Assembly (NCBI GenBank): GCA_015179045.1
Contig: WHUZ01000022.1
Location: forward strand, 124,001 to 188,000
Direction: 5' to 3'
DNA: 64,000 nucleotides
Origin: Kalaharituber pfeilii
Lineage: Eukaryota > Ascomycota > Pezizomycetes > Pezizales > Pezizaceae
Shown here: positions 1 to 64,000 of the stretch, in pieces
How positions within the stretch are numbered: position 1 is the stretch's first letter
Layout of the letters: each line of letters starts with the position of its first letter
The notes under the pieces: model-generated
Database searches by the model: none
What the model was told of the DNA's origin: nothing
Seen by the model: the letters and a program-made list of their open reading frames with translations, nothing else
Program-made: the position numbers and the translations under genes

Positions 1-691
1 ATCAGGCCAGGCCGTGAGGGCCGCCTGGACCGGCCCAGGCGGCCTGAAACAATCAGGCCAATCAGGCCGGTCCAGGCCGGTCCAGGCCATTCAGGCTGGC
101 CCAGGCCAACCAGGCCGGTCCAGACCATTCAGGCTGGCCCAGGCCAACCAGGCCAGTCCAAGCCGACCAGGCCATTTACGTAAATTCAAGCGATTTTGGA
201 ATTTAACCCAGGTGAATTAGATTTTAATAGTCCTGGATATTTCCACTATCAGTAATTGACAGTTGCGCATCAGGTATCATCATCGAAGAATTGAGTCCAG
301 TCTGTTGTATTATCTGGAAGGTCCATCATTTCTAAAATATTTCTTAGTGTATATACTTGAATACAAAGTGTGATACATACTTGACAAAAGTCGTAGACCG
401 CTGCTGTTTAAAATTCTAGACATATGGGAGATTCTACTCATTTAAATACTCAAACAATCTGGTAAATGCTGGCCTCAATTCACCTGGATAGCTGTGGAGT
501 GATTCGTTTAATTGGCCTGAACCGGCCTGAATGGCCTGGACCGGCCTGGTTGGCCTGGACCGGCCTGATTGGCCTGGACTGGCCTGGTTGGCCTGATTCA
601 TGTGGATCAGGCCGGTCCAGGCCGGTCCAGGCTGGTCTAGGCCACTGAGAATACCGGCCTGGTCGGCCGGCCTGGCCTGTTGGATTCATTG
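1..691. mobile_element. hAT-like foldback element, copy A (left end outside window)
   Basis: Positions 1-175 are a tandem array of CAGGCC-containing units and 505-680 the same array in the opposite orientation (GGCCTG). Between them lies an AT-rich core of about 330 bp without a convincing ORF. The right terminus is GGCCTGTTGGATTCATTG, ending at 691. A second copy (51811-53006) has the same core and arms, both termini and a perfect 8-bp target-site duplication, which gives the family. The left terminus of this copy lies before the window, so its duplication cannot be checked. Confidence 0.75.
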
Positions 692-1311
692 CTCACAACC
701 ATAGCAAGACCTCCTATTGCGAAAAGGGAGGAACGCGATCCAGGCGATGGCAATTTCTACACACATACTACCTTACAGGAGTAATTTAATGACCTCTGAA
801 TGCAACTTCGTTGGGCAAACCAGAGTGGACTACCTCACTGCTGAGGCCTCAGCCATATCTACCACATCTGCTCCCTCCAACAAAACGGCCAAAGTCCCTG
901 AGCTCGCAAGATATGAAGAAGTGTGGGAGAACCTCGATACCTTTAAAAATATGGTCAGCTTAAACTTTAATGCTCTTTCTTTTCCTTCTTTTTCTTTTTA
1001 TATTTTTATATTTTATTTTATTTTATTTCCTTTCTCTGATGTATGCATTTTATATCTATGACGTCTTTGTAATGATTAATTGATGGTTAAAGTAGGGTTT
1101 AGGGTACACTGCGGTTGAGTACACGAGAGCTCCAGGTCAACAATACAATGTCCGGGGAATACGGAAACGTAATACCCATGATAATATATGGGAGTTATTA
1201 GTATCCAGGCCCTCGGTATGCCCTTGTGATATGGTATCGAGATGATAAAGTTTGTTGCTATAATTTTACAGGGGTTACTCTCGCATCTAAGGGTCGTATT
1301 ATTATTAATTA
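692..1311. other. No recognised gene
   Basis: A 114-codon plus-strand frame opens at 717, but its second half is a T-rich hydrophobic run. Nothing in it is recognisable and no domain is visible. The rest is moderately AT-rich sequence without repeats that I could match elsewhere in the window. Confidence 0.5.
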
Positions 1312-2044
1312 CTGTATGAAAAAAACCCCATTTTGGGTCACCGTAATGGTTCCGTGTTCATACAATAAATAATTCCAAATTGTGTTAAATTTAGCTTCGT
1401 AGAGTTTAGTACAGAATTACAGCTGTAAATCTGGTAACACCAAGGACACCAGAGCAGTTAATATATTTACACCCGTTAATTGTGAAAATCTCGTGATAAC
1501 ACCACTTTTAGGTTAAATGATTATAATAGATTTTAACTATTTTTGCTACATACATAGTAAAAAACTTGATAACCAACCTATAGCAAGAATAAAGAGAAGA
1601 AAATAAAAGATATATTATTAAGCAAATACATGATCTTTTCTATCTATTAAAGCAAATTTGTTAGGCGTTCATTTCGCCACCACATTGTACTACTATTTAA
1701 TGTAATAGGTGCAACAGGTATCAATTCCGTCTCAATCTCATCTGCTGTCAATGGCCTTGCTCTTGTCACTGGCAACATATGTACAAACGCAGCATCAGAA
1801 TCAATAGCAGAGATGCCAATAATTTGAAAATTTTCATCGCAATCAAAAGTATAAACATCTGCATCTACTGCATAGTCATGAAAGACTTGAGTACCGTTAT
1901 AAACTATAACAAAGATTCGATCTTATGCTATGGTGTATTGAAGTGTTCACCGGAAATATGAGTGCCAAGAATGCCAAGGTTGTTCCTCATGGACTTAATG
2001 ATTTCGGAGCACTTTTCACTGCAAAAGAAAAAAAAAAGAAATTT

Positions 2045-2120
2045 GCATTCACGCACAAATGACGAATTCGCGCACAAATGATGAATTCGTGCACAAATAC
2101 TGAATTCGAGTGACAATGTG
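2045..2120. repeat. Four 19-bp tandem repeats upstream of the element gene
   Basis: Four consecutive 19-bp units, consensus GAATTCGCGCACAAATGAT, diverging towards the last unit. They lie about 200 bp upstream of the likely start codon of the element's gene, so they could be promoter elements or protein-binding iterons. The function is inferred. Confidence 0.6.
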
Positions 2121-2315
2121 AAAATGATGAGTTTGAGTAACTGCCCCTCTGCTGCTCAGCTGCGCAGTGGCTCACTATACCGGTAGGTGCTGATGTCTCA
2201 ACTCACCTTGGCAAAATGGCATACCATCTGCCCACACGCCCACTCAGAAATCCCTGCCTCCGTTCTGCACCCATCCACCTTCACCACTCAAGCGCAGCCA
2301 TCACATATAAAGAAC

Positions 2316-3632
2316 ATGGGTCGCCCTAAGGGATCTAAGAATCGTCGTAAGGTCAACCATATAGCCTGCACTTCGGAGTCTTCCTCCCACGTTTCTGACA
2401 ATAATCTTGACCCTGCTCTACTTTCCTCTGGAGGCGTCCCTCCTTCCACCCTGGTCAATCCACTTGCAGCCCAGCATTCTGAATTGTCAAATGATACGCT
2501 TGTCTCATTCCAGCGGGATCACTCTGTTTTCTCTCAAGAAACTCTTGAAAGCATACAAATTATTCCTATTTTTGATAGTTAGTGAAATACACTGCTAACG
2601 TATTATATTCTTTTCTCTAGCATAATTCCAATCATGATGATTTGCCTAGAAGCGGTACTTTTACAATTACACTTAACGGAATATGGACAACTACCAGAAT
2701 CCTTCATGTATTGAACAAGTATGAGCAAAAACGGAAGGCTGATCAATCTTTCTCAGACCCTGATTTTTTATCCTCTTCGATTGAGGAAGAGACTTGTACT
2801 CATGGAAAGCCTCGCAAACAACCTCGAGTTGCTCTTGATATTGATAATAAGCAGAGATATGACGACTGTATTTGCTATGTACGCAGATACTATGCTCGCT
2901 ACTATTCAATTATTGAGTCTGATCTTTGCGATATTATTCATAAATTCTTCGACCCAGATCTTCCTGTTAATAGTACTCTTTACAAAAAACTTAGATAGAA
3001 GATTAAGGATACTATCCGTGGCTAGCAAACTAGATGGATTTCCAATTTTGAGATATACTTTATAACTTAACAAGTGTTCTTTCTCTACTAACTATAGTAA
3101 TTATATAGACCCATTGGAATACATTGATTAAATGCAATTCAGCATATGCCGAATTTCAGAAGGAAAGCTTAATTCTTAAGTATCTTCAGAAGGAATTTAC
3201 ATTAGAAAAATTATATGGCGTCATAGATTTTACAAGAGATTGCATCGACTTGAGAACAATTACTAAAGGAAGCTATGCATATGATCTTTGTATCAATGCA
3301 TACTGTTGGTTTGATTATTATATTAGGCGTTCTCAGTTATTTTCTAGTACTGAAGGCAAAACTTTTAATTTGAAAGACAATCTGTTTGATCGTATAAAGC
3401 TAGTATACTGGGCACCAAGTAAGTTATTAATCTTTACTATGACTGGAAATACTACCTATACTAATTGTTCTTAGTCTTTGATGATATTACTGTTAATATG
3501 ATGCCATCTGCTACTCCAAAACCAGAAACCTCACGAAAAGCTAAACGATATCGTTCAACAAAAATTACGGAAGTTCATTCTACCTTTTATGCTCTCTCTA
3601 GTGATCCTATTGATCTGGAACTTAACTTTTGA
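2316..3632 (+). CDS. Unknown intron-containing gene inside the TA element
   Basis: The best start is ATG 2316, followed by a basic AT-hook-like stretch (GRPKGSKNRRK, residues 2-12) and a Ser/Thr-rich segment. Likely introns are 2578-2620 (GTTAGT, GCTAACG, TCTAG), one ending near 3097 or 3108, and 3420-3473 (GTAAGT, ACTAAT, CTTAG). The last splice keeps the frame and runs into a basic C-terminal exon ending at 3632. Coding-looking blocks are 2621-2995 (hydrophilic, acidic then Tyr-rich) and 3109-3419. The first splice does not join the two best frames, so there is either a frameshift or a different site. I recognise no domain and see no DDE triad. It may be an accessory DNA-binding protein, a diverged transposase or captured host sequence. 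Exon limits are uncertain. Confidence 0.4.
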
Positions 3633-4427
3633 TTGCTTGAGCTATAACTTTTCTTGCTATCTTTTATATTCATTTCTTCTTAATTTACTCTTTTTATTTA
3701 TATCTATTTAGGTAGTTTTAAGTAGTAGAAATAATTATTAAGATATACTATTATAGATACGTTTAGTTGAAAACTATTTCATATTATTAAAAGTAGTGTT
3801 ATAGTAGTCTCGTAACCAGACGCTGACTAAGCGGACTTTCATGCATGGGTGTTGCTCCTAAGCGTAATACAGTCAGAAACATAATACTATAGTAAAAAAT
3901 TACTATTAAATTTTTATAACAATACAGATAAATATATAATTATCTTAAAAATATAGTTGTAGTATTTACATAGTTAATATTAGTACTTGATTAGGATACA
4001 TATACTGTTTGGTATAGAAACTTGTATTAGGGCTCACATTATTAAGCAATTTAAACTATTGCGTAAGTTCTTAGGTTGCAGATATTTTACTGTTGTGTAT
4101 CTGGATTGTGTAGTTTATGCTAACCACTTGGCGTGACCTAACTGTTTTTCCACCGCAAAACTGTTTTCCTACAACAAACAGGTTATGCATGAACCTTGTA
4201 CAAGAACCCATTCCCAGTACTAACGGAAATTTGCCCATTCACAATAATAATACGGTTATAAAAAACGGGGGTTTTTTCGTACAGTATACAGTGACATTAA
4301 GTACTCTAAGTGCCCTGCATATGCATTATGGAAGCCTGCCCGAAGGCGTAACAAGAGGTCCCACACGGTTGCGGTTACGAAACCACTTGAAGAAACCTAT
4401 CGCCTAAGTTTTGCACCAATTCTATGC

Positions 4428-4489
4428 TTTTTTTTTTTTTTTTTTATTTATTTCACGTGACCCCGCTTGTAGCTGTTCGCCATGGCAGG
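4428..4489 (-). mobile_element. Family-B micro-retroposon
   Basis: A poly(T) run followed by the reverse complement of the family-B LINE tail (CCCTGCCATGGCGAACAGC, then GCGGGGTCACGTGA). It is bounded by a perfect 15-bp duplication GCACCAATTCTATGC at 4413-4427 and 4490-4504. Confidence 0.85.
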
Positions 4490-4504
4490 GCACCAATTCT
4501 ATGC

Positions 4505-4994
4505 TAAGAGCTATCAATAGATCATGCCTGGGCTATTTGCTTCGCCCACTAGCCTATCATCTGGTGTTTGCTATGCGCTGCTAGTGACCATGCCGTCAGT
4601 CGTTGTATTACACCTCCGCGCGTGCCCGACCTGTACCTCATTGTCTTTACCGTCCCGTAGCGATCAATTAACCAGGCAGAATCGTCACTAGCATACTTTC
4701 GGGTTGATCAACACGGTAATATCCTCCTTCGGGTAGACCATGACAGAACCGGGCCTGAAGACACACATGTAGAGTAACCACATTCACCTGAGGGTCTGAG
4801 GGCTGAACACTGTGCAGGAGCATACGGGATACACAGAGTCAATTAAAAACGCCTTCTGCTTCATGGCCCCAAAAGTTCCAGTTTTCACGGCCTAACAGAA
4901 ATATGCACTTTCCATATTCTACCTTTTCATGACCAATTCATAACGTATTGTGACAAACAGGCTGTTCTCACGTTCCTGCTTCTAGAATAACACA
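4505..4994. other. No gene seen; 3' flank of the F-box gene
   Basis: No ORF or repeat of note. This stretch should contain the 3' untranslated region of the minus-strand F-box gene. Confidence 0.5.
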
Positions 4995-6581
4995 TCACCA
5001 CCCAGTGATCCCTCTCTGTCTCAACCAGTCATAATCCTCCCTCTCAACAAACGAAAAATACCAGTTCTTGTACTCGTATGTATATGCATACTGCACAACC
5101 ACTCCCGTCTCATTTGCCACCCTCTCGATGTCCTTTGACGGGGCCATGCAGTACCATTCCGGAACATCTGGGTCGTTGAAGATCTGCCACTCCGATACGA
5201 ACCCCACCTTCTCAAGCCTGCCCTTGCCACCTAACGTCCCCTTGCCCCTCTCCCGCATGTACTGCCCCACGATGTTCGCAACCTGCTCCTCCTCCCACCA
5301 ACAGCCATCCAGCGGCTTGAGCTCGTCAACAAGTCTCAGAACCTCTAGGCCCTCCGGGAGCGCCTGGGCTAAACTCATTCCGCTCTCATTATTGACGCCC
5401 AGCAAAAGACTCAAGTTGGTGGTCAGGTCCCGCAGCTTGGTGAATCCCGACAGCGAGAGAGCCCGAGCATCGCCCCTGAAGCCACATTCGGTCCCTAGTA
5501 TCATCGTGCTTAGGTCCAATGAGCCGAACATGAAAGTGCGGAGGGTAAGCGTTGTCAAGGTATCCTTGACGTGGCTGAGTGCGGAGCCGAGAACGAAGTA
5601 ATCAACCCACCGGTGCTCAGGGAAAATGATGTTTCGGAGGTGAGTGTAACAGAGTGTGGATAGGTTTGGTGTGCAGGCTAGCAATGAATTCAGGGTTGGA
5701 AGGTGCGCATTGGTAAGTGATAAATGCTTAACGGTTTCTGAGTTTGGGATAGTGTAGAGTGCCTCGTCCCAAATGAGAGGGCCTTTATCTAAGGCCGACA
5801 GTTCTAGGTCTTCTAGGCCAGAATGGAAAAGGAATGGGACTGCAAAATCTTTCAGGTCGCAGTCATAAACCTGCAATCGCATTGGGTGTGGGTACCGGGT
5901 TGCCTTTATCACGGCCTTCTTCAGGAACGGGAATGCTTGGCCGTGCATTTGGATGTCCGATAAACTTAGGGAGCAGGATCCCTGGGAAGGCTCAAGAAGA
6001 TGCGACAGCATCTTCCACATACATTCAGGCTGCGTCCGCCCACCCCCATTGCTCAGCGTCACATGGTCCAGCGTCAACCTGAGCTCGCGAAGACCACCGC
6101 CGGCTTGTGCACCCTCCCTATTCGAAATCGCCACAAGAAGCAATATCACCGCGGCGCTCGCGTCCAGTGACCCCTTTCTCAGTTTCTCAATCCACCACTC
6201 GGCATCTAATCCCTCCTTCACTAGCAACCTCCGCAATCTTTTGACTTCGGACTTGATGAATATCTTGGACTCTACCGCTGTGATCCCAGCGCCTGGAACC
6301 TCTAGGTTCCATCGCACTAGCTCGAGATGACGTATGTACCGGGCTAGAGAGGGACAGTTGACAAGAGAACGGAGTAGATAATTCAGCGGACGGTGGTGTT
6401 GGTGGAAGTGGTCGAGCCGCGGGTCAGACCAGGTGAAGGAGATGGTATGGTAGAGATGCGGGAGCACAAGGCCGCGGAGGAACTTGTTGGTGTTGCAGAC
6501 AGTGAGCAGGGTACTGCGGGGGAAGGGAGGGGTCGAGCTAAGGATTTCTGAGATGAGTTCTGGTGGGAGGAAAGGGGCCAT
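4995..6581 (-). CDS. F-box/leucine-rich-type protein, 528 aa
   Basis: A single uninterrupted minus-strand frame of 528 codons with G+C-rich third positions, unlike the decayed elements around it. Residues 1-50 match an F-box (PFLPPELISEIL, then LLTVCNTNKFLRGLVLPHLY), which in other proteins binds Skp1 in SCF ubiquitin ligases. Residues from about 150 to 450 contain irregular Leu-rich segments (LRELRLTLDHV, LEDLELSAL, VKHLSLTNAHL, LEVLRLVDEL) typical of fungal F-box proteins with degenerate LRRs for substrate binding. The C-terminus is aromatic-rich and ends in GITGW. The start ATG fits the F-box position exactly and no intron is needed. The substrate is unknown. It is one of the few ordinary host genes in this window. 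Confidence 0.85.
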   Translation of the reverse strand: MAPFLPPELISEILSSTPPFPRSTLLTVCNTNKFLRGLVLPHLYHTISFTWSDPRLDHFHQHHRPLNYLLRSLVNCPSLARYIRHLELVRWNLEVPGAGITAVESKIFIKSEVKRLRRLLVKEGLDAEWWIEKLRKGSLDASAAVILLLVAISNREGAQAGGGLRELRLTLDHVTLSNGGGRTQPECMWKMLSHLLEPSQGSCSLSLSDIQMHGQAFPFLKKAVIKATRYPHPMRLQVYDCDLKDFAVPFLFHSGLEDLELSALDKGPLIWDEALYTIPNSETVKHLSLTNAHLPTLNSLLACTPNLSTLCYTHLRNIIFPEHRWVDYFVLGSALSHVKDTLTTLTLRTFMFGSLDLSTMILGTECGFRGDARALSLSGFTKLRDLTTNLSLLLGVNNESGMSLAQALPEGLEVLRLVDELKPLDGCWWEEEQVANIVGQYMRERGKGTLGGKGRLEKVGFVSEWQIFNDPDVPEWYCMAPSKDIERVANETGVVVQYAYTYEYKNWYFSFVEREDYDWLRQRGITGW

Positions 6582-7075
6582 GGTGTATTTGTAGGGTGAG
6601 CGCTGGGAGGAAATGCCGTTATAGCGGGAGGAGAATGGGGATGAGGTTGTGGGGAAGTATGTGTCAAGGCGAGATAGACCGTAAGCCTTCCCGCTGCCGA
6701 TTCCGATGTCGAGATGCTGTTTGACCTGCTGGAAAAAGGCAAAGCTTGCATTGAAATCAGTATTCTAGTGACATTTCTCCGCAGGCAAGTTTGCCGACTC
6801 ACCACGTTGCTTCTTGGGTAAATTGAATTTTTCTCCCACTCTAAACGAAAAACAATAAACTTCCGAGTATCCGTGGGAATTGGAGTTGCAAATGGTCGTC
6901 GCAGGTGACGTGAAAGCTCAATTGGTCCGTAAATACCAATAGCGGCGAAAAGCGCACTGTTTTCCTTCGAATTTTCTTGCTGTCTCTTTTGGCTGGTGGA
7001 GCGAATCCGAATTATGGTATTTGTTGATGTAGTACGTGGGGGGTTTCTTGGACGTGGTATGGTGGAGTGCACCAG
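6582..7075. other. Upstream region of the F-box gene; no other gene seen
   Basis: Should hold the F-box gene promoter. The long minus-strand frame crossing this stretch is a shadow of the F-box coding region in another phase and has no independent support. Confidence 0.5.
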
Positions 7076-8046
7076 TAAGGGACCATGTAACATTCGGCCG
7101 TCTGCTGCTGACTAATACACCAAATTCCTGACCCATGCAGCTCAGGCTGCCCCGCTCGCCCACTCTCTTTGTTCCCCTTGAGACCTTTGGGAACCTCATA
7201 TCTCTACATCGCAACGGTTTTTAATTTCGGACAACTTGAATCAAGCTTCTACAGGTGAGTGCATTTTCATAGCTTCTATTTATCTATGAATATTAACTAA
7301 ATATGTGCAGTTCTACTGATATTCCGGCATTCATCATAATTGCTCATCCTACCAAGAAAAGAAGAGCTATATTAAATGCTGTTGCTACTAGGAAAGAGAA
7401 AAGGAGATCACTTTTGGTGGAAGTAGATGCCGGAGAGCCACCTGCAATAGAGCTAAGTTTACAGGAGGAGATAGAAGCTCGTGGTCATTTAGTATTATTT
7501 TATCCTCGTTTTCATTGTGGGTTGAATTTTATTGAATTTCTTTGGGCAGCAGCAAAACGTTACACTCGTAATAATTGTGAGTATAATTTTGATGCTTTAC
7601 GATTAACAATTCCTAAAGGTCTTAGTTCTGTTCCAGATGTTACTATTAATCGGTTCTTTTATAAGTGTTTACGTACTATGGAGGCTTATCGGGATGGTTG
7701 TAGATATGGTACTGATGAACGTGTATATAAAAGTCATCGAAGAGTTGAGTAAATCTTTTCTCTATATGGTAATTTTTCTTTCTGCACTAGTACTAATTCT
7801 GCAATCTTGGCTATCTTGGCATGTAACAATTAAAAGGCCTCCCATACAAAGTACAAATTTTTTACTCTGCTATTTCTCAACACCACATTAAATTTTTTTT
7901 AATTTGGACAATGAAGAGTTGTAGAGCAAGCGAAATAGTACATGCCTACATTGTTTAATTTTTCATCAGATGTGGTTGGGTGATGGAATAGAGTTGCAAG
8001 TTCCGGTTCAGTATTTTGGTCGCGGGTGGTCCCTTACTGGTGCACT
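7076..8046 (+). mobile_element. Decayed DDE transposon with 20-bp terminal inverted repeats
   Basis: AGTGCACCAGTAAGGGACCA at 7076 is repeated exactly in inverse at 8027-8046. Between them lies the C-terminal part of a fungal DDE transposase with an intact intron boundary. A clean target-site duplication is not visible. At 971 bp the element is too short for a full transposase, so it is internally deleted. Confidence 0.65.
7311..7752 (+). pseudogene. C-terminal fragment of an IS630/Tc1-like DDE transposase
   Basis: An exon preceded by a canonical intron at 7255-7310 (GTGAGT, TTAACTAA, GTGCAG). It encodes about 147 residues with LFYPRFHCGLNFIEFLW, the segment around the final catalytic Glu of a family of fungal IS630/Tc1-type transposases, and a C-terminal KSHRRVE typical of that family. 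The N-terminal DNA-binding part and the first two catalytic Asp residues are missing, so it cannot be active. The family assignment is from memory of the motif, not from a search. Confidence 0.65.
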
Positions 8047-8408
8047 TATGACTATGTTTATTTATAGTGTTGCAGGGAAAGGGTGGCAGCATGACTAAGC
8101 TCCTAACCTAGCCGCCATGCAGGGGCAATCTCATGCCAAGTCCTGCGTCATGCTCAGCGGCTGCCTCAGATAAATGCAGGGAAAGTTTTTTTTTGCTGAC
8201 AATTGGAATAGGCATCGCGAGCTGACCTGCATGTCTGACCCTCGTCTATAAATACGGTTCGTCGCTAATCGGTCAACCTATTCCACTGATATTGGCGAAT
8301 TGTTCGTGATTCGAATTACGATGTAGATGCTCACCAAAACCATACAGCCTTATGGAATGGGTTGACAGCAGTCTCGTAACCAGACGTTGATTAGGTTGAC
8401 AGCTAATA
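8047..8408. other. No gene seen
   Basis: No ORF of interest. A block CTCGTAACCAGACG at 8374 also occurs near 3812 inside the TA element, so part of this stretch is probably repeat debris. Confidence 0.4.
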
Positions 8409-10637
8409 ACGTCACTGACCCGGGATCCGGCGCACTTCCGGAATAAAAACAATAGCCTCCTGTAAGGCCAAATCTTCATAGAAGATAACCAAATTGCACA
8501 TACAGCTTGGAGAGGTATAGGAAAGTAACTTCCGCACCTCAGTTAGCCAATTGGAAATTTTGAATGATACTCTATGGTGGTAGTTGCCCAATTAGGCATC
8601 TGAACCCTATGCAGGTGTAAAATGGCAAGATGGCTATTGAAGACCTTAAGCAAGTACATATACCTTCTATAGTATGTATTCAAGAGATCTGGAATGTTTC
8701 ATGATGATTGGATACATATGGAACAAGTGGTGAGCCAATATCCATACATATATTTTTACTGCTAGAAGTGAATTTTGATATTCAATCTGTATATATTTCT
8801 AAAAATGTGAGGCATGTTTAAAATGCTCTAGAATATAACTCTATACATAGCAGAATATATCTTGAGTAGCCTATAGGTATTGTCACGACACGATGCCTGC
8901 ATCGCCGGACTCAGGGTAACGGTTACCGGCTAAGTACCGCCCAGATAAACCGGCTACCGCTCGAGCGCTGAACTTCCATGATAAGCCGGCTGCCGAACCA
9001 CCAAGAGAGGCCGGTTACTGATCGTCCGCTAGATGTGAAAAGTCTGCTTTCGCCGCGCGTCCTTGTTGCGCGTCCTTGTTGTGAAAATTCTGTGTTTCGC
9101 CGGCATGTCTTTGCTTCTTGGCCACAGGGCCCACCATGTATATAAGGGCCCAATATGGCCGCCTTGTAGATAGTTCTTTCCTTCCTCATCTGTTGTCTTG
9201 TCAATCAACGATCCGCCTGGCCTGAGTCCATGACACCTCCGAACTCCTGAACTGTGACACCTCTGAATTCCTGAACCGTGACACCTCTGAACTCCTGAAC
9301 CTTGACACCCTTGAAATCGCTAGAATCCGCTAGAACGTATTCCTTGGTCGTTTAGACAGCCCGCTTGTGATAGGTATAGGTATTGACAGAAAGTAGAATA
9401 GGAATATCTATCTATATATATCCAATTAGGTAATGCATATTCCTTAATACACCATACATGAATGCTGCAGTTCTAAGCTATGAAACTTCAGAAATATAAT
9501 CTAGAGACTTTTGAAATATTATATAAAAACTCTCAGAGTGACCTAATACTCCTTGCTCAAAGTAGACATGATTATGTCTTCTTTCATATAAAGACACCTT
9601 GAATTTTAGTCTATATGTCATTGCAACATGTATAAATACTATGATTATGACCCAATAATAGCCAATACATTAGTAATACCTTACTTTGAGCGCATCGCGC
9701 AAGTGTACTAGAAGGTTCATTACTTGTTTCTTATTTTTGTTACTTATTTCTACTTTTATATATACTATTGTATTTCTATAACTTTTTTATTTTCGTACTT
9801 AGTTCCCTACTACTCAACTTACTTATAAGGAGTGACTTTCTTATTTACTTTTTCACTATCTCTTCTGTAAAATAAATAGCATCTATGAATCCAACTATTC
9901 TCTTCACTTTATCCAGTTCTAAGAAAATAAATAGACTAAATTTAAGAAATTATATGTAACTATAATAAATATTATTGAGTCATTCTGAAAGTTTCTATAT
10001 AATATTCCAGAAGCTTTTAGATTATATTTCTGAAGTTTTATAGCTCAGGACTATAGTATTCATATATGGTGCATTAAGGAATATCCATTACCTAATTAGG
10101 TATATATAGATAGATATCTCTATTAATTTCTACCTTCTGTCAATACCTATACCTATAGGCTACTCAAGATATATTCTCCTATATGTAGAGTTATATTCTA
10201 GAGTATTTTGAACATGCCTTACATTTTTAGAAATATATATAGACTGAATATCAAAATCCACTTCTAGTAGTAAAAATATATGTATAGATATTGGCTCACT
10301 ACTTGTTCCATATGTATCCAATCATTATGAAACATTCCAGATCTCTTGAATACATACTGTAGAAGGTATATGCACTTGCTCAAGGTCCTAAACAGCCATC
10401 TTGCTATTTTATACCTGCATAGGGTTCAGATGCCTAATTGGGCAACTACCACTATAGAGTATTATTCAAAATTTCCAATTGGCTAACTGAGGTGCGGAAG
10501 TTACTTTCCTATACCTCTCCAAGCTGTATGTGCAATTTGGTTATCTTCTATGAAGATTTGGCCTTACAGGAGGCTATTGTTTTTATTCCGGAAGTGCACC
10601 GGATCCCGGTAATGCGCCGGATCCCGGTCAGTGACGT
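8409..10637. mobile_element. Large palindromic TA-flanked element
   Basis: The ends ACGTCACTGACC and GGTCAGTGACGT are flanked by TA (8407-8408, 10638-10639). The arms are about 650 bp each: 8409-8880 plus 9378-about 9560 on the left, about 9980-10637 on the right. They are near-perfect inverse copies around a loop of about 400 bp, with scattered transitions. The left arm is split by a solo LTR. A single arm recurs at 41402-41951. There is no transposase ORF, so this is a non-autonomous foldback element. The right flank is a LINE-A tail stub while the left flank is not, which suggests a later rearrangement. Confidence 0.7.
8881..9372 (+). mobile_element. Solo LTR inside the left arm of the palindrome
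   Basis: Begins TGTCACGACACG and ends GCTTGTGATA. A 5-bp duplication GGTAT lies at 8876-8880 and 9373-9377. Removing it with one duplication restores the sequence of the opposite arm exactly at this point, which fixes the limits. A TATA-like TATATAAGGG occurs at 9137. The terminal GATA instead of GACA fits a C-to-T change. Confidence 0.75.
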
Positions 10638-10639
10638 TA

Positions 10640-10668
10640 ATGATATTAAAAAAAAAAAAAAAAAAAAA
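10640..10668 (+). mobile_element. LINE-A tail stub
   Basis: ATGATATT followed by a run of A is the extreme 3' end of the family-A LINE tail, directly abutting the right end of the palindromic element. The hairpin part is missing. Confidence 0.5.
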
Positions 10669-10680
10669 CAGTTGCAAGAT

Positions 10681-12225
10681 CGCACCTGAACACCACATAC
10701 CAGGTCGAGCGTTTGGAAGCGACTCCACAACCACAATGTCCCCCCCAGCGAAACCTACATAGATCGAAAGCTCTCAGCACGCTGAGTCTTTTGATCTAAT
10801 TTTTATCCTCAAAAACCACAACCCACAAGTTCCCCCCTCGGGGTGAGATTTCGAGGAAATTTTCAGCTCACCACCCCGTCGCCAGCACTCAACCCTGCGC
10901 CGAGCACCAATAAGCATGGAGTTCTACTCGCGACGTAACAAGGCCGCCGCGCCAAGATCTGGTTCGACGCCTGACCCATGTCCGCCCTACCACCCACCCA
11001 CAAGGCCAACCACAAGGCCAACCACAAGGCCAAGGCCAAGACCAGGGTGCCGTCGCTAACCTCAACGACTGGGCCACGCCAGATTGGGAAACCGTGGTCG
11101 ACAAGCTAGGAGACGCGGGTATCTCATGGGGCAGGGTAATCAAAATCGCCTCACTATGGAAATACAGGGCAGAGAGAGACCACGCCCCAGCAGAAGGGTC
11201 GCTTTTAGCCATAAGATTCGACAAGGGCACATCGTTGACGATACATGTCGGAGGTCCAGACGATCTCCGACCAACCTGGCTGGCTGCCCCACCCCCCACA
11301 CCCGCCGCCGCCCCTCCACCCCCCCCACCACCCGAGACCCTGGGGCTTAGCCCCATCACCATTATAGAGACACCTCCGGTGCAGCCCACCCTAGAAAAGC
11401 TGGGACTCAGCACCATCACCACCCAGTGCTCAGAAGAGCCATCGGGGAACAGCAAGGAGCCCCCAGCACCCCCCGCCCCTGCCGCATCCAAGAAGCGCAA
11501 GGGCAAGGCAGCGTTGCCCCAAGACAAGTACGCCTTTAGGCGTCAACTAAACGACAAGGAGGCAGAAAAGATCGCGGCGACAAGCTCCAACACACCCACA
11601 CCCCCTCCAGCAGCCCAGCGTACAGAGCCGGAAAAACCTCCGATCACCCAACCGGACCCAAAGGGACGCAAGACTACCGCCCCACCCCCCGCATACACGA
11701 CAAAGTCCCCCACACCCGTCCCAACCAGCACCCCCGAAACCACCACTAAGACAAGAAACTGCATTGTCATACACGGAATAGCCCTTAGAAAGAACCTGGG
11801 GAATGTCCGGAAATGGTTGGAGGCCACAAACAAAGATCTGGGGCAGACAGTTGGAATTTGGTGGTTGAGAAGAAAGGAGGTCCAAGTGGAGGAGGGAAAA
11901 TTGACAAGCTCAGTCGTATTATACCTGGAGAAGCACGGTGAGCTGGAGAGAGTAAGGCTGGGAGGGAAATGGTTGAGGTCCTGCAATTACGAGTGGGACA
12001 GGGGACGGAAATAGACCGAGACTGTTTTTCTTCCTTAACGCCTGTAACACCGGGACACTCACAGGCAGAACTTGTTACTTCCCCCTTCACACTGGAGGAG
12101 CCGGGGACAAAACGCTCGTGTTATTTGGTTTTTGCTCTTTTCCTATTATCTCATATGTAACTAAATCGCCATAGCCCTTAGGGCGGCATGCGATCACTGA
12201 TATTTAAAAAAAAAAAAAAAAAAAA
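10681..12225 (+). mobile_element. ORF1-only (half-LINE) retroposon
   Basis: Bounded by an 11-bp duplication AGTTGCAAGAT (10670-10680 and 12226-12236). It contains a leader of about 230 bp, an ORF1-like reading frame, about 140 bp of 3' region and the complete family-A hairpin tail with poly(A). No endonuclease, RT or RNase H sequence is present between ORF1 and the tail. This is not 5' truncation, because the 5' part is what is kept. It resembles the HAL1 half-LINE arrangement described in mammals. Confidence 0.7.
10978..12014 (+). pseudogene. LINE ORF1 protein (Tad-like), start disrupted
   Basis: The open frame runs from about 10978 to the stop at 12014. It has an N-terminal predicted helical segment (NDWATPDWETVVDKLGDAGI), a long Pro-rich/basic linker from about residue 90 to 220, and a C-terminal RRM-like block (CIVIHGIALRKNLGNVRKWL, then LERVRLGGKWLRSCNYEWDR) of the kind found in ORF1 of fungal Tad-type LINEs, which binds element RNA. 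No ATG opens this frame. A plausible ATG at 10917 (MEFYSRRNK) lies in another frame, with a 12-bp triple repeat (AAGGCCAACCAC) nearby where slippage may have occurred. Probably no longer translated as a whole. Confidence 0.6.
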
Positions 12226-12236
12226 AGTTGCAAGAT

Positions 12237-12426
12237 GACCTTGTGAGGGCTGTACCACAATGGAAATTACTCAATTCAGTCAATCATTACGTATATTACA
12301 TGTTCTATAAATACAGATATGTTGCCAAGGCGGTACTTCAGCTGCTAATTGGTTGTAGTTTATTCCGCGTATAGGCTTATTTTGATGATTAAGGCAAAAT
12401 TTCAGTTACTGATTGGTTGATGCTAT
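12237..12426. other. No gene seen
   Basis: Short AT-rich stretch between the half-LINE and the next repeat; nothing recognised. Confidence 0.4.
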
Positions 12427-12799
12427 TCAGGCCGTTTCAGACAGTCCAGATTGGTCCAGACCATTGAGGTATAATTTTTTAGTATTTAAACCCCGACAAA
12501 TACCCACGCGCAGGAACTGCGGTCACATACCCGTCGATTCATTTCACCTCCTATTATTCTTTCAAATTGAGGCGTGCATTTATTTCACCACTTGTTATTC
12601 TTTCCACGTGTGTTTATTTCACCACCTCTCATTCTTCTAAGGTGTAGTTATTTCGCTTCCCATTATTCTTTCACATACCGCATATATGTATTTCACCACC
12701 TTTTATTCTCTCATGTACATAGCTATATTATTTCACTCTTTGTTCTGGACTGGCCGGCCCAGGCTGACTTCATGGCTGGCCGGCCCGTTGGGAACACCG
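12427..12799. mobile_element. Fragment of a GGCC-array foldback element
   Basis: CAGGCC-like units at 12427-12466 and inverted GGCCGGCC units at 12745-12799, ending in CCGTTGGGAACACCG. That end is almost identical to the terminus of the element at 53254-53961. The left terminus is not seen, so the copy is truncated. Confidence 0.55.
12541..12745. repeat. Degenerate tandem repeat, units of about 40 bp
   Basis: About five diverged units around TTATTTCACCACCTNTTATTC, forming the core of the GGCC-array fragment. Confidence 0.5.
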
Positions 12800-13616
12800 T
12801 AAGCAATGCTACATAAAGACTTATTCTTCCACGGGGAGTAAAAATCCTGACTATTCGGTGTGGATGCTATCCGCCTTGGTCTTATAGTTGGCACTACAGT
12901 ACAGTTGTCCCCAAGTTCAGTTTTTCTGGGAATCATGGCTAGCTAAGGTAAACAGACCGCGCCCACGCAAGTCCCAGAGATCTGCGTCAGTGTCCGGGGA
13001 GACATGCATTGACCGGTCAGACATGGTTGGCCGAATCTTGTCGGAGTTGACATATGCGGTCCGATGTCCGTGGGGGCAATCATTGTCCGAGCATACGAGG
13101 TGGGCCGTGTTCCCTCCATAATTGGCAGACCAAGCACTTACTTAGCTATTGTGGTTCATAGTTTTATAAACAACCTCATATTATATATTTTCTATATATG
13201 TATGGCTTTAGAACCTCACCATGTATGAGTGAGATTATCAAGGAATTCGAACTTATCGTATCCTACGTTACCCCTCTATTTTCTACAAGTTTCAGTCTCT
13301 CTTTTTTGTGTTTGTATTTTCCCCAGCTAAATCCCGTTACACCTTTGACAGGGATTCTGCGCTTTGCTGAGATCTAATGCACTCCCAAGCTTGGTGTATT
13401 TACTACATTTCTTTCCCATTTTGAGGGCAAGTTTAAAACTGGTATGATGGAAAATGCACATAAATAGATGGACCGATATATCGATAGTGAATTAATGCCC
13501 TCACATTTTGCAGTACTGCGTCTTCAGGAAAAATGTGCTATAATATAGTTGCTCTCCGGCCGTGGATATAACGCATATCACAGCAAGAACCACTGGAAAT
13601 ACTGACAGCAGTACAG
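12800..13616. other. No gene seen
   Basis: Several short frames without any recognisable domain; no repeat matched elsewhere in the window. Confidence 0.4.
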
Positions 13617-13618
13617 TA

Positions 13619-14395
13619 CTGTGTTTCACCACATCACGACGCACACCACAATTCGACGCACTTTCCCACCAAAACTAGCCACACAGAGGAGCGTGTACCT
13701 CAACCACTAGAGCAGAATTTTGTAAGCGCTATTTAGAGACACTAAATAAATACTTGTTCTTCATGTTTAGCACCTCTGCCTGCTCAAAGAAAGCATTCTC
13801 AAGGAATTATGGTGCCACGAAATTTGTAACAATGTCTTGGCATCTATTTGTATGGGATTCTCATACAATATTTCAGCGGACTGAAAATACTACTCTTTTT
13901 TAGCACTACCACACCAATGGCAGTTGTCTTGTGATCCAAGGGAGTTGGCATGCTGATATATATTTTCAGGTACTCTTCCGATACTATTCATATGCAATAT
14001 TTCTATGGGAATGAAAATATTTTGAACAGCTCAACAATTACTTCAGGGATTATGTTGATGCCATTCATGTATATCTCCATAGGAATAGGTTATCCAAATG
14101 AAATGTATAAATATTTTCATTGAATTAATTGCAGGTGCAGTGGGTAGATTTCCATATCTGCAATTTTATTGCAAAAATTTATGCCAAGACTTATGTGAAA
14201 ATGTGCAGAGATATAATTCATTCATAACTTAAAAGTAGAGATGCAGGATCTGAAGAATGATACTTGCTTTAAGCCTCCTGAAAGGCGCATGGAAAAGTAG
14301 GTTCTGTGCGTGGGGATATACAGGTTCTCATTCGCTCAGTTTTGGTGGGAAAGTGCGTCGAATTGTGGTGTCCGTCGAGATGTGCTGAAACACAG
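13619..14395. mobile_element. Foldback MITE, TA target site
   Basis: The ends CTGTGTTTCACCACATC and GATGTGCTGAAACACAG are flanked by TA (13617-13618, 14396-14397). About 60 bp of each arm are inverse copies (GACGCACTTTCCCACC). The ends and an internal segment (GGCATCTATTTGTATGGGAT) are related to the element at 45696-46602. No ORF. Confidence 0.65.
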
Positions 14396-14397
14396 TA

Positions 14398-15557
14398 AGG
14401 AATATAGCGTTTTTTGAGATAATCGAATTGATGCTGAAATAAGTAGAGACTGCGATATACGGATGGTTGTGGCAATATTGGAGGCTTGTGAATTGTTGTT
14501 TAGTCAGCTAATCAACTGGGGTTTTCTACTAATACAGCCTCTGCCAAGTCGGTTCAGGTGGGCTGGCGGATGGGTTGCGCCTCAACCGATCTTACTCGCG
14601 GCTTCGCTTATCAGCAGGACTGCTATCCAGTTGCGACAGTATCCTCTATCTCTCCTGCGACACCTAGGGCCTCAGCATATTGCTAGTTGAAATTTCTCAT
14701 GGTTTAAGTGAGTGCTCCAAACTAGTAGTGCTGATGATAGCACAGGTGGTAGCCAAGACTGCTCGTCGGTGGTATGTATGCCAGTACTATGTACCCTAGT
14801 TCTACTTGACATGTGTCAGAACTGCATATGCATATTGTAGGTAGGTGGCATTTGTGGGAATGTTTGATATTGACACATGGATTATGCTTCGCAATATCTC
14901 CAAAGTATCCCTAATTTTTTCACCGACTTATTCTCATATATCTGAATTGAACTAGATAATTCTCTGACCATCGCTATCGCTCCCATATTGTCCATCTTGA
15001 GGTATTACTCCAAGGCTGTCACTCCCAAGTGCCGATATCGCTCTCCTGGCAAGCCTTCCTGAGTCTCACTGTAGTACCTACAGTGCCATGCAGAAAGTAT
15101 TCGGCACTAGGAAGTATAGGGATAAGTGTGCTATGCAATATGCAGATCGAGTCTGTATTCGACATAGGCTGATGAGAGTATATACTGTACTCGAGTACAT
15201 AGAGAGAAAACATAAACAATTAATATTTTGTATACTAACCCTGTGCTTTATGAACTGCAGCGACTCTCTTTGGTATATTTCAAGGTGGTCTTATTTTATA
15301 TTGTAAAATATAGCCGCTTGCCTACTAACGTTCCGCAGGGCCTAAACCACCTTCTCAGCATCGATTCGTTCTCTTCAGCCACCGTTGTATTGGAACCACT
15401 TTCTAGAAGTTGCGTTGGTTGCGGGGAAGTTGACTAACAGGGATTGGACAGGGTTGCGCCGGATCCGGTTAGGACGTTGGTACTCTATGTAGTCTACATA
15501 GAAATGTAGCCTATATGACTTTATTAGAGGTCCAAAAACATAGCAGCTTGGCGATTC
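14398..15557. other. No gene seen
   Basis: About 1.15 kb without a convincing ORF, domain or repeat; only short overlapping frames on both strands. Confidence 0.4.
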
Positions 15558-15559
15558 TA

Positions 15560-15643
15560 CAGTCAGACCTTGCTATAATGAATACATAAAATTCGCCCCT
15601 TTGTTTTCACTGTAGCGAGGTTCATTATAGCAAGGTCTGACTG
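15560..15643. mobile_element. 84-bp pogo-like MITE
   Basis: CAGTCAGACCTTGCTATAAT and its inverse form the two ends of an 84-bp hairpin, flanked by TA (15558-15559, 15644-15645). The CAGTNNNNCC...TATAA form is typical of pogo/Tigger termini. A related fragment lies at 59691-59707. Confidence 0.75.
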
Positions 15644-15660
15644 TATTATGGGACGTCGTA

Positions 15661-16326
15661 TCCCTTAGGCGGTTGAAATATGCATGAATTTTGTGCCGGG
15701 TGGCACTGCGCCAAGAGACGCCAAGAGACGGTCTGTGCGATATGAAAATGCAACGTTTGTAATTCATCTGCCATAGAGAATTCAGTAGATATGATAGACA
15801 ATCTCTATGGAGAGGTCAAAATGCAATTTGAAAAACATTAAGTTTATGGAATAACTGCGGTACATACCTTTCTCAGTCTCAAACTACACTTGCTGAGCTC
15901 TAACCTCATCTTACATACCAATACTCCACAACAGCCCAGCAGCTGTGCCACTCATCACTGTATACAGAAATTTGTCACAGGGTATCTTGTTTGCAGATTT
16001 CTAGCGATCCATCATCTTTCCTGTCCTTCACCTTCTGCTTCAATTTCTCAAACTCGCTATATTAGTATCACATATAATAATAATATATCACTGTACATGA
16101 TAGATTAACTGCCACTTTAGTTATTTCTATTGTTCTCACAATTAGAACTCATATAGTTAACATAATTCATGACAATAGTGCAGTGAGTTCACGCTTTCCG
16201 TAGATGCTAAATCATCGACTGCGCGAGCCCTGAGGATGCAATCTGATAGGTCGGATCGGCGTAAACAGGGATGAAAACGGTTAACTTCCGGCACAAAATT
16301 CATGCATGTCTCAACCGCCCGAGGGA
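15661..16326. mobile_element. TA-flanked non-autonomous element with 40-bp inverted repeats
   Basis: The left end TCCCTTAGGCGGTTGA and the right end form an inverted repeat of about 40 bp (sharing GCATGAATTTTGTGCCGG), flanked by TA at 15659-15660 and 16327-16328. The 666-bp interior has no recognisable gene. Confidence 0.65.
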
Positions 16327-17091
16327 TATGTATTACATTTGTTGGGAAAGGTGCGTGAGGAGGGGTGTGTGGGTGAAAGATAACCCTAACCTCTTCCTTT
16401 CGTGATTGAAGCGTGCCAAGAGAGTCTGGGCACGGGAACAGGCATACCTTTATTAATTAGCGTCCAGGATCGCTAGCTGTGATGCGCTGAATGTGCGGAG
16501 ACTTCTGCTCCCCGCTGCAATATGCACCTACCACGATTACCATTTACTGGATACAGCAAAAGTTATTTCGCTCCTAACGTTATTAACAAATACATTATAT
16601 GCAGGGTATGATAATATGTTCCAGTGCTAGTAATACCGCGGACAAGATTGAAACTTCAGGCTTCCTTACACTTGGGTATACCGGCATTGATACCGGAATA
16701 CACGACTTGCGTAACAGGGGTTTATTCTGGTCAAACCCCCTGCTTATACAATATCGCAGTGTTTTAATATTTATTGCTGCATATTTATTGCTGCACCTAA
16801 GTAGTACCGCAGGTAAGGCCCCCAACGTTCCACCACCGCTGGATCCTAAACGGGAAACGATCGACAAACTGTTTGCACGACTTTACAAGCGACTACGTAA
16901 GTAATCGAGATACTTGAAATACCACATATTGTCTCTCTGCAACTAGCTCAGATCTAGTCTACAACATTTCACATCATAACTTTGCACATCAATATCAACG
17001 TCCACTTCACTGAAGTATATCTCTACGGTTACATACTGGATCCCTTTTTCACAAATAAGTTTTCTTTTCTGCTTCCCTTCCGGATTCCACC

Positions 17092-19828
17092 ATGAGTACA
17101 CACGAACAGAGCAAAGCGGCCGGAATGACGATATTTGCATGTGGTGATTGTGAAGCGCGTTACCTTTCGAGTAGCCTACTTAAGGCTCATCACGAGCACA
17201 TGAATCATGGGCCCTGTAAGTTACGTATATTGATTTAAATATGTGTCATTTTCTTGCACGTTGTCCCTAACTCAGTCTTCGTACCTGACCCGCAGATAAG
17301 TTGAATCCAAAAACAGGACCTGTGACATGTTGGGACTGTTCACGTACGCTCGCATCCTCAGCAGGCCTCCTGTCACACCAGCGGGCTCTGAAGCATGGAT
17401 TTTGTAAGCCTTGAGATAGCACTCGTTGTATCCTATAGTTACTAAAGAAGATATATACTAATGACGATTTTTGCTTGCCTGCTAGACGGAACTATTCCTA
17501 AGGACAAGACCAAATCCTATAAGCGAGGGATATGTCCAGCTGGAGATTGCACCGAAATTATTAAGTCATCTGAGACGATGTATCAGCACCTGTGTACTGC
17601 GCATCCCGGTGTTGAGTGGTGGATTGTTAGACCTATGGCTACCGACGCCAACCTTGACAGTCATTCAACGACAGGAACCCGGACAGAATCAAATCACTCT
17701 ACTACAGAACATGGTGCTTCTTCTGGATCAACTTCTTTAATGACTGAAGGTGATTAACACATAATGACCACCTTTCAATAAGGAATAATCTGTGCTAATA
17801 CCAAGCCTGTATACGTAGAGTACAGATATTGTGCCAACTGTAATACAACCCATGATTCAGTGATAGCTCTCTTGGCCCATCAATTATTTGGAAGGCATGG
17901 TGTCTGTAAGTGTCTTGATGTCACTGAGGCATAAGCTCATAAATACTGACATAAAATAGTCGAAGGTCTGCCTGAATACTGCAAAAAAACCCGACCAAGT
18001 GCCCTTATCCTACCTGTCCCAGGATCTTCAATGGAGTTTGGGGGCTTCGGTTACATCTGGACCAGCACCCTGGGTTCAATTGGTCAATTTCCAAAGTCGA
18101 CGAAAGTTTACATAAGCTCAGTACCCCACCTACTGTTCTGGAACCTCATCATGTACAGGTTCCGGAAGTCGCCGATCTCAAACTATCAAATTTTACTTGT
18201 GCTGCAGCAGGTTGCTCTCGTTGGTTTTCAACAGCTTTTGAACTTCACTATCACGAGGTTAGGTTCCACAAGCTTCCTGAATCACAACAAAAGTCGCAGC
18301 AATTTAGACTTCACTGCAGCGTTAAGGGGTGCAAGTTCTCCCGTGGACTGAGAAAAACCTCCAAAAACACATGCATCGTGAACACACTCCTAGTACCCCC
18401 ACAACAGTTCCGGCACAGCCGCCAATGGTCAATTCTTATCATCATAGCTCGACGTCCAAAGGGCAAAAGCAGCAGCCTAAGACTGATAATGTATTTGCAA
18501 CTAATGAGTTGAACAAAGCACCTGCGGCAGGTTTTTCTTGTGCAGTATTAGGTTGCTCTCGTCGGTTCACCACGGCTCTTGGACTCCATGAACACGAAGT
18601 CAATATCCACAAGCTTCCCAAAACACAACAAAGGTCACAACTGTACAAACTTCAATGCAGAATCCCAGGATGCAAGGTTTCCCAATGGAGTGAGAAGAAA
18701 TTCCGAAAGCACATGCGGACCGAACACCCTACCAGTACATATGCTACCAGTAGGAATACCCCACTACAGGAGCATCGCTGCCTAGATTGCTCTCGCGACT
18801 TTGCCAGTGCTCACGCATTACAATCACATCTCAAAGACAAGGTTCACGCAGTCCGTCCAACACTTCTTGAACCGCCTCCAAACACCTGCCCAGAGTGCAA
18901 CAAAACCTTCAAAACCGCGGCTGGTCTTCAGTCGCACCTGGCTAACTCTCGCAAGCATAAGCCGATATCGCCTAATCTCAAATGCATCCGTCCGGGCTGT
19001 ACCAGGAAATTCAATTCGCCTTCCGCAATGTTACACCATTTAGAAAGTGGAGGTTGCTCCCCGGATATCGACATCTATGCGGTGAATAAAGTCATTATGG
19101 ACAATGATCCCACTGGGATTATAACCGATGCACAGGCCAGCACGGCACTGGAGGATTGGCGAACCGCTCAGCGAGGCTTAATTTGCGATGCCAGGCAGGC
19201 GGAAGTGATTAACGCACCTTACCTTGGCGGCGGAGGCAGCACAGAGGCTATCCGGGATAATAACGATGCGGATGATGATGATGATCACGACGGAGGCGGC
19301 GTGCAGCTTTTCACGCCCAATTCCTTCAACTCAGCATCAGGATTCATATCGGTGTCGTCCTTCGCGGGTGAGGTGACTCCAACATCATACATCAGCGGCC
19401 CTGGATCGGGAGGGATGATGACCCCTCAATCCATCATTGGAGGCCCAGACGCAGCAATGCTAGAGAATGAATTGGCCCTTCTTTCCACACAGTCCCATTA
19501 TAGCAACGGAAATTATATCTGCCCATTATGTTCCAATCGTCGTGCGTTCCTTAGTCAGAAGGCATTAGAATCTCACCTAGGGTCCGCTGCGCACGCTCCT
19601 AAAATATTCCACTGCCCGACTTCTCTGATTAATGGGTACGAAGATGTCTTGGGGGGAGCTCGAAGGAAAAAGAAAAATCACTTCGCGATGTTTACTACAT
19701 TGAGTGGATTGGCGCAACACCTGGAAGCGGAAGCGTGTAAGGGAGGCAGAGGGACTTTTGAGAAAGTAGTCCAGTTTGTTGAAGCGAGGTTGAAGGAGAT
19801 GGGGCTTGAAGGGAAGCTGTTGATGTAA
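17092..19828 (+). pseudogene. C2H2 zinc-finger gene, decayed paralogue
   Basis: Paralogue of the intact gene at 55541-58598. The first exon has lost about 200 bp in frame (ATG 17092 joins straight to HEQSKAAG), removing the first finger. The second exon has a deletion of about 66 bp. In the last exon one base is missing in the run of A near 17983 and another near 18340, so the frame breaks twice before the region coding for most fingers. The remaining open frame, 18329-19828, keeps about six C2H2 fingers (CAVLGCSRRFTTALGLHEHE, CLDCSRDFASAHALQSHL, CPECNKTFKTAAGLQSHL) and the acidic C-terminal region, but has no ATG at its start. Either a pseudogene, or a truncated product begins at an internal ATG. 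Confidence 0.8.
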
Positions 19829-20204
19829 TACGCATGTTTTTTCATTTCTAAAGCGGCTCGCATTTCAGAATGTGCAAATCGATGTGTATGCCCGGGGCTT
19901 GCTTCGCCATGACTTTCCATTATATGAATCCCATTGCACATGTCCTTGTTATTTAGATTTTGAATCCATTGGGGCTGATCTTCCCTAATGACTTAGGGTA
20001 AACATATGCCCCACTCCACAGCGAAACGAGTGCGAGTGAGATGTTTCTTTTTTATTTGCTTCTTGTTTTTTTTTACGCTTCTGACATACGAATTTGCCTT
20101 CGATGCGACGAAATGAGTGTATTCCATTATTTGTTATCGACTAGCTACAACCGTACTTTGTTCGGAGTACTGACATGAATCCAAAGAAGAGGATGATATC
20201 CGCT

Positions 20205-20245
20205 AGCCTTTCCGGCGGCACGCAATCGATATATATATTTAAAAG
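20205..20245 (+). mobile_element. Degenerate LINE-A tail shared by both duplication copies
   Basis: GGCGGCACGCAATCGATATATATA is a worn family-A tail. The same insertion is present at the matching site in copy 2 (58980-59030), so it predates the duplication. Confidence 0.45.
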
Positions 20246-20526
20246 AAAGATACAACCTAAGTAAAGACTAAATAACTCTATTCCCAGGTCCCGAGTGTAG
20301 GTGCAGGCAAGGCAATTACAAATTGAGGCTTGCGTCCGGCATGCATCAGTAACTAAGTGGTACTGTACAAACGTAGTACTCATGCGGCTACTTTTTTATA
20401 ACGAGCGCTTTTCGAATAAGCATAGAGGAACCCTAGCTGCATTACGAAAGCCTGAGCAGCGCATTAAAAACTATATGCCCTGCAGCTACTCTATTTGCTA
20501 AGTACAATTAGCTACTAATATTTTGT

Positions 20527-20582
20527 ATTTTTTTTTTTTTTCAATATCAATACTCGCATGCCGCCCTATGGGCTATGGCGAG
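20527..20582 (-). mobile_element. Family-A micro-retroposon
   Basis: Poly(T), then the inverse family-A tail ATACTCGCATGCCGCC...GGCTATGGCGAG. The hairpin base pair is of the C-G type. Target-site duplication not clear. Confidence 0.75.
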
Positions 20583-20589
20583 GGTTGTT

Positions 20590-21326
20590 CTGGCCTACCG
20601 ACGAACATTGCGGTTCGCGAATAGGCCAATTCGTCGGTGGGCGAACAATTTTTTTACAAGTACCACTAGGTACCTCTATGTGCTGCTAGTAATAAGTATA
20701 GAGAAATGTTCTGCTACCAAGGATAATTGATAAGCCAGTTACTGTGTGCTTGCAAAGCCCCATTGCCACTGACAGGTTGCAACTTGCAAGTTGCCACTTG
20801 AAAGTTGCTGTCGGTAATGTTACTAATATGACTCCCAACTTGCTACTTCCTATCCACATGCTAGAAGATAATAAAGACAACATAATTAAAAATTTGCTGC
20901 GCTTATTCTAATACTGCTATAGTAAAGAATATAGATTTGTTATCATAGCTAAATTATTATTAATAGAATAACTATAAAAACATTAGTAAATAGACTTCTA
21001 GTATTCTTCTTGCTCTAAGTGAAATTTTGGAGTCACCTTCTTAGGTAGAGATATCCGGATTCCTCTACTGTTTCTAGTAATATCTTATGGTAGTAACAAG
21101 GCTTGCGTTGATGCCAAGAATTAGAATTTTGGTGGTTGTATTGCCAAAAATGGCACTTCATAGAATCCTTGCAAGCGCCAAGCATCCATTTCTGGCAGGA
21201 CTTCAGCCATTTCCCTCCTAATCTCACTCTCGCTGGTATTGAATCTGCTCCGGGTATACTTTGCTCCTCTAGGTATCACAGCTGAGTGGTGATTTTCTCC
21301 TCAACCCCCTTTATGATGTATCTAAT
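20590..21326. other. No intact gene; possible LINE ORF1 relic
   Basis: A hairpin ACCGACGAA/TTCGTCGGT lies at 20597-20638. On the minus strand at 21033-21227 a short frame begins with RLGGKWLKSC, like the end of the LINE ORF1 RRM block at 11990, but the rest does not align. Otherwise nothing is recognised. Confidence 0.35.
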
Positions 21327-21336
21327 GCCCAATTCA

Positions 21337-21403
21337 TATGTAACTAAATCGCCATAGCCCCCAGGGCGGCACGCGATTAATGATATTTAAAAAAAAAAAA
21401 AAG
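21337..21403 (+). mobile_element. Family-A micro-retroposon
   Basis: TATGTAACTAAATCGCC followed by the A-T type hairpin and poly(A). A 10-bp duplication GCCCAATTCA lies at 21327-21336 and 21404-21413. Confidence 0.85.
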
Positions 21404-21537
21404 GCCCAATTCAGACTCATGTGCTGGTCCACTGACGAATATTGTGGTTCGCAAAACTGGGCATATGTTTTTCACGGGGCCGGCCGATTCGCGAACCGGA
21501 TGGGCCAGAACATCTCTACTTTAACCATCAGACATAT

Positions 21538-21590
21538 ACCTAAATAAACCTCGCCATAGCCTATCAGGCGGCACGCGAGTAATGATATAG

Positions 21591-21619
<29 letters not shown>
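21538..21619 (+). mobile_element. Family-A micro-retroposon
   Basis: C-G type tail with an inner stem GCCT/AGGC instead of the usual GCCC/GGGC, a compensatory change, followed by about 29 A residues. Duplication weak (ATCAG). Confidence 0.75.
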
Positions 21620-21621
<2 letters not shown>

Positions 21622-21694
21622 TCAGCCAACGGATCCCGATTGTCTTCCCTAGATCCTTGTTAGCTGTCTCCAACCATGTGAGAGGCGAGGTATG

Positions 21695-23060
21695 TTATTC
21701 AATTATCAAGCCATCTACATACAAAGAAGATTTAAAAGATTGAGGAGGTTGATATGGAGCAGTCAAAGGCACATGTCGATTCTGTACTAGAATTACATCT
21801 TGTGTTTCCTGTGGTATCTCATTGACTATAGTATCGTTTCTCCGCTGATTAGCCTGACGTTCTGCAAGCTCCACACCGTTCAATGCCCGCTGCCTTGCTG
21901 GGCCTTTTATTTTTTTTCTACCTTAAAGAAGGCACAGCAACAGCAGGTGCAAACTCTTGAGGAACATTAGGTTGCTGCTCACGGAGAAACTGTTGTCTGA
22001 GCTGCATTGCTATTCGCTGATATAATTGCACATAATGTTCTGAGTCTTCGGAGGACAGAGTTTGCTGAAATGCTTGTTCATATGCAAGTGACCTTAAGAG
22101 GAGATCACGGCCTGCATTAACTAGTGGGTCATAAAATGGCGGTGGTGGCGGCGCCGGTACTGGTATGGGTGCTAGAGCCGGTGTTGATGCTAGTGCTAGT
22201 GCGGGCACTGGTATTGGTGCTGGTGCTGGTGCTGATACTAGTGCGAGAGCTGGTGTTAATTCTGGGGAGCTTTCATCTTGAGTAAGATCAATAAATGCTG
22301 GCATAGTCCAAGTAGCGAATTCAATAGTAGAGCTCTCAATAAACCATCGCAGATGAAATAGAGTGGGTTGAATAAGAGAGTTATGTTGAAAGAAAGGCTG
22401 CAGTCGGTGAGCGCAAGGAAGAGTATAGCGAGTGGCTAATCCACAGCTATTGCATATAGCGTTGTATTCTCCAGCTCTTAAATTACGGGCTTGTAACCAT
22501 GCTAGCTCAACTAGAGAAAGGGCATAGTATGTAATTTTGCCAGTAAATAAAGAGAATGGCTGTAGATCGAGTAGGTATGGAATCTTAGTTCAGTCTGTAT
22601 TAGTTTGTTGGTCAATTCGCCAACTAATAATTTGAAGTTGTTGAACTAGTTTCTCTGCCGCTTGCTCTAAACTGAGCTGAGGTGCTAAAAATTGCTTGAT
22701 AACAGGATGCGTAGATTCATTTCGCTGTGTAGAATTCGCCTCTAGGTTCCAATTTGCTTTGGTATATGCTCGAATAAATTGGGATTCTTTCTCAATAAGA
22801 TTAGAATGTATATAAACTTGCTCCTCAGGATAAGCAACATCCTTCGTTGCTTAACTAACTCTTCTAATATATTAGACTGAATCCACTTCTAAACCAAAGC
22901 ATGTATATCTTCACGTTGCTCTAGTGTATAGGGCCGACTGTCAAGTATTCTTTTCTTCACATTACCGAAGATGTGCCATTCACATAATTGATGTTTAACC
23001 ATGCCGTCCCATCTACATAGCATCAACTAAAGCCTTAGTTAAACCTTTAGCTTGATCACT
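21695..23060 (-). pseudogene. MULE transposase remnant
   Basis: Read on the minus strand from about 23060. It begins with a segment around VKHQLCEWHIFGNVKKRI, typical of the MULE transposase core. An interrupted middle follows, with several stop codons, and then a SWIM-type zinc-finger region (CNSCGLATRYTLPCAHRL) followed by HLRWFIES. The last open piece (22304-21918) begins MPAFIDLTQDESS and has a Pro/Ala-rich linker. A further piece ends near 21695. Stops and frame changes in the core mean it is inactive. Terminal repeats were not found. The order of motifs is that of MULE (Hop-like) transposases in fungi; the assignment is by motif only. Confidence 0.65.
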
Positions 23061-23478
23061 AAGAAGTACACAGGCTAGTCTACAATCCCCTGTCGATACC
23101 CCTGCATCCGGGTAGGCTAGTCTTGGGGGAAAGGATCAGGAACGTACGTACCTTTAAAAAAATTTTAGTATGTGCCATTAAATTTTTTTCGGTAACATTG
23201 GACGCAATCATAGCACTGGCATGCCCGAAAAATGTACATCAAGATCTACAGTAGATTCCACCGCGGACCATGATCACATAGCATTACATTATCCCAGTAC
23301 TTAGAGTAAGTGACTTACACGAAAAGGCGTAAATCTGCCGTACTGTGAGACATCGCATTTTATGTCTTCGATTGATTCCAGAATTGTGAGATACAGTAGA
23401 ATGACGCAGTAAAGTACCATGTCGAACGTGCAGGTGGTGCGGGGAGGAGGAGGAGACAACGAGACATCTGCTAGGACA

Positions 23479-23541
23479 ATCGCCATAGCCCACAGGGTCG
23501 TAAGCGATAAATGATATAAAAAAAAAAAAAAAAAAAAAAAA
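23479..23541 (+). mobile_element. Family-A micro-retroposon nested in LINE
   Basis: ATCGCCATAGCCC tail plus poly(A), with a perfect 13-bp duplication ATCTGCTAGGACA at 23466-23478 and 23542-23554. Confidence 0.85.
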
Positions 23542-23618
23542 ATCTGCTAGGACAGTGCAGAGTGTGGCGGCGGAGGTGGCCGGGGGGGGAGGATCACGTG
23601 AGGAGACCACCGAGGGTC

Positions 23619-23676
23619 TTTTTTTTTTTTTTATATCTCACGTGACCCCGCTTGTAGCTGTCCGCCATCGCAGGGC
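23619..23676 (-). mobile_element. Family-B micro-retroposon nested in LINE
   Basis: Poly(T), then the inverse family-B tail. Short duplication AGGGTC at 23613-23618 and 23677-23682. Confidence 0.75.
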
Positions 23677-24117
23677 AGGGTCGAAGGAGAGGGGGGAGAA
23701 GACCCGCTGATGAGGCTGATGGAGATGCTCGGAGAGTGACTTTACATAGACATCAAGCCATTCCCTTTCCTTTTCTTTCCTCTTTTAGTTCACCATCTAC
23801 CACTTATCTTTTCATGTAACTAAACATCGCCATAGCCCATAGGGCGGCATGCGATTAATGGTATTAAAAAAAAAAAAAAAAAAAAAAAAATACCATGTCG
23901 AGCTTGTTTTAGAATTGTAACTCAGTTTGAGAATAATGGAAATGTACAGCATTAACCCGCCACAGATTACAAGACGCGCGCCGAAATATTTCTATATCCA
24001 CTTATACGACGATACAAAAGAGAGTTGGGAATTGGCCTCATGTGATGAAGGGCAAACTATGGTTGACATCGCATGGGCTCGTGAAGAGCGACTGCAATGA
24101 TGTAAATTCAATTGAGG

Positions 24118-24297
24118 ATACATGTACGTAGAAGTGTAAGGGGTGGATAGGCTTGGGGGCGTAGGCTTGGTGTTTTTAGGCGGGCTGTTTCGGGAGGCGT
24201 GACTTTAACCTTTTTTCCTATGTATCTAGCACACCATCGCCATAGCCCGTAGGGCGGCACGCGATTAATGATATAAAAAAAAAAAAAAAAAAAAAAA
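24118..24297 (+). mobile_element. 5'-truncated family-A LINE, 180 bp
   Basis: About 110 bp of LINE 3' untranslated sequence plus the A-T type hairpin tail and poly(A). A 13-bp duplication AATTCAATTGAGG lies at 24105-24117 and 24298-24310. Confidence 0.85.
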
Positions 24298-24310
24298 AAT
24301 TCAATTGAGG

Positions 24311-25066
24311 TTAGAACACAATGGATATATGCAATCGCAGGTACTTCGATGGAACAGCCGACGAGTTATAGCCAAGCAAAATATGGCATGTAACCTTAAA
24401 TTTCCTCAGAGCACCAGGGGTCTAGAGAGATACAGCTGGCTCTGGTAGTGCTAGTTGGACATTATTGTTTCCGGAAACCTTCCTCGCATGCGACAGCTCT
24501 TCTATCTCTTTTCACAACGATCACCAACCACTTAAAGTTCCTCTCGGCGGCTTGCGAGACCCAGGAAATGATATTTGTTTAGGTATGGTTTGCATATACC
24601 ATATACCATTAGTACCCAAATAGGCACATCTCTAAATAGGCATATCCGCAAATCACCCCCAGCGCTCACATACTCCTTAACCACTTACTAATATGCTCAA
24701 ACAAGTCAATAGCCGCAGATTTGATCCCTACTGAATTTTTATTTTTATTTCCGGAAGTAGAATAGCACCTCCTTGCGCTCACCTATGTGCAATGTTTCGC
24801 TCAATGCATCACATATGCGCAAATTCCTCCAATGGCCTTAAAAACAGAGCGCAAAAAAAATACATAGCAAAATTCTATATATGCGTAGATGCCGCATTGA
24901 TGCTAAGTCTATATATAAATGCCTTAGCGCAATAAACCCGATGCCACAATCTCAGTTTGTCGTTTTCGCAGGCAACTGCTTCCACCCTGCAGACTCATCT
25001 TAAGACGACAAAAAGCCGCCAAGCCCTAAGGCGACGTCTAGTGCGAGACTGGACACGACCTGAAAG
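24311..25066. other. No gene seen
   Basis: About 750 bp without a convincing ORF or a repeat matched elsewhere. Confidence 0.4.
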
Positions 25067-25078
25067 GGAATGCCACTC

Positions 25079-25140
25079 TTTTTTTTTTTTTTTTTTTTTT
25101 TTCACGTGACCCCGCTTGCAGCTGCTCGCCATGGCAGGGC
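25079..25140 (-). mobile_element. Family-B micro-retroposon
   Basis: Poly(T) plus the inverse family-B tail, flanked by a perfect 12-bp duplication GGAATGCCACTC (25067-25078, 25141-25152). Confidence 0.85.
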
Positions 25141-25352
25141 GGAATGCCACTCAGAACAGGACACTCTTTTGCGAGGCAAGCCAAGCATAAAGAGTCGGAT
25201 GCCAAGATACATACCGTATTAACTCACATAAGAGCAAGAAATCAAACGCGCGCTAGTTCGGTCTTGGCAAACCTTTCAGCGCCAGTGCGCGTGTATCACG
25301 CACGGGCGCATAATGATTCCCGAATTACCGCGATGCTAACCTCAACACCACG

Positions 25353-27931
25353 ATGGATCTGAGCACAGAAGTAGGAGACGGGATCAGGGGAGTAAATAAA
25401 CGTTGTGGAGTGTTAATGAAATCATCATTATACCATAGGTACCTATACTGGAGCATCATGATTTCTTCTATTCTTAATAACCCACAAGTTATTGAAACAC
25501 AAGTTAATGAGTTGGCAGCTAAGCTCTCACAAACCTCCTTACAAAAGAATCGATTGAATGCACTAAAAAAACGCCCTGGACCACATAGACAACCTATTGC
25601 AGCAAGGCCACGTTGGGTCCCTGTACCGTCTGCATCACCTTCTAAAAGCAAACGGAGTAGAACTGTTGAGTTCAAGCTTGGTGTACTCTCTTGGGCACGC
25701 CATACACAAGTTGATAATGGTAAAGGTAGAGTTAGAAAACCTACATTGGAAGAGATTCGGCAGAGGTTCAGATTGAAAAATGCAGCTACAATATCAAAAT
25801 GGAGAAAGGTTTATATCCTTTCTTACTATATACTACCTATTTATTTAAAGCTAATATTAGATAGAATGAAGAGCTACTTTTAAAAGCACATGGAAAATCC
25901 CGGCGAATACGACAAAACATTCCGCGATGGAAAGAACTTGAGAAAGCACTTGTTACCGCCTTTACAGCAAGACGACAAATTGGCCGCGTTGTACGTTACC
26001 GGTGGTTTGAGCGAACTTCAAAACAGCTATTTAGTGAGATTTATCCTGATTCATCGGTCCAATTTCGATTTTCTCAAGGCTGGTTCCGGCGATTTTTAGC
26101 TCGTAACGAAATTACCCTCCGTGCAATAACCAACAAAGCCCAACAAACACCTGAGGAATACCATGAACTTATTACCAACTTTTTATGCTTCAATCGCCGG
26201 AATTCACAACTACGAGATGGCACTACCGATGTTATGCAGAGAGTTGGACGATATTCAATTTCCAATATCGTGAACATGGATCAAACACCCTTGCCTTGGG
26301 AATACTTGGAGGGCAAATCATATGAGTTTAAAGGAAGCAAAACTGTATGGGTAAAGAGCCAAAAATCTGGGTGGGGGAAGCGGCAGGCAACAATTCAACT
26401 TACAGTTTTTGCAGACGGAAAGCCTCGTGTTAAGCCTCTCTTGATCTTTCGTGGTGTTGCTGAGAGTACAAGTGCTGTAAGAAAACGGGAGACCTCAAGA
26501 TATGATCCTCGTGTTGTTGTTCAGTTCAATAAGAAGGCATATGCAAATACTGACATTATTCAATTTTGGCTTCAAAAACTCCTTGTGCCAGTCTTGGGAG
26601 GGCAGCCTACACTGCTAATTATGGATCTTCTTCGTTGCCATAAAACAGCTTCTGTCAAAAAGCTTTTAAAAGCACATGACATTACCCTTTCATTAGTTCC
26701 AGGTGGCTGTACAGGTCTTGTTCAACCCCTTGATGTTTCTATCAATAGACCATTCAAAGACTTACTCAAGGACGAGATTGATAAGGAATTTCAACGTCAA
26801 GACTCAGCCATGGATACTGAAGATATTGCTGGCAGTAGTGCTGTTGGGGAGATGCGGGTTATGATGACTCGCTGTGTTGCGCAGGCATGGGAAGTATTTT
26901 GTCAACAGAAACGAGGGGTGGTTATACAAAGCTTTCGGTGCCTAGGCATATCTCTACCAATTGATGGATCTTCAGATGGGGAGATATCAATCAAGGGTTT
27001 ACAAGGGCCTTCTCTCATGGAAGCTCTGGCAGATTGGAGGACGAAGGGGGCACTAGCTACTAATAGTGACTTAAAGCCTGAGAACAGTACTAGCAGCTCC
27101 GATTCAAGCTCAGACTCGGAGTCTGGTGGCCCTGATGATGATCTACTACTCTCAGTTGCAAATGCCAGTACAGTGGAAACTCAGCAAACCGATAGAAGTG
27201 GGAGAGGTCATGGGAGGGGAAGTGGGAGGGGGAGAGAGAGGGGGGGTGGGCGTGGGAGTGGGAGTGGGAGTAGGAGTGGGAGTGCGAGTGCGAGTGGGAG
27301 TGGGAGTGCGAGTGCGAGTGGGAGTGGGAATGGGAGTACGAGTGCGAGTAGGAGTGGGAGTGCGAGTGGGAGTGGGAGTGTGAGTGGGAGTGGGAGTGGG
27401 AGTGGGAGTGTGAGTGGGAGTGGGAGTGGGAGTGGGAGTGGGAGTGCGAGTGTGAGTGCGAGTGTGAGTGCGAGTGGGAGTGGGAGTGGGAGTGGGAGTG
27501 CGAGTGCGAGTGCGAGTGCGAGTGCGAGTGGGAGTATGAGTACAAGTGGAAGTGGGAGTACGAGTGCGAGTGGGAGTGGAAGTGGGAGTGCGAGTGCGAG
27601 TGCGAGTGCGACTGGGAGTGGGAGTGGGAGTGCGAGTGGGAGTGGGAGGGGGAGGGGGCGTGGAAGGGGGCGTGGAAGAGGGCGTGGAAGAGGGCGTGGA
27701 ACAGAAGATGGGCAAGATCATGATTCTGGCACATGTGCAAGTTCACTGGAGCTTAAAAAATCACTTCCGGAGTTTGACCAATCACTTCCAGAGCCTGTGC
27801 AACTTTCAACTAGAAGAAGTGCTAGGTTGAATGGAAAACAGCGTAGCCATGTAGTTTCCTTTCCAGTTATTAGTGATACTGAGGATGATGGGCCCGAATA
27901 TGATTTCCGTTGGCAGGCGGATGAGTATTAG
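25353..27931 (+). CDS. pogo-type transposase, 840 aa with Ser-Gly repeat tail
   Basis: Two exons, 25353-25808 and 25865-27931, joined in phase 0 across an intron with GTTTAT, GCTAATATTAG and GATAG; 840 codons without a stop. Residues about 110-150 form a first helix-turn-helix (EEIRQRFRLKNAATISKWRK). About 155-250 is a CENP-B-type HTH (WFRRFLARNEITLR). The DDE_1 domain follows: MDQTPLPWEY (first Asp), LLIMDLLRCHKTAS (second Asp) and LVQPLDVSINRPFK (third Asp), the pogo order. After about residue 590 comes an acidic patch, a long Ser-Gly/Ser-Ala tract and an Arg-Gly tract. Family members cut and paste at TA sites in the nucleus. The start could also be a later Met (MISSILNN). No inactivating change is visible. 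Confidence 0.85.
27231..27650 (+). repeat. Hexanucleotide minisatellite inside the transposase ORF
   Basis: About 70 units of GGGAGT/GCGAGT with few variants. The six-base unit keeps the frame open and encodes alternating Ser with Gly or Ala. On the opposite strand it reads as His-Ser or Thr-Pro repeats, which are shadows. Confidence 0.9.
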
Positions 27932-28314
27932 AGGAAGAGTAGGAGATATTACAGGGTCACCGCGACGTCGACCGTAGGGTGGACGGCTGGTGAAGCAAAA
28001 AAATGTGAAAAATGCAATGCGCAAATGCGCAAATGCATCGCAGTTACACAATAGCTATATGAGATACATAGAGAATTAGTGAGCATTACTAGTCAAGTGT
28101 CTTTTTGGCCTGGCGGACGGTAATCTCTGCGTTTACCACCTCCGTGACAGAGTAGAGAAGCTGGAGATTAGCCCCCATGTATAATCGCATTCCTGTGCTT
28201 AGTAATGCCAAGATTGCGCGAACCGCGCGCTAGCGTGATTAATGGCGCCTGAGCCATGCCAAGACCGAACTAGCGCGCGTTCATTTTCTTGCTCTTAAGT
28301 GAGTTAATACGGTA

Positions 28315-28736
28315 TTATAACCGAACACTGCACGGTTGCAGCAGGGAACCTCTTGTCACTTGCGGTAGACTTAGTCAGGAAAGTCGATGGCAACAGAATA
28401 TAAATGGTGCGCCGTAAGAGTAGCTCAGGTTTTATCTGCATCAGAAATGGAAACACTATGGGGTAGGGGAGGAGTGGATGTAGTCTCAGACCGTGCCTCG
28501 CAGTATGCGGGCGGTGTGGTACCCACCGGACTACATATGAATGTTAAACCTGATTGATTATAATCACAGTTATCAAATGAATTTACACTGAATTGTCCTT
28601 TCCTGGCCTATCAACATTAAATTGTCAAAATGGATATGAAAAAAAACTTAAACAGGCCCCCTAATACAGGATATACCTCAAAACAGTTCCCTTGCCCCAC
28701 CTGGCAAAGTACAATAGTATAGCCAAATATAATAAT
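28315..28736. other. No gene seen
   Basis: Short spacer between the pogo element and the stop of the minus-strand coiled-coil gene; it should hold that gene's 3' untranslated region. Confidence 0.5.
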
Positions 28737-30111
28737 TTACATGGCCGCAGGGACGCTGGAGTTCAACTTTCCTCGGACTGTACTCACGTTGTCTTCCACC
28801 TCTTTAGGTAACGCCCCCCCATATCCCGTTACAATCTCATCAACTATTAAGGTAACCTCACCCTTGACGCCCTCATCGAACAAAGCGACTTCACAGATCT
28901 TCAGCAATCGAATGGCGTACTCCTGCTTTCTCACCGCCAAGGACACCTCATCTGCCTTGTTGTCCACTTCGCCAATCAAGCGGGCAATATCTGTAGCTGC
29001 GTTTTTGACCTCTAAAAGCCCTTTCGCGAGGGTCGTGCTGTAAGTGCTAAGTCGCGTAGCCTGGATATTGAGAGTAGGCAGCTGTGCCTCTAGGACATTT
29101 AAAGCCGCTACGGTGCGTTGTAGCTTCCTGAGTGCTGCACGGTCCCTAGCAATATCAAGCTGTATCCGCACAATCATACTACGAGTGTTAGAGATAGTTT
29201 GAGTGAGTGCGTTTATATGGTCCTCCAGAGGAGCTATGCGGATTCTATCCGGATGACCAAGCTCTGCTAATCCTAAACTGAGGCCATCAAGAAAACCGCG
29301 CAACTGTGGAGAATAGTTTTGTAAGCTTGTGATGGGGCACGGAGCCAGGTCTACGGGACAGGGTGTCATACAAGCCCCCTAGAAATCTCATTGAACTTCT
29401 TCACAGACTCAAGCTTCTCCTGTTGCTCTTGAAGGGCGTTGTTCGACTGCCTAATAGTCTCCATTTGAGTGTTGATAGACCGGTTTCGGCTATCTATCAT
29501 GGTATTGGTGGAATCAATCTGCTTTTTGGTGGCCTCAATCTCTTCCTCTATTCTCTTCTGCAACGGGCTAATCGTTATCGCTTGTAGGTTCACATTCTGT
29601 ACTCACGTCAAAGATTTCAAAAAGGTCAGTACGTCAACTGTTAAGTAAAAAGTAAAACGCAGAGCTTCCGAGTAAAGGAAAAGGTTGGCTGTCTTACTCT
29701 GAGATTAGCGTTCGCTACAGTCTCGATTGCTCCTTTCGCCCCTTCGTATAGTGACTTAAAGCCTTCTGACAATTGCCTGATCATTGCCGTCTTCTTGTCA
29801 TCGACATCAGAGGATTCTTTGTTATCGAAGTCCCCACGAAGGACAACCGCAAACTTGTAGACGTTGCCCATTTCAAGCTGCAAGCGATGGAGGATCGTCT
29901 GGGCTGTGCGTGGCGCAATCTTTGTAAGCTCATAATCAAGCTTGTTCAACTCGCCTTCGCATGCTGTCACCTGTTGAACTAGCTCCTGGTAGTGTTCGCT
30001 TTCTTCTTTGGTGAAACCTTGGCCGTGTACATCCGAAAGGAGCGCGGTAAGTTGAGAAGCAGCAAAATCCACAGCGACGAAAGCTGTGTTTGCAGTATCA
30101 GGTGCAGTCAT
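28737..30111 (-). CDS. Coiled-coil protein of unknown function, 401 aa
   Basis: Three exons (30111-29698, 29596-29372, 29303-28737) joined by two introns with GTAAGA/ACAG and GTATGA/CACAG. Both junctions are phase 0 and give 402 codons including the stop, which supports the model. No signal peptide is visible. Residues about 1-135 are mostly helical. From about 140 a long coiled coil is evident (LQKRIEEEIEATKKQIDSTN, then QSNNALQEQQEKLESVKKF), followed by further heptad-rich helices to about 350. The gene lies head to head with another coiled-coil gene (33554-36746), 3.4 kb away, so the two may be co-regulated. Size and helical make-up loosely recall one subunit of two-component helical pore-forming proteins, but no diagnostic motif is seen and I do not assert homology. 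Confidence 0.75.
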
Positions 30112-31838
30112 ATTTCCAGATGTCGTCCTGCTTTAGCGACAGAGATATCCTCGCAGTAGATGAGTGCCAGGCAGCTACTAGGTGGTAATGTTTTCAGCGG
30201 GTAGAAACAGTCGAGGCAACTAAGTTGTCATATGAGCTGTGAAAGAATCCGGATCAGCCTGAACGGTCAGAGATGCTACTATGTATATATGAATGGCAAG
30301 AGGCACGAGCTACCTCCCAATGTGGGGGTATGCCACCCTTCCCTCATTTCCCCTATATCCCGGCCTAAAGTGGGCATACCCGAGAGTGTTGTACATTACT
30401 CCCCTGTGATCAATTCTTTGCACAATATCACAGTATCTGAACCTTCAAAATCCTGAAACAGCAAAACCTTGGAATCAGCTTTCACGGACTTACACTTGCC
30501 TTGCCCAATGGGCCGGCAGCCCGCTCCGGCTCCAGGCTCTTTCGTCTCTGGCTAAAAGGGATACGAGAAGAATATAACATTACGTATTGAATATAAAATC
30601 CGCTGATTAGCGAGAACTAAGTACTCGTATACGAGTAGTTGGACCTTTCTATATGCTGTACTATGTCATGGTTTGGTAGCGATAGTACAAGCATACCCTT
30701 AACTGCATGCGCACGCACTGCACGTGCGCGCTGATCCACTCGTGTATGCATGCAGATCGCTAGTAGTGTACCTCGCATGTCGGCACGCCCTGTACTAGTA
30801 CTAGTATGCGAGTAATAACTTGAAAAGAAAAACACTTGATCTACTGGTATATGCACGTTTGTTGGGGATTATCGTTGTGCAGCGATGATACGCAGTGCAT
30901 CGTTTCATCATTGTACTTGAGGTCTACTTATATTTACTTCACTATGACAATCTATTGACATATGCCATGTAGCAAGACTATGGTCTGCCGTCATATAATG
31001 GGAAAGCAGGTTTGCTTATATCGTTTTTCAGGTTCTTATTCAAACTGAGGATTTTCGTTTTCACTGAAAGTTGTCTATGTATGTCGCTTAGTGTTTTGTA
31101 TCTATTGCAATGCAATAAGCGGCGTGCCCAATTCAATAAGTGCAAATAATGTTGATCGCTAACACTCCACATGTGACCCCGTACGCTATGCGCGTATCGA
31201 CTCTTTTCAAAAACCAAACAGCCAATTCGCTCGTATATGCATGTTGATCGCTGGTATCCGACACCCCGTATGCGAGTAATGACTTGGAAGAAGAAAACCA
31301 GCTCATCGACTCGAATATGCAGGCTGAGCGCTAGTACTCCGCATACAGCAGGTATACTCGAGTAGAGTGGCGACCAAGGAGGTGGTTAGGTATTGTATAT
31401 GCTCCACAGAATCTACCGCTAAACACTTACTGTCAGTCTCGCCCCAAAGTCAGAAAGCGTGGAGTTAGAAGGCATATAGACTTCATTTCTTGCTATCAGA
31501 GCAATCTATGGTTGTAACACCTCTAGATGTATAGTCAAAAATTTATGAGCGTTGGCTCGCAAAAGTCTGATAATAAATCTTGAATCCGATTCTCCTAAAT
31601 TTGGACGAAAATCAGTGAAAAATTCCACAGACAACCTCCCGCTACGTTATGTTGTTGCTCGTGAGCACTGCGCTGTTCTTCACGTTTTTCTGTCTGTACT
31701 AGTATGCATGTATACTCTTGTTGCCGGAAAGTACTGTACGTCCGTACAGTTGGGTTGTTTGGCCAGTTGGGCAGAAGTGAGACAGGAAAGCCTAGCTTTC
31801 GTGGTCAAAACCACCTAACAGGCGTTCTTTCCAGCGGC
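30112..31838. promoter_or_regulatory. Divergent intergenic region with degenerate repeats
   Basis: Upstream of both coiled-coil genes. Between about 30720 and 31370 several diverged units share a core TATGCATGTTGATCGCT followed by GTA...CCGCAT (near 30745, 31152, 31232, 31315) and a second motif GCGAGTAATGACTTGGAA (near 30808, 31274). Whether these are regulatory sites or a worn repeat family cannot be told from the sequence. No gene recognised. Confidence 0.4.
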
Positions 31839-32390
31839 CTTTTTTTTTTTTTTTTTAAGAAATCACATAATCCCGCTTGTAGCACGAAGCCATGGCAGGG
31901 TCCCTGGCACGCCCTCATAGCCCGGAGACAGGTTAAAAGAAATCTTCTACATACATTACCTCACCTTGCCGTAACCTCCCACCCCCTACCTTCTAGAACT
32001 TGATCTCAGAAAAGAAATTCTCCAAAACATCATACTCCTCCCTATTCTCCACCGTCCTCTTCTAGTTCTTTCCATTCCCGAAACCTTCTGGACGACCCTT
32101 CTGGTGGCTGCATCGGAAAGCGCCTATCTGCACCTCCCCGCACCTGCACTTGTCTGATTTAGCCACACCTAGTTTCTTCATCCACACCGCACACCTCACC
32201 CTCTCAGGCGCAGGGCAGTGAAAGTTGATGTCGCCACTCTATTCCACTCCATGACCTTCCCCCCTCCAAACCCCTCTATCTCTCTCCTCTCCTTCCTCCA
32301 CGCTTTTATCTTCTGGCGCACCCCACTCCCGGTGGCCACCTCCCTCCCCTTCTGCGCCGTCCCCTTCTTTGTTTCCGGCGGCATGAGTAC
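31839..32390 (-). mobile_element. Probable family-B LINE fragment with body
   Basis: Poly(T) at 31840-31856 and the inverse family-B tail to about 31904. On the minus strand a coding-like relic follows upstream (VRCAVWMKKLGVAKSDKCRC), similar to the Cys-rich end of LINE ORF2, broken by stops. If correct, this is the only copy here that links tail B to a LINE body. The 5' limit is uncertain. Confidence 0.45.
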
Positions 32391-33210
32391 GTACTAGTAT
32401 AGTACGGGGACAAAGTCTTCATGATTTAGATGCCCCACGTGGTCTATAAGCTAAGCCACATTGCATTATGCACGTATTAATAAAGTTTCTATACTGGTCC
32501 AGTTGGCACAAGCATATCCACTGAGAAACTTTAGGCCAGTCTAGAACATACTCAGTACTGATCTACTGCCATCAGAGCAGCAGCAATTGCATCACAAGAC
32601 TTTTGTTGCCCCTGCTGTATATAGCAACACGAGAAGAGAAACAAGAATGAAACAAAAGCAAATGTAAAAGCGATGAGGGAAGAATTACGCGGACGCTCTA
32701 AGCCATTCATCGACCTTCGAACGTGATGACGGCCAGATTGCATTCATCATAGATGCCCCCCTAAGTACAGGTTACGCATATTATACTCCCTGTTCCTGTC
32801 CAACTGTGGAGCGATCAGGGCTTTCAAATATGGCGTCAGCAGTGCCTCGTATTAGCTATGTGTTCACATACCTCACCATGCATGAATTAGCATTATGTTT
32901 TGTCAGTAGATAACTATACGCTCGACATGGGAGTTTTAGTCAAGTGTGTTCGAGTCGATACTAGGAAGGGTTTCCTCTTCTACCTGCTCTTTTTTTTCCC
33001 TGTTTTTTTTTTTGGTCACTTGGCTCCGTGTACAGGCTGCTAAGCAAAGGGAAGAGACCATCTACCCTAGTCAGGTTCTGCATGTACCTATTGGCTTTAC
33101 GTATACATTTAGGGCACCGAAGCTGGCGAACTATTGGTCGGCCGGATTGCCCCTCTACGGCATCGTGACTCCATTGTTTCTCCTCAAGGTTCTCCCAGCA
33201 CTGCCAGGTG
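32391..33210. other. No gene seen; worn family-B tail near 33003-33050
   Basis: Poly(T) followed by GGTCACTTGGCTCCG at 33003 resembles a degenerate inverse family-B tail. The rest is unremarkable. Confidence 0.4.
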
Positions 33211-33279
33211 TTTTTTTTTTTTTTTTTTTTTTTTTTGGTCACGTAGCCCCGCATACTGGCTACTGGCCTATGGCAGGGA
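33211..33279 (-). mobile_element. Family-B micro-retroposon
   Basis: Poly(T) plus the inverse tail B variant (CCCTGCCATAGGCC...GCGGGG). A 12-bp duplication CACTGCCAGGTG lies at 33199-33210 and 33280-33291. It sits about 270 bp upstream of the start codon of the 825-aa gene, inside its likely promoter. Confidence 0.85.
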
Positions 33280-33553
33280 CACTGCCAGGTGTTGCGCCCC
33301 ATCCTTGTCCTTCGTGTTGGGCTGCTCCATGACGCAACACACATCTGATCCTACCAGTATGCATTGTGCATCATTTTCTTACCCAGCTCCGGATGGAGGA
33401 AGAGGGAGGGCACCTATGCTCTATATAAACCGACCTAGAATTCTTTGTCCCCCCATCAACGGAGGCCACGTTCGAATATCGGCCAGCAAAGCTACGCAGG
33501 TGCACCAAACTTAAACCCTTCGTACTCTGACATATCAGTCTTCAATACCAATT

Positions 33554-36500
33554 ATGGCAGCGACGCAAGATAACCTCCTCACGGTCTTGAAGGCCAAAGA
33601 CGACCTCGAGAACCGAGAGGGCATCGCAGACAAGCTCGTTAGTCAAATCAAAATGTCCGCGTTCTTCGAAGTCAACTGGGAGGATTTACTCATGGCCGCC
33701 CCCGTTGCGATCAGTAATATTGGGAAGTTGTATGCAGCGAGTTCATCGCGCGAGGCACAAACTATTCACTTGAATTTGGGCAAGGAGGGCAAAAAGAATA
33801 TCAATTCCGATTTCATTGACCTCATTACGCTTCCATCACTCAAGGCAAATCTTGTGGAGTGCGGGGACAAGGGTCGTTACGCCTTTGTGGAGGCAGAGAA
33901 CTGTATGGGTGAGCTTCAAGACTTGTCCCCAATAGTAACAGACCAGGTCCGCATACCTCTCTCTCCTTCCTACACGGATATTATTTTATATACTCATATA
34001 TTGTTATCAGGTGAGAAGTATCATACAAGCTCTCGGTGATCATCGAATCGCCCGCCGCTTTCTCCGCACCTACATGAACAACCTCAAAGAGTCCGCCGAC
34101 AAATGCCACCAGGCTGCCAAATCAATCGACGAGAAATTTGAAGACTGGCTCAAATTTATTACCGCCCTCCACGCTGTCTCCGAAAACACCTCTACAGTGG
34201 CCGAAACAAGCTTGGCCGAGGCCGAGATTAACCTCGCCGCGACAAAGGTCATGGCTAAGCAGTCTGAGCAGGGGGTACAGGACGCCAAAAAGTCGACAGA
34301 GAACCTTGCGAAGGCGCTGAACACGGCGAGGGACGCGTTTCAGAAAGCGTCGGAAAACTATCCTTCTGGGTATGTACAGGACCTGCCACAGAGCCCTTTT
34401 GATCATACGATGTTCAGTTTCATTGGCCAAGTGTGAATAGCTATAACTGACAGTGTGGTATACTGCGATGGATAACATAGGTGGGAAATTGTTGGCCAAC
34501 AAATCGTCAGCGACCTCGCATCAGCAGTCACCACCGCCCTCAGTCAAGGTATGTCCGCCTACATAAGTAACATGAATCCAATGGCGAAGGCCAAAACTGG
34601 TGTGGATATATTCGACAACGTCATCCGTCCAGAGGAGGACAGGGACAAGGGTACTGATGGATCCACTGAGAAAACATTGCAGCAACCGCGAGAACCTGTG
34701 CGGGCGGCGACACGGCCAAGAGACAGTGATGACCCTGCGTTCGTGCACGTTATGAAAGATAACCCATATTTGACCACGCTGAACGCGCTGCTTACCGGTG
34801 GGAAGGATGGATCCGTGGATTGGGAAAGTGCCGCCGGGGTAGGCGTGACTGCAGACGCCACTAAAGCTCCCTCGACCGCTGAATTTGTTATTCGCATGCT
34901 TACAGACTCGCAACAGTCGTTTCAGAAGGAGGCAACTAACAAGGTGCCGAGTAAGACCTACCTCAGCATCCTGGAAACTGCTTTAAAGGTGAGTGGACCA
35001 TGGAGTACATCAAGCGGGCTGGTGGACCAAGCAGATTACTAAACATTTGTGGTCCATAGGTTGCCAATGATCTCAAGGCAGAGGTAGACAAAGGGACGCA
35101 GTTAAACCATAGCTGGCCGAAGAAGGATGACCCGATTGTCAAAAGTTGGCAGCAACAGTATACACCAAAATATCAGCTAGCTGTACAAATGGTAGCTATT
35201 GCAAGGGCACTGCCAGGAAACATATCAGGCGGGGTGAGTCCTGGCTGTCACACAGGCTTGAAGGTCAACTGACACAAATCGCTCCGTAGGCACCACTAAT
35301 GACCACCTACAAACCAGACCCTCAAGTGCAGGTTGCCCAAATCAACGCAAAGAGTGCACAAGCCAAGGCGCTACTGGATGCGGCCCAGAACAGACTTACC
35401 ACCACGCAAACCGCATTGGCGAACAGTCAGAAGGTTTATCACCAGTCGACGGAACTACTTGTGCAGCAGGAGAATAGACTGGGAGATCTTAAAGCGCAAA
35501 TGGACAAGTTGACTCATTCGAAACTATCACTTGTAGGTGTCCTTCTACACTGCTCCGCCAATTCTTGGAAACCTTAATTCTCGAACCGCTGTCCTGTGTT
35601 ATTCTTTATGACTTTCACTATTAGATCAGTGCGATTGATTGCCGGTGGGCCCTACTTGATATTTAGGAGGAAACTAAAAAAGTACTCGCTCGCTGCATTC
35701 AAATCATGATCCCCTTGAAAGAGAACGTTACAAAGCTCGTTCGATATTTCGAGGCACTTTCGGGAATGATTGATATCCAAATGAAGAGCACGGTTGACCT
35801 ATTCCTGGAATTCATCCAAGACACTGTAAGTCCGGAACGTAGTGATCCTAATGATCCTTCAAAGGGATTGAAGAACATTGGAGACTATACAATCATGGAT
35901 TTTGAGCGCACTGTGAGGATAACCCCCTCTGCGATCTTGCTTGCGTTGTTATACACTAACGGCAGACTTTGCGTTGGTCCTGGATAATAGCACCTTTTTC
36001 AGTTTACTCTTACGATCGATGCATATTTTAGTCTCCTTGGTGATATTGCACGCATGTGGAGGCAGGTCTCTAGGGATCACATCTTTCCTGGGGTCAAACT
36101 TGCTGACAACGTCTCAATTACCGTTACTGGGGAGCACGAGGAGGAGGAAAGAGAGCGCAGTGTAAAACGCCTGTCGGATTGGGCTGATAGAGCGCGGGAG
36201 GGAATTAAAACGATTGTTGGGAAGGTGAGCGGTCAAGAGGGCATGCAACTATGGGACTTGAAATGATTTTAACTTCTTGCATAACAGAAACGGCAGGAAA
36301 TCCTGGGTGGGATGGAAAATACTGTTCAGGAAGTGACTAAGACCATACAAATGCTCCCACCTTCACCCCCAGGAGATCATAACGCGGTCCAAAAAGGTTC
36401 CGAGGTAGTCAGGCGTAGTGCAGAGATTGGGTTGAAGGCGAATGCGGCTGAAAATCCAATGAATAGGTTTAACGTGAGTACAAGAATTCTATAGAATCAC

Positions 36501-36746
36501 GAATCTCTGCCAGAGTCCCCTCAGTCGTCCGCGATTTGAATTTCGTGACATGACTGACCCAAGGTAATTTGTAGCTGTGAAACCCCAATAGTCCTACAGA
36601 GTGAATTGGTGGATGGGGTGGATTTGCAGATTGCGTCATGGAGCTATGGGTTGGGTGGCAGTTTTTACAGGACCTCATGTTATGGTATAGTCAGCGTGTC
36701 ATTATACAAATCAAGCACTCGTTTAAGCTTTCTTATAGGTTTCTAG
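33554..36746 (+). CDS. Large coiled-coil protein of unknown function, 825 aa
   Basis: Nine exons: 33554-33946, 34011-34369, 34481-34988, 35060-35233, 35290-35532, 35667-35912, 36003-36224, 36288-36473, 36600-36746. They total 826 codons with every junction in phase. Donors are GTATGT/GTGAGN/GTAGGT except the first (GTCCGC), which is less certain. A conserved-looking N-terminal block (FFEVNWEDLLMAAPVAISNI, residues about 36-55) is followed by helices rich in heptads (KSTENLAKALNTARDAFQKA near 230; AKALLDAAQNRLTTTQTALA near 500; NRLGDLKAQMDKL), a linker with acidic/Pro content, and a late segment GDIARMWRQVSRDHIFPGV. No signal peptide. It diverges from the 401-aa coiled-coil gene. The function is unknown; a scaffold, or a partner of its neighbour, are guesses. 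Confidence 0.75.
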
Positions 36747-36748
36747 AT

Positions 36749-36799
36749 GCCCTGCCATGGCGAATAGCTGCATGCGGGGTCATGTGATAAAAAAAAAAA
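36749..36799 (+). mobile_element. Family-B micro-retroposon just after a stop codon
   Basis: CCCTGCCATGGCGAATAGC...GCGGGGTCATGTGAT plus poly(A), flanked by TAGGTTTCTAGAT (36736-36748, 36800-36812). The duplicated target contains the TAG stop (36744-36746) of the 825-aa gene, so the insertion lies in its 3' untranslated region. Confidence 0.8.
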
Positions 36800-36812
36800 T
36801 AGGTTTCTAGAT

Positions 36813-37236
36813 CTCCGGTTTGGATCACATGAGACAAGTATTCGTCGTATACAATGGCTCTTTGAGAGCGTGTAATATATTCCATCTAGTTTATCTTGCC
36901 ACAAAAAGGATCCATAAATCAACCCTGTGACGGCGGATCTGGATAGACTATTCCATAGAGGTTTCATTCTGTTTTTTTGAGCTCCCGTAATTGTATCTAT
37001 CAAAGGACTTACCTCAGTGCTTACTTAGCTTCTTGCAGGGTGCTAGGTTTGTGCCATTTCTGCAGGATCCGTCCATATTGCTTAGACAGATATGGTTGGT
37101 GAGGGCTCTCCTGCCGCAGTCTTTCCATCCTGATCCGCGTCAATGGCAACAGATGAACAGGTACATCTAGATGATGGTCCAGGCCCTAGGGGATTCATTC
37201 GAGGGGGGCATGGGGGGCAGACATTGCAAGGCCGTA
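36813..37236. other. No gene seen
   Basis: Spacer downstream of the coiled-coil gene; nothing recognised. Confidence 0.4.
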
Positions 37237-37273
37237 CATCGCCATAGCCCATAGGGCGGCCAGCGATTGATGA

Positions 37274-37308
<35 letters not shown>
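37237..37308 (+). mobile_element. Family-A micro-retroposon
   Basis: A-T type tail plus a long poly(A). A 13-bp duplication TTGCAAGGCCGTA lies at 37224-37236 and 37309-37321. Confidence 0.85.
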
Positions 37309-37311
<3 letters not shown>

Positions 37312-37398
37312 CAAGGCCGTATGGACGACGTGAGATCCTATTTGGAGTTCCAGCTTAGCGCTTGTGTAACGGTACAAATTCTGGGCTGGTACTTATTT

Positions 37399-37447
37399 TC
37401 TTCTTTTTATATCACTACTCTTATACCGCCTTGTGGGCTATGACGAG
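37399..37447 (-). mobile_element. Worn family-A micro-retroposon
   Basis: TTATATCACTACTCTTATACCGCC...GGGCTATGACGAG is a diverged inverse tail. Duplication not visible. Confidence 0.5.
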
Positions 37448-37595
37448 CATAAATACAAAGGGAATAATAACAGGGAAGAACTTTATCAAAGTAAAACAGA
37501 AACTGCGGTCTCCTCCAATGTCTCTCCCTACCCATCACAGCAGCTCTGACAGGGGGTATGGTTCATCTTGGCAATTTGCTGTGGCCTTCCTCATT

Positions 37596-37647
37596 TTTTT
37601 TTTATATCAGTACTCGCATGCCGCCCTATGGGCTATGGCGAGGGGGG
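37596..37647 (-). mobile_element. Family-A micro-retroposon
   Basis: Inverse C-G type tail. 10-bp duplication CTTCCTCATT at 37586-37595 and 37648-37657. Confidence 0.8.
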
Positions 37648-38213
37648 CTTCCTCATTGCCACCAGGCCTCCTCACTCCTTCCTTCTCAAAACCTTGCACC
37701 TGTAGCAGATGTGTGCAAGTGTCTCCTCTTCTATGCCACAGAATGAGCTGAATTTGACAGGTATGGCAGGCTCCTCTCAATAGCGCTATATACTGCAAAA
37801 TAATCAGTTTGTAGAAAGGAGGAATAAAAGAAGAAAAGTGAGAACAGGGCTGTGAATAATATAGTAAGTAGGAGCTGAAGGATGTTGTCACGCGCGGCGG
37901 GCGAGCGCTGCTAAGGGATATGACTGGTTCAGGGTAACAGTAACTTAGTTCCGCAGGCGCTGAACGGCAGGGGCTTCATAAACTTGACAGGAGAGGCTTG
38001 ACAGGAGAGGCTCGTGAGTGGCGGTTGAGCAGTTCCAGTCCAGCGGCAATGGCAGCCTATGTTAAAAAGGCAGAGAGGAAGATCAGACATTGAATAAGAG
38101 TTACAGAATGACCAGAATAACAAGAACATATGGACTACGAGGAACCATATGGGTTATTAAGATGACAAGACAACAGACAAGGAGAGAAAGAACTATTTAC
38201 ATGAGGGCCAGAT

Positions 38214-38679
38214 TGTCTTAACGTCGACCCTGGAATTCCGGCTTCGCACGTGAAATGAGAAGGGCTTCGTCACGTAGAACAAGAGAGCTTCTCTGAAGGA
38301 ATAAAGAAGATCTATACCGTTGGGTCCAATAAGTCTGATTGATTAAAGAGATGCAGAACAAACAGGATTATATACATGATGAGCATTGTATGACGTGACT
38401 GCAGAACCATGACTAGACAGGCAGGTGCGGAAGTCACGGAATGCGTGGCTTGCAACTAAGCGCTGTGGCGTGAAGTTGGTGCTGTGGCGTTATTGCATGA
38501 TTCATAAACATAATGGCAACGTAGTGTAGATCATGGATATGTTAAATGAAAGAACAGAACAGCAACCAATAAGCAGACGAAACAGCAGTCAGAAAGAACT
38601 ATCTATTAGTAACAGTAACAGAAAAGAACTTATGCATTAGTAGCAGCAACACACTGGTGGCGGATGTCATGTTTTGACA
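38214..38679 (-). mobile_element. Solo LTR nested in the outer LTR
   Basis: Runs from TGTCTTAACG to ATGTTTTGACA with a 5-bp duplication CAGAT at 38209-38213 and 38680-38684. The promoter-like TATATAATCC reads on the minus strand, giving the orientation. Confidence 0.75.
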
Positions 38680-38940
38680 CAGATGGGGCCTTTATATACA
38701 TGATAGGCCCATTAGCGAAGAAACATAATACAAAGGTAGGAGCGGTGACGAGGGCGGTAGCAAGAGCAGGAGAGAGTCAGAAATGAGGGCTGTGGCAAGA
38801 GCAGCGCAGTGGCGAAGGCAGAGTTTTCAGTTAGCAACCATGATAAGCCATAGGCCTACTTTGGCAGTCAGGCGGGCTATACTGGCAGCTGGCTGGCTAC
38901 GGCTGGCTAGCTACTTGTAGCTAGCCGGTTCTATGAGCTT

Positions 38941-38997
38941 TTTTTTTTTTTTTTTTTTATGTCAATACTCGCATGCCGCCTTGTAGGCTATGGCGAG
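38941..38997 (-). mobile_element. Family-A micro-retroposon nested in the outer LTR
   Basis: Inverse C-G type tail with inner stem GCCT/AGGC. 13-bp duplication GTTCTATGAGCTT at 38928-38940 and 38998-39010. Confidence 0.85.
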
Positions 38998-39602
38998 GTT
39001 CTATGAGCTTGCCGGCTGTCAGCAGGAGGCGATCGTGGCTGTTAGAGATCTACAGTAATGTCGGAGGTGTCGGATATCAGAGAGGTCCGTGATAAAGGGT
39101 GGTAAGGGCCCGAGAGCAACCTCATGCTCTATGTATATAGGTGTATTACTTTGGCTACTCTCTCTACGAAGGAATAACAATCATCTCTTTCTACCCAAAG
39201 CTCAACAGTGGCTTGCCGGCGGTCGTGGCTCGAGTGTGCGGAAGCTGTAGGGCACGGGCTGTGACAGATGTTTTGATTACCTATAGATACAAATTCCTTT
39301 AGTTTACTATTTTCAAAAGTTGTAAGTATTGGGGCTTGCTTGTTGTATATAAATTGGAGTAGAATATTGAGCATGATATCATGATGCAGTAGAAGTTCAA
39401 CTGGCAGGAGAAAGGTAGCATACTACAGGTAGGTACCAGATGTAGAGAAAGGCTACATACTGGATTGGGAAAGGTACCGGATAAGGAAGGAATGCGGCAG
39501 AGTAGCCGGGATAGGGTTTTCTCTCATGTTCTGCTCTTTTTCCCCCTGGGCGTTGCTGACGAAGGCAACACGCTTCATACACAACGTCTTATCCTTCGTT
39601 GT

Positions 39603-39825
39603 GGCTCCTGTGAAAAGTGACCCACAATATATTAAAGCTGCATCTAGACTCCTAGAAATAGATGAAAGGCTGAACTTAGATAGTACTGAGGTTGCGCTGT
39701 ATTAAAAAATGAAAAGACTTGAACTCAGTCGTGAAAATAAGAAGAAAGGACTCCATCCTGAGAATATTAATCTTTAACTGCAACTTGATACTGAAGAAAA
39801 CATACTACATCTAAACAAGACAGGT
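39603..39825 (+). pseudogene. Unidentified coding relic with CAA-to-TAA stops
   Basis: A plus-strand frame reads as about 72 hydrophilic, helix-prone residues (SDPQYIKAASRLLEIDERLN, then LDTEENILHLNKT), interrupted twice by TAA where neighbouring residues suggest Gln. It ends at a possible intron donor (GTATGA). I do not recognise the family. Confidence 0.35.
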
Positions 39826-40366
39826 ATGATGATAGGAAGAAAAATGGCATAAGAGGCACAAAAAGAAATGAATTAGCATGATTTGGCCCACTGAAGAAGG
39901 TTTACCAACTCGTCCTCCCCTTTCTTTGCCATAGGTTCTTTTGTCTTCGCCCTTCCGCCTGGCCATTTCTTCTTCCAGGTCCTGCACCTCTCCCATGGTG
40001 CTCGGTAGAATGCTTAATCGAATCATCACCTCTATCACTAATCGAAATGTAAAGATCCTTTTTGCCTTTTTCTTTCTCATCTGGTTCAAACAACGTATAA
40101 CCATCGTGATCGAAAGATTGCCCAAAATTCCTACGGACCTCTTTCATGTAGATGTGTGCAACCTGATGCACTGTGTCTGTTGCGTTCACTTTAACGTTGA
40201 CTGTCGCATGAAGTCTCGGACCGCTAGATGTGTGTTTGGAATCCCTATTGCCCTCATTTAGAATTAGTTTCTTGGTGGCTCGTCAGGCAAGGTCAATCTT
40301 ATGTAATGTACATGATACTGAACTTCTCGAAGTCAACTTCTTTTGCTGCTTCTTCACATGCTCTCA
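39826..40366. other. No clear gene
   Basis: Overlapping minus-strand frames at 39811-40189 are charged and low in complexity. None has a recognisable domain. Confidence 0.35.
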
Positions 40367-40431
40367 CTTTTTTTTTTTTTTTTTTTTTTAATATCATCAA
40401 TCGCTTGCCGCCCCTAGGGGCTATGGCGATC
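40367..40431 (-). mobile_element. Family-A micro-retroposon
   Basis: Inverse A-T type tail with stem GCCCC/GGGGC. 10-bp duplication CATGCTCTCA at 40357-40366 and 40432-40441. Confidence 0.8.
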
Positions 40432-40441
40432 CATGCTCTCA

Positions 40442-40959
40442 TTGTCTGATCGGCTGAGACTGCGTTATTCGATTTGTTTCTTTTCCATAATATTGTTGGA
40501 GCTATGACTGCTATTCGTTAGACATTATCACTTCACCATCACATAATTTGGTATATAGTTTCTTTCATATGAAGCATCACCTACTTATAGATATTAAGTA
40601 TAGAGGTATGAAAATAGAGCTAGTGCGGAAAGGCCTGACTTGAGTTGCTTTCGATCTATTGTGTCTATGAATCTCTCTCGAGAGGAAAAGAAGCAGAGGC
40701 GAGAACCCCGACGAAAAGACCAGAGCCAAGACCCCCATCCTCCTCTCCTTCCATAACAGGAAGGATTTCCTTAACAGGAAGGATCCAACCTGTACCTGTA
40801 CCCACTCACACCGTCCATGACTGTCCATCACCTTCCATCCCGTGACAATTTTTTTTTTTTTTGCTTCCGGTTATAGTTTTGGTTGTTCAATATGGCCTAC
40901 ATGTGGTGTCGGGAGTTCAAGGCCATTCTATAGGGGTCTTCACCAGACCAATCAATACC
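40442..40959. other. No gene seen
   Basis: Short frames only; poly(T) at 40850 without a recognisable tail beside it. Confidence 0.35.
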
Positions 40960-41399
40960 GCCACATGCTGAACTTCAACTCCTCAGCCAAGGAATGGGCA
41001 GTCCGACGTCGAAGACATCGCCCCCTTTTGTTTTAGATGTGACACACAATCTGTTGATGAAGGCAGAAAGAGTAGATCTTGAGGGTGAACATGGTCTAGC
41101 GCATCAGCACCTGAAGAATCTCCAACTCTTTACAAGCATTATTTGCAAAAAGGACTACTCAGATGAGGAGCAAGACTCTACCAGACCAAAAAAGATTAGT
41201 CCACCCACGCGTAATGCGGATACGCAAACAGAGCGACCCTCATATAGAGAAGCGGCCACACAAACCCCCCACAGCTCCCCGAAGATGAGGCCAGCCCCTT
41301 CCACCTCACCCAGTGTTAAGAAGAGAGACTCGCCTGCCTGTCCCAAAAGAAAGACCACCAACTCCAGGGCCATTTCTACCACAAAGGGCAAACCTCTTT
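40960..41399 (+). pseudogene. Probable LINE ORF1 fragment
   Basis: The plus-strand frame contains AERVDLEGEHGLAHQHLKNL, a polar linker and NADTQTERPSYREAATQTP, a style seen in ORF1 of fungal LINEs. It is cut on the right by the palindrome-arm element at 41402. No RRM block remains. Family assignment is tentative. Confidence 0.4.
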
Positions 41400-41401
41400 T
41401 A

Positions 41402-41951
41402 ACGTCACTGACCGGGATCCGGCCTATTACCAGCATCCGGCGCACTTCCGGAATTAAAACAATAGCCTCCTGTAAGGTCAAATCTTCATAGAAGGTAACC
41501 AAATTGCACATACAGCTTGGAGAGGTAGAGGAAAGTAACTTCCGCACCTCAGTTAGCCAACCGGAAATTTTGAATGATACTCTATGGTGGTAGTTGCCCA
41601 ATTAGGCATCAGAATTCTATGGAGGTGTAAAATAGCAAGATGGCTATTTAGAACCTTTAGCAAGTGGATTTATCTTCTATAGTATGTATTCGAGAGATCT
41701 GGAATGTTTTATAATAATTAGATACATATAAAACAAGTGGTAAGCTAATATCTATATATATATTTTTGCTACTAGAAGTAAATTTTAATACTCAGTCTAT
41801 ATATAATCCTAAAAATACGAGGCATGTTCAGAATGCCCTAAAATATAACTCTACATATAGAAGAATATATTTTGAGTAGCTTGTAGATATAGATATTGAC
41901 AAAAAAGTAGAGATTAATAGAGATATCTATATATATATACTTAACTAATGG
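41402..41951 (+). mobile_element. Single arm of the palindromic TA element
   Basis: Starts ACGTCACTGACC after TA (41400-41401) and follows the left arm of 8409-10637 for about 550 bp. The second arm is missing. Its broken right side abuts the 3' side of the DIRS-like element. Confidence 0.7.
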
Positions 41952-42213
41952 TCCTCGGCTACTTTGATTCGAACAAACATGAATTGCTATGTGGAATACA
42001 TGACAGAAAAGACAAGGAAACAAATGAGGAGGCGTCTATCCATGCTCTTCAGGTTGCGGAAATCGGCTCAAGCCCCTAATGCCCATGCTTAGTCCGTCGT
42101 TTCGCTGACTAAGCAGGGGCAAACCGAAGGACCCCCAAACCGGACCCCAAAGGTGCTCACTACCGTTGTGCGGTGACAGGGAGCTACTGAGGGTGATGCA
42201 GTCACCATGCGAG

Positions 42214-43190
42214 TTAGAAAACATGCTCTGGATGGACCTCGATATACCACTGGTATGCCTCTGATTTCCATCTTCCTAGCAGCTGAATCTCTTCCTTCGA
42301 TAGTCCTGCCCTCTGCGCTGAGGTTGCTGCCCCTCTACGGAAGGAGTGGCCTGAGTACTGGCCACCTATGCCTAGCTGACCCAGTATACGGCGGAGTGTA
42401 TTCACCACATGATTCCGTGTAAATGGAAGCCCGTTTTGACGAGAAAAGAGTGGTGCTTCTGGTGCTGCTGGTGCCAGCTGGTACAGCCGTTGGAGGGAGG
42501 TTACCGGGCATGCCGCATCTCCAGCTGCTGCGATTGTGAGGGTTATTCCGTGCTGGAAGAGGTCAGTCTTACTTGCCGGCAGAGTCACGTATACCCGTGA
42601 CTCCGCGAATTGGATGGACCTGCGGGTGAGGTGCCATTGTGGGGCGTCCTGCTCCCAGGTTGACCAGGTGAATTCTCCAACCCGTAAGAACCCTGCGAAG
42701 GCTAAGCAAAAGGCAGCATGTAATGCTATATCGTCCAGTGATTGGCCGAACTGGTCCACTATCCGGAGGAGGAGGTCCCTCGTAATGGGTAGTCTCTCTC
42801 GACGTGCCGGGGTTTCCCCATGAAAACGTTTGATACCCCTTAATATCCTTTGCAGCCTCAGGTCCTGGAAGGCTTCGACTGAGTGGCCTAGGCCCACATG
42901 CAGGGACCGCAGTCCAGTGAGGTATAGCTTCATAGTCTCTGTTTTGACTTTTCCTGCTAGAGAGGCGACCCACTCACAAAGCATCACTGCAGTTGCGGGG
43001 AAGGGGTCGGCACCGGAGAGGGCGCAAAAGAGTGCATATTCCCGTCTCGCGGTATGGTATGTTCGTCTGGTGGTTGCTGAGAGTCTCCACCAGAGGTATC
43101 TGGCTGCTCGTCGCGGGAGGTCTGGAATGTTGTTGTACCATGACTCTGATGGGTCATATGTGACTTGGGCGTCTGTAACCTGAATAGCTG
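42214..43190 (-). CDS. Tyrosine recombinase of the DIRS-like element
   Basis: An open minus-strand frame of about 325 codons. The N-terminal half is helical (RRTYHTARREYALFCALSGA), as in SAM-like DNA-binding domains. The catalytic half has the first Arg in FAGFLRVGEFTW, then GHSFRRGAATSAQRAGLS (His-x-x-Arg), LLGRWKSEAY (the His/Trp position) and the nucleophile Tyr in YQWYIEVHP. DIRS elements use this enzyme to insert circular DNA without making a target duplication. No ATG opens the upstream part, and the frame overlaps the end of the RNase H frame, so it was probably expressed by frameshift or reinitiation. No stop is visible in the catalytic part, but the parent element is broken. Confidence 0.8.
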
Positions 43191-43619
43191 TGGTGCGAGG
43201 TTAACTACCGTACGAAAAAAACCCCATTTTGGGTCACGAGTTTAGTTCCGTGTTGACCCAATAATTAATATTAGATAGTGTTAGATTTAGTTTGGCATGG
43301 TTTAGTACAGAATTACTATTGTGGTTTCGGTAATGCTGAGGACATTGGAGCAGTCCATAGTTTTCAAACCGTTAAACTTGAAATACCCGTGATAACACCG
43401 CTTTTAGATTAAATGGTTTTAGTAAAATTTAACAGCATTCACTAGAAAACTGAATTAATTCACTGGGTATCTGCCGTTTCTTAGTTCCAACTACCTGAAT
43501 CTTGTTGGCTATTAAGATTTCTTTAAATCTATTTGGGACTCTGATATCATTCCCATCTTGAAGCTACATGTGCATATTGATGAGGCCAGTGGAGTACCAC
43601 TTGACTATACCAAATTAGC

Positions 43620-43681
43620 TCGCCATAGCCCATTGGGCGGCATGCGAGTACTGATATAAAAAAAAAAATATATATATATAT
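43620..43681 (+). mobile_element. Family-A micro-retroposon (second nesting level)
   Basis: C-G type tail, poly(A) and a (TA)n run. 13-bp duplication ATACCAAATTAGC at 43607-43619 and 43682-43694. Inserted into the TA element that is inside the DIRS element. Confidence 0.85.
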
Positions 43682-43869
43682 ATACCAAATTAGCAGTAGG
43701 ATTAACTAGATTACTAAGTTTATCGATGAGTATAGTTGGCTAGGCCTAGTCTTGTGAGTTCTACAGAGGAGGGGACCAGACTGTCTAGGGAGGAGTACAA
43801 CCAGACTACAACGTGCCAAGCCTTTCTCACTTAGCTTTCATATTCCTCTACTCCGCCCACTTCTTCACA

Positions 43870-44220
43870 CTTACTCTTCCACTCTATCCACTCATCTACT
43901 CCATCCACTCCTCCACTTCATCCACACTTCCACTTCATTTACTCCTCTAATTTATCAGTCTCATTGCTCTATCACTTCTACTTCACAATCCTACTCACTG
44001 TAACATAATCCTGGTTCGGTAATCCTGCCCCCTTTTGATACTTGCAGCCCTGCTCACCCAATTCTACTCACACAATTCTACTTACACAATTCTACTCACT
44101 CTGACAGTTGCTAAGCCTAGTGCTTACAACCCCGTGTACACAGTTCTACTCACTTTGACGATTTCGTCTCATAGCTCTCACTTACAAAATTATACTCATT
44201 CTTACACTTATAACTGTTAC
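43870..44220. repeat. Degenerate CTCAC/CTACTC-rich tandem DNA
   Basis: Irregular repeats of TCTACTCAC and ACTTCCAC type, pyrimidine-rich on the plus strand. No fixed unit length, non-coding. Confidence 0.4.
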
Positions 44221-45145
44221 GGGCTCACTGCAACCGTAGGTGGGCAGTCGGTGGATGTACGCATGCATATGTGATGCAGGCAAAATGCAACAGCCGGAAA
44301 GTGTCACAGTTGTATAAATGAGTGCTATTTGAGCTATACAGAGGACTAATCGCTAGTCAATTGTCTTTTTGGCCAGGCGGATGGTAACTCTCTGCATTTA
44401 CCACCCTGATTACAATAAGCCTACTCATATAATCTCACTCATTACAACTCTACTCACAATCTCACTCATTCTGATATTTACAATCTCATTCACTCAACAG
44501 TCTTATTACTTTATCTCCTTTCCGAGAGGAGTTAATTATAAGATAAGTATTATACAGTACATATATAATGCTCTTTCTTAGCTATGAGTTAACATTTGCT
44601 ACTTTTAGACTTAATCTTATCTTCTTTCTTATAAGACAATAAAAGCATGTATACTGTTTCATGTATTAAAGTTGTATCATATATTGCTAGCTAATTATCT
44701 TTCACTTGTTCAGGAAATCTTCATTATAATAAGAGGAATGGAAACTATCTTATGGTTATGTAATTAATTAGAGGTAGTCTAGTTTTATAAATTATATACT
44801 AGTACTTAAAAATTTACAATGGTGTACCATATTATTTCAGTAGTTTATATAATTGTGATGAGGATACAGTTAAAATAAGTATACAGAGTCAAGGACTACA
44901 CCGTTGTAAAGCTATATCGTGATCATCAGAATACCATTTGGATAAACATAGAGTTACATCCTTAAACGAGGTGTTTATGCTAACCACTTGGTGTGACCTA
45001 ACCATTTTTTCGCCGCAAAACCGTTTTCCCACAACAAACAGGTTGCGCATGAACCTTGTATAAGAACCCGTTCTCAACACTAACGGAAATTCGCCCACTC
45101 ACAATAACATCACGGTTATAAAAAACGGGGTTTTTTCGTACGGTA

Positions 45146-45693
45146 CTTTCTTGAACTCAAACCAGGATAAAGCATCTGCTAGTGTGATTTCCCCTGTGGG
45201 TATCCAATGAACAATCATCTCAATATCCTCCTTTGCACTTAGAAGAGTAATTTTCCGAAGAGGGTCCATTGTGGCCCCTTTCATTGTTTCCCTAGTGAGG
45301 CCATTTACCACTATGGTATTGTCATTGTAGATGTGCACGCGAGCACCATGCCATGTTTTTCCCCAACACTGGAGGGAGTGGAGGACTGCAGCCATCTTCT
45401 TGAAGTTTATATGCTTGTCTCGATACTTGCGAGGCACTCTCGTGGAAAAGGCGTTTTTCAGTGGAATAGTCATGAGGTCATATATTGAGTCTCCCTCTTT
45501 TGGTAGGTAATACCTCCCAATTCCTTTACGTCCTAAAGCGTCAGTCCAAAGAGCGAATTCTTGCTGACTGGCGTGAATAATTGACACCCCGTCCCAGGAT
45601 GGGAGGAAATTTAGCCACTAGTGCAGATCTGCTCGCATGTCAGCGGTGATATGGCATCTTCGATTAAGTGTAGAGTAAGATGAAAGCGCACTA
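45146..45693 (-). pseudogene. RNase H domain of the DIRS-like element
   Basis: Minus-strand frame with ALWTDALGRKGIGRYYLP (first Asp), MAAVLHSLQCWGKTW, VHIYNDNTIVVNGLTR (Asp) and LADALSWFEFKKV (final Asp): the RNase H layout of DIRS/Ty3-type polymerases. It degrades the RNA strand of the hybrid during reverse transcription. Cut from the RT upstream by the foldback MITE and from the recombinase downstream by a TA element. Confidence 0.75.
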
Positions 45694-45695
45694 TA

Positions 45696-46602
45696 CTGTG
45701 GTTCACCACTTTCCCGGACACCCCACTTTCCCGGACACCCCACTTTCCCGGACACCCCACTTTCCCGGACACCCCACTTTCCCGGACACATTTACCACCA
45801 AAACTGCGCAACTTTCGCACTCAATATCTCAACAACCACAACAGCATTTGTGAATGCACTTTGTGTAGCTATTAGACAAAGTATAATTCTTGCTATCTAG
45901 CACCTTTTCTTCATCAAAAATTGGGGGTGCAAAGGGATTATGACTTGTCGCATTTACGTTGGAAGGCTTGGCATTTATTTGTATGGGATCTCCATACAAA
46001 ATGTTCATCAGACCCGAATGTAGTCCTACTCTTCAACGCTAATTACAATAGCTATGATAGTATATGTCAAGAATCATCTGAAGAGGTATAGTAAGGTGCT
46101 GCATTTAGTTTACTTTCATTTGTTGAATTGCAGAGTTGGTGTACAACTATCTACTTTTGGGCGTTGTTCTCATACAAATGGTTTCTATGGGAAATATGAA
46201 TATTGTGAATAATTTCACAACCACTACAGTTATTACCTAACTACGTTGTTCATAGTTTCCGACTGAGTGATGCTATTGAATGTGAGTGTCTGAGTTTTTT
46301 TCATGAATTGATTGCAGGTGTAGCATGCAGAATTCGGGGGGGGTGACATTTGTATGGAGATCCCATACAAATAAATGCCAAGCCTTCCAACAAAAATGCG
46401 ACAAGCCATAATCCCTTTGCAACCACAATTTTTGATGAAGAAAAAGTGCTAGATAGCAAGAATTACACTGTGTGTAATAGCTACACAAAGTGCATTCACA
46501 AATGCTGTTGTGGTTGTTGAGATATTGAGTGCGAAAGTTGCGCAGTTTTGGTGGTAAATGTGTCCGGGAAAGTGGGGTGTCCGGGAAAGTGGTGAACCAC
46601 AG
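45696..46602. mobile_element. Foldback MITE with 17-bp repeats at its ends
   Basis: The ends CTGTGGTTCACCAC and GTGGTGAACCACAG are flanked by TA (45694-45695, 46603-46604). Next to each end lie 17-bp units CCCACTTTCCCGGACAC, five on the left and two on the right. Inverted arms of about 330 bp enclose a centre of about 250 bp. No ORF. Related to 13619-14395. Confidence 0.8.
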
Positions 46603-46604
46603 TA

Positions 46605-47600
46605 TAGGCATCTCAGGAAGGTACGGCCCATAGGTACCACTTTTGCCGTGAACCATAGAAAACCCGTTAATGATTGAAGTTCAAGTAGGGTTAGTGACCA
46701 GCGTTTGAGGTAGAGCCTCAGGAGTAGGAGTGCCTTTGCGAGCTTATCTGATGGCAGGCGTGCCTGCATGGGATTCGTGTCTATTAGAATTCCTAGGAAT
46801 TCGGCTACTGTCGACTGTAGGCTTTTGGACTCCTTGATTTCGAATCCGAGATCCCGGCAGATTTGTGCGAAATCTTGCTCATACTGACTTGCATCCGCAT
46901 GTGGATCTAGCACCTTTAAGAAGTCGTCTAGGTATTGGAGTATGTCCTCCCAGCCTTTCTCGTTTTCCAGGATCCATCGTAGCCCTTTTGCGAATAGATC
47001 AAAAATGAAGGGCGAGGTCTGGAGGCCGAATGGTAGGTACTTATCATACCACCAGCTTCCTTCCCAGGAGAAGCCTAGTAGCCACCAGTCCTCAGGGGAC
47101 ACTGGGATGTGGTGGAATGCATTGGCTAAATCTCGTTTTACCAGAATGGCTCCTTTCCCTTTTTTTGCCACTGCCGTAAGTGCTTCGTCAAACTTGACAT
47201 ATACGAGGGTGCCCCACGAGGGTGGTATGTGGTCGTTGACTGAGTTGCCATGTGGGTGTGATAGGTGGTGTATTCTCCGCCAGCCTCCATCAGCTTTTGG
47301 GACAAGGCCTAGGGGGGAGGAGATAAAATTTTCTGGTAGTACTGCGACCTGGCCAACCCGTCCATGGGAAATCTGCTCTTGGAGGTCTTTCGTGAGGACT
47401 TGTGGGGGGTCGTTTGCGGATGGGAGGTTTTTGCTTAAGATCTGCTGGGCTGGCCCGGTGTAGCCTATCTTGGCCCCATATTGGATTATTCTTATGAGTA
47501 TATTAACATAATAGCGGTCTGGGTGGTTCTTTAGCCAGCAGGCCCAACCTTCGGCCTGAAGCGGGCCTGGGTCAATTTCTGCGGGTCCCGGGATGGTCAC
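46605..47600 (-). pseudogene. Reverse transcriptase domain of the DIRS-like element
   Basis: The minus-strand frame opens at 47600 (MTIPGPAEIDPG). RT motifs follow in order: SPLGLVPKADGGWRRIHHLS, LVKRDLANAFHHIPVSP (first catalytic Asp), LPFGLQTSPFIFDLFAKGL and the YLDDFLK box (YxDD), then thumb/connection sequence up to VPMGRTFLRCLY. There the foldback MITE interrupts it. The open frame runs on into the MITE for about 50 residues; these are not part of the enzyme. The domain itself has no stop. Confidence 0.8.
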
Positions 47601-47697
47601 TGCGGGACGTCACGTGATATGGAAAATATATGGAGGATTCAGAGCTAGGATAATCATTTGATTCAATTACTACCCCTAGTGATCCTCCCTCTAATTG

Positions 47698-47809
47698 CTA
47701 CCTCGAGACTTGGATGCGATCCGCAAAAGATGTTGCATTTGCCCCCGTAGCCGGTGCATTGGCACCTTGTTGGCAATTTGGGTGGGGTTTGGTGCACGAA
47801 ATACAGATG
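47698..47809 (-). pseudogene. DIRS gag, last piece
   Basis: Minus-strand HICISCTKPHPNC completes the CCCH-type finger begun in 51646-51802, and the frame stops at 47698. The gypsy-type element inserted within the finger. The 4-bp duplication (GTGC on the plus strand) rejoins CRYA to H in frame. Confidence 0.75.
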
Positions 47810-47814
47810 TGTGC

Positions 47815-48034
47815 TGTGGTGACGGCGAAGCTTGGCATGGAAGGCACGTGGAGATAAGGGCAGCACGTGAGGCGATATCATATATATAGATTTCCTGTAC
47901 TCTAGCACATACAATCAACAACCTTCTTCTCTTCTTTTCGCACTCGCACTCGCATTTAGTCGTACGTTCGTTCCGCCAGTTCTCACCGCTCCGGTCCATC
48001 GCAAGGCAGTAGTTGATACTATCTGTCTATCTTA
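47815..48034 (+). repeat. Left LTR (220 bp)
   Basis: Matches the right LTR except for a gap of about 130 bp in the middle. The gap is bounded in the right LTR by two copies of TAGATTTCCTGTACTCTAGC, so the short form probably arose by deletion between direct repeats. Confidence 0.8.
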
Positions 48035-48430
48035 CATTGGTCCCTTCGACCGGAGAGCTGTGGCTGAAGAACGAAAGTACGATAACTCGCATCTTGGGCA
48101 TCTTTGAGCATCTTTGGGCATCTGGGCTAGCATAAACTCGCACAACCCACGCTCTGGCACATTCGCACGCTTCGCACAGGTCGTACTCTCGCATACTCCA
48201 TCACTTGCACGCCTCGCACGCCTCGCACACATCACACGCCTCGCACACATCGCACGCCTCGCACACATCGCACACATCGCACATATCTATATCTCATACT
48301 CGCACCACGGAAGGTCAACTCAACGCTCAGGAAAGTGGGAATAGCTGGAGACCCTGAAGAACGCCACCGAGATAGTGTCAGAGGAAAAAATTTTCCAAAG
48401 CAACAAGGGTCATTCGGTATCGTAACAAGA

Positions 48431-50713
48431 ATGGAGTCAAGAATTGCCAAGCACGTAGCGAAGCACGTGGCGAAGTATCTGAATGGACAGCTGGATAGTC
48501 TAGGGATTTTAGTTGGGGTCGCTATCATTAGCCATTTCGCCACCTTTCCAAACCTGGCAGTACTTATCATCGTTCTTGGCATATTGGAACTGAACCGCAC
48601 GGCAAGCGGAAATGATGAGGATAGCTCTTTTGGTCCTAGGTATGGTAGCCTTTCTGGAGATAAATTGGAGCTCAGAGGGCACGCACCGTCAACATCAACA
48701 CCGCGCACTTCATCCGCACCGCAAGCACACCTCGCTCTTCCTTCATTCCTCGCACATTCCTCTTCTTCTTTCTCGCCCTCACCGTACCTTCGCACCTTCT
48801 CGTCTTCCTCGCACCTTCGCACCTCCACGCCCTCGCATCCTCGCATCGCACCGCACCTTCATACCGCACCGCACCTTCATACCGCACCGCACCTTCGTAC
48901 CGCACCACACCCTCGCACTACCTCGCATTTTCACTCACCGTACTCTCGCACTGGTCACCCTCGTCTTCGCTCGAAACGATACTTAGCACCCGCATCCAGC
49001 AAGAGAAAGGACCGCTTATCAGTAATCGATCATTGGACTCAGCAACTTCGTTTATCTATCCAGGCACTTGAGAAGGCAATAACAACAATGGCTAAGAGTG
49101 CTTCCGTTCCGCAAGGGACAATTCAGACAGCTCAACCCACTGTTACTCACGCACCTGCAACCTATTTCTTCCCACTTCCACACCAGCCTGGTGCCCCACG
49201 CTTCGATGGCAACAACGCAACGGACTTTCTAACGACCTGGGAGGATCTGACTGTTGATTGGACTGACGAATACCGCATAAAGAAGCTTCCGCTATACTGT
49301 GAAAAGGTTGTTAGCAAGTATATCAAAACCATGGTTCACTTCAAGCAGATTACCACTTGGAGCGAGTTCAAGGATGAGTTCCTTGAGGAGTTTAAGGACG
49401 ACGATACAGAGCAGCGCAAGTACACTGAAGCGTACCTTCAATCAATCGCTCGCACAATGCGTAACACCTTGGACCCAACGCCTTCACAATTCCGAGCTTT
49501 TATCTTCGATTTCGCAGAGAGGGCAGATCAGCTGGTTTCGAAAGGGATTATCAATGAGCATACCCGAGTGTTTCTCTTCTTGCAGGCATTTTCTGATAAG
49601 CTAGGCGATAAGTTATGCAAGAAGTGTGAAATTGATATAGAGGATACAGCCACAACGAAGCAGGTTTGGGCGACATTGAAAAAGGAGGCACTAGGGTTAT
49701 GCACCAAAGACGACTCACAGATGAAGAAGTTGTGGAAGGTTACACGCCTGGCCGGGAATGAAGCTCAAAACGGTTCCAGAATATATATTCCGCCGCCGCC
49801 GCCGCAACCGCAACCGCCTTCGCAGTCCGAAACTAGCAAGCCACCTTCCGGGATCATGGGTAAGGATAAGGACGTCGACGAAATCTCGAAAATGATGAAG
49901 GAGCTTAAGCTCTATCAAGCAGAAGCACAGCGGCAAATCGAAGAGCAAATCGCACAGATAAAGGCCCTACAGCCCACTGCTAAGACGTATTATTCGACCA
50001 CACAATATGGAAATCGTGATTATCCGCCTACAGCAAATAGAGTTAATATCCGGGGGTGCTATTGGGATGGGGGCATGCATGGGAAAGATTCTTGTGAAGA
50101 GTTAAAGAAGGCTCTAGCGCGAGGGGATGTTCATCAGCGAGGGCCAGTTCTATACCTTGGGCAAGAGGGGGTAGGTGACTCGATCCGGGTTCCAGTGCCC
50201 ACTGAAAAAGATGGAAAAATCGAATGGCAACGAGAATGGGTCGCGGCGCAACTCCGAAAGAAAGAATCCGAGATGTTCAAGGCTAGTTGTATTACCGTCG
50301 AGGAAGACGACTCTGTGGGAATGATTAATGGAAAGCCAATTGCATATGTCGCAACAGGGGGAGACTTGAAGACGGCTGTGGAGAATTTGAGAAAGAGCCG
50401 GATGGACAATAAGCGGTTTTTCGATGCCAAACGCAGGGAGAGAGCGCAGGAGCTGCAAATCGGGGACCTGGTTCTCGTGTACAATAGCCAGCTTGACAAG
50501 CAGTGGTCCAGAAAGCTTGACAATAGGTGGATGGGGCCCTACATCATCAGGTCAATAAAGCGTGACAGGAGGACCTACCTTCTCGCAGAGCTAGATGGCA
50601 CGCCCATGGATTCCGTGATCTCCGGGGACCGAATCAAGAAGTTCTTTCCGCGCAGGGGGGTGGACAAGGCCGAAAATGATGACTCTGAGGCGTCGGATGC
50701 AGAGGGGGACTGA
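48431..50713 (+). CDS. Gag fused to integrase C-terminal GPY/F module, 760 aa
   Basis: Uninterrupted frame from ATG 48431; the frame is also open upstream, without an ATG. Residues about 80-190 are a basic, His/Pro/Ser-rich stretch encoded by GCACC-rich repeats. About 245-420 is a Ty3/gypsy Gag capsid-like region (PRFDGNNATDFLTTWEDLTV, WSEFKDEFLEEFKDDDTEQR). A coiled segment with KMMKELKLYQAEAQRQIEEQ follows, then a degenerate zinc knuckle (CYWDGGMHGKDSCEEL) near 540. After about residue 650 the sequence switches to the end of a gypsy integrase: RFFDAKRRERAQELQIGDLV and NRWMGPYIIRSIKRDRRTYL (GPY/F module), then an acidic tail. All pol enzymes between are missing, yet the frame is kept over 2.3 kb. 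It may package or target RNA for a related full element; that is inference. Confidence 0.8.
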   Translation: MESRIAKHVAKHVAKYLNGQLDSLGILVGVAIISHFATFPNLAVLIIVLGILELNRTASGNDEDSSFGPRYGSLSGDKLELRGHAPSTSTPRTSSAPQAHLALPSFLAHSSSSFSPSPYLRTFSSSSHLRTSTPSHPRIAPHLHTAPHLHTAPHLRTAPHPRTTSHFHSPYSRTGHPRLRSKRYLAPASSKRKDRLSVIDHWTQQLRLSIQALEKAITTMAKSASVPQGTIQTAQPTVTHAPATYFFPLPHQPGAPRFDGNNATDFLTTWEDLTVDWTDEYRIKKLPLYCEKVVSKYIKTMVHFKQITTWSEFKDEFLEEFKDDDTEQRKYTEAYLQSIARTMRNTLDPTPSQFRAFIFDFAERADQLVSKGIINEHTRVFLFLQAFSDKLGDKLCKKCEIDIEDTATTKQVWATLKKEALGLCTKDDSQMKKLWKVTRLAGNEAQNGSRIYIPPPPPQPQPPSQSETSKPPSGIMGKDKDVDEISKMMKELKLYQAEAQRQIEEQIAQIKALQPTAKTYYSTTQYGNRDYPPTANRVNIRGCYWDGGMHGKDSCEELKKALARGDVHQRGPVLYLGQEGVGDSIRVPVPTEKDGKIEWQREWVAAQLRKKESEMFKASCITVEEDDSVGMINGKPIAYVATGGDLKTAVENLRKSRMDNKRFFDAKRRERAQELQIGDLVLVYNSQLDKQWSRKLDNRWMGPYIIRSIKRDRRTYLLAELDGTPMDSVISGDRIKKFFPRRGVDKAENDDSEASDAEGD

Positions 50714-51280
50714 AGAGCAAGAGGGGGGGGGGTCGTGAAGTCGTGATGTTGAGATGTTGAGGTATACGCAAGTTTGTAGGTATAGATTTCGTTTGCATTG
50801 CACATTCGCTTAGTTTCGCTTGAATTCGTTTGCTCGTTTGCTTGCTTGATTGATAATCTGCCTCTTTTCTTTGTCGCGAGGGGTCCGCTTTTTTTTCAAG
50901 GGGGGTGGAAAATGATGTTGAAATCCGCGGATTTGGTCTATTTCCTTGCATTTCGCACTTCTGTTAATCTCCTGTCAGTTTCTTGTGTTTTTGGAAGTTA
51001 TTGTGGGAGGATCATTTTATCCGGTCATTTTGACGTCATTCAAAGGGGTAGCGACGAGGTCTTTTTGCTCTTCTTTTGCTGTTCCTGATTTTTGCTGTTT
51101 TTGTCTATTTGCTTCTTCTTTTTCGCTTTTTCTGCTATATCGCTGTGATGTCTGAGGTCTCGCTGTGGTTTGCCTTGTCTTTAGTCGTTGAGGTTGAGGT
51201 TGAGGCTGTGGTTGGTTGAGGTTGAAAGGAAGGAAAGGTTAAGGTCGCGATGGGGCCGCTCTATGGGGAGGGGGGTCGGA

Positions 51281-51641
51281 TGTGGTGACGGCGAAGCGTG
51301 GCATGGAAGGCACGTGGAGATAAGGGCAGCACGTGAGGCGATATCTAATAAGTATAAAATTTTTCCTCTTCTTGGCGTGACACTGGAAGTTTTCCGACTG
51401 GATAAGAAAGTGAAGCCTGGAGTTCATCCGATTTGATAATTCGTATATAGATTTCCTGTACTCTAGCATAACTATTTTTTTGGGTTACATATAGATTTCC
51501 TGTACTCTAGCACATACAATCAACAACCTTCTTCTCTTCTTTTCGCACTCGCACTCGCATTTAGTCGTACGTTCGTTCCGCCAGTTCTCACCGCTCCGGT
51601 CCATCGCAAGGCAGTAGTTGATACTATCTGTCTATCTTACA
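51281..51641 (+). repeat. Right LTR (361 bp)
   Basis: Same ends as the left LTR. Carries the additional segment of about 130 bp with the duplicated TAGATTTCCTGTACTCTAGC motif. Confidence 0.8.
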
Positions 51642-51645
51642 GTGC

Positions 51646-51802
51646 GTATCGGCAGTTTGGGCTTCTGCATGTGCCCTGATTGAAGCAGAAGCATGGGGTG
51701 GGGCTTGGGCCCTGTGATGGTGCTGCGGTGCTCCCCATGATTTCTGGCGTTTTGCGTCGCTTGCCGGTAGGTGCTCTGTCGACATTCGTGGTAGGCGTCT
51801 CA
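51646..51802 (-). pseudogene. DIRS gag, zinc-finger piece
   Basis: Minus-strand frame reads through SVNETPTTNVDRAPTGKRRK to the Cys-rich CFCFNQGTCRSPNCRYA, the first part of a CCCH-type finger used by DIRS Gag to bind RNA. It is flanked by the foldback element on one side and the gypsy-type element on the other. Confidence 0.7.
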
Positions 51803-51810
51803 TTAACAGA

Positions 51811-53006
51811 CAATGAATCCAACAGGCCAGGCCAGGCCAGGCCAACCGGAGGCCTGGACTGGCCTGGACCGTGAAATTCTGGGCCTGGCCTGGCCTGAAC
51901 AATCAGGCCAGGCCGTGAGGGCCGGTCCAGGCCAATCAGGCCGGTTCAGGCCATTCAGGCCGGTTCAGGCCATTCAAGCCGGTTCAGGCCATTCAGGCCG
52001 GTCCAGGCCAATCAGGCCGGTTCAGGCCATTCAGGTCAGTCCAGGCCGACCAGGCCATTTACGTAAATTCAAGCGATTTTGGAATTTAACCCAGGTGAAT
52101 TACATTTTAATAATCCTGGATATTTCCACTATCAGTAATTGACAGTTGCGCATCAGGTATCATCATCGAAGAATTGGGCCCAGTCTGTTGTATTATCTGG
52201 AAGGTCCATCATTTCTAAATTATTTCTTAGTATATATTTTTGAATACAAAGTGTGATACATACTTGACAAGAGTCGTAGACCGCTGCTGTTTGAAATTCT
52301 AGAAATACGGGACATTCTACTCATCTAAATACTCAAACAATCTGGTAAATTCTGGCCTCAATTCACCTGGATAGCTGTGGAGTGATTCGTTTAATTGGCC
52401 TGAACCGGCCTGAATGGCCTGATTCATGTGGATCAGGCCGGTCCAGGCCGGTCCAGGCCCGTCCAGGCGGTTTCAGTCCAATGCAGACGAGATTGTCACG
52501 GAGGACGGGATGAAACAAGAGGCCAAAGCAAGGAGAGCGGCCGAAAGAAACAGACTGCATATGTCATATAGGCCACTACGCAGACTAGGCAATAGGGTCG
52601 CAACGCTAGCTGGCATCCTTGGAGGCAAGGGCCTCCGGCGCTGGAAATTCAAGGTCGGCACAGCTGACAGCCCGGAATGCCGGTGGTGCGGCGAGGCTGA
52701 AGAAACGACCCTTCACATATTGTCTCAATGTAGAGTCTGGAAGCAGAGATGCCCAAGGGGTGAGGATGGATTGTGCAGACCCTTGGGTGACCAAGATGAA
52801 GGGGAGGGCCTTCGAGGAGTGATAGGAATTTTGGAATGGGCGAGGGGTTAGCCCCAGGGGATTTACTTCTATTGTTCCGTACTTGTACTTTGTTTTGATG
52901 TAGCTAGACCTCGCCATAGCCCATAGGGCGGCACGCGAGTATTGATATAAAAAAAAAAAAAAAAAAAAAAAAGTCCAATGCAGATCACGGCCTGTTGGAT
53001 TCATTG
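51811..53006. mobile_element. hAT-like foldback element, copy B (complete)
   Basis: The termini CAATGAATCCAACAGGCC and GGCCTGTTGGATTCATTG are perfect inverted repeats. An exact 8-bp duplication TTAACAGA lies at 51803-51810 and 53007-53014. The length of the duplication and the CA... ends fit hAT. The arms are GGCC-rich tandem arrays in opposite orientation around an AT-rich core of about 330 bp shared with copy A. It is interrupted near its right end by a truncated LINE. No transposase. Confidence 0.85.
52488..52971 (+). mobile_element. 5'-truncated family-A LINE inside copy B
   Basis: 13-bp duplication AGTCCAATGCAGA at 52475-52487 and 52972-52984. The open frame to 52851 encodes the end of ORF2: a short region after RNase H (EAKARRAAERNRLHMSYRPL) and the Cys/His knuckle CRWCGEAEETTLHILSQC typical of Tad-type LINEs. 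An untranslated region of about 60 bp and the C-G type hairpin tail with poly(A) follow. This copy ties the micro-retroposon tail to a LINE body. Confidence 0.9.
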
Positions 53007-53014
53007 TTAACAGA

Positions 53015-53253
53015 TGTTGCAGTGTGGGATCCTGTTCCCGCTAGCCTTGAGGGTCATAGACGTCGAGGAGGATCCTTTTTTGGTGAAACGCCACGTGGAA
53101 AACCCGGATGCTTTCCCATGTGTGCAGATGGTAGAGGTCGTATAAGTGGTGCCTATAGAAGGCTAGAGCTGCGCTCAGGCGGAGCTTGACGCCCTGCGGG
53201 GCGAATTGGACCAGGGCCTGGCAATATACCTCGAAAGGCTGCATGATTGTGTG
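53015..53253 (-). pseudogene. DIRS gag, middle piece
   Basis: Minus-strand frame TIMQPFEVYCQALVQFAPQG, then LRLSAALAFYRHHLYDLYHL and RVFHVAFHQKRI: a helical capsid-like part of DIRS/Ngaro-type Gag. An in-frame TAG after DVYDPQG shows decay. Both ends are defined by neighbouring insertions. Confidence 0.65.
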
Positions 53254-53961
53254 CAGTGTTCCCAACCGGCCAGGCCGGTCCAGGCCGCCCAGGCCGTCCA
53301 GGCCATTCAGGCCGTTCAAGCAATTTCAGGGGCAGGAGGGCTGGTTACGAGGCTATTTCAGGGGCCACCTTCAGGTTACTTTGGACACGGATTTAATATG
53401 AACCTTTCGATATTTTCGGATAACTATCTAGACTTTTTTTTTATTGAGCAGCGCTTTTCGCAGGTATTCAGGTAAGTAATTTTTTTTTGTATCGCTTGAC
53501 TATATACTAATTTCTTATTAGTATTGCAGGGAGACAGACATTCTAACCACCGGTACTGGCGATGATGATTCCTTTAGTATTCTCCTATTCTTCACTCTCC
53601 ATAGTGCAGTTCAAGTTTTGACCTTGCATCAACGATTCCCTGCAGTCCAATCTGATGCCGATATCGAGTCTTCTGGAATTTGGGTTACGAAAATCTGGTG
53701 CGACAAAGTTGGATTTGACACTATGGTGAAGATGTGCATGGCTAATGGAAAGCGATACTGGCGGTGTAAAATCAGCAAGCAAAATCTTAAACATTAGAGA
53801 ATGAGGTATACGTAGAATTTAGAGTACATTCTGTATATAGCTAGCTACTGTATAACTTAACTTACACTGCAGCCTGAATGGCCTGGACCGGCGCGGGCGG
53901 ACCTCACGGCCGGCCAGGCCATACCCTTGGCCTGGCCTGGCCGGCCCGTTGGGAACACTGA
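53254..53961 (+). mobile_element. GGCC-array foldback element carrying a small gene
   Basis: Ends CAGTGTTCCCAACCGGCC and GGCCCGTTGGGAACACTG. The adjacent 8-mers ATTGTGTG and ACTGTGTG differ at one base and are consistent with a hAT-type 8-bp duplication. Short GGCC-rich arrays in opposite orientation lie at 53262-53325 and 53873-53945. Between them is a spliced ORF. Its termini differ from copies A and B, so it is a related but separate family. It interrupts DIRS gag. Confidence 0.75.
53398..53797 (+). CDS. Small spliced protein in the foldback element, 113 aa
   Basis: Exons 53398-53471 and 53530-53797 join in frame across an intron of 58 nt (GTAAGT, ACTAAT, TTGCAG), giving 113 codons plus stop. 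The C-terminal half reads IESSGIWVTKIWCDKVGFDT and ends CMANGKRYWRCKISKQN. The Trp/Cys pattern (WCDK, YWRCK) suggests the start of a BED- or FLYWCH-like zinc finger, as at the N-terminus of hAT transposases, but the second Cys and the His pair are missing. It may be a truncated transposase N-terminus that still binds DNA, or a chance remnant. The clean splice and lack of stops suggest recent coding constraint. Confidence 0.55.
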
Positions 53962-54525
53962 ACTGTGTGTGAATTGAGCAGTATTCCTCGATCTCCATAT
54001 CGCGGGTGGTTGTTGGGATTTCATATGGTCCCAATGTCAAGGTTTCCTGTTTCCGCTTCTTTGCCGCGGTAAGGGGGTAGAAGGAGGCATTGATCTTTAA
54101 GAGGTTCTCCGCCTTGAAACGGCCCTCCAGTATCTCCCGCCAGATAGCCGGGTCTACCGCTGGTATTCTGTGTGAAGGGGGAGGGTGCGGGGGTCATTAC
54201 CCTCATTCTGCGATACCTCCGAGGCTGGTATTATTGGTCCTGCTGGGGTTTCCCGTTGTGGCTGCGCAGCCAGGAGGCCCTGTAGCACCCGTTGTACGAT
54301 TCTATCCTCGTCTATAGCCGCGGAGGGTGCTGCGGCGGGTGCTGCGGCGGGTGCTGCGTTCTGGTTTGCTGGTGGGGTTTCTGGGACTTGTTCGTCAAAC
54401 AAACCCATTTGCCCAGCAGAATGCCCAGCGTGCATGGTGGATGTCGATATAGCGTTTGGTGTTTGTGAGCGAGCGGTTTGTGAGCGAGTTCTGCAGTTGC
54501 GACTGGTCATAAGGCACCGGGGCAT
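53962..54525 (-). pseudogene. DIRS gag, N-terminal piece
   Basis: Begins at ATG 54525 (MPRCLMTSRN). An Ala/Pro-rich segment follows, then DRIVQRVLQGLLAAQPQRET. After a frame change or small intron near 54200-54165 (GTAATG...CACAG) it continues as AIWREILEGRFKAENLLKIN and EIPTTTRDMEIEEYCSIHTQ, where the foldback element interrupts. Gag of DIRS elements forms the RNA-protein particle. The order of pieces matches the downstream gag fragments. Confidence 0.65.
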
Positions 54526-54817
54526 ATATGTGTAGAAAACAAAGGTATGGGGGGTGATTTCGCAACTTACGCGGCTTGGAGAGGGAGTACCAGCGTCTCC
54601 CTCTCCCCTTCTATATACTGAGCATCCCTTCGCTGCCTGCCCATGACTACCAGAAAGGGATCACCCAAACGGGAAACCAACTAGAGAGGGACTGTGCTGT
54701 GGCTTGGTGGCGCCCACTAGTGGCTTGCCCTCTCTTCTGTGGCGAGCCCATCATGTGGTCTCGAGGGTTCTGGTGGCTGCTCTCGAGCCTCCCATTAGCT
54801 TGCGGCTGGACCGCCAA
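54526..54817. other. DIRS leader region
   Basis: About 290 bp between the gag start and the TGTTGGGAAAGG block. Non-coding in both strands as far as I can see. Confidence 0.4.
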
Positions 54818-55540
54818 ATTTTGTTGGGAAAGGTGCGTCAGGAGGGGTGTGCGGGTGAAACATAACCCTAACCTCTTCCTTTCGCGATTGAAGCGTGCCA
54901 AGAGAGTCTGGGCACGAGAACAGGCATACCTTTATTAATTAGCGTCCAGGATCGCTAGCTGTGATGCGCGGCTTCCCGCTGCAATATGCACCTACTACGA
55001 CTACCATTTACTTCGATACAGCAAAAGTTATTTCGCTCCTAACGTTATTAACAAATACATCATATGCAGGGTATGTTCCAGTGCTCGTAATACCGCGGAC
55101 AAGATTGAAACTTCAGGCTTCCTTACATTTGGGTATACCGGCATTGATACCGGAATACACGGCTTGCGTAACAGGGGTTTATTCTGGTCAAACTCCCTGC
55201 TTATACAATATCGAAGTGTTTTAATATTTATAGCTGCATCTAAGTAGTATGATACCGCAGGTAAGGCCCCCAACGTTCCACCACCGCTGGATCCTAAACG
55301 GGAAACGATCGACAAACTGTTTGCACGACTTTAGAAGCGACTACGTAAGTAATTGAGATACTTAAAATACCACATATTGTCACTCTCCTACTAGCTCAAC
55401 AACATTTCACATCATAACTTCGCACCTCAATATCAACGCCCACTTCACTGAAGTAATTCTCTACGGTCACATACAGGATTCCAGTTGGAGCTGCTTTGTA
55501 CAAATAAGTTTTCTTTACTGCTTCTCTTCCGGAATCCTTC

Positions 55541-58500
55541 ATGAGTACAATCATGCCGACAGCATATTTCTTTTGCAAAAGATGTTACGTTCAATTTTCG
55601 ACCAACAAAAGCCTTGAAGCGCATGATTGTTCCCGCTTCACGAATGACAATAACAATGGATACACACAAGCGCCTGCTTGGAGTCCCGCTGTTCCCCCCA
55701 TATCCCCTAGCCCATATCCATTCCCAAGCAAATTCGTCGATGTCGGTGTGGTTGCATCAGCCGGAAGTGCTACACGTGCACACGAACAGAACGAAGCGGC
55801 CGGGATGACGATATTTGCATGTGGGGATTGTGGAGCGCGTTACGTTTCGAGCAGCCTACTTAAGGCTCATCACGAGCACATGAATCATGGGCCATGTAAG
55901 TTACGTATATTGATTTTAATGTGTGTCATTTTATTGCACGTTGTCCTAACTCAGTCTTTGTACCTGGCCTGTAGATAAGTTGTCAAACGCCTCATGTCCA
56001 ACCTTACAAAGTAGGACTCAACCTTCTTTAGAGAGCAGGAAGGAACTGTTAATCACACGTTCAAGTAAAACAGGACTTGTGACTTGCCCCGACTGTTCAC
56101 GTACGCTCGCATCCTCAGTAGGCCTCTTGTCACACCAGCGGGCTCTGAAGCATGGATTTTGTAAGCCTTGAGATAGCACTCCTATCCTATCGTTACTGAA
56201 GAAGACATATACTAATGACGATTTTTGCTTGCCCGCTAGACGGAACTATTCCTAAGGACAAGCCCGAATCCTATAAGGAAGGGATATGTCCAGCTGGGAA
56301 TTGCACCGAAATTATTAAGAAACCTAAGAAGATGTATCATCACCTGTGTACTGCGCATCCCGGGATAGACTGGTCGATTGTTCGACCCATGGCTACCGAC
56401 GCCAACCTTGACAGTCATTCAACGACAGGGACCCGGACAGAATCAAATCACTCTACTACAGAACATGTTGCTTCTTCTGGATCAACTTCTTTAATGACTG
56501 AAGGTGATTAACACATAATGACCACCTTTCAATAAGGAATAATCTGTGCTAATACCAAGCCTGCATACGTAGAGTACAGATATTGTGCCAACTGTAATAC
56601 AACCCATGATTCAGTGATAGCTCTCTTGGCCCATCAATTATTTGGAAGGCATGGTGTCTGTAAGTGTCTTGAAGTCTCACCGAGGCATAAGCTCATAAAT
56701 ACTGACATAAAATAGTCGAAGGTCTGCCTGCATACTGCGACAAAATCCCGACCAAGTGCCCATATCCTAGCTGTCCCAGGATCTTCAATGGAGTTTGGGG
56801 GCTTCGGTTACATCTGGACCAGCACCGTGGGTTCAATTGGTCAATTTCCAAAGTCGACGAAAGTTTACATAAGCTCAGTACCCCACCTACTGTTCTGGAA
56901 CCTCATCATGTACAGGTGCCGGAAGTCGCTGATCATGAACTATCAAATTTTACTTGTGCTGTAGTAGGTTGCTCTCGTTGGTTCTCAAAAGCTTATGAAC
57001 TTCACAAGCACGAGGTTAGGTTCCACAAGCTTCCTGAGTCACAACAAAAGTCGCAGCAATTTAGATTTCACTGCAACATAAAGGGGTGCAAGTCCTCTCC
57101 ATGGACTGAGAAAAAACTCCAAAAACATATGCATCGTGAACACACTCCTAGTACCCCCACCCCTAGCAGCACTGTTCCGGCACAGCCGCCAATGGTCGAT
57201 TCTTATCATCATAGCTCGACCTCCAAAGGGCAAAAGCAGCAGCCTAAGACTGATAATGTATTTGCAACTAATGAGTTGAACAATGCACCTGCGGCAGATT
57301 TTTCTTGTGCAGTATTAGGTTGCTCTCGTCGGTTCACCACGGCTCTTGGACTCCATGAACACGAAGTCAATATCCACAAGCTTCCCAAGACACAACAAAG
57401 GTCACAACTGTACAAACTTCAGTGCAGAATCCCAGGATGCAAGGTTTCCGAATGGAGTAAGAGGAAATTCCGTAAGCACATGTGGACCGAACACCCTACC
57501 AGTACATATGCTACCAGTAGGAATACCCCACTACAGGAGCATCGCTGCCTAGATTGCTCTCGCGACTTTACCAGTGCTCACGCATTACAAGCACATCTCA
57601 AAGACAAGGTTCACGCAGTCCGTCCAACACTTCTTGAACCGCCTCCAAACACCTGCCCAGAGTGCAACAAAACCTTTAAAACCGCGGATGGTCTTCAGTC
57701 GCACCTGGCTAACTCTCTCAAGCATAAGCCGATATCGCCTAATCTCAAATGCATCCGTCCGGGCTGTACCAGGAACTTCAATTCGCCTTCCGCAATGTTA
57801 CACCATTTAGAAAGTGGAGGTTGCTCCCCGGATATCGACATCTATGCGGTGAATAAAGTCATTATGGACAATGATCCCACTGGGATTATAACCGATGCAC
57901 AGGCCAGCACGGCACTGGAGGATTGGCGAACCGCTCAGCGAGGCTTAATTTGCGATGCCAGGCAGGCGGAAGTGATTAACGCACCTTACCTTAGCGGCGG
58001 AGGCAGCACAGAGGCTATCCGGGATAATAACGATGCGGATGATGATGATGATGATCACGACGGAGGCGGCGTGCAGCTTTTCACGCCCAATTCCTTCAAC
58101 TCAGCATCAGGATTCATATCGGTGTCGTCCTTCGCGGGTGAGGTGACTCCAACATCATACATCAGCGGCCCTGGATCGGGAGGGATGATGACCCCTCAAT
58201 CCATCATTGGAGGCCCAGACGCAGCAATGCTAGAGAATGAATTGGCCCTTCTTTCCACACAGTCCCATTATAGCAACAGAAATTATACCTGCCCATTATG
58301 TTCCAATCGTCGTGCGTTCCTTAGTCAGAAGGCATTAGAATCTCACCTAGGATCCGCTGCTCACGCTCCTAAAATATTCCACTGTCCGACTTCTCTGATC
58401 GATGGGTACGAAGATGTCTTGGGGGGAGCTCGAAGGAAAAAGAAAAATCACTTCGCGATGTTTACTACATTGAGTGGATTGGCGCAACACCTGGAAGCGG

Positions 58501-58598
58501 AAGCGTGTAAGGGAGGAAGAGGGACTTTTGAGAAAGTAGTCCAGTTTGTTGAAGCGAGGTTGAAGGAGATGGGGCTTGAAGGGAAGCTGTTGATGTAA
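55541..58598 (+). CDS. Multi-finger C2H2 zinc-finger protein, 924 aa
   Basis: Exons 55541-55895, 55975-56160, 56240-56503, 56573-56659 and 56716-58598 give exactly 925 codons. All four introns are phase 1 with GTAAGT/GTAAGC/GTGATT donors. Exons 2, 3 and 4 each encode one finger-like module. About ten Cys/His modules are visible, for example CKRCYVQFSTNKSLEAHDC, CGDCGARYVSSSLLKAHHEH, CPDCSRTLASSVGLLSHQRA, CPYPSCPRIFNGVWGLRLHL, CPECNKTFKTADGLQSHL and late CPLCSNRRAFLSQKALESHL. Between them lie a Ser/Pro linker and an acidic Asp run (residues about 730-745). Such proteins usually bind DNA or RNA in the nucleus; the target is unknown. The paralogue at 17092-19828 is broken, so this is the likely functional copy. 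Confidence 0.85.
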
Positions 58599-58979
58599 TA
58601 CGTATGTTGTTTCATTTCTAAAGCGGCTCGCATTTCAGAATGTGCAAATCGATGTGTATGCCCGGGCTTGCTTCGCCATGACTTTCCATTATATGAATCC
58701 CATTGCACATGTCCTTGTTATTCAGATTTTGAATCCATTGGGGCTGATCTTCCCTAATGACTTGGGGTGAACATATGGCCCCACTCTACAGCGGAACGTG
58801 TGCGAGTAAGGGGTTTCTTTTTTATTTGCTTCTTGTTTTTTTTCCCTTCTGACATACGAATTTGCCTTGGATGCGACGAAATGAGTGTATTCCATTATTT
58901 GTTATCGACTAGCTACAACCGTACTTTGTTTGGAGCGCAGACATGAATTTAAAGGAGAGGATGATATCCGCTACCCTCA

Positions 58980-59030
58980 CGAGGGGAACGCGATTGATGA
59001 TATATATATATGAAAAAAAAAAGAGATAGA
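58980..59030 (+). mobile_element. Degenerate LINE-A tail (shared with copy 1)
   Basis: GAACGCGATTGATGATATAT and an A run, at the position matching 20205-20245. Confidence 0.45.
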
Positions 59031-59168
59031 ACGTAAGTAAAAGCACTAAATACCTCTATCCCCAGGACCCGAGTGTAGGTGCAGGGAAGGCAATTACAAA
59101 TTGAGGCTTGCGTCAGTACCTAAGTGGTACAAAAGCAGTACTCATGGCGCTACTTGATTACAAGCATC

Positions 59169-59306
59169 ACGCTCGACGTTGCGACATTGTTTTTACTTTT
59201 TCTGTGATGTTATACTCTGTTTATTCGTTGTTATGTATTTAAATCCTCGCCATAGCTCACAAGGCGGCATGCGAGTAATGACATTAAAAAAAAAAAAAAA
59301 AAAAAA
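59169..59306 (+). mobile_element. Family-A retroposon, 138 bp, with empty site in copy 1
   Basis: About 75 bp of LINE 3' sequence plus the C-G type tail and poly(A). 13-bp duplication GATTACAAGCATC at 59156-59168 and 59307-59319. Absent from the matching place in copy 1 (near 20390). Confidence 0.9.
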
Positions 59307-59350
59307 GATTACAAGCATCGCTCTTCACAGAGCATAGAAGAACCGTAGCT

Positions 59351-59402
59351 TAGCCCTAGAGCGGTATGCGATTAATGATATAAAAAAAAAAAAAAAAAAA
59401 AA
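59351..59402 (+). mobile_element. Family-A micro-retroposon, 52 bp, with empty site
   Basis: Only about 31 nt of the tail (starting within TAGCCCTAGAGCGG) and poly(A). 13-bp duplication AAGAACCGTAGCT at 59338-59350 and 59403-59415. Copy 1 has a single uninterrupted version near 20426-20438. Confidence 0.9.
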
Positions 59403-59442
59403 AAGAACCGTAGCTGCATTAGGAAAGCCTCAGCAGCGCATT

Positions 59443-59495
59443 TTTCTTTTTTTTTTATATCAATACTCGCATGCCGCCCAAAGGGCTATGGCGAG
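59443..59495 (-). mobile_element. Family-A micro-retroposon, 53 bp, with empty site
   Basis: Inverse C-G type tail. 12-bp duplication CAGCAGCGCATT at 59431-59442 and 59496-59507. Copy 1 has the single sequence at 20455-20465. Confidence 0.9.
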
Positions 59496-59545
59496 CAGCA
59501 GCGCATTAAAAACCATATGCTCTGCGTTTGCTAAGAACAATTAGT

Positions 59546-59912
59546 TACTAGCATGTAGCTAAGAAGTGCTCAACAATACACGTTGGTCCGGTTAACGTTG
59601 AAATGATCACCAGCAGTAAATACTGATCATGACATACGTATAATAAATTTAGTGTGTACTGGGGGCCTTAAGAGGTAAGTAGCTAGTAGTCAGACCTTGC
59701 TATAACGCATATATATAAAATTTGTTTTAACGCGTGCCACCGGACCTTGCGCACCACCGGTATTTGCAGCCTTTCCGGATACCACAATAAAAAATAAATA
59801 TGATGCTCAAGTGGGCTCAATTTGAAGCCAGAGCATGTCCGAATATAGTAGATTATCCTCTGCGCATTATCGACGCTTATTTCTAGTATATAGGTATGGT
59901 ATATACAAAACC
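59546..59912. other. No gene; pogo-like MITE fragment
   Basis: CAGACCTTGCTATAACGC at 59691 resembles one end of the MITE at 15560. Otherwise nothing recognised. Confidence 0.4.
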
Positions 59913-61400
59913 AAATGCTGGACGTGCAAGCCAGGATAACGAAGGAGACGAAGAGGTGGTATGACACGGAGGTTAAAGAGGCCAGGCAGCAGGTGAGGGA
60001 GATACTACGGAAAAACAGTGAGATGCCAACGGAGGGCAGAACAAGGGCAAGAACGCTTCTTAGGGAAATCATCTGGGACAAGCAGGCATACTGGGAAGAA
60101 TACCTAGAGGAAGAAAGGATAGAATCAACATGGGACGTTTTCAGGTTGGCAAGGGACCTCTTTCATCAGAGGGACCTGGTCAGAGTTGAAGGCACAGACA
60201 AGGAGATACCAGAGGCTTTCATAGAAAGGAACTACGCCACGGATGACCCATGAACTCCTACGGCGCAAGGGCAGTCTACACTGGTGGGAGCAGAATCACA
60301 GAGAGAACAGGGGTAGGGCTGTGGAGGGGTGAAGGCGAGCCCATCTCTCTACATCTGGGCAAGAGGGCGACTGTGAACGACGCGGAGCTCGTAGCGATGG
60401 CAAAAGCTCTAGAAACCGGAAACGAGGAGTTACTCATAGTCACAGACTCCAAGGTCGCCATCCAAAAGTTGCGAGCCATATCAGAAGGCCAACCAACCAT
60501 CAGAAAGCCAACCAACCCCCGAAGGGGCAGCACAATGGGCCAGAAAAGCCTGGGAAGGAAGAATTATACGAGCGGGAGGGTCTGCGAGGGCTGCATTGCC
60601 ACGGTGAGGGCTATAGAGATATAGAGATACCGTTGAGTCTATTGAACTTAGAGTCGCAAGAACAGCAGGTTTATATACATGAGAAAGCATGGCATAACGT
60701 GACTTGGGAACCATAACTGAATAGGAAATTATCAGGGAAGATATCATATCAGGAAGGTGAGAAAGGCACGGGATGCGTGGCTTGCAAAGAGAACGCCGTG
60801 GCGTAAACCACACAAAAGTTTGCGTTGTGGCGTAATTCATATACAGTCCAATAGCGAGGCTAAATGCATACGAGTGGAACGAAAAGATAACAGAAAAGAT
60901 AGATAACAGCAACAGGTGGCAACGGATGTAATGTTCCGATAAGAATAGCCCGGGGAGGACTGGACGTGGCGGTCATCTGGGTCAAGGGACACAAGGGATT
61001 GAAGGGGAACAAGAAAGCCGACAGAGCAGCCAAAATCGGTGCCTTGATGCCTTACCAAACAGAAATAGTGACCGAGGCCGGAATGCGCATGGAGGCCAAA
61101 GCCCGGAGAGCGGAGGAGAGAGATAGACTAAAATTAAAATAAGGCCCCTACAGAGACTGGGGGGACTGACAGCCACGCTGGCGGGGCTGCTAGGGGGCAA
61201 AAGCCTACGGGCATGGAGGCACAGAATAGGCACAGCGGAGAGCTCGGAATGCTGCGGGTGTGGGGAAGCGGAAGAAACGGCGGAGCATGTCTGGGGAGCA
61301 TGCAGAATATGGAGAAATAAATGACCCGGGGGGCGGCAAGCCCTGGGGAACCCGCCGGAGGCAGGAGAGGGGAGACCCACTGGTGGCGCTGTTGGATTGG
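59913..61400 (+). pseudogene. LINE ORF2 remnant lacking the RT domain
   Basis: Reads a linker after the endonuclease (RWYDTEVKEARQQVREILRK, then AYWEEYLEEERIESTWDVFR), then after a frame change directly an RNase H domain (ARAVYTGGSRITERTGVGLW; NDAELVAMAKALETGNEELL; LLIVTDSKVAIQKL; later VAVIWVKGHKGLKGNKKADR). The end is a Cys/His knuckle like CGCGEAEETAEHVWGACRIW. The RT domain of about 500 residues that should sit between linker and RNase H is gone. The first RNase H Asp is replaced by Gly (YTGG for YTDG), and frames shift after 61140. A solo LTR splits the RNase H. Inactive. Confidence 0.75.
60565..60941 (-). mobile_element. Solo LTR inside the LINE RNase H
   Basis: 5-bp duplication AGAAT at 60560-60564 and 60942-60946. 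Excising the LTR with one duplication restores the frame EGRIARGGLDVAVIWVKGHK. Both ends read TA rather than TG/CA, consistent with G-to-A and C-to-T changes. TGTATATAAA reads on the minus strand as a promoter. Confidence 0.75.
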
Positions 61401-61542
61401 GCAGGTCGGTGACTTCACATCTAGCTAGGCTTTATTCTACTGCAGTTCATATAACCACTTTCCAGACGGGGACGAAATCGCAGGAGTTATTTCATACTTC
61501 ATTATTTCCAGGCGAGCGAAGGAGTTTCCTTAGTTACTTTCA

Positions 61543-62160
61543 TCTTTTTTTTTTTTTTTTAAAAAAATATATATCAGTTATCGCTTGCCGCCCTAAGGGC
61601 TATTGCGATTTAGGTACATAGGAGATAAATGAGGAAAAGAACAGGACAAATAATGAACCCCAACTGAGCGTCATCCCGCTAACCCGGTACATAGAGATGT
61701 GTAGGAAATAGTGACTTATTCGCCTTCCATCCACCGCATCAGTGCCGCCACCGGGTTCCCTTCGCCCCCTTCCCGGGGTTTGAGTAGTGCCTCCTGTCCT
61801 CCGGGGCCACCTCCTTTTCCATACCCGGCATCTGTCCCAGACGTGCGCTGCCGTCTCCTCCTCCGTCCCGCACCATCTGCCTTCCGCTCCTTCCGCCTTG
61901 CCTATTCTGTGTCTCCACGCTCGTAGGCCTTTGTCGCCCAGCAGGCCGGCGAGTGTCCCTGTCCCGTGTCCCAGTGTTTGCAGGGGCCTTTTTTTTTTTT
62001 TTTTTTTATATCAATACTCGCTTGCCGCCCCACGGGCTATGGCGAGGGTCTTAATTAAAGTAAGTCAAAAAACTCCAAACCTAACTACCTCTCTAGCTAC
62101 ATGTATTGCCCGCGGATCCTTCCATGTTGCGGGTGGCGGCAGGGGCCTGTAGCTCAGTCC
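61543..62160 (-). mobile_element. 5'-truncated family-A LINE
   Basis: Poly(T) at 61545, the inverse A-T type hairpin tail to about 61612, then on the minus strand the ORF2 end with a Cys/His knuckle like CGTEEETAAHVWDRCRVW. A probable duplication TTACTTT lies at both edges (near 61532 and 62161). It is split by a younger insertion at 61990-62138. Confidence 0.7.
61990..62138 (-). mobile_element. Family-A retroposon nested in the LINE
   Basis: Inverse C-G type tail plus about 90 bp. 10-bp duplication GCAGGGGCCT at 61980-61989 and 62139-62148. Confidence 0.8.
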
Positions 62161-63930
62161 TATTACTTTTATTTGTACCTAAACCTCGCTTATAGACCCT
62201 GAGCTTTTTCATACCATGTATTATAATATAGTACTAGTAGTACTATTGCCACTATTGCATGAGCAGGTGGAGTATTGCAGCGAGTGGGTATATGCTTGTA
62301 GGCATCAGAGGGGGATATTTCACAGAGTATAGAGGTAAGTACAACTATAGATGCTATAGATGTAGCTTTTTGAATTTTTTCCTTCAGATTCAGAATCAGC
62401 ACTCTCAATACAGTCTAGAATCAATTTGTCACATATGTCAGAGATATATTCTGTGAGTTATTGAGTGCTAAATCTGGAAACATGGTGCCGGGTAAAGTGC
62501 CAAGGTGTTGGCTCCTTATCCATACGCTGCTCGTTACTACTACGGAACTGGTATGCTGCCGTTATATGCAGCTTCTCCACATATTCTGCGCCTCGTCCTC
62601 ATCTTGCCGATTCCTTTTAGTCAGGCATACCAGTTGTAACGTAGGATCAAATGCATGTATGTACCTGCATTCATTGATCAGAGGAATAGCATAAATTGAT
62701 TCCAATTTAAATATTTCCCCATCCAGTAGCATAACAAATGTAAAATAAACTGTGCCGCCCGCTTCTCTCACTTCCGGCGATTATATCCCTTGCGATGGAC
62801 CTCCGGATCCGTTGCGAGCGCTTTCATAGCTCTTCGAAAGCACTCACTAAAATCAATGAATAGCAAAAAATTACAAAGGAGTAATAGACCACCTGAATGA
62901 ACATCAGTCAACATCAGCCTTCAAATTCTTTCCCGGAATTTAACTGTGAAGTAGTCTGGTTTCCAAGCTGCCCATTTTTGAGTTGCTGCGCTTTCGCAAG
63001 GAACTCCATTCTGCCGCAATTTTCGTAACACAAAAGATTGACTCATAGCATGACCCTCTAAATGAGTTAAACTGTCCACACACGCCCCTCCTACTGACTC
63101 TGCCACCTCCAACTCTGAGACATCCCTCCGACATCGCCTCCGACAGCCTTTTCGACAGCCTCTCCTGCAGTCTCTCCCTTTCCTCTCGCAAATCCGACAG
63201 CCTCCCCTACACCTTCTCCCGTCGCCGGACCCATCATCTCTCGCATCTCTGTCGCTCAACACCGTCTTTCATAGCCTATCTCACCTGCCTCCCCCATTTT
63301 CCAAAGCATTCACATAGCCCCTGCCACCAACTCTCACATAGCTTCCCACGTAACGCAGATTACTCCGCTTAGTAGGTAGGATACCCCCTTGCATGTACCT
63401 TCTTCGTTTCGGCTTTTGCATTGTTTCAGAATTCGGAACTGCGTTGTGAGGGCTATCATAAAGCTTATGGCAACAGTTACCGAAACCGACAGGGTCCTAA
63501 GAGTGTCGTTTACTATGGCGAGACAAGGCTATACTGTGGCAATCAAATGCAAGTCTCGTTCCAGTAATTCTCCCTTGCCTAGTTTCGTAAATCCGCTGTT
63601 TAAATTAATTGATACACGTCGGACACCCATGCCGTGCCGTGTAGTGGTATACATACGCAGACTATTATTTGCTAGCTCAGCCATACCAATCCTGCCGTTG
63701 CAACCAATCGCAGCCTATCTAAGTACAGTACTTCGCTGTCGCGTTAAAATAATAAAATTTTCGCTATTACTTAAACTTGAAAAGATGCTAGATATTAGGA
63801 GTAGAGACGCTCAACGGGGGACAAGTCAGTGAGTAGGGTAGAAAAATCCATTCACTCTCTGGAGGGTCGCCGCAGATGGGTCTGCACAGGGATTTTATCA
63901 ATAAGCACCTAATCTCATAACGGATCCTAA
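62161..63930. other. No clear gene; one coding-like minus-strand frame
   Basis: A minus-strand frame 63262-62921 has an Arg/Cys-rich low-complexity start but a more protein-like end (LTHLEGHAMSQSFVLRKLRQ, then WAAWKPDYFTVKF). It might be an exon or relic of an unknown protein. A 147-codon plus-strand frame at 63389-63832 has no recognisable feature. Confidence 0.3.
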
Positions 63931-63990
63931 TTCCCTGCCAGAGGCCTGTAGCTTGTATGTGGGGTTATGCAAAAAAAAAAAAAGTTAAAA
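63931..63990 (+). mobile_element. Worn family-B micro-retroposon
   Basis: CCCTGCCAGAGGCCTGTAGC...GTGGGGTTATGC plus poly(A). 8-bp duplication GATCCTAA at 63923-63930 and 63991-63998. Confidence 0.65.
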
Positions 63991-64000
63991 GATCCTAAGT

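Follow-up and report, generated by a model that had tools for sequence, protein, structure and literature searches.

Hairpin-tailed insertions in the window and genome-wide

The stretch of Kalaharituber pfeilii DNA analysed here, hereafter the window, is 64,000 nt long and carries an ORF1-only element ending in a hairpin and poly(A), along with further hairpins of three tail families (A, B and C). For family A the closing pair (A-T or C-G) is indicated, and target-site duplications (TSD) or flanks are given where read.

4461–4490, −: family-B hairpin-only insertion, TSD AGCATAGAATTGGTGC
10681–12226, +: ORF1-only element with hairpin and poly(A), flanks GTTGCAAGAT at 10671–10680 and 12227–12236
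10914–12014, +: ORF1 reading frame, 366 aa from stop to stop, no Pfam match
12165–12194, +: family-A hairpin, A-T, tail of the ORF1-only element
20553–20582, −: family-A hairpin, C-G
21348–21377, +: family-A hairpin, A-T, insertion begins 11 nt upstream of the hairpin, TSD GCCCAATTCA
21550–21579, +: family-A hairpin, C-G, inner stem GCCT/AGGC
23479–23508, +: family-A hairpin-only insertion, A-T, TSD ATCTGCTAGGACA stops directly before the first hairpin base
23646–23675, −: family-B hairpin
23826–23855, +: family-A hairpin, A-T, insertion start 400 nt upstream
24236–24265, +: family-A hairpin, A-T, insertion start 118 nt upstream
25110–25139, −: family-B hairpin-only insertion, TSD GAGTGGCATTCC
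31871–31900, −: family-B hairpin
33247–33278, −: family-C hairpin-only insertion, TSD AACACCTGGCAGTG
36750–36779, +: family-B hairpin-only insertion, TSD ATAGGTTTCTAGAT
37238–37267, +: family-A hairpin-only insertion, A-T, flanks TTGCAAGGCCGTA read by eye
37418–37447, −: decayed family-A copy, C-G
37613–37642, −: family-A hairpin, C-G, insertion start 5 nt upstream of the hairpin
38968–38997, −: family-A hairpin-only insertion, C-G, inner stem GCCT/AGGC, TSD AAGCTCATAGAACC
40400–40430, −: family-A hairpin, A-T, insertion start at the hairpin base, TSD TGAGAGCATG
43619–43648, +: family-A hairpin-only insertion, C-G, flanks TATACCAAATTAG read by eye (AT-repeat tail, to which the script was blind)
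52910–52939, +: family-A hairpin, C-G, tail of an ORF2 3′ fragment whose ORF2 match stops 61 nt upstream
59246–59275, +: family-A hairpin, C-G
59345–59372, +: family-A copy with insertion start within the hairpin, TSD AAGAACCGTAGCT
59466–59495, −: family-A hairpin-only insertion, C-G, TSD AATGCGCTGCTG
61580–61609, −: family-A hairpin, A-T
62017–62046, −: family-A hairpin, C-G
63933–63964, +: family-C hairpin, decayed

The initial annotation had listed 16 family-A hairpins, and all 16 coordinates indeed carry the hairpin with the closing pair claimed, seven of them on the minus strand; the inner GCCT/AGGC stems reported at 21538 and 38941 are both real. Three family-A copies had escaped it: one at 37238 (+, A-T), another at 37418 (−, C-G), the 3′ arm of which is damaged, and a third at 59345 (+). 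Two main features described below also go beyond it, namely the insertion starts at the base of the hairpin and the occurrence of this tail on ORF1-only elements.

RNAfold predicted the structure (((((....((((...)))).....))))) for the family-A tail, at −13.5 kcal/mol for the C-G type and −11.5 for the A-T type, that is, two stems with a 4x5 internal loop and a variable apical loop, located ~10 nt upstream of the poly(A) tail. The energy gain over shuffled sequences was modest (z of only −0.8 to −1.9 in the five tails folded), which counts against the recognition role proposed below. A search of the 78-Mb genome with the exact family-A hairpin core, its outermost letters left off, retrieved 3,665 copies, and a whole-genome control search with the reversed core yielded 0 matches. 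One conserved two-stem hairpin is common to thousands of LINE-type insertions in this fungal genome.

The same tail ends ORF1-only and ORF2 elements

The same hairpin tail ends both ORF2 elements, which carry endonuclease and RNase H, and ORF1-only elements, so that RT-coding and dependent elements have a tail in common, as in stringent-type LINEs. Scoring of 7,996 candidates uncovered three ORF1 homologs, all in Kalaharituber pfeilii, and the predicted ORF1 fold (mean pLDDT 60.7) was too low in confidence for a structure search. As in HAL1-like elements, TSD-bounded units consisting of ORF1 and the tail without ORF2 were found at 10681–12226 of the window, at L034, L019, L047, L059 and L066 (tail A) and at L023 and L097 (tail B); most TSD-bounded ORF1-only elements are 5′-truncated.

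ORF2 3′ ends bearing RNase H lie 54–202 nt upstream of the hairpin. Endonuclease and RNase H share one long frame, the arrangement of APE-type LINEs of the Tad1/I group; PF14529 matches adjoin RNase H-query matches at 10 loci with equal reported frame length (1,086–1,151 aa; for example, C308:428433-431399 and C339:667369-670293). In a PDB structure search of P0002, the best 60 of 92 matches were all confined to the RNase H stretch. A listed ORF1 was located within 6 kb upstream of one of the 150 listed endonuclease matches, with a hairpin in between (scoring covered 112 of 2,581 ORF1 candidates and 150 of 288 endonuclease candidates). No element with both ORF1 and ORF2 was found among the matches listed, and the existence of ORF2 elements devoid of ORF1 is suggested only. 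A candidate ORF2-ORF1 fusion (gene models P0009 and P0012) was dropped; a similar layout in L073 comes from an ORF1 element inserted within ORF2, its duplication having been read by eye.

Insertions often begin at the base of the hairpin

Among the 65 duplication-bearing family-A copies, 20 start at positions −2 to +2 of the hairpin base, where the local density (16 starts within 143 nt upstream) predicts 0.56 (Poisson p ~2e-24). Three further copies start within the hairpin, and the whole of it is therefore not needed in the final insert. L096, with an apparent start at +11, had been removed before this count, its 'duplication' being a family-A hairpin. Family B, made of other letters, showed 14 of 21 starts at −3 to +1, 11 of them at exactly −1; in a second set, all 10 family-B copies starting at −1 had G or A at that position, opposite T. 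A control with exchanged flanks produced false starts at −6 or later in 14 of 1,980 cases. Close to the hairpin, duplications were called with a threshold laxer by one base, which counts against our preferred reading.

Such starts could reflect the way in which the template is held. The ORF2 protein would bind the hairpin and prime on the adjacent poly(A); the hairpin, once bound, would then either protect the final ~40 nt of an RNA undergoing decay, leaving a template that ends at the hairpin base, or mark the point at which copying stops. Both routes would lead to a minimal insertion of hairpin, spacer and poly(A), and we deem the shielded template slightly more likely, as a matter of judgement and not as a result. 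The start might instead be set by the cDNA: once the hairpin has been copied and the RNA removed by RNase H, the cDNA 3′ end would fold back, ending synthesis and fixing the 5′ end of the insertion, with RNA recognition being secondary. ORF2 does contain the RNase H that this route draws on, and two families with unlike letters both have starts no more than 2 nt from the hairpin base, in agreement with it. We nonetheless regard it as unlikely, as any strong hairpin should act in this manner, yet the remaining 42 upstream family-A starts all lie at different distances (a weak objection, since the bodies differ), and it leaves the sharing of the tail by unlike bodies unexplained. Rather less probable is a polyadenylation or RNA-stability element found at the insertion boundary only incidentally; its placement just upstream of the poly(A) and a poly(A)-protecting motif of such kind described for another retroelement (PMC12501189) would agree with this function, but stability alone would not fix the 5′ start, and a 5′-exonuclease stop at the hairpin, which would fix it, merges with the binding of the template by the ORF2 protein.

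Pairing is maintained through change

The closing pair was typed in all but 165 of the 3,665 core copies. Genome-wide, it reads A..T in 1,236 and C..G in 2,213 copies, with 31 A..G and 20 C..T, that is, 51 mixed pairs versus ~1,600 expected under independence. The absence of mixed pairs noted initially holds for the 16 listed copies and not across the genome. The inner pair reads C..G in 3,665 cases and T..A in 727 (132 expected), with 26 C..A and 55 T..G. We further scored 48 distinct 30-nt copies, none of them the centre of its locus (61 of 63 parent copies were never a fetched centre). In this set, 93.5% of the pair cells pair, a third pair (5-26) changes from C-G to T-A in three copies, and the covariation score was 0.170 versus 0.088 in shuffles, a value reached by 0 of 500 shuffles and above all six slides. 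Three pairs, spread over both helices, were changed on both sides; as many were seen in 60 of 500 shuffles, and two of the slides gave more (5 and 4). The statistic on further pair types was equalled by 341 of 500 shuffles, and both results count against structural recognition. Compensatory changes are shown at three pairs, the closing one included, and the tail, like that of stringent-type LINEs, is a conserved 3′ stem-loop whose pairs are kept through change. RNAalifold on 14 family-B and family-C tails found no compensatory pair, and their inner stem contains no pair changed on both sides.

Thirty A..G copies were read, 14 of which lack a clear duplication. The other 16 have a readable one; 12 of these begin at the base of the hairpin, a position at which the unmatched letter may belong to the target DNA, and four start far upstream. 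Three A..G copies (L069, L091 and L093) have one body in common, and an unpaired closing base is therefore tolerated; indeed, some long-bodied A..G copies are truly unpaired at this position.

Conservation of the letters as mere sequence, with the A-T and C-G types representing two inherited lineages free of structural selection, appears improbable. Within the window, the spacer letters do partly follow the closing type, with TATTGATAT or TACTGATAT mostly in C-G copies, and the well-supported branches of the weakly resolved ORF2 tree force a single closing-pair change and need no more than that. Against this view, two pairs besides the closing one are altered on both sides, A..T outnumbers A..G 40-fold and C..T 62-fold, and the inner T..A outnumbers C..A 28-fold and wobble T..G 13-fold. 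Moreover, ORF1 elements as well as ORF2 elements carry either closing type, and the inner T-A pair accompanies either type and many loop triplets; the types therefore do not simply trace to two lineages, a possibility that the initial annotation had named as refuting its proposal. The ORF2 tree is compatible with few origins without demonstrating them. Mapping of the closing pair on the ORF1 and ORF2 trees was set aside because of weak support and because some rows are nested hairpin-only inserts, not the tail of that ORF (L073, A..G; L098, family B); owing to these rows, the changes forced by the ORF1 tree were left out of the argument.

Hairpin-only and longer copies resemble each other

With families A and B pooled, a pyrimidine precedes the duplication in 34 of 41 hairpin-only and 36 of 40 longer copies, the duplications average 12.5 and 13.3 nt, and the poly(A) tails 19.6 and 19.8, respectively. 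Given this agreement, one machinery likely made both classes. That hairpin-only copies are not truncated LINEs but a very small SINE-like family apart, produced by source genes of its own, is the least probable alternative despite their uniform 5′ end (chiefly in family B, 11 of 21 at −1), since ~40 nt leaves no room for an internal promoter, the window contained no tRNA, no Rfam match at gathering score and no SINE-type Pol III/tRNA head, hairpin-only inserts occur in families A, B and C, their target signature and poly(A) length equal those of longer copies, and either closing type is found among hairpin-only and longer family-A copies.

Probable recognition of the hairpin by the ORF2 protein

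Insertions often start at the hairpin base and its paired letters change together; the hairpin is therefore likely the handle of the copying enzyme. We accordingly consider it quite probable that the ORF2 protein of the LINE uses this structure to recognise and grip its RNA template. Binding of the hairpin by the RT is inferred from work on L2-type LINEs, which require a cognate 3′ stem-loop bound by the ORF2 protein (PMC4176376). The tail is likely where the RT of a stringent-type LINE docks, and through this common tail ORF1-only elements would borrow the ORF2 protein in trans. A more far-reaching reading, possible though somewhat short of probable, is a two-component LINE in which the ORF1 and ORF2 genes reside on separate mobile elements, each with lineages of its own, and a common 3′ hairpin is their sole link; A and B would be two such systems coexisting. 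The minimal mobile unit would be the hairpin with ORF2 protein bound: RNA would decay to it, the protected 40 nt and poly(A) would be inserted, and the many hairpin-only scars would be footprints of the RT on its template.

How a LINE chooses its own RNA is understood in only a few elements. In this genome one recognition hairpin exists in thousands of natural variants, two tail families coexist, and the ends of the insertions seem to mark the boundary of the enzyme-template complex. If the split between ORF1 and ORF2 is true, the two proteins of a LINE evolve on separate genomic parasites, and cis-preference and trans-mobilisation are open to direct test.

Although 3′ hairpins are already known, hairpin-set truncation and the ORF1/ORF2 split look new. 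The stringent L2 LINEs UnaL2, ZfL2-1 and ZfL2-2 likewise end in a stem-loop, needed in L2 for retrotransposition (PMC4176376), whereas the Kalaharituber tail has poly(A), a two-stem hairpin with its internal and apical loops, truncations that clearly peak at the hairpin base, and partners with ORF1 only. Among fungal Tad1 elements, for which stem-loops are cited (PMC5135761), the MgL/Mg-SINE and Tad1-24_BG/SINE2-1_BG pairs are listed with 3′ ends common to LINE and SINE (PMC3747384); by their descriptions, they differ in that the Kalaharituber partners are ORF1-coding elements and bare hairpins, not tRNA-headed SINEs. The plant and algal L1 elements described by Ohshima have related 3′ ends of ~50 nt, a hairpin with compensatory changes in plants, and poly(A), but their clade and letters differ, and hairpin-only insertions are not described in the part of that paper drawn on here (PMC3747384). 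Mammalian HAL1 (half-L1) is also an ORF1-only element thought to move by ORF2 in trans (PMC5753468, PMC3627910); it arose from L1 several times, whereas the Kalaharituber ORF1-only elements form many diverged lineages with two tail families. Finally, human L1 ORF2p, with Alu, holds a stem-loop next to poly(A) through its C-terminal segment, and in the same account the L1 3′ UTR has no similar stem-loop (PMC10830416), whereas in Kalaharituber the LINE itself bears the hairpin.

A 3' tail hairpin preserved through sequence change

The sense strand of the family-A tail, one of three sets of LINE-type 3' tails (A, B and C), reads NTCGC-CATA-GCCC-NNN-GGGC-GGCAN-GCGAN, followed by a spacer of ~10 nt (TAATGATAT and relatives) and by poly(A), the latter found behind the hairpin in 144 of 153 distinct copies of the first set read. 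The hairpin was present at all 16 places where the initial annotation had put it. Most of the tails submitted to RNAfold gave 5-bp outer and 4-bp inner stems, separated by a 4x5 internal loop and capped by a 3-nt loop, with modest z-scores (−0.8 to −1.9 in five tails). The genome contains 1,328 exact matches to the family-B core, CCCTGC-CA-TGGC-GAACA-GCTR-CAN-GCGGGG-T.

The hairpin structure is preserved as its sequence changes. A search of the 78-Mb genome (360 contigs) recovered 3,665 exact copies of the family-A core pattern and none of the reversed control. The outermost (closing) pair, typed for all but 165 of these copies, was A..T in 1,236, C..G in 2,213, A..G in 31 and C..T in 20, against ~1,600 mixed pairs expected under independent ends. 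The proposal that this pair changes together thus stands, but the accompanying statement that no mixed pair occurs fails genome-wide. At the loop-adjacent pair we counted 3,665 C..G (loop of 2-6 allowed) and, with the loop fixed at 3, 727 T..A (132 expected), 26 C..A and 55 T..G. Covariation, for which the initial annotation had proposed a test, was assessed on 63 family-A copies that are not the centre of their own locus (two of them being the centre of a neighbouring one). Of these, 58 were 30 nt long, and the test used the 48 with distinct sequences. Among these, 93.5% of pair cells pair, and 20 cells are changed on both sides, a count that none of 500 shuffles reached (mean 6.7), at pairs 1-30, 5-26 and 13-17. 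However, 60 of 500 shuffles have at least as many pairs with two-sided change (three) and two slides have more, and 341 of 500 shuffles reach the observed tally of further pair types.

Insertions often start at the hairpin base

For mapping 5' starts, the 3' flank was compared with up to 1,400 nt of upstream DNA in search of target-site duplications. With the 3' arm and spacer as its anchor, the search did not depend on the remainder of the hairpin being present. Close to the hairpin it required one base less than elsewhere (9 vs 10); with exchanged flanks, 49 of 1,980 trials were accepted overall and 14 of 1,980 gave false starts at −6 or later (offsets from the first hairpin base). Duplications were found in 76 of 148 family-A copies, a set reduced to 66 by removing copies fetched as mixed and to 65 by dropping one nested false case. 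Twenty of these start at −2 to +2 and three within the hairpin; the other 42 lie between −5 and −1,374. In family B, with duplications in 21 of 50 copies, 14 starts fall at −3 to +1, 11 of them exactly at −1. A second, slightly different family-B set includes 10 copies with offset −1, in which G (six copies) or A (four) at the first position faces T in 10/10, and the family-C copy at 33247 also starts at −1. Two family-A inserts (minus strand 2885 of locus L033; window 59345) seem to start near the inner stem (TAGCCC) instead of the outer one, where a second, weak stop is possible.

Mixed closing pairs were examined in 30 A..G copies with poly(A). A clear duplication was evident in 16, of which 12 start at the hairpin base, versus 14 of 47 paired copies (Fisher p 0.0027). 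Since the duplication extends into hairpin letter 1 or 2 in nine of these 12, that letter can be target DNA. The remaining mixed copies include long-bodied ones, and because three of them (loci L069, L091 and L093) have one body in common, the closing base is truly unpaired in some elements.

Hairpin-only copies, that is, those starting at the hairpin base, show the same target signature as longer ones, so that one machinery probably made both. Across families A and B, 41 hairpin-only copies (mixed-selected ones included) and 40 longer copies were alike in duplication length, poly(A) length and the pyrimidine directly preceding the duplication; A is the first duplication letter in 24/41 and 25/40, respectively, although this A may also reflect poly(A) overlap.

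One tail on ORF1 and ORF2 elements

The bodies in front of the tail are diverse. Among 116 upstream regions, the set offered no 3'-anchored relative for 89, some of which may be plain target DNA where the duplication went uncalled; the others form groups of 8 and 3 and eight pairs. Two kinds of protein precede the tails, so that one tail is carried by two kinds of element. The 3' ends of ORF2, which include RNase H (PF00075, E 1e-12) and a CCHC-like end, lie 54-202 nt upstream of hairpin A, and ORF1 3' ends ~100-200 nt upstream of hairpin A and 186-268 nt upstream of hairpin B. An endonuclease (PF14529) adjoins the RNase H-bearing region at 10 loci, the two showing identical frame lengths (1,086-1,151 aa). 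Kalaharituber pfeilii is a desert truffle, and the 13 database homologs of one ORF2 fragment (locus L036; 7,996 candidates scored) all come from this species (42-71% identity). ORF1 elements with their own duplications, most of them 5'-truncated and with no ORF2 between ORF1 and tail, are:

Window 10681-12226: ORF1 element with hairpin and own duplication GTTGCAAGAT
Loci L034, L019, L047, L059 and L066: ORF1 elements with tail A and own duplications
Loci L023 and L097: ORF1 elements with tail B and own duplications

On contig C2, the only one to combine ORF1 matches with full hairpin lists, 3/3 ORF1 protein matches, found independently of the hairpin search, have a hairpin 108-166 nt downstream. 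Of 111 ORF1 matches, 12 were checked; seven have a listed hairpin, and the other five lie on contigs without listed C..G copies. Five ORF2 matches were likewise checked, and a listed hairpin lies behind two. The three ORF1s with their own tail B split from all others in the ORF1 tree (100/100). Purifying selection acts on ORF1, with pN below pS in every one of the 134 pairs offering enough sites (of 136 compared; means 0.30 vs 0.74). Of the 150 endonuclease matches listed, a single one has a listed ORF1 within 6 kb upstream, and a hairpin belonging to that ORF1 separates the two. ORF2 elements devoid of ORF1 are suggested, and stated no more firmly because the ORF1 search scored 112 of 2,581 candidates. 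On the minus strand of locus L073 (560-1900), a hairpin-only insertion lies in an ORF1 element that itself lies in an ORF2 element, as judged from junction repeats read by eye.

Proposed mechanism and precedents

We infer that the ORF2 protein would grip the hairpin and then prime on poly(A), in line with ZfL2 (PMC4176376) and with what the structure of L1 ORF2p suggests (PMC10830416). The precise insertion end could arise by trimming of the template back to the bound hairpin, by halting of copying at the hairpin or by cDNA snap-back, and ORF1-only elements would move in trans. Precedents exist for 3' hairpins in stringent LINEs, including compensatory changes in plants (PMC3747384) and a citation for fungal Tad1 (PMC5135761), and for ORF1-only elements in the form of HAL1 (PMC5753468, PMC3627910). 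Searches on split LINEs (strict query), ORF1-only elements and stem-loops with truncation found no description of insertions made of the hairpin only, or of ORF1 and ORF2 on separate elements, in titles, abstract openings and passages, most subscription journals being outside the search.

Other features of the window

16615-20230 and 55072-58998: direct repeat of several kilobases, its copies ~38.7 kb apart and 88-99% identical in most blocks, with C2H2 zinc-finger frames at 18326-19828 and 56706-58598
25865-27931: DDE_1/Tc5-type transposase frame, its C-terminus a 12/18-bp tandem repeat encoding Ser-Gly-Ala runs
42214-43200, minus strand: tyrosine recombinase frame (PF00589), possibly, as a guess, from a Crypton- or DIRS-like element
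46449-47609, minus strand: reverse transcriptase frame (PF00078)
45757-46000 and 46349-46592: 244-nt inverted repeat overlapping this reverse transcriptase frame
50-349 and 51933-52232: CAGGCC-type minisatellite, 52 kb apart, 90% identical
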